Counted from the stretch's first letter, positions 1-29,935 are shown. The stretch is DNA of 29,935 nucleotides from a virus (IMGVR_UViG_3300045962_000031:1-29935); one strand, 5' to 3'. Notes: a model not told the origin generated them from the sequence alone. Program-made: numbers and translations.

Positions 1-21
1 TTCCCCATGAGGCGCAAGTAA

Positions 22-50
22 TTGCATTTGTATCGATATACAGGTATACT
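22..50 (+). promoter_or_regulatory. Candidate sigma70-type promoter
   Basis: TTGCAT (22-27) and TATACT (45-50) lie 17 bases apart, close to the consensus. Transcription would begin near 57 and run into the terminator at 76-149 and then the two tiny ORFs at 159-348. The octamer GGTATACT at 43-50 recurs at 562-569, just ahead of the terminase genes. The match is by eye only; such boxes occur by chance in AT-rich DNA. Confidence 0.4.
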
Positions 51-75
51 TATTACTCATGTAGGTGATTGAGAC

Positions 76-149
76 TCCACTGCACACGTGGAACCCCTTT
101 CGCCACTAGTTAGTGACTCCCAGTCATTTTTGTGCAGTGGATTTTTTTT
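76..149 (+). terminator. Intrinsic terminator with long branched loop
   Basis: An 11-bp perfect inverted repeat, TCCACTGCACA (76-86) and TGTGCAGTGGA (131-141), is followed directly by eight T residues (142-149). The 44-base loop contains a smaller CACT/AGTG stem around 103-114, giving a Y-shaped fold. It either ends transcripts entering from the left of the window or terminates a short RNA started at the promoter-like site at 22-50. Confidence 0.7.
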
Positions 150-158
150 GGGATATTT

Positions 159-254
159 ATGACAAAGCCAAAGTGGACTGCTGGGTTTTGGACTACCATA
201 GTAATCATTTTCATAGCTATTGCGATAGCGATGTTCTACATGAAGTATGTTTAA
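159..254 (+). CDS. Tiny single-pass membrane protein (31 aa)
   Basis: The ORF starts at ATG 159 just after the T-run of a terminator. It encodes a short polar N terminus with basic residues (MTKPKW) followed by a continuous hydrophobic stretch of about 20 residues (ending IAIAIAMFY) and a short KYV tail. This is the layout of a single membrane helix. The upstream ribosome site is weak (GGGA at 149-152). It overlaps the next tiny ORF by 8 bases, which suggests translational coupling. The family is not recognised. Phage miniproteins of this shape include holins, antiholins and superinfection-exclusion proteins, but nothing here decides between these. It could also be a chance ORF; two consecutive TM-coding ORFs make that less likely. 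Confidence 0.45.
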   Translation: MTKPKWTAGFWTTIVIIFIAIAIAMFYMKYV

Positions 255-348
255 ATTCAGCTGTTGGTTTTGCATCATTCTGTTATTTTTGTTGATAGGG
301 TTTATAGCTGGCTTCTTTGGGCTTGAGCAGTACTTAGCAGCAGTTTGA
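247..348 (+). CDS. Tiny single-pass membrane protein (33 aa)
   Basis: The ORF begins at ATG 247 inside the end of the preceding tiny ORF and encodes MFKFSCWF followed by a strongly hydrophobic run (IILLFLLIGFIAGFFG) and a short EQYLAAV tail: one predicted membrane helix with a GxxxG-like glycine pattern. There is no good Shine-Dalgarno, so expression would rely on coupling to the upstream ORF. A strong terminator follows 20 bases after its stop, so the pair 159-348 forms a closed unit between two terminators. The family is not recognised; a holin/antiholin-like role is a guess from shape and pairing only. Confidence 0.45.
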   Translation: MFKFSCWFCIILLFLLIGFIAGFFGLEQYLAAV

Positions 349-367
349 CTCCTCCTGGTAGACGTTA

Positions 368-402
368 GGCTTGCCTCTTACTCCAAGGCAAGCCATTTTT
401 TT
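368..402 (+). terminator. Rho-independent terminator
   Basis: A perfect 8-bp stem, GGCTTGCC (368-375) and GGCAAGCC (387-394), has an 11-base loop and is followed by A and seven Ts (396-402). It separates the tiny membrane ORFs from the terminase operon. The stretch 403-540 that follows holds no ORF or obvious structure that I can support. Confidence 0.85.
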
Positions 403-540
403 GCCTAAAATCCGAGTGGTTAGGTCCACAAATCTCCCCAGATTTCACGCTGCGCTTCATGCGTATACGGATAATAACGCGTTAAGTGCTTGTGTTGCAT
501 AGTTTTTTCAGATATTTTTTGCTTATTGTTACTCAGATAA

Positions 541-569
541 TGTACAATGAATAGCGACTATGGTATACT
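541..569 (+). promoter_or_regulatory. Candidate promoter for the packaging/head operon
   Basis: TGTACA (541-546) and TATACT (564-569) are 17 bases apart, and TGG precedes the -10 box, giving an extended -10 pattern. An alternative reading is TTGCTT (519-524) with TACAAT (543-548) at 18 bases. Either would start RNA just before the ribosome site GGAGGT at 575-580. The region lies after a terminator and before a long co-directional gene run, so a promoter is expected here, but which boxes are used is uncertain. Confidence 0.4.
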
Positions 570-589
570 CCGATGGAGGTTAGTCTAAC

Positions 590-1060
590 TTGTTGATTTA
601 TAAGCATATTATGAAAGACGACGCAATTGATCTAACGATAAGAGAGAAGCGAGCGCTACGCAAGGCCGCAGGTTCCCCGTATTCTGTACGCAAGCAGTAC
701 ATCGATAATATGCGCGAATATGTCGCGAGCCAGAATTATGCGGGGAAGATTCAAGGCTATATCACTGAATTGCACGATATAAATCGGGAACTCAAGAAGC
801 ATAATAGCGTTCCTTTCATTGGTCCAGATGGGCTTATTCAGAATGAGAATTATATCGATCTGGATAGCGCAAAAGTTAGAATTGTGGCATTGTCCAAGGC
901 TATCGACTCTAGTCTTAAAATGCTCGACAAAGTTATGCCTAATGTTGTTGCCGCTCCCATAAAGGAGGAAGGGGAAGATACTGACAATGGTTCCTTTGCA
1001 CATGCCTTGCAGGAAGTCGAGCAACGCGTATCTAACGAGCGTAATAAACTGCTTAATTAA
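590..1060 (+). CDS. Probable small terminase subunit
   Basis: This 156-residue, mostly helical, charged protein sits directly upstream of the large terminase, the usual place for the DNA-recognition subunit of the packaging motor. I see no diagnostic motif, so the assignment rests on position, size and predicted helical character. The start chosen is TTG 590 because GGAGGT at 575-580 lies 9 bases upstream; an in-frame ATG at 611 would be 30 bases from that site. The stop codon shares its final A with the ATG of the large terminase (TAATG), so the two are translationally coupled. The N-terminal third is rich in Arg/Lys, fitting a DNA-binding role. It could instead be an unrelated packaging-associated protein. 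Confidence 0.6.
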   Translation: MLIYKHIMKDDAIDLTIREKRALRKAAGSPYSVRKQYIDNMREYVASQNYAGKIQGYITELHDINRELKKHNSVPFIGPDGLIQNENYIDLDSAKVRIVALSKAIDSSLKMLDKVMPNVVAAPIKEEGEDTDNGSFAHALQEVEQRVSNERNKLLN

Positions 1061-2550
1061 TGAGCATTGTTCGCGCCATAGAAAAGGCTAGATTTGATCC
1101 GGGTTGGTTCATCTCTAACGTTTTGCGTATTGTGGCTGATCAATGGCAGCTGGAAATGCTCGAAGCTGCATGTGATGTCGAGCGTAATATGCTGGGCTTG
1201 CCCACAGTTTGCAACCATGATGCGCGTAATAAATTGACGTTTCGCTCGATGCATGGGCCAGGAAAAACCTTCGGCATAGCTCTGCTCGCTCACTGGTGGA
1301 ATTTTACGCGACGCGGTCGTATTGTGGCTACAGCCTGTAAAGAAAAACAGCTAACTTCTCGTTTTTTCCCAGAGTTCTCCAAAGTAGGATCTAATGCTAT
1401 TGCTGCTTATCGTAAATGTTATGATATAGCAGCTTTACGCGTATTGTGGGCGGATGATAGGGATTATTTTCTAGTCGGTGAGACTGCCAGTAGTCCTGAG
1501 TCGTTAGCGGGATATCACCATGACTATTTGTTATTCCTTGTTGAAGAAGCATCGGGTATTCGAGAAGATTTGTACCCTGTGATTGAAGGTGCGATTAGTA
1601 CGGGCGTTATGAATGTTTTAGTCATGATCGGGAATCCTACGCGCAATATCGGCACATTCTATTCTTCCCACAAAAAGCGCGAATTAGCTGATCAGTATTA
1701 CCGTTGTCATGTGTCATTAGACAAAACGACTCGCGTCAATCCTAACTGGGTGGCGCAGATGGAGCGTAAATACGGGAAGAATTCGCCCATCGTAAAGATT
1801 CGCTGTTATGGTGAATTTGCTGATGCAGATCCAGACCAGCTGATTTCGATGGAATGGTTGCAGCGTGCATTTCAGGATGAACGTAAAAGTGATGGTTCTA
1901 TTCCACGATGGAAGATTAGCGTAGACGTTAGTGATGGAGGTGAAGATGAAACAGTCATAACGCTAGCTCAAGAGTTCGATACTTTTATGCTCATGCGGAG
2001 ATGTGTGAGGCGTTCTTATGAAAAAGTTATGGCAACTGTAGAGTGTGAAAACGATGTTTTGGCAGTTCTTGATAATTTTGATATATGTTACGATAGTGTC
2101 GAGTTTATAGTTGATTCGTTAGGTGTAGGTGCAGGCGTTAGAGATAACTTATTGCGTAAGGGGCATAGTGTCGCAGCGTTTAAAGGTGGTGCAGCTTCGT
2201 CCAATAAATTACGTTGGAGAAATAAACGCGTCCAATCTTATTGGTCTCTCCATAACGCCCTGCGCGATGCGCGTATTTCTTATGCTGATGATTTTTTCGA
2301 AAATGAAAACGATCAAGCAGAGTATGAAGCGCAGCTACTTTCTATTCGTGTTAAGCATTCAATTGAAAAGTTAGAAGATTTACAGACGAAGGAAGAAATG
2401 AAACGGGGTGGCATTGCTTCCCCTGACATGGCAGATTCATCTATGATGCTTTTCTCTAACGTGCCAGTTGTTCAGCTTGATGAAGTTGATACATTTGGTG
2501 TAGTTGGTGGAAGTTATACAGATGATTACTATGATATCGCTATAGGCTAA
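1060..2550 (+). CDS. Terminase large subunit (ATPase and nuclease)
   Basis: This is the motor that threads DNA into the prohead and cuts the concatemer. The 496-residue length is typical. The ATPase half shows a Walker A-type loop RSMHGPGKT at residues 62-70 and a hydrophobic strand ending LFLVEEAS near 158-165 as Walker B. Here the usual Asp-Glu pair reads Glu-Glu. The coupling motif follows (MIGNPTRNIGTFY, about 189-201). The RNase H-like nuclease half starts at the acidic strand ISVDVSDGGEDET (287-298), continues with VEFIVDSLGVGAG (347-359), and ends with SPDMADSS near residue 460, giving the expected three acidic clusters. It overlaps the small-subunit gene by one base and is followed after 7 bases by the portal gene. 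Identification is secure; the exact packaging type (cos, pac) cannot be read from the sequence. Confidence 0.95.
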   Translation: MSIVRAIEKARFDPGWFISNVLRIVADQWQLEMLEAACDVERNMLGLPTVCNHDARNKLTFRSMHGPGKTFGIALLAHWWNFTRRGRIVATACKEKQLTSRFFPEFSKVGSNAIAAYRKCYDIAALRVLWADDRDYFLVGETASSPESLAGYHHDYLLFLVEEASGIREDLYPVIEGAISTGVMNVLVMIGNPTRNIGTFYSSHKKRELADQYYRCHVSLDKTTRVNPNWVAQMERKYGKNSPIVKIRCYGEFADADPDQLISMEWLQRAFQDERKSDGSIPRWKISVDVSDGGEDETVITLAQEFDTFMLMRRCVRRSYEKVMATVECENDVLAVLDNFDICYDSVEFIVDSLGVGAGVRDNLLRKGHSVAAFKGGAASSNKLRWRNKRVQSYWSLHNALRDARISYADDFFENENDQAEYEAQLLSIRVKHSIEKLEDLQTKEEMKRGGIASPDMADSSMMLFSNVPVVQLDEVDTFGVVGGSYTDDYYDIAIG

Positions 2551-2557
2551 CGTTTAA

Positions 2558-4966
2558 ATGAGTGATGCACAATTAAAATTAAAAGATATCGCGTGGAGTG
2601 AGAGCATTATATATGGCTCTAACGCGTTTTCTGGGAAGTATAATCCTGATGATTTAGTAGGTAGAAAAGGGTTTGCTATCTACAAGAAAATGCTGTTAGA
2701 CGATCAGGTAAAAGCAGTTGTTTTATTTAAACGCGACGCTATAACGTCTAGGGATTATTTATTTGTTCCCCATGATAACTTATCAGGTGATGAAAACGAT
2801 AGGCGAATTAACGTTTTTAATGAAGCACTTGAACAAATGGATGGAACTTTTTTTAACGCCCTGAATGGTATTATGTCTGCTATGTATAATGGCTTTTCCC
2901 TAACTGAAAAGATATACAGACAATTTACAGTAGACAATAAACTATATTGGGGTATCCAAGCTTTAAAAATACGCCCCTTTGATACTTTTAAATTTAAAGT
3001 CGATGAGTATGGAAATATTGAAGCGTTAATACAAGAATTTAATAATAAGACGCAGAAGCTTGATATTAGAGATTTTATTTACTTAGTCAATAGGCCAGAT
3101 GTTGACGATCATTACGGGCAATCTGAGTTGCGCGAAGCGTATCGTGATTGGTTTAGTAAAGACATAGCAATTAAATTTAGAAATATTTGGTTAGAAAAAC
3201 ATGCTACTGGATATCGTTGGGTAGAGCCTGCTGCTGATACGGATAAAAAGTTGCGTGTAGGTTCAGCGGAGTATAACGCTATCGTTGACATGCTTAACTC
3301 AAAAACTGCTGGTAGTGGTTTTATTCTTCCCTCTGGATATACTTTAAAGTTTACCTTCCCATCTAATAACGTTGCATTTGATGATGCGATTTCGAGTGCT
3401 AACATGGGAATTTCGCGTTGTTTATTAGTCCCTAATTTGCTTGGGATATCTGAACAGGGTAAATATGGATCTAGGGCGTTAGGTGTAGAGCAATTAGACG
3501 CTTTTTTCTGGACGTTAGATACAATCGCTAATAATTTATCCTCTGCGCTCAATACGCAGTTATTTGAAGAGTTAGGCGACGCTAACTGGGGCGATGGTGA
3601 GTACCCAAGGTTTACATTTAAGCCCGTTAGTGAAAAAAGAAAAATGGAGATTGTCGAAAAATGGATGCAATTAGTCGAAAAGGGAACTGTTAGGGCGACA
3701 AATAGAGATGAGGATCATTTAAGGGAACTCCTTGAATTTCCGCAAAAGCATGAGGAAGGTGAAGATAATAGTTCAATCGATTCGTTAGATGCGCAACAAA
3801 TATCCGCTTTAGTGGACATAACGTCCAAAATAAAAAGCAAGCAGTTAGACAAAGGAACTGCGATTCTAGTTATATTGCATACTTTGCCATTGAATAGAGA
3901 AGAAGCAGAGGAATTAGTTAATTCGATAAAGGTCGATGTGAATGTTGCTGGGGATAATAACGATAATAATAACGGTGGTGATAGTGCTGGGGATAATCCT
4001 TCTAACGTGGGTGATAATGATCCTCAGCCTGTTGTTCCCAAAGTGGAAGATGAAACGATTGTTGGGAGATCGACAAAGACAATAGTAGCTTCCCCAGGTG
4101 CTTACACGCGTGCATTAAAGCGAGTTGCCTTTGCCGTTATAGCTCAGAATACGGATGATATTATCGCACTAAATGTAATGCGATTGTCTTCTGTTATCGA
4201 TCAAGGGGTTAAGGCGATCTTTGAAAATATTGAAGATTTAAATAGCGTAGACGTTAGCAAGGTAACTTTTCCTGGGCGCATTAAAACAAAGCTTAGATCG
4301 ATTTGTAGAAAGTTTTTAGATCGCGGGTGGAACCTGGGCATCAGACATGCACAGGATGAAATCGATAAATCAAGGGGGCAAAGATTCACGCGCATTGATT
4401 TCGAAGTGTTAGGTGATCAAGCGGAAAAATTGCTGGCTGGCAGATCTTACAGCATGGCAGGTAAATTATCGGATGATACAGCTGATATCATAAAGAATGC
4501 CATTCTGCAAGGTTTTAAGGCAGGTAAAAGCGTTGATCAGGTGTTAAAAGATATTTATCAAATGCTTATGGCCAAGGGTTTAGTAAGCCCTGAAGCTGCC
4601 GCTGAAATAGTTCCCGACATAGAGATTGTTGCTAGTGCCCCCCATAGGTTAAAGACGTTAGTTAGAACTGGCCTATTTGAAGCAGTTAATTCTGCACGTT
4701 ATGAATATTTTAATGATCCAGAATTAGGCGACTATGTTTCTGCATTAGAATTTAGTGCAATATTAGATTCAAGAACTACCCCTATCTGTGAAGCACTTGA
4801 TGGTGAAATTTACCATAAAGGACATGATTATTGGGAATCTAACGAAATGGTACCACCGCTGCATTATAATTGCCGTTCACTTTTAATCGCTGTGACTGAA
4901 AGAGATGACTGGGAGGAATCAGAGCCAATTTCGCCTGATCTCAAGCCACAAGAAGGCTTTAGATAA
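2558..4966 (+). CDS. Portal protein fused to MuF-type head protein
   Basis: At 802 residues this is much longer than an ordinary portal. Residues about 1-450 look like the DUF935 (Mu gp29-type) portal family: the N-terminal helical region with YKKMLLDDQVKAVV, then the core with LREAYRDWFSKD and LLGISEQGKYGSR. A low-complexity Asn/Asp/Gly linker occupies about 462-495. The C-terminal part, with LDSRTTPICEALDG and PPLHYNCRSLL at about 740-780, carries the signature of the Mu gpF/SPP1 gp7 minor head protein family. In Mu these are two separate genes (29 and 30), so this is a natural fusion of the DNA-entry portal with the head-morphogenesis protein. It starts at ATG 2558 without a strong ribosome site, 7 bases after the terminase stop. 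Confidence 0.9.
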   Translation: MSDAQLKLKDIAWSESIIYGSNAFSGKYNPDDLVGRKGFAIYKKMLLDDQVKAVVLFKRDAITSRDYLFVPHDNLSGDENDRRINVFNEALEQMDGTFFNALNGIMSAMYNGFSLTEKIYRQFTVDNKLYWGIQALKIRPFDTFKFKVDEYGNIEALIQEFNNKTQKLDIRDFIYLVNRPDVDDHYGQSELREAYRDWFSKDIAIKFRNIWLEKHATGYRWVEPAADTDKKLRVGSAEYNAIVDMLNSKTAGSGFILPSGYTLKFTFPSNNVAFDDAISSANMGISRCLLVPNLLGISEQGKYGSRALGVEQLDAFFWTLDTIANNLSSALNTQLFEELGDANWGDGEYPRFTFKPVSEKRKMEIVEKWMQLVEKGTVRATNRDEDHLRELLEFPQKHEEGEDNSSIDSLDAQQISALVDITSKIKSKQLDKGTAILVILHTLPLNREEAEELVNSIKVDVNVAGDNNDNNNGGDSAGDNPSNVGDNDPQPVVPKVEDETIVGRSTKTIVASPGAYTRALKRVAFAVIAQNTDDIIALNVMRLSSVIDQGVKAIFENIEDLNSVDVSKVTFPGRIKTKLRSICRKFLDRGWNLGIRHAQDEIDKSRGQRFTRIDFEVLGDQAEKLLAGRSYSMAGKLSDDTADIIKNAILQGFKAGKSVDQVLKDIYQMLMAKGLVSPEAAAEIVPDIEIVASAPHRLKTLVRTGLFEAVNSARYEYFNDPELGDYVSALEFSAILDSRTTPICEALDGEIYHKGHDYWESNEMVPPLHYNCRSLLIAVTERDDWEESEPISPDLKPQEGFR

Positions 4967-4975
4967 ATAGTCAAA

Positions 4976-5197
4976 ATGAATAAGTTAAGCTTAGCAGATG
5001 TTCAATTGATTCGAATAGAATATGCTAGCGGCAAACATTCATGTAGGACATTAGCTAAAAAATATGGTGTATGTAAAACGCACATCGCCTATGTGCTCAA
5101 TAGTAAGAGATGGAAGCGTGTACCTATACCTTATTGGTTAGAGTTACAAATACAGCACGTTAAGGAAAGGAACATAAAATTTTTTAGAACTGCGTAG
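4976..5197 (+). CDS. Small helix-turn-helix protein (homing-endonuclease-type module)
   Basis: The 73-residue protein is almost entirely one DNA-binding module: a helix LADVQLIRIEYASGKHS, a helix LAKKYGV, and a recognition helix region ending YVLNSKRWKRVPI. This pattern (IR..Y..G..S...LA..YGV...I..VL....W..V) is known from C-terminal helix-turn-helix segments of phage HNH and GIY-YIG homing endonucleases, but no nuclease domain is present in this gene or its neighbours. It is the first of three consecutive genes with this module. A DNA-binding regulator, or the residue of an invading homing element, are both possible. Confidence 0.7.
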   Translation: MNKLSLADVQLIRIEYASGKHSCRTLAKKYGVCKTHIAYVLNSKRWKRVPIPYWLELQIQHVKERNIKFFRTA

Positions 5198-5211
5198 TTT
5201 GGGGAGGTATT

Positions 5212-5610
5212 ATGTACGACTATTATGATATTAGGGAACGTCAAAGAGTATACGAAAAATTAAATGAAGAAAAAGTAATAGACATTCGATATAGATATGC
5301 GCAAGGTGACATATCCTGCAAACAGTTAGGGAAGCAATATGGTTGTAGTTCTAAGCATATTTGGGAGATTCTAAGAGGATTAGAATATAGACATTTGCCC
5401 ATTTCTGCTAAGTTGCAAGAAAAAATTATGTTGCGACTTGAGGAAAATAGATACAATTCAAATCGAAAGTTAGACATTGATGATGTTAAGTGGATTCGTA
5501 AAGTTTATCAAACAGGTTCTTTAAAAGTTCAACAGTTAGCTGATATTTTTGGTGTGACGCGATCAGCTATCTATCATATAATATCTGGTCGCACGTGGAA
5601 AAATATATGA
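5212..5610 (+). CDS. Tandem double helix-turn-helix protein
   Basis: The 132 residues carry two copies of the same module as the upstream gene: residues about 18-64 (KVIDIRYRYAQGD through LGKQYGC to ILRGLEYRHLPI) and about 84-131 (DVKWIRKVYQTGS through LADIFGV to IISGRTWKNI). The start ATG 5212 has a good ribosome site (GGGGAGG at about 5200-5206). The two modules are diverged from each other, so this is not a very recent duplication. A tandem array would let one chain read a longer or repeated DNA target. There is no catalytic domain. The stop overlaps the next gene's start (ATGA at 5607). Confidence 0.7.
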   Translation: MYDYYDIRERQRVYEKLNEEKVIDIRYRYAQGDISCKQLGKQYGCSSKHIWEILRGLEYRHLPISAKLQEKIMLRLEENRYNSNRKLDIDDVKWIRKVYQTGSLKVQQLADIFGVTRSAIYHIISGRTWKNI

Positions 5611-5780
5611 GCCGAACTATAGAAAAATTGACGCGCTGTGAAATACAGTCTATATGGAAAGATTTTCAATCTGGCACTTCATATCGAAAGTTAGTTGAAC
5701 AGTATGACATCACACTATACACTGCTAGAAAGGTAATTTCAGAGCAGATGAAATGGAGGTACAATGGAGTACCAAAATAA
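5607..5780 (+). CDS. Third small helix-turn-helix protein
   Basis: The ORF can be opened at GTG 5595, but ATG 5607 is preferred because it overlaps the upstream stop in an ATGA junction, a sign of coupled translation. The 57-residue product holds one diverged copy of the module: LTRCEIQSIWKDFQSGTS, then LVEQYDI, then a second helix ending MKWRYNGV. It is less well conserved than the other three copies (the IR and YGV positions have changed), so it may be decaying or specialised. Confidence 0.6.
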   Translation: MSRTIEKLTRCEIQSIWKDFQSGTSYRKLVEQYDITLYTARKVISEQMKWRYNGVPK

Positions 5781-6116
5781 ATGGTTTCGCATAGCTGTAT
5801 CATTGTTAATATTTTCGTAATTCATAAGAATTATTTAGTCGACTTTGGCTGGTGGAGTTCTTGCACACCACAAGAAATTCCCGATGCAATACGTAAGGCG
5901 ATAAGTACATTTAATCATTATTTAATAGATGATACTAACGAGAAGGTTAGAGCAACGCGCAAGGAAATTTTCGATAAAATGCTAGACGTATTCGACGAAA
6001 TTGCTAACGAGGAAGATGAGAATTTAGCTATGGGATACCCTAAGCTTGGGGTTAAGGGGCGGATAGCTTTAGAAACTGTTGAAGAAACTAATGCTTATAT
6101 GGTCCTAACAAAATGA
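5781..6116 (+). CDS. Hypothetical protein between portal and protease
   Basis: The family is not recognised. The 111-residue ORF opens at ATG 5781, but no ribosome site lies at a good distance. The nearest strong site (GGAGGT 5755-5760) sits instead just before ATG 5764 in another frame, which reads 18 codons (ending RIAVSLLIFS) and stops. The credible part of the 111-residue protein begins around WWSSCTPQEIPDAIRKAI and is helical and acidic in the middle (IFDKMLDVFDEIANEEDEN). The end overlaps the protease gene as ATGA, fixing the 3' end and frame. Either the first 25 or so codons are not translated as drawn, or the reading frame has been disturbed near 5800-5820. Confidence 0.5.
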   Translation: MVSHSCIIVNIFVIHKNYLVDFGWWSSCTPQEIPDAIRKAISTFNHYLIDDTNEKVRATRKEIFDKMLDVFDEIANEEDENLAMGYPKLGVKGRIALETVEETNAYMVLTK

Positions 6117-7129
6117 ATACTATTATTCAGGAAATATTTGCCACTGGAAAATGGAATGGTTTCTCTTTTACGCTTAACGATTTGCGTAAAATGGCAACGT
6201 CTTTCCATTCTTTAAAGAATGTTTTACAGGTTCCTCTGAAATTTGGACATAACAAAGACCAGCCCATGACAGATGGGGCACCTGCTATAGGGTGGGTTTC
6301 TGATGTTTTTGTCAAGGACACTAAGTTAGTTGCTGAGTTCAGTGACATCCCTGATATTGTCTATAATGCTATGGAGAAGAAGCTTTATAGAAATGTATCT
6401 ATAGAGTTAGATTTTGATGTAGAGTATAAGAATTCTTTTTACGACTTTGTTTTAACAGGCGTTGCTTTGCTGGGTTCATCTTTACCAGCCGTTAACGTTC
6501 TGAATGATCTGACTAAATACATGACTAGCGATCGTTTTCATGCATTTTCTAAAAAAGAAAATGCTGATTATTACGTCGCTTATAGTCATAAATCTTTTAC
6601 TATGAATGGTGATAATATGAGTGAAGATAATACAAAAGCTGAGCTAGAAATTTTGAAGGCTAAGTTGAAAGCTGAATCTGAAAAGTTTGCTGCTGAGCGA
6701 AAAAATTGGGAAGTAGCTGAGGCGAAGCGTAAAGAAGATGCCGCTAACGCGAAGTTTACCAGTGACAAAGCAAACCTAGAGAAAACACTAGAAAATTTGA
6801 TTGCGGAAAAGAAGATTTTCCCAAATCAGAGGGAAGGCATTCTAAAAGATCTAACAAGGGATAACATTGAGCAACGTCTCTTCACTGTGGGTATTCTAAA
6901 GGATAGCCCTGCCGTTAGTGATTTGAGTAAGGATAAGCAATTTTCGCGCGGATCTGGAACAACTTCTAAGCAAGAAGAAGGTAGGCCAGACGATATCCTG
7001 TTGCAAAAAATAGCAGCAGCAAGGCTGGCTAATCCTGGCATGACGTTCACTAATGCGAAGCATATGGTATATAGTGCTAACCCTGATCTTGCATCGCGCT
7101 ATTTGAGAATGGATGGTATGATAGATTAG
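6113..7129 (+). CDS. Prohead protease with C-terminal scaffold
   Basis: The first 150 or so residues resemble the Mu gpI-type prohead protease: VPLKFGHNKDQP with His46, APAIGWVSDV at 57-66, and LYRNVSIELD with Ser96 as likely nucleophile, in the His-Ser arrangement of the capsid-maturation serine proteases. Residues about 170-250 form a long charged coiled coil (AELEILKAKLKAESEKF onward), typical of the internal scaffold. In Mu and lambda the scaffold is also made separately from an internal start; here in-frame ATGs at 6602 and 6617 follow weak sites and would give about 170-175 residues. The gene overlaps its upstream neighbour by 4 bases and precedes the decoration and capsid genes, as expected for head assembly. 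Confidence 0.85.
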   Translation: MNTIIQEIFATGKWNGFSFTLNDLRKMATSFHSLKNVLQVPLKFGHNKDQPMTDGAPAIGWVSDVFVKDTKLVAEFSDIPDIVYNAMEKKLYRNVSIELDFDVEYKNSFYDFVLTGVALLGSSLPAVNVLNDLTKYMTSDRFHAFSKKENADYYVAYSHKSFTMNGDNMSEDNTKAELEILKAKLKAESEKFAAERKNWEVAEAKRKEDAANAKFTSDKANLEKTLENLIAEKKIFPNQREGILKDLTRDNIEQRLFTVGILKDSPAVSDLSKDKQFSRGSGTTSKQEEGRPDDILLQKIAAARLANPGMTFTNAKHMVYSANPDLASRYLRMDGMID

Positions 7130-7161
7130 GTTTCCCATAAATTTTTTAGAGGTAATTTTAA

Positions 7162-7512
7162 ATGAGCTATAATGAAACTATTAGTGTACGCGCTGGTGCT
7201 GATTTGCGTGCTAAACAATATTTTGCTGTCGAGATTGATGGAACTCTTTCAGGTGCACCGTTAGTGACAGCAGGAATTCTAGCGAATAAGCCAAATAATG
7301 GTGAAGATGCGACTATTGTTTATGCGGGTAGATCGAAGTTCAGAGCAGGTGGTACTGTTACTGCGGGGGGTTTGCTGACAGTGAATAGCACTGGTTATTT
7401 TACAGCGGCCTCAAGCACTAATCAGGTTGTCGGTAAATGCGAGATCGCTGCTAACTCTGGAAGTATAACGCACGGAATTTTTAATTTTGCTAATGCTGGT
7501 TACTACGCATAA
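7162..7512 (+). CDS. Head decoration/capsid-stabilising protein
   Basis: The 116-residue, glycine- and alanine-rich beta protein sits between protease/scaffold and major capsid genes. It resembles the DUF2190-type small capsid proteins: an N-terminal segment ISVRAGADLRAKQYFAVEID, a central GRSKFRAGGTVTAGGLLTV and a C-terminal VVGKCEIAANSGSI. Such proteins bind the mature capsid lattice and stabilise it. Ribosome site AGAGGT precedes ATG 7162. Function is inferred from position and overall similarity. Confidence 0.75.
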   Translation: MSYNETISVRAGADLRAKQYFAVEIDGTLSGAPLVTAGILANKPNNGEDATIVYAGRSKFRAGGTVTAGGLLTVNSTGYFTAASSTNQVVGKCEIAANSGSITHGIFNFANAGYYA

Positions 7513-7544
7513 TTAGCTAACTATTTAATTAAGAGGATAATATT

Positions 7545-8498
7545 ATGGGTAGTGTAAGCGGTCATAATGACTTGCATGTAGATAAATTGATCAGTCAAAT
7601 GTGCTTGGATTATAAACCTGAAGGGTTTATTGCCGACCAGATAATGCCAATTGTTTCCGTTGCAAAACAGGCAGATTTCTATTCTGATTTTTCGCGTGCA
7701 GACAAGTTGCGTGTAGAGGATACGAAAAGAAGCCCTGATACTGAGGCAAGAAGGATTGAGATTAGCGTAGGTAGTGGTACGTTTTTCTGTACTAACTACG
7801 CACTTCAAGCGCCCGTCACTCTTGAGGATACTGCTAACGCTGATGAAATTTTCATAGATAAAATTATCAATGGCCGAGTTGAACTCGTCATGGATAAATT
7901 ACTTCTGGATTGGGAATTACGCGTAGCGACTCAGGTTTTAAATACGTCTAACGTAGGTTCTTCCAGTGCTGTATCTTCCGCATGGAATGGCGCGGGTGCA
8001 CCATTGAGCGATCTGAACACCGCAATTGATAATGTGCGCTTTAGTAATGGTGTTAGACCTAATCATATGGTTTTTGGTCTTGAGGCATGGCTATCTTTTC
8101 GTAGAGATTCCACCGTTAGAAATTTGATTTTTGGAACTAACAATGGTGGTGGTTATCCGTCTACTTCTCAAGTGTCGGAGCTTCTAGAAATTGATAACGT
8201 GTTGATTGGTGGAGCGTTTAGAAACACAGGTCAAGAAGGGCAGTCAGAATCGCTATCAACTATTTGGGGTGATAAAGTTCTAACGTATTACGCCCCCGAA
8301 AGTCCAAATAAGGAAAGACCTTCGTTTGCTTATTCCTTTCGTTGGTCAAAACCTGGGCTGCCTAATTTCATAGCTGAGCGTCATCCGTTTAATACACTCA
8401 GGAAATCGTCTAGCATTGAAGTAGGCTATTATCAGGATGAAGTTATAACGGGAGCCACGTATGGTTTTCTTTTAGATGCTGTTAATAGCTCTACATAA
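7545..8498 (+). CDS. Major capsid protein
   Basis: The 317-residue protein starts at ATG 7545 after the site AGAGGAT. The N-terminal arm (FIADQIMPIVSVAKQADFYSDF) and later segments (RPNHMVFGLEAWLSFRRD, WGDKVLTYYAPE, FRWSKPGLPNFIAERHPFN, and the ending YGFLLDAVNSS) match the HK97-fold capsid proteins found next to Mu-like portals. There is no long scaffold-like delta domain, consistent with scaffold being supplied by the upstream protease/scaffold gene. A large inverted repeat follows directly after the stop, which may limit read-through into the next genes. Confidence 0.9.
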   Translation: MGSVSGHNDLHVDKLISQMCLDYKPEGFIADQIMPIVSVAKQADFYSDFSRADKLRVEDTKRSPDTEARRIEISVGSGTFFCTNYALQAPVTLEDTANADEIFIDKIINGRVELVMDKLLLDWELRVATQVLNTSNVGSSSAVSSAWNGAGAPLSDLNTAIDNVRFSNGVRPNHMVFGLEAWLSFRRDSTVRNLIFGTNNGGGYPSTSQVSELLEIDNVLIGGAFRNTGQEGQSESLSTIWGDKVLTYYAPESPNKERPSFAYSFRWSKPGLPNFIAERHPFNTLRKSSSIEVGYYQDEVITGATYGFLLDAVNSST

Positions 8499-8505
8499 CG
8501 AGTAT

Positions 8506-8607
8506 AAAAAATAGCCTACTACAGTGGGTTGCAACGAAGCGAAAATTAGCGTTCAGCAATCTCGAAATGGATTTGTGTTAAGACGCTTTCCTGGTAGGCT
8601 ATTTTTT
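8506..8607 (+). terminator. Long inverted repeat after capsid gene, likely terminator or attenuator
   Basis: AAAAAATAGCCTAC (8506-8519) and GTAGGCTATTTTTT (8594-8607) form a perfect 14-bp stem. The paired A and T runs mean it could act in either direction. The 74 bases between hold further pairing options, such as AAGCG with CGCTT and an AACG/CGTT hairpin, so the whole piece could be a folded RNA. Position right after the capsid gene fits partial termination that raises capsid yield over downstream products. Confidence 0.65.
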
Positions 8608-8660
8608 AACGCTTGCTTGGTGCGCTTGCTATCCTCCCCTAGTGGGCGTGCTAACGCAAA

Positions 8661-8688
8661 GGGAGAGAGGTGCTAGCGCCTCTTTCCC
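8661..8688 (+). terminator. Strong hairpin, second attenuator candidate
   Basis: GGGAGAGAGGT (8661-8671) pairs with GCCTCTTTCCC (8678-8688) over 11 positions including two G-U pairs, closing a GCTAGC hexaloop that is itself palindromic. Only a short T-run (TTTT at 8692-8695) follows, so termination would be partial. It ends about 20 bases before the ribosome site of the next tiny ORF and could affect its translation or protect the downstream mRNA end. Confidence 0.5.
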
Positions 8689-8708
8689 ACCTTTTATGGA
8701 GAAATGTT

Positions 8709-8822
8709 GTGCTTGTTGAAAGAAAACCTAAAGTTAAACCCAAATCAGAGGTTAAACCCAAACCAGAGGTTAAAAAAGTGCCGATTAAAACTAAAGTTAG
8801 TAAACCGATTAAACGCAAATAG
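8709..8822 (+). CDS. Tiny Lys/Pro-rich basic protein (37 aa)
   Basis: GTG 8709 is chosen because GGAG (8698-8701) lies 7 bases upstream; the ATG at 8704, in another frame, is too close to that site. The 37-residue product is extremely basic with a repeated EVKPKP-type hexapeptide, encoded by two nearly identical 18-bp units at 8733-8750 and 8751-8768 (one mismatch). It ends KTKVSKPIKRK. Composition resembles histone H1-like tails and could bind DNA or RNA or an acidic surface, but no family is recognised. It stops 20 bases before the glycosyltransferase gene, whose own ribosome site is separate. It may be a real capsid- or nucleic-acid-associated peptide or a low-complexity accident. Confidence 0.5.
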   Translation: MLVERKPKVKPKSEVKPKPEVKKVPIKTKVSKPIKRK

Positions 8823-8842
8823 AAATTGATGGGGAGAGTATT

Positions 8843-11830
8843 ATGTATATTGTAATGCATGTCGGCGGTATGCCTTTCGATGGTGACACTATTAAAAATA
8901 GTTCGTTAGGTGGTAGTGAAACAGCCGCTTACTACTTAGCGTTAGAGTTAGCGAAGCATAACCACCATGTTTCTGTATTCACTAATTTGCGTTCTGATAA
9001 AACGAAAATTATTGACGGGGTTAGGTATTCTTGGTCTGGGGAGGTCACTAAAGAGAATCAGTTAGGGCATAATTTTACTTATTTTGCACAGCATACCCCT
9101 CATGATGTTTGCATTATCCAAAGGCATCCCCAAGCTTTTGCCCGTCGTTATGCCAGCACGATTAATTTATTGTGGTTGCATGATTTAGCGTTATACCGCT
9201 ACGCTCCCATGTTACAAAGCCAGTTATGGAATGTAGATGGTGTTTTGACTGTCAGTGAATTCCATAAAAAGCAAACAATGCAAGTCTACGAAATAGGCAA
9301 AGACGTTGTTTTTCCGATTCAAAATGGAATCGATAAGGCGTTATTTTCAAATCATATAGAATCAGAGTTAGTTAATAAGTATAAAGAAATCTTTCGTAAT
9401 AAAAAGACTTTGTTATATTCTTCTAGACCTGAGCGGGGGCTAATCAATCTCGTTATGGAAGAGGGTATAATGGCGAAGTTAGGCGACGATTACCATTTAT
9501 TTGTCTGTAGTTATGAAAATAACGTTAGTCAAATGCAAAGTTTTTACGGTTATTTGGATAGCAAAATCGTACAGTTACCTAACGTTACAAATGTTGGACC
9601 ACTTATTAAAAAAGATCTAGCAGCTTTGATGCAGAATGTCAAATTGCTAGTTTACCCTACTAATTTTGAAGAAGTATCTTGCATTACTGCTATGGAAGCA
9701 ATGGCAGCAGGTCTGCCTATGCTAACGAGCGATCATGCGGCGCTAAAAGAAACTTGTAAAGACTCAGGCACTAAATTGTTGCCGTTAAAAAATAACGAGG
9801 TAGATGTAAACTTATTTGTAAAAGAAATTCGTTCATTCTTCAATAGTGAACATAGGTCTAAGATGCAGGCAGATCAGTTCTATGCGAGTAATAGATATAC
9901 CTGGGATCTTGCTGGTCTGAAGTTATTAAAGGTTATTAATACTTGTTATTCACGCATTACCAAAGATGCGCGTATGCTTAACGCTATGCGCGTTAGCGAT
10001 ATTATGCGCTTGGATACAAAGGCATTACCTAAAAATACTGCTGTGGGGCGAAGTACTTACCTACAGCGGGTTAAAATGTATTCTTTTACAGAAGATAAAG
10101 CGGGTATTTTTGAGCATTACAATGATAAAAAGGAGGAATTTAAAAGGGAGGTTCCCCGTAATACTCCACGTTATGAGATAACAGTGGATCGAATTGAAGA
10201 ATATATTTTGCAGGAATTACAAAAAGGTAAAAATCTTTTTAATATTCTGGACGTAGGCGGAAATATAGGCCATTACGCTATCGGGTTAGTGCAAGATCTA
10301 GAACGTCGCTTAAAAGATCTAACGAGCACTAGCATTAAAATCAAAGTATGCATCAAGGAAGTATCCGAGAAAGCACAGGATTTTGGTAATGAATGGATAA
10401 GATCTGAAAAATTACATAGCAAGGTATACTATTTCAATCCTGCTTGTCATGAGGGTTATACTTTTGACATTATCTTATTAGGTGAAATTGTTGAGCATGT
10501 TGTGAAACCCACTGATTTCACGCGTAAGATTTTAGAAAACTTTGCTGTCAGTAATACTTTCACGTTAGTTACGCTACCTTATGGTCCCTGGGAAGCTCAG
10601 CAATATCAAGATAATGATCCGCATAGGGAGCACCTTTGGCATTTTTCACGCAAAGATTTAGAGCTAATGTATGGGGGCCAGCCTGAATATAAGGTTTCAT
10701 GTTTACCCTATGGTCAGAGTGTTGTAGGTGAGCCGTTAGGTAATTATGTAATCAGTTTTAAATACGATCCAAGTATAAAAATAGGTTTGCCTGAAAGGGT
10801 ACAATCTCTTTATATGCCACGTGAATCTGTATCGCTATGTATGATAGTCAAAGATGGTGAAAGCGTTTTGCGCAAATGTTTAGATTCTTGTATTGATTTA
10901 GTCGATGAGGTATTTATAGGCGTAGACAAGGCTACTACAGATGATACGATAGGCGTTATAACGAGGTATACAGAGGAATTAGAAAAGAAAAATAACTATT
11001 GTCCTATAACGTATATTAACATTGTCCCAGCGGTAGACATAGGTTTTGATGCTGCACGTAATCAAATAATACAGCATGCTTCATGTGATTGGATACTCTG
11101 GTTAGATGCTGATGAGGTTATTTTTGGTTTAAATAATTTAGTGAAGTATCTTCGTCCTAATCAGTATAAAGGGTATTTGATTAAACAGCAGCATTTTTCT
11201 GTTGAACCTGCTGGTATATTGCGCACAGATTTTCCTGTAAAAATATTTAGGCGTGACCATAACGTTAAATTTTATGGGGTAGTTCATGAACATCCAGGTG
11301 TTGATCCTAACAAGGGCGTAGGTAAGTCTACTATTATTCCCGATGTAGTTATTAAACATGATGGTTATCTTACAGAAGGCGTTAGACGTGCCCGATTTCA
11401 TAGAAACGTGCAGTTAATGATACGTGATAGGGAGAAATACCCAGAGAGGACGTTAGGACTTTTTTTGTGGCTTAGAGATATTAGCCATATGTGCAAGTTT
11501 GAATTAGAGAGAAATGGAAATCAAATTACTAACGAAATCATTTTTAAGGCGAAACGTGGTATTGAATTATGGGAGGAATTGCTGAAAAAAGCAGACGTTA
11601 GAATGTTAATAGATGCTTTGGAGTACTACACTAACTTTGTTAATGTGCTAGGTGGTGGTTTCGAAATGTCTTTGGCTGTATCAGCATCTAAAGGTAATGG
11701 GGCTAGCACATTAAAGGATATTAATAGTAAAACTAATACAGCTAAGTTTCTAACGACTGAGCACGCTGAACAATATATGCAAAAGGTGTTTAATGCTGAG
11801 GTGAAAAATTATGACGACAAATATTTCTAA
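8843..11830 (+). CDS. Glycosyltransferase-methyltransferase-glycosyltransferase fusion
   Basis: The 995-residue protein has three enzyme domains. Residues about 1-370 are a GT4-type (GT-B fold) glycosyltransferase: SSLGGSETAAYYLALELA near 20-37, the donor-site loop SSRPERGL near 194, and NFEEVSCITAMEAMAAGLP near 272-290. Residues about 430-640 are a class I S-adenosylmethionine methyltransferase: ILDVGGNIGHYAIGL near 468-482 and LLGEIVEHV near 544-552. Residues about 660-900 are a GT2-type (GT-A) glycosyltransferase: SLCMIVKDGESVLRKCLDS near 663, WILWLDADEVI near 750 with the metal-binding Asp triad, and YGVVHEHPGV near 811. Start ATG 8843 follows GGGGAG. It lies within the virion gene run between capsid and neck genes, so it may build a methylated glycan on a virion protein or on the host surface; the acceptor is unknown. 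Confidence 0.88.
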   Translation: MYIVMHVGGMPFDGDTIKNSSLGGSETAAYYLALELAKHNHHVSVFTNLRSDKTKIIDGVRYSWSGEVTKENQLGHNFTYFAQHTPHDVCIIQRHPQAFARRYASTINLLWLHDLALYRYAPMLQSQLWNVDGVLTVSEFHKKQTMQVYEIGKDVVFPIQNGIDKALFSNHIESELVNKYKEIFRNKKTLLYSSRPERGLINLVMEEGIMAKLGDDYHLFVCSYENNVSQMQSFYGYLDSKIVQLPNVTNVGPLIKKDLAALMQNVKLLVYPTNFEEVSCITAMEAMAAGLPMLTSDHAALKETCKDSGTKLLPLKNNEVDVNLFVKEIRSFFNSEHRSKMQADQFYASNRYTWDLAGLKLLKVINTCYSRITKDARMLNAMRVSDIMRLDTKALPKNTAVGRSTYLQRVKMYSFTEDKAGIFEHYNDKKEEFKREVPRNTPRYEITVDRIEEYILQELQKGKNLFNILDVGGNIGHYAIGLVQDLERRLKDLTSTSIKIKVCIKEVSEKAQDFGNEWIRSEKLHSKVYYFNPACHEGYTFDIILLGEIVEHVVKPTDFTRKILENFAVSNTFTLVTLPYGPWEAQQYQDNDPHREHLWHFSRKDLELMYGGQPEYKVSCLPYGQSVVGEPLGNYVISFKYDPSIKIGLPERVQSLYMPRESVSLCMIVKDGESVLRKCLDSCIDLVDEVFIGVDKATTDDTIGVITRYTEELEKKNNYCPITYINIVPAVDIGFDAARNQIIQHASCDWILWLDADEVIFGLNNLVKYLRPNQYKGYLIKQQHFSVEPAGILRTDFPVKIFRRDHNVKFYGVVHEHPGVDPNKGVGKSTIIPDVVIKHDGYLTEGVRRARFHRNVQLMIRDREKYPERTLGLFLWLRDISHMCKFELERNGNQITNEIIFKAKRGIELWEELLKKADVRMLIDALEYYTNFVNVLGGGFEMSLAVSASKGNGASTLKDINSKTNTAKFLTTEHAEQYMQKVFNAEVKNYDDKYF

Positions 11831-12302
11831 AGATAAAGAAATTTATAGCGGCTATATGCAGTTGCGAGGTCGCGCAATTGTTACTGTTACTCGCCATAAC
11901 GGGGAAATAGAGGAGCACATTTCTGATAATGTTGGGATTGCTGCGGGTATCGACAAACTTGCGGGTAGAGCTGTTAGTAACACTAATTCCCCGTTTGCAT
12001 TTATTTGCATAGGCACTGTCACTGCTCAAGCATCGTTAGGGTCTAGTAATTTAGGTGAAGTTGACAGAAAGCTTGCGAGTACAGCGACTTCTTCAAAAGA
12101 AACAATTATTCTCATAGGTACCTGGGCAGGTAATGCTGATTCTATAACATCTGTTGCTTTTGGTACAGGTGGTATAGTGAATCATGCGAATAGTGGTCAA
12201 GGTCAATTTTTGAATATGGTTAATAGTTTATCTACAACGTTAGCGGATTCGGATTTTTTGAAGGTGCAAGTAGAGGTACAGGTAGGTTCTCATAATCTAT
12301 AA
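11811..12302 (+). CDS. Putative virion structural protein
   Basis: The 163-residue beta-rich protein starts inside the end of the fusion gene (20-base overlap). The layout, an opening beta segment with VTVTRHNGEIEEHISDN, then FAFICIGTVTAQASLG, the turn LGEVDRKLAS, and a C-terminal repeat of beta strands ending FLKVQVEVQV, resembles small tail- or fibre-associated proteins of many siphoviruses that have a 'GTG...L..E..R' core. I cannot name a specific homologue. Its place before membrane-anchored and fibre genes fits an accessory structural role. Confidence 0.6.
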   Translation: MTTNISKDKEIYSGYMQLRGRAIVTVTRHNGEIEEHISDNVGIAAGIDKLAGRAVSNTNSPFAFICIGTVTAQASLGSSNLGEVDRKLASTATSSKETIILIGTWAGNADSITSVAFGTGGIVNHANSGQGQFLNMVNSLSTTLADSDFLKVQVEVQVGSHNL

Positions 12303-12314
12303 GGTATAAAGTTG

Positions 12315-12521
12315 ATGAACTTTGCGGTCGCGGCAAGAATTGTCGCTGCAACGCTTGCGTTAGTTGCAGCTATTTATACGATTACAACGTTTCTAGTGAA
12401 AAGTAAAACAGAAGTATACGAAAAATGGGGTGAAAAGATCGAAGAAAGAATTGACGCGTTAGAGACTGAAGTTTACCCAGATGAGAAGAAAGTTATCATC
12501 AAGAAAAAGGACGAGAAATAA
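12315..12521 (+). CDS. Single-pass membrane protein with coiled-coil tail
   Basis: The 68-residue product has a membrane helix at about 6-27 (VAATLALVAAIYTITTF), then a charged coiled-coil segment (KIEERIDALETE) and a very basic C terminus. ATG 12315 is preferred over the in-frame TTG 12312; AAGG at 12301 is the ribosome site. The first 30 residues align with those of the protein at 12890 (AAT.ALV...Y.I..F.V..KTE), so the two are probably related by duplication. A holin, spanin-like or membrane-tethering role is possible but unproven. Confidence 0.65.
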   Translation: MNFAVAARIVAATLALVAAIYTITTFLVKSKTEVYEKWGEKIEERIDALETEVYPDEKKVIIKKKDEK

Positions 12522-12580
12522 TGATAACGTTAGGCAAGGTCGATCTTATCCTAACTGATCTGCCATATGGCATAATTTAA
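12521..12580 (+). pseudogene. Fragment of an amino-type DNA methyltransferase (motif IV)
   Basis: ATG 12521 overlaps the preceding stop (TAATG). The 19-codon ORF contains KVDLILTDLPYGI, which matches the catalytic motif IV region (VDLILTD-PPY/LPYG) of N6-adenine and N4-cytosine DNA methyltransferases, where this stretch follows the N-terminal lead-in. The rest of the enzyme is missing: after GII the frame stops, and nothing downstream resembles its other motifs. It is best read as the remnant of a lost phage methyltransferase, with a chance match as the alternative. Confidence 0.55.
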
Positions 12581-12595
12581 CAATTCTTTACAATT

Positions 12596-12796
12596 ATGAA
12601 CACAGTAATAGTAGGGTTATTGACATTAATAATCGGAATAATAATTGGTTACGTTATCCATGGTCTATATCCGCATTTATGGATGCGTAGGTTAAAAATA
12701 GGTTATAATGAGGAGTTATTAGAAAGAATGCGCTTAATGGAGGAAAAGTTAGACGTTTTGATGGATCAAAGTAAAGAGGGAGAAACAAATAAATAG
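12596..12796 (+). CDS. Single-pass membrane protein (66 aa)
   Basis: The protein opens with a strong N-terminal membrane helix (VIVGLLTLIIGIIIGYVIHG, residues about 4-23) followed by an amphipathic, probably coiled-coil tail (ELLERMRLMEEKLDVLM). There is no clear ribosome site before ATG 12596. It is the middle of three such membrane/coiled-coil genes. The shape suggests a bitopic protein with a cytoplasmic or periplasmic coiled coil. The family is not recognised. A potential RNA pseudoknot begins three bases after its UAG stop. Confidence 0.6.
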   Translation: MNTVIVGLLTLIIGIIIGYVIHGLYPHLWMRRLKIGYNEELLERMRLMEEKLDVLMDQSKEGETNK

Positions 12797-12798
12797 AT

Positions 12799-12838
12799 AG
12801 GCTTTAGCATCTCCCCCCTTCTGCTAAGGCTTAGGGGG
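12799..12838 (+). other. Potential RNA pseudoknot downstream of a UAG stop
   Basis: Stem 1 is formed by 12799-12809 (AGGCTTTAGCA) and 12822-12832 (TGCTAAGGCTT), 11 pairs with two G-U. Its 12-base loop carries six Cs (12813-12818) that can pair with five Gs at 12834-12838, giving an H-type pseudoknot. It starts 2 bases after UAG 12794-12796. No T-run follows, so it is not an intrinsic terminator. Confidence 0.4.
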
Positions 12839-12889
12839 TGAGCATACAGAAAACGTTAGAGGTGGGTGCGATAATTATGATTATAAGCC

Positions 12890-13345
12890 ATGCAAACACT
12901 AACGGGTCAATTCTGGAAGGTTGCTGCTACGAGTCTAGCGTTAATCCCTGGTTTATACGGAATAATTTTTTTCATGGTGCAAGCGAAAACTGAAAGTCTA
13001 GATGTTAGACTTAGATACCTTGAAATGGAAATGGCAAAAGGTAGAAGGTTTACAATGAAGGATGGAGAAGGACTGCATAGACAGCTAGAACAATTAGCAA
13101 TTCGCCATGATCGAGATAGAGAATTAATTAGGGAAGCGGATGAGAAAATACGTTATGAGGATGCGTCGTTAAAAGCAAATCAGCAAAATTTAATAGTACG
13201 TTTTGCGCGTTTAGAAGAAAGGATTTATGCGTACGATGTAGAGAGAGGAAAGAATGGTGCCAAAAAAGCTCCTTATAAGTTACCGCATAATTTCGAGGAT
13301 TTTAGACCCGCAGCACTAGATTTTAATGGGTTAAGAGATCTTTAA
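12890..13345 (+). CDS. Membrane-anchored coiled-coil protein
   Basis: The 151-residue protein has an N-terminal membrane helix (about 10-30, ATSLALIPGLYGIIFFMV), then a long highly charged helical region (about 37-120) with heptad-like spacing, including LHRQLEQLAIRHDRDREL and FARLEERIYAY. The C terminus is Pro/Phe-rich (YKLPHNFEDFRPAAL) and probably unstructured. The N-terminal 30 residues resemble the protein at 12315. Such architecture is seen in spanins and in proteins that tether phage assembly to the inner membrane; no cysteine lipobox is present, so an outer-membrane spanin is unlikely. No strong ribosome site precedes ATG 12890. Confidence 0.6.
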   Translation: MQTLTGQFWKVAATSLALIPGLYGIIFFMVQAKTESLDVRLRYLEMEMAKGRRFTMKDGEGLHRQLEQLAIRHDRDRELIREADEKIRYEDASLKANQQNLIVRFARLEERIYAYDVERGKNGAKKAPYKLPHNFEDFRPAALDFNGLRDL

Positions 13346-13347
13346 AA

Positions 13348-13785
13348 ATGCTAGTTATTTTTCGCTCAGGCAATATACCGTTAGATGTGATTGGTGTGCT
13401 TCCGCGTGAAATAGAGGCGCACGTTAGGTCTAACGGTCTAGGTAAAAAAGAAGGTCATTTTTTCTGGGTGGAAGTAGATACGAATGAATTAAATGATGAG
13501 CAATATAAATTGTTAGCGGATGAATTAGCTCAACCAATATTGTCTGAAGTACCTAAAATTACACATCCATTCAAAACTAATTATAAAAAATATAGAGTAA
13601 TTGAGAAACGTAGAAATCAATTAATTGAAAAAAGATTACAGGCGTTAGATCATAATTTTGATGCGAATATTGCCGTATCTACACATGAAGCAAAACGTAT
13701 CTACCCCAAGCGTAAGCTAACGATTAAACAATTGCGGCATATCATCAAGGATAAAGTTACCGGTAAATCATTAAATGGCGACTAA
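13348..13785 (+). CDS. Hypothetical protein upstream of the fibre gene
   Basis: The family is not recognised. This 145-residue soluble protein has a beta-rich N terminus (LVIFRSGNIPLDVIGVL, FFWVEVDTNEL) and a strongly basic helical C terminus (VIEKRRNQLIEKRLQALD, then IYPKRKLTIKQLRHIIKDK). It starts 2 bases after the previous stop and overlaps the next gene's start by 11 bases, so it is translated together with the fibre protein and may be a chaperone or assembly partner. This last point is inference from position. Confidence 0.55.
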   Translation: MLVIFRSGNIPLDVIGVLPREIEAHVRSNGLGKKEGHFFWVEVDTNELNDEQYKLLADELAQPILSEVPKITHPFKTNYKKYRVIEKRRNQLIEKRLQALDHNFDANIAVSTHEAKRIYPKRKLTIKQLRHIIKDKVTGKSLNGD

Positions 13786-15730
13786 CGTTTCAACTATAGG
13801 ATTTACAGGTGCCGATTATACGAGCATTGCTACATGGGAATCAGATACAACGTTAGATCTTGTATCCGCAGGCGATATCGAAATATTAGAAGTCCATAAC
13901 GATTTGGGTGCGATTACTGTCTCCTCCACAATTACTTTTGCAGGTGCTACTGTTGATGCGTCAAATTATCGTGTCATTAAAAATGCGGATGGTAAGGGCT
14001 GGGAAGGTGATACTGATGATACTAGCGCAGCAACGTTAGCTTGTCAAGGTAATTATCGTTTAGTAGTTGAGGAGCAATATTTCCGCTTTGATGGAATTCG
14101 TTTCACAGGAAATGGCGCGAGTAATTTTTGCTTTGGTGCGGATGGGAATAACGTAATGATCGTGCGTTGCTTATTCGATGGACGTTCACAAACGTTCAAT
14201 ATTTGCGAGCTAACAGGCAGCCGTGCAGGCTGGCAATTTTTGCGCTGTGTCTTTATGGATTGTGGGGAATATACTGTTGACACATCATCTTCAGGAACTA
14301 ACTATTGTCAAAACTGCACATTTTATGGTTGTAATTATGGTCCTTCTACCTATGGTGGTGGTCGCTTAGTTTATAATAACTCTATTTCTGTGGGTAATAG
14401 TAATAACCATTACGCTGATTCGCCCTCTAACTGGGCAACGGGTACAGACTATAATATAATGGGAGGTTCAGATTATTATCCATCGGGCAATGTGATCCAA
14501 AATGCAGTAGCGACTGCTAGTACTTCCCCTGGTGCTGGTACATGGGTAATGTATAACAATATTACAGGCGGATCTGAAGATTTTAATATCCAAGATCATG
14601 CCTCTAATTCCGCTAAAGACTATGGTAAGACGCTAACAGGTGAAGTAGTTGTTGATGCTGCGGGCGTTAGTGCTTCGGGCACATGGGAATGTGGCGCGTT
14701 AAACTTTTATGTTGCTCCAGGTGGTGAAACTTACGAAGTAACGGTTTCGTCTAGTTTATCCCTTTCCCATAATAGCGGGATGCAAAGAAAAAGGAATAGA
14801 CTTGCGGTATCCAGTATTAATTTATACGATACATTTATTTCAGAAGTTACTTTTATAGCAGTTTATAACGCTGTTAATGTATCGTCATTGCTTAATGTAA
14901 ACGATAATCTAGGAATTCAGCGAGAAAGAAATAAAAGTATATCTTCCAGTATAGACTTAGATACTGCGTTAGATATTTATTTACAGCGTAGTAGGGCGTT
15001 GTTTTCGTCTATAACTTTAACTGATAGCATAACACGCTCGTTAATCACTACTACTGAAGAAATTTTACGTGTATTGTCTAGTGCTGTAGTAGTAGCGGAT
15101 ATCCTTGAAGTCGATAGGCAAAGGTATAAAAAATTAAATGATAATTTAGATCTAACACACATTATAAATGTCGCTAGACAGTTAGTTAAAAAGTTAATCC
15201 AGCCTATTTCTATAGGCGACTCTATTTACCCCTCCCGTGAATACCCTAGATTTTTGCAGTCTAATCTAGAACTTAATGATGCTCTATCTGCTGAAATTGC
15301 ACAGTTTTTACAGTATGCGGTTTTATTGCATACTACTTTAGAATTTAGTGATGGTTTTGACCTTGAAACTGAACGTAGTGTTTATCGTTTAGTACAGACA
15401 TTTGTCCCCCTTTACGAAAATCTTATCGCTGAACGCAAACAGTTAGTAGAAATTAATTTAACTGATAACATAGAGTTATTCGATAATTTAGTTTATAGCG
15501 TTCGAAGTTTCCTTACAGAAATCTTATTGCATGATAATTTAGTACTAACGGATCAAACAATATCATCAATACAACGTTTATTAAAGCCTATAGGCGTTAT
15601 AGTTTACGGGTTAAGTAAGGCTAAAATAAAGTACAATATTCGTTCAAGTAAAATAGAATATTTGTTAGAGAAGCAAAAGAAAATTATTTATACGCTGCGA
15701 AATATCAAGGGGCGCACAATTTATCATTAA
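13775..15730 (+). CDS. Beta-helix fibre protein with repeat stalk
   Basis: The 651-residue protein has two parts. Residues about 1-315 look like a right-handed parallel beta-helix: recurring short strands rich in N, G, S, C (FRFDGIRFTGNG, NNVMIVRCLFDG, GWQFLRCVFMDCG, YCQNCTFYGCNYG), a fold common in phage tailspikes. Residues about 320-610 are roughly nine diverged repeats of 25-35 residues of the form R.L...I.L.D.L...R (e.g. NKSISSSIDLDTALDIYLQR), which probably make an extended stalk. No catalytic residues can be assigned. It sits between the membrane-protein group and the neck genes, an unusual place for a fibre, so it may be a head or neck appendage. The short C-terminal motif LELIDSISPER in the gene ending at 27022 resembles one repeat. 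Confidence 0.7.
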   Translation: MATNVSTIGFTGADYTSIATWESDTTLDLVSAGDIEILEVHNDLGAITVSSTITFAGATVDASNYRVIKNADGKGWEGDTDDTSAATLACQGNYRLVVEEQYFRFDGIRFTGNGASNFCFGADGNNVMIVRCLFDGRSQTFNICELTGSRAGWQFLRCVFMDCGEYTVDTSSSGTNYCQNCTFYGCNYGPSTYGGGRLVYNNSISVGNSNNHYADSPSNWATGTDYNIMGGSDYYPSGNVIQNAVATASTSPGAGTWVMYNNITGGSEDFNIQDHASNSAKDYGKTLTGEVVVDAAGVSASGTWECGALNFYVAPGGETYEVTVSSSLSLSHNSGMQRKRNRLAVSSINLYDTFISEVTFIAVYNAVNVSSLLNVNDNLGIQRERNKSISSSIDLDTALDIYLQRSRALFSSITLTDSITRSLITTTEEILRVLSSAVVVADILEVDRQRYKKLNDNLDLTHIINVARQLVKKLIQPISIGDSIYPSREYPRFLQSNLELNDALSAEIAQFLQYAVLLHTTLEFSDGFDLETERSVYRLVQTFVPLYENLIAERKQLVEINLTDNIELFDNLVYSVRSFLTEILLHDNLVLTDQTISSIQRLLKPIGVIVYGLSKAKIKYNIRSSKIEYLLEKQKKIIYTLRNIKGRTIYH

Positions 15731-15739
15731 GGTGCTAAC

Positions 15740-16015
15740 ATGAAAGTTGAAGAATTTTTACCAGGGGATACTATGCTCCTAACATGGGTTTTTAGCGGCT
15801 ATGATGTGAGCAATTTGAACTATAGAGTACGAAATAGCGCCGATACAATTACGAGTACAGGAACTTTTACTGATTCAGGCAACGGGCACGCCTTCGCGTT
15901 AGTAACTGTATCAAGTAACGCTGGTTATTATGTCGCAGAATACCATAACGTTATAGATGGGTTCCCATATGTGCGTAGGCGACAATTTAGAGTGCAAGCT
16001 ATCGAGGTAGACTGA
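15740..16015 (+). CDS. Small neck-region beta protein
   Basis: The 91-residue beta-rich protein has alternating strands (TMLLTWVFSGYD, LNYRVRN, AFALVTVSSNAGYYVAEYH, RRRQFRVQAIEV), like an Ig-like sandwich. It is followed immediately by the connector gene, with the stop and start sharing one base (TGATG). Proteins of this size and look are common just before head-tail connectors in Mu-like gene orders, but a specific family is not recognised. Confidence 0.6.
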   Translation: MKVEEFLPGDTMLLTWVFSGYDVSNLNYRVRNSADTITSTGTFTDSGNGHAFALVTVSSNAGYYVAEYHNVIDGFPYVRRRQFRVQAIEVD

Positions 16016-16461
16016 TGGGCAGATATATAGATTGGGCAGATGTGGTTGATCGTTATCCCATGTTGTCTAACGTTGGCGATGCTACAAAGATGGAAAATAC
16101 ACATATTGTCCCCGCTGAAGGCGAAGTAGACGCAAGGTTAGCGCCTGTATTTACGACTCCTTTTTCCAGTGATAATGTTACAGCCCGAGATTTAGCTATA
16201 CAGTTAGTTTATTTAAGGGCAGGATTTTTAAAGGATGATAACTGGGTCAATTTTAAAAATTATGTAGACGAGAGATTTGATCGTTTAGTTGATGGTTCAG
16301 AGGCAATGTTAACTTCTAGCGGAGATGTATTATCTTCCCAAGATACCACAGAAGCGTATCATACGCATGAAGGATATAAGCCTATTTTTGATCTAACAGA
16401 CGTAATAAATCAGGAAGTCGATATTGATTTGATTGACGCTGAAAATGACAAAAGAAACTGA
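16015..16461 (+). CDS. Head-tail connector protein (gp36/DUF1320-like)
   Basis: The 148-residue helical protein has YIDWADVVDRYP at the N terminus, EGEVDARLAPVFTTPF near 34-49, and RDLAIQLVYLRAG near 58-70. The pattern of a leading 'Y...D...R' segment, then 'E..VD..L...F..P' and then a helix-rich core matches the Mu gp36/DUF1320-type and other connector families that dock under the portal. The next gene overlaps its end. Confidence comes from both pattern and position. Confidence 0.75.
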   Translation: MGRYIDWADVVDRYPMLSNVGDATKMENTHIVPAEGEVDARLAPVFTTPFSSDNVTARDLAIQLVYLRAGFLKDDNWVNFKNYVDERFDRLVDGSEAMLTSSGDVLSSQDTTEAYHTHEGYKPIFDLTDVINQEVDIDLIDAENDKRN

Positions 16462-16960
16462 GTTTATAATTACCCCATCCTTACGAGAAGTTAGGAAGTA
16501 TTTACTCGATGTAGAGAAGCGTGTAAAAACCTTACGCGTTCCATTAAAGAAAACGTCTATTTTTTTGGATCGTTGGGTGCAATGGAATTTTCGCGATCAA
16601 GGGCAAAAGTTAGGTTCAGATAAATGGCCCCCCTTTAAGGGTGGTGGTAGGAAAAAGAAGGGTAGAAAATTTGAGCCTTTTACTTTTCGACGTAATGATA
16701 GAGGTGCGCGATTACTGCAAGATACTGGCCGATTACGTAATTCATTTGAGCCTTTTTATAACGCGCGTAATGCAGGTGTAGGATCTGATTTACACTATGC
16801 GAAATACCATGAATATGGTGTTAGCAAAAGGAATTTACCAGCTAGGCGTATGCTTCCAAAGCGAAAAGAAATCATAAAAGACGTTAGGGAAATCTTTCGT
16901 GATCATGTAGTTGATTCGATTAGTAAGGGCAGATACCCTTTTAAGAAAGGGAAATTATGA
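16445..16960 (+). CDS. Phage virion morphogenesis protein (Mu gpG-like)
   Basis: The 171-residue basic protein carries the hallmarks of the Mu gpG/PF05069 tail-completion family: ARLLQDTGRLRNSF near 87-100, VGSDLHYAKYHEYG near 109-122 and LPARRMLP near 128-135. These proteins help join head and tail. ATG 16445 is preferred to TTG 16433; both overlap the connector gene and neither has a strong ribosome site. The stop overlaps the next start as ATGA. Confidence 0.85.
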   Translation: MTKETEFIITPSLREVRKYLLDVEKRVKTLRVPLKKTSIFLDRWVQWNFRDQGQKLGSDKWPPFKGGGRKKKGRKFEPFTFRRNDRGARLLQDTGRLRNSFEPFYNARNAGVGSDLHYAKYHEYGVSKRNLPARRMLPKRKEIIKDVREIFRDHVVDSISKGRYPFKKGKL

Positions 16961-17406
16961 TTATACAGATTGATGATTTTTTAAGCTATATGGAAACATA
17001 TTTGCGTGAATCAATTAATACGCAAGATTATCAAATTGAGGTAGGTGAATGGATGAATACATCCCCAGAAATAGCCGCAAAGGGATGGGTTTGTATTTAT
17101 CATCAAGGTATTGAATATGTTCCGCGTACGTTAGGGAACCACGCGCAAGCTTGGCAAGGTAGTTTATACATTTCCGTTATAGTACAAAATGCTGATTACA
17201 AGTCTGGAAAAGAATGTACGTTAGAATTACAGAGGCGAGTTAAAAATGTTGTTAGTGTATTTTCCCAAGGTTCTATCGCTTCTAACTTTGTTGATACAAT
17301 AACACAGTTAGATATTAATTTTTCTTTTGTGAATGCTGATTCTGAAACTGTATATTTTCAAAATGCAGTATTAGATTTTACTTTAGCTTTCAGTGGACAA
17401 TTGTGA
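16957..17406 (+). CDS. Tail terminator protein
   Basis: The 149-residue alpha/beta protein follows the gpG-like gene (ATGA overlap) and precedes the tail tube gene, the usual slot for the gpU-type tail terminator that caps the growing tail. An N-terminal helix (IDDFLSYMETYLRESI), central strands (GWVCIYHQG, GSLYISVIVQN) and a helix (LELQRRVKNVVSVF) fit this fold. There is no unique motif, so position carries much of the weight. Confidence 0.7.
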   Translation: MIIQIDDFLSYMETYLRESINTQDYQIEVGEWMNTSPEIAAKGWVCIYHQGIEYVPRTLGNHAQAWQGSLYISVIVQNADYKSGKECTLELQRRVKNVVSVFSQGSIASNFVDTITQLDINFSFVNADSETVYFQNAVLDFTLAFSGQL

Positions 17407-17415
17407 GGTTTAGTT

Positions 17416-18390
17416 ATGGGTTACGGTACTAATGCAGTAGTGGGTTTAGCTTTTCAAAATAGTTATGGAACTGCTTCTGGTGTGGGTAGCTTGATGTATA
17501 TCCCCTTCGTTAGTGAAAACGTAGGGTTAGATATTCCTGATCTAATCCCTGAATCTAAAACAGGACACTTTAATGAGGCAGATTCAGAAGGCGGACCTAG
17601 AACAATTACTGGAGACGTTAGCTTTGAACCTAGACCTATAGAGCTAGGTTTTATGCTCAAGGCTGTTTTTGGTGTAGCTGATAGCGTTGTTAATTCAGGT
17701 GGTATTTATAAGCATGTTTTTATCCCAAGAACTTCAGATTGGGATGATTCCGCAGCTAACCAGCCTATTACTATATATAAAGATCTAGCGACTGCCAGTG
17801 ACGCGTTATTCCATAGAGATCTTGTAGGATCTGCGTTAGAATTATCTGTTGCAAATGGTGAGCTATTGAAGGGTCGTGTTGGTTTTGTTGGTGGCACAGA
17901 AGGAACGGTAGCAACACAAACTGCGTCTTATCATAGCGGGCGTTATTTCTCATGGGATACCACAAGTGTTTCCCTTGGTGGTGCGGGGAATGCTGACGTA
18001 GAACAATTAACGTTTACGTTAGACGAACATCTAGAGCCTATGCATACTCTGAACAATTCTAAGTATCCTTCGAGTATTAAACGTGGTGGCACCAAGCGTA
18101 GCGTTAGCATATCGGGCACAATTAAATTTCCGAATAATACTGAGTATAACGCTTTCACTGCCCAAAGTGACAGAGGTTTTATTTTAAATTTTCGTGGTCC
18201 TACTGAAATTCAATCAGGTTACTATGATGAGCTAATGATTAAATGTGGGCGTATGTTGTATACTGAATTCAAGCCTTCTGCTGAAGGTGATGGTGAGGTT
18301 AGCGTATCGTTTACAGGTAAATTACAGTATAACGCTAATAGTGGAACGCCTGTCTATTGTACGTTACAGAATACAATGGCAGCTTATTAA
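17416..18390 (+). CDS. Tail tube (major tail) protein
   Basis: The 324-residue protein shows the pattern of siphovirus tail tube proteins: VSENVGLDIPDLIPES near 31-46, then TITGDVSFEPRPIELGFML near 62-80 (the 'G....e..P..lg..l' core), followed by beta-sandwich sequence (LELSVANGELLKGRVGFVGG). Length at the upper end of the family is consistent with one extra Ig-like decoration near the C terminus (RSVSISGTIKFPN onward). Ribosome site GAGG precedes ATG 17416. Confidence 0.85.
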   Translation: MGYGTNAVVGLAFQNSYGTASGVGSLMYIPFVSENVGLDIPDLIPESKTGHFNEADSEGGPRTITGDVSFEPRPIELGFMLKAVFGVADSVVNSGGIYKHVFIPRTSDWDDSAANQPITIYKDLATASDALFHRDLVGSALELSVANGELLKGRVGFVGGTEGTVATQTASYHSGRYFSWDTTSVSLGGAGNADVEQLTFTLDEHLEPMHTLNNSKYPSSIKRGGTKRSVSISGTIKFPNNTEYNAFTAQSDRGFILNFRGPTEIQSGYYDELMIKCGRMLYTEFKPSAEGDGEVSVSFTGKLQYNANSGTPVYCTLQNTMAAY

Positions 18391-18408
18391 TTTAATTAGG
18401 GGAGTACT

Positions 18409-18825
18409 ATGAGTCAATACAAAAGGTCTTTCGTTTACGCCACTAATTTTGAAGGTGATAACGTAACGATGAGGTTGCAGGGCATGAAAAGAAGGCATCT
18501 GCAAATGTTATCGAAATATATTCATCAAGATGCAGAAGGCGGGATATCTGTTACCTTTGAGAATCAGTTAGAAGCTTTTGATGTTTTCGCTGATATCTTA
18601 CCCGAATGTGTTACAGAGTTTAAAGGACTAACAGATTTTGATTTGAAAAAACCTATTCCTTTGGAAGTAGTTTTAGAGGATATGTATTTTATTAATCTTG
18701 TTAGTGAAATAATTCAACAAATTATGTCTGCATCTACGATGAAAAGTAAGGAGGTTAAACAGTTAAAAAAGTCGCAAGGAGGGCAGCAGCGGGTGTTACG
18801 TTCACGAGTAGAAATGAAAGCATAG
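18409..18825 (+). CDS. Tail assembly chaperone, short form (gpG analogue)
   Basis: The 138-residue protein begins at ATG 18409 after GGGGAG and sits between tail tube and tape measure genes, the fixed place of the lambda G/T pair. It is helical and acidic in the middle (FADILPECVTEFKGL) and ends in a basic stretch (VKQLKKSQGGQQRVLRSR). The 0-frame stop at 18823-18825 is bypassed in a fraction of translation by a -1 frameshift at 18765-18771, making the long form described separately. Confidence 0.85.
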   Translation: MSQYKRSFVYATNFEGDNVTMRLQGMKRRHLQMLSKYIHQDAEGGISVTFENQLEAFDVFADILPECVTEFKGLTDFDLKKPIPLEVVLEDMYFINLVSEIIQQIMSASTMKSKEVKQLKKSQGGQQRVLRSRVEMKA

Positions 18826-19019
18826 GAGGTGTGACGTTATCAGATTGGGTTATACTTTTCTTAGATTCTCATACGTCCACGATGATGGGATTACTATTTA
18901 ACGGCTGGCCTGATGGGCAATGTTTATTCGAGCAAGATGCACTGTTGGTCGAGATTTTCAGGGTTATACACGGGCAATTCATAGCCCAAAGCAACCTAGA
19001 GGCGTCATCACATGGCTAA
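18409..19019 (+). CDS. Tail assembly chaperone, frameshifted long form (gpGT analogue)
   Basis: A -1 shift at A AAA AAG (18765-18771) moves ribosomes into the frame that runs without a stop to 19019, giving about 203 residues: 121 from the first frame and 82 from the second. The appended part continues VARRAAAG, then TLSDWVILFLDSHTSTMM and ends LEASSHG. Gram-negative siphoviruses commonly make such a G/GT pair: the G part coats the tape measure and the T part recruits tail tube subunits. The second ORF lacks an independent start: the GTG at 18831 lies immediately against a GGAGGT, which is too close. The tape measure gene begins 8 bases before its stop. Confidence 0.85.
18748..18771 (+). promoter_or_regulatory. 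-1 ribosomal frameshift signal with Shine-Dalgarno-like enhancer
   Basis: The heptamer A AAA AAG at 18765-18771 is in the correct phase (TTA AAA AAG in the 0 frame). AAGGAGGT at 18748-18755 lies 9 bases upstream, inside codons. This is the same layout as the E. coli dnaX frameshift site, where an internal Shine-Dalgarno stimulates slipping on the same heptamer. I see no strong downstream hairpin by eye. Confidence 0.85.
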
Positions 19020-21345
19020 CGTTATTGAGTTTAAAATTTTAGGTAAAGAAGATGTTAGCAAAACTTTCGGTAGCGTAAATACAGCGTTAACGAAAACTCA
19101 ACTTGCTGCTGCCCGTGCAGCTGCGGCGTTAACCGTAGCTGCTACAGCTGTCGCTGCTGTAACAGCTGCGGTGGCTGGATCTGTTGTAGGTGCTTACAAG
19201 TTTACCACCCAATACGCACTAGCTGAGGATACTGTAGGTAAATTTGCAGCACGATTAGGCACTACAGCCGATACGTTATCGATGCTCCACGCTGCTGCAA
19301 AGTTTGGCGGCCAGTCCATAGAGCAAATGAACATGTCTATACAGCGTTTTAATAGACGCATAGGCGATTCGTTATCGGGCATGGGTGAAGCATCTTCAAA
19401 GCTTAAAGTTTTGGGTTTGGATGCTAAAGCATTAGCTGAACTGCCCTTAGAGGAAAGGATGTATGAGCTAGCTGACGCATTGGCTAGAGTAGAAAATCCT
19501 ACGCAAAGGCTAAGCGCAGCAGTGGGGCTGTTAGATTCTGAGGGAGCAGGGTTTTTACAGACTATAAAAAATGGCTCACAAAGTTTAAAGGATGTAGCTA
19601 AAGATCTGGAATTTTTAGGTGGTGTTATCTCGCCACAGGCAGCAGCTAATGCTGCTGTTTATAATGACCAGATGGAGCGCATGAGATTAGCCTTTAGTAG
19701 TACAGGTCGCGCTATTGGCGATGTTTTAATGCCTTATTTAGCGAATTTATCCAGAATGCTCGCTAACTTTGTAGCTACGCATCGGGTGCAAATTGCAGAA
19801 TTCTTTGAAGGCGTAATAATGTGGGGCGTTAGAACGTTTTTGCATTTGAGGAACACTTTTAGAGTAATTAAAGCAATTTTTACAGGAACGTTTGATTGGG
19901 GGCAATTGCTTATAAATTCAGCCTTGCAATTTCAAGATTATTTTGGCGAGCTGATCAGATTAGCTCGTTTACGTTTGCAACAATTCAGTGAAGTATTTAT
20001 TTTAGCTTTTAAATTAATTTGGCGTTCATTTGCAGAGTTAGGAAAATGGGCTTGGGATAATTTAAAAGAACTATTTTATAAGGGTAATTTTTCTGGCTTT
20101 GATGAACTAGGCGAGAATTTAAAGAAAACCTTTAAAGATGCGTTAGACGAAACTTCACAGAATCTATGGAAATTCGAGTATGAAATTAGAGATATCCCCA
20201 AGTCTGTAAACGCTAATTTTATTAAGCCTGTAGTTGAGGGTTTAACTAACGTTGATGAAGAGGCAAAAAGAGTCGCTGCATCATTGCGTTTAGTTGGCGA
20301 AGCTTCGAAAGAAATTGGTGGATCTGTTGTTATTCCAGATAGGCCAGAAGATGAACAAGATACTAAAGATAATGGCGATAGATCGTTAGAAAATCAAAGA
20401 CAAGCTTACGCTACATTTTATGATGCGATAGCGGGTTATGCTGAATCTTTTAGGGATAGAGTAGGCAATGCGTATGCCCAGTTAGGTGCGGAAACATTTT
20501 CCTTACTGATGAATACTGCTAACGCTGCTGGTCAAGCATTTGCTAGTGTCGTTACAGGCTCCCAAAGCTTAGGGAACGCGTTATCTAATTTATTTAAACA
20601 GGTGCTTGCTCAAGGCATCGCTATGTTAGTTCGCATAGGTGTGCAGAGGTTAATACTTAAAGCGATAAATTTAGCAGCTGTAGAAACAGAATCAGCGAGA
20701 AATATCGCTGCGGGGTTGAAAGCTGTTTATGTAAATAGTTTTGCGAGTGCCGCTGCGATTCCTTTTACTGGGTGGGTTATTGCTCCAGGGGTAGCCGAAG
20801 CTAATCTAGCGTTAGCAATAGGGGGTTTAGCTAAAGCAGAAGGTGCATCGTTAGCGGGTGCCGCACATGGTGGCTTGGAATATGTTCCCAAAGAAGGTAC
20901 TTATTTATTAGATAAAGGTGAACGTGTACTATCACCTAATCAGAATAAAGAATTTACAAAGGTAGTAACTAGTCTAAAGTCTTTTTCTAAAGAACGTGTA
21001 CTATCACCTAATCAGAATAAAGAATTTACAAAGGTAGTAACTAGTCTAAAGTCTTTCCACAATGGCGTAGAATATGTACCTAATGAGGGGGCATATTCAT
21101 TAGCGAAAGGCGAGCGTGTATTTTCAGCGGCACAGAATGAACGTCTAACAGAAATTCTACAACAATCTAACGCTAACCCCACTACTGTAGTGATTAATAA
21201 AATAGAAGTTTTACCTAACGCCACAAACGCAAAAGCGTTCCTTGATATGGACTCGCGCGATGTAGAGCGCATAGTAGCAGACAAATTATATGACGCTTTT
21301 GAAAAACTATCTAGTCAAGGGATTAAGATGCGCGGGGTTTACTAA
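19012..21345 (+). CDS. Tape measure protein
   Basis: At 777 residues this is the largest of the core tail proteins; it sets tail length and is expelled with the DNA. The N-terminal part is Ala-rich and helical (TALTKTQLAAARAAAAL, then a membrane-like stretch AVAAVTAAVAGSVVGAY), with the tape-measure segment LAEDTVGKFAARLGTTADTL near 70-89. There is a hydrophobic central region about 235-275, and a typical C-terminal end with AHGGLEYVPKEGTYLLDKGERVLSP near 623-647. A 24-codon in-frame duplication lies at the C terminus (20920-21056). If one residue corresponds to about 0.15 nm, the tail would be roughly 115 nm; this is an estimate from a general rule. Confidence 0.9.
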   Translation: MANVIEFKILGKEDVSKTFGSVNTALTKTQLAAARAAAALTVAATAVAAVTAAVAGSVVGAYKFTTQYALAEDTVGKFAARLGTTADTLSMLHAAAKFGGQSIEQMNMSIQRFNRRIGDSLSGMGEASSKLKVLGLDAKALAELPLEERMYELADALARVENPTQRLSAAVGLLDSEGAGFLQTIKNGSQSLKDVAKDLEFLGGVISPQAAANAAVYNDQMERMRLAFSSTGRAIGDVLMPYLANLSRMLANFVATHRVQIAEFFEGVIMWGVRTFLHLRNTFRVIKAIFTGTFDWGQLLINSALQFQDYFGELIRLARLRLQQFSEVFILAFKLIWRSFAELGKWAWDNLKELFYKGNFSGFDELGENLKKTFKDALDETSQNLWKFEYEIRDIPKSVNANFIKPVVEGLTNVDEEAKRVAASLRLVGEASKEIGGSVVIPDRPEDEQDTKDNGDRSLENQRQAYATFYDAIAGYAESFRDRVGNAYAQLGAETFSLLMNTANAAGQAFASVVTGSQSLGNALSNLFKQVLAQGIAMLVRIGVQRLILKAINLAAVETESARNIAAGLKAVYVNSFASAAAIPFTGWVIAPGVAEANLALAIGGLAKAEGASLAGAAHGGLEYVPKEGTYLLDKGERVLSPNQNKEFTKVVTSLKSFSKERVLSPNQNKEFTKVVTSLKSFHNGVEYVPNEGAYSLAKGERVFSAAQNERLTEILQQSNANPTTVVINKIEVLPNATNAKAFLDMDSRDVERIVADKLYDAFEKLSSQGIKMRGVY
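20920..21056 (+). repeat. Perfect 65-bp direct repeat within the tape measure gene
   Basis: Bases 20920-20984 and 20992-21056 are identical, with a 7-base spacer, so the period is 72 bases (24 codons, in frame). Each copy encodes ERVLSPNQNKEFTKVVTSLK followed by SF. A diverged third copy of the surrounding motif (EYVPNEGAYSLAKGERVFS) follows. Complete identity at synonymous positions points to a recent tandem duplication. Confidence 0.95.
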
Positions 21346-21695
21346 TGTATATCTTATCGATTGATAGCTCCAATAACGTTAGCTTTGAGGTAGAGTATGA
21401 TTTTAGAAGCAAAGATACGATCCTAAAAAGTGAGCATATTACACGAGCGGGTAGGAAATTTACTTATAAATGGGGTGATTTGCGTAGAAGAGAATTCTCT
21501 GTGAGGTTCTTGAGTTCTGGGACTGCTAGCGTTATCAATTCCTGGTGGGTATCCAATGCTGATCTTATACTGCAAGAATCTGGGTCAACTGAAGTTTTTT
21601 CGTGTAGATTGGCAAATGATAATACACCTATCAGTAAATTCGAAAAACCATATAACGATAAGTTCAAAGGTATTATTGAATTAGAGAGTTACTGA
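21345..21695 (+). CDS. Minor tail protein (distal-tail region)
   Basis: The 116-residue beta protein starts on the last base of the tape measure stop (TAATG). Strands such as NVSFEVEYDFRSKDT, GRKFTYKWGDLRRREFSVRF and FSCRLANDN are typical of the N-terminal portion of distal tail proteins that form a ring at the end of the tail tube. The length is shorter than full-size distal tail proteins, so it may be a minimal version. Function rests on position after the tape measure gene. Confidence 0.6.
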   Translation: MYILSIDSSNNVSFEVEYDFRSKDTILKSEHITRAGRKFTYKWGDLRRREFSVRFLSSGTASVINSWWVSNADLILQESGSTEVFSCRLANDNTPISKFEKPYNDKFKGIIELESY

Positions 21696-21696
21696 C

Positions 21697-24468
21697 ATGG
21701 GTACAACTTATTGGCCTAAAGACGATTTAACAGGCAATACCTCCATACGCTTTGCCCCCATGACGTTATTAGGCGTAGGTGGAACTCCTAACGCTACAGA
21801 TGTATTAAATGGTTGGAATACTTGGTATGAGCCGCATTATCGCGGATGGATCAATCCCAATATAGGTGAGAAAAGCGGTTTCATGTTACACGTTGTTGGC
21901 CCTAGTCTATTCACTGATGATGTTAGGCCAAGCGATGCAACCGACCCTAACGATAGTGGTTATGATTGGTCCAAATTTGACGCGATTATGAATTTGAATA
22001 TTCTGACGCGCGATGAGGTGGTAATGGGGTGGCTGTGGCGTTTAGAGACTTCATCAGGATCGTTGTACCCTAACTGGTGGCCTGAAGATTGGTCTTACGC
22101 GCCACCTAATGAAACACGTAAGGTGCCTGATTGGAGTAATCCTGCGGTTCTGCAATTTATGAAGGACTTAATGACAGCAATCGGTGCTAAATATAACGAC
22201 AATACTAATATGTATTTTTGGGGTTTTTCTGAGCAGAATGGGGTACCACAAGAACAAAACGCACAGCAAGAAGAATTCATACGCCATGGTATCGAGCAGC
22301 TTAGCAAATGCATGTGCCTTGTCATGCAGTCCCCTGATGTATACATTCGTGTAAATGATGATATCCACGTTGGAAAAATCTTTTCTGGGCCTAACGCTTT
22401 TCGTGCAGGATGCGGTAGCGATAATTTTCCTACGTATGATTGCGGAGATCCTAACGCGGGGTATATTCAACAATTTAATTCGATGATCCCTAACCCTCCG
22501 GGTGGAAGGCGTAGGGTATCCGCACTGTCACAAGAATCGAATGAGTTTCGCATTATAACAAGTACACATACCCCTATTGATTCCCCATGGGGTGCAGACA
22601 CTTTATTCCCCCTAGATTCTGAACGTTTTATTAATTCAAATATCTCCCCTGCTGTAGTCGTATGGTATTGCAGTTACAAACCCAGAGCGAGCGGGGCTGC
22701 GGCTAACGCTGGACTTGGGTGGGATGGTGGCGCAGATCCAGCGGGAGTAGTGCCTTGCAACATTCTGGTACATGGAACATTAGGGCTTAGAATGACGGGT
22801 ATCGAGTCGAAAGAGTATGATCGGGCTTATCGACTTTTCGGCGCTAATGGCACGCGTGCGGCGCTCTACCCTCCCGTGGGCTTTTCAGCGGGGGGCGCAC
22901 CTCCCGCAGCACTGCCATATATTTCTGATGCTGGTGATGAGTCGTACTATGATGGGGAGACAGGTGTAGATATTGATGGAGGTAATTTTGAGGCTACGCA
23001 GGGTACAGGATGGGTTAGAATCTACGGAAACAATACAGGAACGGGTAGCTATGCGACTCAGACTGTTACAGCCTGGGCAGACGATCAGATTACTATAACA
23101 ATCGATCAAGGAAGCTTGAACGATGGAGCTAATTATCTTTTCGTGCATAACGATTCAGATGATACTAGCGGGTCATACCAGATCTTTTTTCAGAGTACTT
23201 CAGCACAGCCCATTATTCAAAATTTATCCGATAACTCTGTGGCTAATGGGCAGACTAATGTAATTGTTTCAGGTACAAATTTTAATGCTTCTCAAAATAA
23301 CGGCTTTGTCGAAATCAATTCAACATCTGATGGATCTGGTATATCGGCAATACAGACGATTTCTAACTGGTCTGATACGACCATTACCTTTAACGTTAAT
23401 GCTGGGGGCCTTACCCTTGGTGCTAGCTATTATCTTTTTGTTCATGATTCAAGCAATAACTTGAGCAATGGAGTATCGATATTTTTAGAGGATACTGTTA
23501 TCCCCACGGGTCCAATTATTACAGGCGTTAGTGATGGGGATATCTACCATCAAGAAAATAATGTTACTATTGATGGATCTGGTTTTGGTATAAGAGGTAA
23601 TGCATTTGTAACGTTAAACTCTGCATCTGATGGGTCGGGTACATCTGCTACACAGGAAATTCTGAATTGGTCGGATACGCAAATCGGAATAAACGTTAAT
23701 ATAGGGGGTATTCCAGATTCAACTAACGCTTATATGCTAGTGACAACAAATGCAGGTATTCAATCTAACGGTTATCCAGTATTAGTGCGTGCTAATATTG
23801 GTCCTGATATTTTCATTTCAAGTGTTTCACCTACCAATGTTTACGATGGTTTGTTACCTGTAGATATTGAGGGGACGGGTTTTGGAGTTTATATTTCTGG
23901 TAGCTCTAGAATTGAATGCACGCCACGAGGAAATTTTTCTATCGTTCAAGCCCAATCGCTGTTTCAAACTAGCTGGACGGATTCTTTCATACGTATAACA
24001 TTCGTTAGAGGAAATTTAGTTGCGGGTGATATTGATATATACGTTATTAATTCTAGTGGGTATCGTTCTGCTGCTTACCCATTAACGTTAATCACACAAA
24101 CTGGTACACCAATAATAACTCAAATTACTACACTAGGATTGCATCACGATGAGGTTAACGTTCCTGTTTATGGTGCTAACTTCAATGCTCAAACGTCTGC
24201 TAGTGAAGTGATAATCTGGCAAGATAAAGCGAAAACAAAAGGAGCTGTACAACCGATAACTTCGTGGGGTGATACTGTTATTGTCTTTACAGTTAGTCTA
24301 TTAGATTTAGTTTTTGAAACGCGTACAGGGTATCTAACGGTTACAAATTCTGAAGGTTTAACAAGTGAATTATTCACAGTGCAAATTGAAGGTGAAGATT
24401 TTGAATCTTTTATCATAGATAATGCTGATCTGGGGTACGTAGATACAGCAGGATTTTCTAATGTCTGA
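21697..24468 (+). CDS. Receptor-binding candidate: glycoside-hydrolase-like domain plus five IPT/TIG domains
   Basis: The 923-residue protein has an N-terminal 400-residue domain rich in Trp/Asp/Glu that looks like a (beta/alpha)8 glycoside hydrolase: VVMGWLWRLETSSG near 107-120, NMYFWGFSEQNGVP near 169-182 with a Glu at the position where clan A enzymes carry the acid/base residue, and SALSQESNEF near 277-286. It is followed by five Ig-like IPT/TIG repeats of about 100 residues each, starting near residues 409, 507, 608, 707 and 807 (e.g. ITGVSDGDIYHQENNVTIDG, strands ending SWSDT.I.F.V). The layout suggests a tail-tip enzyme that digests or binds host polysaccharide on a rigid Ig stalk. Which sugar is unknown. 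Confidence 0.7.
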   Translation: MGTTYWPKDDLTGNTSIRFAPMTLLGVGGTPNATDVLNGWNTWYEPHYRGWINPNIGEKSGFMLHVVGPSLFTDDVRPSDATDPNDSGYDWSKFDAIMNLNILTRDEVVMGWLWRLETSSGSLYPNWWPEDWSYAPPNETRKVPDWSNPAVLQFMKDLMTAIGAKYNDNTNMYFWGFSEQNGVPQEQNAQQEEFIRHGIEQLSKCMCLVMQSPDVYIRVNDDIHVGKIFSGPNAFRAGCGSDNFPTYDCGDPNAGYIQQFNSMIPNPPGGRRRVSALSQESNEFRIITSTHTPIDSPWGADTLFPLDSERFINSNISPAVVVWYCSYKPRASGAAANAGLGWDGGADPAGVVPCNILVHGTLGLRMTGIESKEYDRAYRLFGANGTRAALYPPVGFSAGGAPPAALPYISDAGDESYYDGETGVDIDGGNFEATQGTGWVRIYGNNTGTGSYATQTVTAWADDQITITIDQGSLNDGANYLFVHNDSDDTSGSYQIFFQSTSAQPIIQNLSDNSVANGQTNVIVSGTNFNASQNNGFVEINSTSDGSGISAIQTISNWSDTTITFNVNAGGLTLGASYYLFVHDSSNNLSNGVSIFLEDTVIPTGPIITGVSDGDIYHQENNVTIDGSGFGIRGNAFVTLNSASDGSGTSATQEILNWSDTQIGINVNIGGIPDSTNAYMLVTTNAGIQSNGYPVLVRANIGPDIFISSVSPTNVYDGLLPVDIEGTGFGVYISGSSRIECTPRGNFSIVQAQSLFQTSWTDSFIRITFVRGNLVAGDIDIYVINSSGYRSAAYPLTLITQTGTPIITQITTLGLHHDEVNVPVYGANFNAQTSASEVIIWQDKAKTKGAVQPITSWGDTVIVFTVSLLDLVFETRTGYLTVTNSEGLTSELFTVQIEGEDFESFIIDNADLGYVDTAGFSNV

Positions 24469-27022
24469 TATAACGTTAACAAACACTAGCTATAATGGCG
24501 CATCGCCTAGTCTATCGTGGTCCCACAATATCGGTGTTAGCGATGATTATTTAATTGTTGGAATCTATTTAGAAGATGCAACTAATACAATAGATGGGTG
24601 CACTGTTGATGGGACCGCTCTATCGTTAGGAATAGGCGCAAAAAATTCTGCCCTGGCATCAGCTATTTATTACACTACTTCGGCTAATTTACCTGCCCCT
24701 GGTAACGCTACTATTGTTATCAGCACCGCTGAACATGCAGCAGGGGTGGTTGCTAACGCTATATCTGGGTATTCATTCGCGCAACAAGGACCACAAGCTA
24801 CAGCAGTTGGTTCTGTGGCAGGATCAACTACGGTAAAAACATCATTAACGACTAGCGTAAATGGCACTTTAATTTTCGATGCTGTTTGTGCTGCATATAT
24901 GAATGCAGAATTCTCTGTTGATTCAGGTCAAACGTTAGACTTTGATTTGGATAATCGCTCAGGATTATCCGCAGGAATGTCGCATGAAGAAACTATTAGT
25001 GCTGGTGTTAGTTCCCTTGGGTGGACTTCCACGTTATCGCATACGCATTTGGTTCAAGTGGCAGCATCATTTGAGCCAGCAGAAGCGGGAGGAGGAGCGC
25101 CTGTCTCATCCGTTAGTCGTGAAATACCCTTTCCGATTTATGGTACGACCATTGATGATATTTCTAACCTAAGTGATATAGTTACAGCGTTAGACGATCT
25201 AACGTATATGCCAGTTACGAGAATTGTTTTCGATGAGGATCAAGATCCTTCCGTTTATAACAATGCTGTTAATGATATTGGTAGCGTTAGTTTTATAATG
25301 GGTGAGCTACTTGATTCTTCTGCTGTATTCTCGTATAGCGTGAGCGATTACAGTGCACGCGTTAGCAGTTATATTGCGTATTTTGGAGATCGTATTGATA
25401 TATACGAAGTCGCTAACGAGATAAATGGGGAATGGTTAGGGTCTGAATCTGATTCTGTGGCGAAAATGATTGATGCTTACGATCAGGTGAAGGACGCAGG
25501 GTATCGTGCAGCAGTTACATTTTATTATAACGAAGACTGTGAAACGTATGCCTGGGAAGAAATGTGGACTTGGATTAATGCTAACGTCCCCTCGCGTATG
25601 TTTCAAAATTTAGATTATTGTTTGCTGAGTTGGTGGCCTGCTGATTGCAACGATTTAGAAAAAACAGAAGCAGAATGGGGTACTGTATTTTCTACGTTAT
25701 CGAATTTATTTCCTAACTCTAAGGTAGGTTTTTCAGAAGTCGGTACAGAAGGGAATGACACGCAACGCGCTGAAGTAATGGAGGAATATTATGAATTGTC
25801 TATCAATCTAAACGCTTACATAGGCGGATATTTTTATTGGTACTGGAAGGATGATTGTGTTCCAAAAACAGAGCCGTTATGGACAACATTCGAGAATATT
25901 ATAAGTGCGTTACCTGCCCCGACGTTAGATGCAGATCCGCCTGCAAGTGGATCTGGGGAAATAACGTACGATAGCGATGGAGAAAGCGGGAACGCTAACA
26001 TCACGACACTATCGATTCCTAGCATTACCGTTTCCACAGAATCAGATAGACTTTTTGTCGTGCAATTAGGCTTAGAAGATAAATCTGCTACAGGGTTAGT
26101 TGTTTCCTCAATGCTTTTTGATGGTGTAGCGGGTACATTAGCAGTAAGTCAATCTGAATCTACTAGCGATGAAATCAAAGCATTAATTTACTACTGGTTA
26201 GATGCTAGCCTGCCTGCCTCTGGTACTGCGTCGTTAGCAGTGACTATGAGCGCAGAAGTTCGTACAATTAGTATGAACTATACGTTTGTCTATGGTGTGA
26301 AGCAACAAGCCCCAGAAGCTACGGGTGCAGCCAGCGCAACAGGAACATCTGTTGATCCTTCCCTAACGACTTTAACAGATAATGCATTTGTATTTTCTAG
26401 TGTAGTTACGTCTACGGGTACACCTAATCTATCCCCCGGTGCATCTCAAACTGAACGTTTTGAGTATTCTGGTGCAAGTACACATGCGGGTGGCGATAAA
26501 GAAGTAGCAACTTCGGGAGCGACTTCTAACGCTTGGACAGCAAGCAGTTCAGATAACTTGGCAGCTGTGAGCGCAGCTTGGGCACCAACCCCCATAGCGT
26601 CTAGTGAGGATAACTATTACGGTACATCTGCCCGTGTAGCAGCAGGTGATTCTTCTGGGGATAAGGCGACATTTACTTTTACTGTTAGCCGATCGATCGC
26701 TAAAGTCGATATTTTTTCGCAATGGCCTACGGGTAATTATGCTACAGATACCCCTTACACCATAACAATGCCTGATAGCAGTACAACAACTTATGACGTT
26801 GATCAGTCAACACGTGGTGGTCAAGTTAATTATATAGGGGGCGTAAATGGGCGTTTTAACCCTGGCGTTATTACTGTTAATATTGGTGATGACGCTAACG
26901 GAAACGTTGTAGCGGATATGGTTCGACTTGAGGTAACGTACGCAACACCACCTAAAAGTGACCTTGAGTTGATTGATTCAATTTCCCCTGAACGTCAATA
27001 TATGCGTAGGCTTGTGGACTAA
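24461..27022 (+). CDS. Tail fibre/depolymerase candidate: beta-sandwich, GH-A-like barrel, golvesin-like domain
   Basis: The 853-residue protein overlaps the previous gene by 8 bases. Domains: a beta-sandwich (about 1-210), a clan GH-A-like barrel (about 217-477) with IDIYEVANEINGEW near 312-325 (Asn-Glu acid/base) and KVGFSEVGTEG near 422-432 (candidate nucleophile), and a second beta-sandwich (about 497-713) that resembles the first (SP.ASQTERF/SVDSGQTLDF; AAVSAAWAP/VQVAASFEP). A golvesin-C-like carbohydrate-binding domain follows (about 713-830, with RVAAGDSSGDKATFTFTV and NVVADMVRLEV). The short C terminus contains LELIDSISPER, like one repeat of the fibre gene at 13775. Two catalytic Glu candidates make real hydrolase activity plausible. 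Confidence 0.75.
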   Translation: MSDITLTNTSYNGASPSLSWSHNIGVSDDYLIVGIYLEDATNTIDGCTVDGTALSLGIGAKNSALASAIYYTTSANLPAPGNATIVISTAEHAAGVVANAISGYSFAQQGPQATAVGSVAGSTTVKTSLTTSVNGTLIFDAVCAAYMNAEFSVDSGQTLDFDLDNRSGLSAGMSHEETISAGVSSLGWTSTLSHTHLVQVAASFEPAEAGGGAPVSSVSREIPFPIYGTTIDDISNLSDIVTALDDLTYMPVTRIVFDEDQDPSVYNNAVNDIGSVSFIMGELLDSSAVFSYSVSDYSARVSSYIAYFGDRIDIYEVANEINGEWLGSESDSVAKMIDAYDQVKDAGYRAAVTFYYNEDCETYAWEEMWTWINANVPSRMFQNLDYCLLSWWPADCNDLEKTEAEWGTVFSTLSNLFPNSKVGFSEVGTEGNDTQRAEVMEEYYELSINLNAYIGGYFYWYWKDDCVPKTEPLWTTFENIISALPAPTLDADPPASGSGEITYDSDGESGNANITTLSIPSITVSTESDRLFVVQLGLEDKSATGLVVSSMLFDGVAGTLAVSQSESTSDEIKALIYYWLDASLPASGTASLAVTMSAEVRTISMNYTFVYGVKQQAPEATGAASATGTSVDPSLTTLTDNAFVFSSVVTSTGTPNLSPGASQTERFEYSGASTHAGGDKEVATSGATSNAWTASSSDNLAAVSAAWAPTPIASSEDNYYGTSARVAAGDSSGDKATFTFTVSRSIAKVDIFSQWPTGNYATDTPYTITMPDSSTTTYDVDQSTRGGQVNYIGGVNGRFNPGVITVNIGDDANGNVVADMVRLEVTYATPPKSDLELIDSISPERQYMRRLVD

Positions 27023-28908
27023 TGCTACAAATCAATGACACAATTATTGTAGAGGTTAGAAGGGAAAACGCTGCCCCTTCCCCTCCCGTCATTTACACCA
27101 CACCGTTAGCGGGTATAGGTGGCGATTTCACATCGCAGAAGCCTATAATTAAGCGTCAATTTTTTATTAATAACTCAGATTTTTCAGACTATGTTATGGA
27201 ATGGCCTACGTTAGTCTCAAAGTGGGATGACGCGAGACCACGTGATTTAAAAATAAAATTACTGAATAGTGGGCATAAACTTAATTCATTTTTTAGCAAT
27301 AGACCGACGTTAAATTCATCTGTATTTATTGCCATAGGTTATGAAAACGTTACAGCGTTAAATGTCAATAGTGGCGCACAGTTAGAATTCTATTCTGCAA
27401 GTATCGCTTCGCCTCACTCTAAAACTATTTGCTTTCATACTGCTGTAGAAAGTGGTAGTTTTGATTATGAGCATTATACTTTTTGGCGTAGTGGTAATAC
27501 AGACGCAGGATCGGGGTATATAGAAGTTTCGAAAACTGATAGTAATTATTTAAGGTTAGATTATCATGATCATGATACTTCAAATGTAACGTTAGAAACA
27601 ACAGACTTTGTTTTTTATCCTGGTCGTTATCATCATGTATGCGCCTATGTAGGTAGTGATAATCTAGCTCTATATGTAGATGCAGCGTTAGTCAGTTCTG
27701 CGACACATGGGTCTAATCCGTTAGCTACTATTGATCCTCGCTGGTTAGGCTATATAGGGGGCAAAGATACCACTAAAAGCTTTCGTATAGCTGACGTTCG
27801 CATCTATTCACAAGTAACGTTATCGTATGCTGAAATTAATAATATCAGGTATGGGGCAGGTGATTTAATTGGCCCACAACCTCAAAACCATCATAAATTT
27901 CAGCTAAATTTAAAAGATTCAATTAAAGGTTACGACGATACAGCATTAGGCGAACTTACTTATACTTATGGACCACCATCTTACCCTACGATGAAAACAG
28001 TCTTTAGAGGTAGGTTAGACGGTCTAGTCTATGATGATGGTAAAGTGACGCTTAATTTAATCGATAAGATGCACCCATTAGGCGAGAAGACTATCGGCAC
28101 CCCAAATGCACCAATACATTACACTAATGCTCTACCTTCAGATATAGCGTTAGAAGCAATTGTATCTTATGGCGGACTAACGCGATCGTTAAATGTCGAT
28201 AGTGCAAGCTTTGCAAAATGGTCGCAAGTATTTTCATTAAATTCAATTCGTATGGATGCCACTTTTACAGGGCAAAGACCTACTGAAGTGTTGCGTACAA
28301 TATCACAAATGACGCAAAGTGCTATTTACACATCACATAGCAGCTTAAATACTTATCTTTATTTTAATTTATTTTCTGAATTAGGTTCCTCTACACTAAC
28401 ACTAAACGAAGCAGTAACGCTAGACTCAGAAGCACGATTAGACATGGATGACGTTATAAACTATCAGTACATCGCTGCTGATTATGACGTAAGCAGCAAT
28501 TACCATAAAACTGAAGTATTAGCCCAAGATACTGTAAGCGCGGGTAACTACGGTATTAGGGAGGATAAACAAAAATCAAGCACGTTATGGTTTGTCGGTA
28601 GTATTTCAGCGTTATATTTTGCTAATAGATCCATCGCTATGAACAAGGAACCAAAAGCAAAATTTAAAGTGACTACGGGGTTAATGGGGTTAGACGTTAA
28701 TATTTCTGATACTGTTATCATTACAGATAACTTGTTAGAACTTCAAGGTGGTAATGTAGCGGGAGGTTATCGAGTTCTAGGCAAAACAGTAAATTTAAAT
28801 GATGGTACTGTTAAGTTAGAAGCCACAGAAGCAGGCGCAATTTTTACTGACAATGTGCCATTTAGATTAGACTATTCGAAACTAGACGGGGTGGACGTAT
28901 TGTTATGA
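27022..28908 (+). CDS. Tail hub/baseplate protein with LamG-like insertion
   Basis: The 628-residue protein has the bilobed beta-rich look of tail hub proteins: an N-terminal part with IIKRQFFINNSDFSDYVMEWPTL before residue 70, and a C-terminal part with VFRGRLDGLVYDDGKVTLNL near 330-349, TEVLRTISQMTQSAIY and the final beta domain (TGLMGLDVNISDTVIITDN). Residues about 107-277 are an inserted concanavalin/LamG-type sandwich (AQLEFYSASIASPH, DFVFYPGRYHHVCAYV, DNLALYVDAALVSS, FRIADVRIYSQ). Such a sugar-binding insertion in the hub is an elaboration. The start overlaps the previous stop (TAATG); the end overlaps the next gene (ATGA). Confidence 0.75.
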   Translation: MLQINDTIIVEVRRENAAPSPPVIYTTPLAGIGGDFTSQKPIIKRQFFINNSDFSDYVMEWPTLVSKWDDARPRDLKIKLLNSGHKLNSFFSNRPTLNSSVFIAIGYENVTALNVNSGAQLEFYSASIASPHSKTICFHTAVESGSFDYEHYTFWRSGNTDAGSGYIEVSKTDSNYLRLDYHDHDTSNVTLETTDFVFYPGRYHHVCAYVGSDNLALYVDAALVSSATHGSNPLATIDPRWLGYIGGKDTTKSFRIADVRIYSQVTLSYAEINNIRYGAGDLIGPQPQNHHKFQLNLKDSIKGYDDTALGELTYTYGPPSYPTMKTVFRGRLDGLVYDDGKVTLNLIDKMHPLGEKTIGTPNAPIHYTNALPSDIALEAIVSYGGLTRSLNVDSASFAKWSQVFSLNSIRMDATFTGQRPTEVLRTISQMTQSAIYTSHSSLNTYLYFNLFSELGSSTLTLNEAVTLDSEARLDMDDVINYQYIAADYDVSSNYHKTEVLAQDTVSAGNYGIREDKQKSSTLWFVGSISALYFANRSIAMNKEPKAKFKVTTGLMGLDVNISDTVIITDNLLELQGGNVAGGYRVLGKTVNLNDGTVKLEATEAGAIFTDNVPFRLDYSKLDGVDVLL

Positions 28909-29099
28909 TATTAAAAATTGTAACGTGTGACATATGCGGAGAATCTTATCGCGAGTTAAAATATGGAGAAGGTTTTCCTGGGTGGGGGCAGTTACATGGT
29001 ATTGCGTTAGATGGTGTTCCAGATCCTTACTTTTGCCCGGAGCATTTAGCTGAAATTTCTGATTTTGTCTGCCAATTGAAGGAGAATAAAAATGGCTGA
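28905..29099 (+). CDS. Zinc-finger-like miniprotein
   Basis: The 64-residue protein has four metal-ligand candidates in the arrangement C8-x2-C11 (CDIC) and C44-x2-H47 (CPEH), as in small treble-clef or zinc-ribbon proteins. The rest (GEGFPGWGQLHGIAL) is short and polar. It overlaps both flanking tail genes, so it is made together with the hub and the tip protein. Function unknown; a structural or host-RNA-polymerase-type role cannot be told from sequence. Confidence 0.65.
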   Translation: MILKIVTCDICGESYRELKYGEGFPGWGQLHGIALDGVPDPYFCPEHLAEISDFVCQLKENKNG

Positions 29100-29526
29100 T
29101 TGGACACCTAACATTCAATTCCCCCTGGGTTCTATCCTAACGTCCGCAAAGATGGATCAACTAAGAGATAACATCGAAGCGTTAGCATCTGATGCTGATG
29201 GTGCGCCCGTCATAGTAAGTGATGCGTTAGAAGATTACCCATGGGGTTATGAGGATATCAGGGTTGGTTCCCTAATACGCAACAGGTTATCCGCATCTAC
29301 TAATAGCACATCTGGCTCGTTATCCGCAAGTGGGACTGTTGATATAACGCTACCCCCCTATTGCTTTTATGTTGCTGTGGGAACTACGGGCGGGATTGGT
29401 GGACCTATTTATATCGCTGCTGGTACTGGCACGCCTAACGTAGATGCGCCTAAAATTAAATTAGTCAATGCAAGTGCAGATAATTCAGTTAACTACCAAG
29501 TTAAGTGGCGATATCTCAATGCATAA
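29092..29526 (+). CDS. Tail-tip/fibre-associated protein
   Basis: The 144-residue protein begins WTPNIQFPLGSILTSAKMDQ then LRDNIEALASDADGAP, a start very common in short phage tail fibre or tail-tip proteins ('W.......LT...L..N...L..'), followed by beta-strand-rich sequence (SGSLSASGTVDITLPPYCFYV, then YQVKWRYLNA). GGAG precedes ATG 29092 within the preceding gene. It is the last rightward gene; a 52-bp palindromic element follows. Confidence 0.7.
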   Translation: MADWTPNIQFPLGSILTSAKMDQLRDNIEALASDADGAPVIVSDALEDYPWGYEDIRVGSLIRNRLSASTNSTSGSLSASGTVDITLPPYCFYVAVGTTGGIGGPIYIAAGTGTPNVDAPKIKLVNASADNSVNYQVKWRYLNA

Positions 29527-29530
29527 AGCA

Positions 29531-29582
29531 TAGCGCATCACATGTGACGCATCACATGTGACGCATCACATGTGACGCGCTA
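29531..29582. repeat. 52-bp palindromic element with three tandem 14-bp units
   Basis: The unit CGCATCACATGTGA occurs three times in tandem (29534-29547, 29548-29561, 29562-29575). Each contains the perfect 10-bp palindrome TCACATGTGA. The flanks TAGCGC (29531-29536) and GCGCTA (29577-29582) are inverse complements, so the whole element is a near-perfect palindrome broken only by A/C mismatches. It lies between two convergent genes. No T-run follows on either strand, so it is not a classical terminator. Confidence 0.95.
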
Positions 29583-29599
29583 GATTCCGAGCTAAAAAA

Positions 29600-29833
29600 T
29601 TAGGCCGCTTCTGCCTCATCCTGGGCGTTAGGCTCATCTGTTGCAGTCAAGTCTTCAAGTTCCTCCCCGCTTTCCAAAAACTTAATCACCTCATCAGTAC
29701 TGGCACGCCCATAATCATAACGCGATTGCAGAATAGACATGATATGCTGTCGCACTTGGGTCGTGTTGTTAGCCTTGACGATAGTGGTTTCGTTATCTAG
29801 AGTAACGTTATAGTAATGTACTGAGTTAGACAT
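29600..29833 (-). CDS. Small conserved-type phage protein on the opposite strand
   Basis: Leftward gene; ATG at 29833 is preferred over GTG 29845 because GGGAGG (complement of 29838-29843) lies just upstream. The 77-residue product starts with a beta segment (HYYNVTLDNETTIVKAN), continues with a helix (QVRQHIMSILQSRYDYGRAS) and a 'TDEVIKFLESGEELED' segment, and ends in an acidic tail. The combination of a short beta lead, a helix and an A-T/S-x-D/E-E-V/L pattern resembles a small hypothetical protein seen in many proteobacterial phages, of unknown function. It is transcribed from its own promoter at the right edge, so it may be an early gene. Confidence 0.65.
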   Translation of the reverse strand: MSNSVHYYNVTLDNETTIVKANNTTQVRQHIMSILQSRYDYGRASTDEVIKFLESGEELEDLTATDEPNAQDEAEAA

Positions 29834-29863
29834 ATAGCCTCCCACATTGTTAAAGTTAGGTTG

Positions 29864-29887
29864 AACTGGGAGTTTAACCTCCCAGTT
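29864..29887 (-). promoter_or_regulatory. Hairpin at the 5' end of the leftward transcript
   Basis: AACTGGGAG (29864-29872) and CTCCCAGTT (29879-29887) form a perfect 9-bp inverted repeat with a 6-base loop. The predicted transcription start (about 29886) falls at its edge, so the RNA would begin with this hairpin. It could protect the mRNA 5' end or, as DNA, serve as a repressor operator. Confidence 0.7.
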
Positions 29888-29892
29888 ATTAA

Positions 29893-29921
29893 ATTATACT
29901 AAAAACTAACTAACGTGTAAA
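29893..29921 (-). promoter_or_regulatory. Consensus-like sigma70 promoter, leftward
   Basis: On the - strand, TTTACA (29916-29921) and TATAAT (29893-29898) are separated by exactly 17 bases; five of six and six of six bases match the consensus. It points to the leftward gene at 29600-29833. The spacer contains a copy of CGTTAG. Confidence 0.85.
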
Positions 29922-29935
29922 GCGTATATACGCAT

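Follow-up and report, generated by a model that had tools for sequence, protein, structure and literature searches.

The window analysed here, a viral contig of 29,935 bases from IMG/VR (recorded as linear; positions 1-29935), probably carries a dense and evenly spread set of putative binding sites of one sequence-specific DNA-binding protein. One half of the site is the hexamer CTAACG/CGTTAG, which ranks first among the over-represented hexamers of the window: 50 CTAACG and 71 CGTTAG were counted, i.e., 121 hexamers against 12.8 expected from base composition (9.4-fold). A preliminary description of the sequence had given the same 50 and 71 copies, about nine-fold over about 13 expected, and its count is exact. 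Whether in genes or in the gaps between them, the hexamer or the longer element described below recurs at intervals of about 120 to 250 bases, with copies on both strands, and the 50/71 orientation bias is not significant (p 0.07). A literature search on CTAACG and CGTTAG gave nothing relevant. The window has a coding share of 94% and carries a tailed-phage virion module with the following genes.

1060-2550, large terminase
2558-4966, portal
6113-7129, protease
7162-7512, scaffold
7545-8498, major capsid
8843-11830, 995-aa protein with two glycosyltransferase domains
16433-16960, neck protein
19012-21345, tape measure

The 995-aa protein with two glycosyltransferase domains is found directly after the major capsid gene throughout the phage family (8843-11830 in the window and more than 140 related loci), and a weak SAM-methyltransferase match lies between its two glycosyltransferase domains.

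We examined whether the hexamer excess can be accounted for by codon usage, amino-acid pairs or internal repeats. Such an origin has some appeal in a window that is almost entirely coding, and motif-capable peptides are in weak excess (V[SR] 108 vs 84). However, a synonymous-codon shuffle that preserves every protein and the overall codon usage gave 17.8 ± 4.2 hexamers in coding DNA against the 111 present (z 22), and the window has few internal repeats. The preliminary description had noted several reading frames, and four are indeed populated (CTA ACG 13; xCT AAC Gxx 34; xCG TTA Gxx 43; xxC GTT AGx 23); only these four are possible because the remaining two frames are stops. All four stop-free frames are enriched (7.3-, 5.1-, 6.0-, and 9.4-fold), and in the two commonest frames 34/62 and 41/78 of the motif-capable peptide positions carry the motif. 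Elements are equally dense outside genes (8.2 per kb in non-coding DNA vs 8.4 per kb in coding DNA). We concluded that the hexamer excess is real and is not driven by codons: codon usage, amino-acid pairs and repeats are refuted as its source, and the chance that they produced it is negligible. The signal thus resides in the DNA itself, irrespective of strand and of coding status, as the preliminary description had argued. The copies that it quoted outside genes and inside stop codons are all real, and its promoter-spacer copy lies in the 17-bp spacer of a minus-strand sigma-70-like promoter (TTTACA-17-TATAAT). The copies outside genes are as follows.

363-368, minus strand, non-coding hexamer
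8651-8656, plus strand, non-coding hexamer, the sole site of the aligned region in common with the nearest relative (L001, see below)
12528-12533, minus strand, non-coding hexamer
12854-12859, minus strand, non-coding hexamer
29626-29631, minus strand, hexamer outside the annotated plus-strand genes
29910-29915, plus strand, hexamer in the spacer of the sigma-70-like promoter (promoter on the minus strand)

The stop codons at 2548, 13783 and 19017 are the TAA of the following copies.

2547-2552, plus strand, hexamer whose TAA is the large terminase stop codon
13782-13787, plus strand, hexamer whose TAA is the stop of ORF 13348-13785
19016-19021, plus strand, hexamer whose TAA is the stop of ORF 18831-19019

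Markov models of orders 1 to 4 expect 12.6, 19.8, 49.9, and 105.9 hexamers. The order-4 value comes near the ∼120 (order 3-4) that the preliminary description had named as refuting its observation, but this test is circular because the hexamer itself makes up about half of the CTAAC and TAACG 5-mers. Once the motif copies are masked before training, the order-4 model expects 31.9, and the excess withstands the check.

The full element is longer than the hexamer: it reads CTAACG-N7-T-R-N4-G, spans 20 bases and is asymmetric. With the C of CTAACG numbered as position 0, the two outer bases have independent effects on the enrichment of a TAAC core (C0 ∼2-fold, G5 ∼2.5-fold, both together 6-fold). 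The core interior is strict; most interior changes remove the excess, and most interior one-base neighbours are not raised. The extension came from a scan of all offsets from -40 to +44 (∼85 offsets): T at +13 (0.57 vs 0.36 in the codon null, chi2 62) and G at +19 (0.31 vs 0.17, chi2 50), with weaker downstream preferences over the codon null at 7, 14, 16, 20, and 21. By our reading of the frames, in the commonest ones the strongest downstream preferences coincide with wobble positions, at which the sequence can vary. The second contact is about one helical turn 3′ of the core and is weaker than the core. The TAAC core with one outer base plus T13, R14 and G19 is enriched 8.0-fold, the hexamer without any of T13, R14 or G19 3.4-fold, and the maximum is near 10-fold. 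The contacts are thus interchangeable and saturating, which fits protein affinity and not mutation context. The hexamer that the preliminary description took as the unit is therefore real but incomplete, the unit being the bipartite element of about 20 bases. The hexamer array and the full matches (9/9) to the element are listed here.

1-29935, both strands, hexamer array, 121 exact copies and ∼250 elements by the extended matrix
1032-1051, plus strand, full 9/9 match to CTAACG-N7-T-R-N4-G
1115-1134, plus strand, full 9/9 match
2456-2475, plus strand, full 9/9 match
2619-2638, plus strand, full 9/9 match
12344-12363, minus strand, full 9/9 match
22703-22722, plus strand, full 9/9 match
23512-23531, minus strand, full 9/9 match
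26895-26914, plus strand, full 9/9 match
29211-29230, minus strand, full 9/9 match

The extended matrix, which was trained on the excess, scores 250 elements in the window (110 and 140 on the two strands), an absolute number that is optimistic because the matrix was trained on the same window. The spacing of the elements is more even than chance: the coefficient of variation (CV) is 0.76 vs 0.97 (95% range 0.86-1.12) in shuffled genomes, and gaps of 20 bases or less number 14 vs 33 in the shuffles. The shuffled genomes were scored with the same matrix, so that training on the window is controlled for. For the hexamer alone the evenness of spacing is not significant, and no helical-phase preference was seen in the site spacing. 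There is no fixed plus/minus pairing of copies, and the sites sit inside phage genes; integron attC arrays differ in this respect, as attC sites are paired inverse core/core sites flanking gene cassettes.

These features also bear on a neighbour-dependent mutation bias, one of the causes that the preliminary description had proposed, and on the mere base composition of the host's lineage as a source of the word. The effects of the outer C and G on TAAC do look multiplicative, and the window's own order-4 Markov model expects 106 hexamers. Against this, an effect of adjacent bases cannot yield preferences 13 and 19 bases away, nor can it account for the shortage of gaps under 20 bases; one-base neighbours in the core interior are mostly not elevated, and about 150 related phages lack the signal. 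We consider such an origin quite improbable. The primase site of the preliminary description is likewise hard to square with a second contact 13-19 bases downstream. A protein that reads the element would fit better, and the element would then be maintained because bound sites are selected for, or through some process under the protein's direction. Under this proposal the site would be asymmetric and bipartite, its core being contacted strongly and a second position, roughly a helical turn further downstream, more weakly; new copies would arise by point mutation wherever the proteins permit, and they would be maintained as a density and not as fixed positions.

To place the element among related phages, we used capsid, terminase and glycosyltransferase searches, which gave more than 200 related-phage loci, some of which come from overlapping parts of a single contig; the portal and fibre proteins as single queries gave no match. 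The nearest relative, L001 (capsid 80% identical), is the only one with a window-like density on both strands: it has 25 hexamers in 4.8 kb, and its coding DNA contains 21 CTAACG vs 3.1 expected. The extension recurs in L001, with G19 at 0.56 vs 0.24 ± 0.09 in the codon null and T13 at 0.53 vs 0.35 ± 0.10, the latter ∼1.8 sd above the codon null (z 4.4 vs base composition). Among the 182 loci with enough sites, the combined extension score reaches 16.5 in the window and 10.9 in L001, and the other loci lie at -0.6 ± 1.5. The word is not general in the wider phage family: of several hundred virus fragments examined L001 is the only other one to show it, and the signature is absent from ∼150 other relatives. 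In the region that aligns between the window and L001 (69% identity) there are 10 and 14 hexamers, respectively, and only one position is common to both (the non-coding copy at 8651). The density has been kept and the individual sites have not.

A few other apparent carriers were set aside. L003 and L012 showed mild enrichment at first but lack the extension, and other IMG/VR contigs that matched a dense-CTAACG pattern were codon-repeat artefacts on one strand. The IMG/VR pattern scans recovered L001, and no further contig of the window's kind was found among the matches listed. IMG/VR contigs with clustered CTAACGTTAG palindromes also lack the extension. Such clusters were seen in L126, L343 (9205-14368), and L350 (8354-12792), in groups ∼600-700 bases apart; they are a different phenomenon from the window, which has no CTAACGTTAG. 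Integron arrays were considered for L126 and found unsupported.

A very dense over-represented word is also known from cyanobacteria. HIP1 words are dense and linked to orphan methyltransferases, and Elhai has proposed a repair process in which mutations that create the site are favoured (PMC4390886). By analogy, the element could be a methyltransferase site that is favoured by methylation-directed mismatch repair, so that sites accumulate as in a ratchet. However, HIP1 is an 8-base palindrome of bacterial genomes, whereas the window element is asymmetric and bipartite and the CTAACGTTAG palindrome is absent from the window. The element has a core that is strict inside and loose outside, with extra contacts 13 and 19 bases off, and no DNA methyltransferase was identified among the annotated genes of the window; the sole methyltransferase domain found is the weak SAM-methyltransferase match in the glycosyltransferase protein. 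We regard the methylation-linked ratchet as improbable.

If one protein reads the element, a candidate is found in the phage itself. Between the portal and protease genes both the window and L001 carry a run of small helix-turn-helix genes; the window interval contains the following genes.

4976-5197, plus strand, 73-aa helix-turn-helix protein, with a homologue in L001 and none in the other relatives searched
5212-5610, plus strand, 132-aa protein in which a long helix connects two helix-turn-helix domains, candidate reader of the element
5595-5780, plus strand, 61-aa Mor-like helix-turn-helix protein, member of the cassette
5781-6116, plus strand, 111-aa protein, function not assigned, 56% identical in L001 and absent from other relatives

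The counterpart cassette in L001 consists of three helix-turn-helix genes at 2-930. A helix-turn-helix profile, searched against 30,000 open stretches taken from the window and from related phages, matched only the cassette genes and gave one weak match elsewhere, in a contig without the motif. For the 5212-5610 protein AlphaFold predicts two domains of three helices each with a long helix between them (mean pLDDT 81), and Foldseek found no significant structural match to this two-domain model. Two domains set one helical turn apart would suit a bipartite site. There is a precedent in a mycobacteriophage repressor, a two-domain monomer that acts on asymmetric sites spread over the phage's genome (PMC9283540). 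No full hexamer lies in the window cassette, which falls inside the largest gap between hexamers (4839-5935); imperfect copies of the element are present there, and the L001 cassette has five hexamers. The helix-turn-helix cassette at 4976-5780, above all the 5212-5610 protein, is put forward tentatively as the leading candidate for the binder of the element. The cassette and the motif occur together only in two mutually nearest relatives, so that shared descent alone could explain their co-occurrence.

The interval between portal and protease (4967-6112) is hypervariable and takes up insertions: some relatives have none there and others up to 5 kb, and its larger genes in 20 relatives include radical-SAM and hydrolase matches. 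Two 20-mers within the cassette, 5454-5473 and 5675-5694, are 90% identical to each other, and each is an imperfect minus-strand copy of the element. The 5781-6116 protein was at one point taken for an HNH nuclease; its L001 counterpart lies at 909-1235, and the HNH-like gene is a separate gene of L001.

The stoperators of cluster A mycobacteriophages (L5, TipsytheTRex) resemble the window sites in that many asymmetric sites are distributed over a phage genome. They are read by a monomer whose two DNA-binding domains, connected by a helix, contact successive major grooves (PMC9283540); a possible counterpart encoded in the window is the predicted two-helix-turn-helix protein at 5212-5610. Stoperators, however, number ∼26 per genome and are 13 bp long, compared with more than 120 sites of ∼20 bp in the window; they are found at promoters and in short intergenic spaces and for the most part face the same way with respect to transcription, whereas the window sites are mostly in genes and in both orientations (50 vs 71). 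A phage-encoded packaging or silencing protein, the two-helix-turn-helix monomer, might use sites genome-wide at about every 120 bases as a sequence-encoded phage chromatin, in which the density persists although individual sites are gained and lost. We offer this more specific role as a speculation that is rather unlikely to be correct as it stands.

The element might alternatively be a recognition word of the host, present throughout the host chromosome as the uptake signal is in Haemophilus and adopted by the phage, for example through a long-resident prophage subject to biased uptake and recombination. Among known words the Haemophilus uptake signal is the nearest pattern in form. Its strong core is followed on the 3′ side, at one and at two helical turns, by weaker contacts; it has no orientation bias, its spacing is more regular than random, it originates by point mutation, and near matches are over-represented in a graded way (PMC1626085, PMC1939737). 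These traits recur in the window element, with T13 and G19 as the 3′ contacts, no orientation bias (p 0.07), even spacing (CV 0.76 vs 0.97), a point-mutation origin, and a graded excess of near matches. The likeness to the Pasteurellaceae signal ends at several points: its core is AAGTGCGGT or ACAAGCGGT, no part of which is among the top words of the window; the window core has 6 bases and not 9; and the 3′ contacts in the window are single bases and not AT-rich tracts. Known uptake words occur at ∼1 per kb and the window element at 4-8 per kb, a 4- to 8-fold higher density, and uptake words favour non-coding DNA whereas the window element does not (8.2 vs 8.4 per kb). We know of no phages with so dense an uptake word. 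The Neisseria DNA uptake sequence is likewise over-represented in both orientations, but it has a 10-base core of another sequence, no flanking contacts, and a density of ∼1 per kb.

Unlike an uptake word, the element comes from a phage, and the bacterial genomes examined all lack it. A major capsid scan of GTDB genomes yielded one genome-borne relative, an Acidiferrobacterales metagenome-assembled genome (MAG) with no motif enrichment. CTAACG reached at most ∼0.6 per kb in 398 genomes of its phylum, none of 369 genomes from its class (partly overlapping the 398) was enriched, and five of these genomes, sampled directly, showed no strong excess and no extension. The host-derived word of the preliminary description thus found no carrier among these candidate genomes. 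A host-wide word is the main alternative, though less likely than not; the phage cassette is ranked slightly ahead of it as the source of the reader.

If a single protein reads the element, there would be strong pressure on the phage genome for as many sites as its proteins allow, and the site density would exceed that of known uptake words. Such a system would offer a handle on the origin and upkeep of genome-wide words, with the force, the reader and the turnover available in one small genome and its nearest relative, and the element could be used to flag the host or further similar phages from sequence alone.

Some further observations were made in the window. Four hexamers, CTGCAG, CAGGAG, GATGGC, and AAGAGC, are absent from its coding DNA, against 9-10 of each expected by codon shuffle, possibly due to avoidance of restriction sites or ribosome sites. 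At 29533-29580, three tandem copies of GCATCACATGTGAC form a long hairpin that was flagged as terminator-like. The tape-measure gene contains a perfect 65-base direct repeat at 20920-21056, with 72 bases from start to start.
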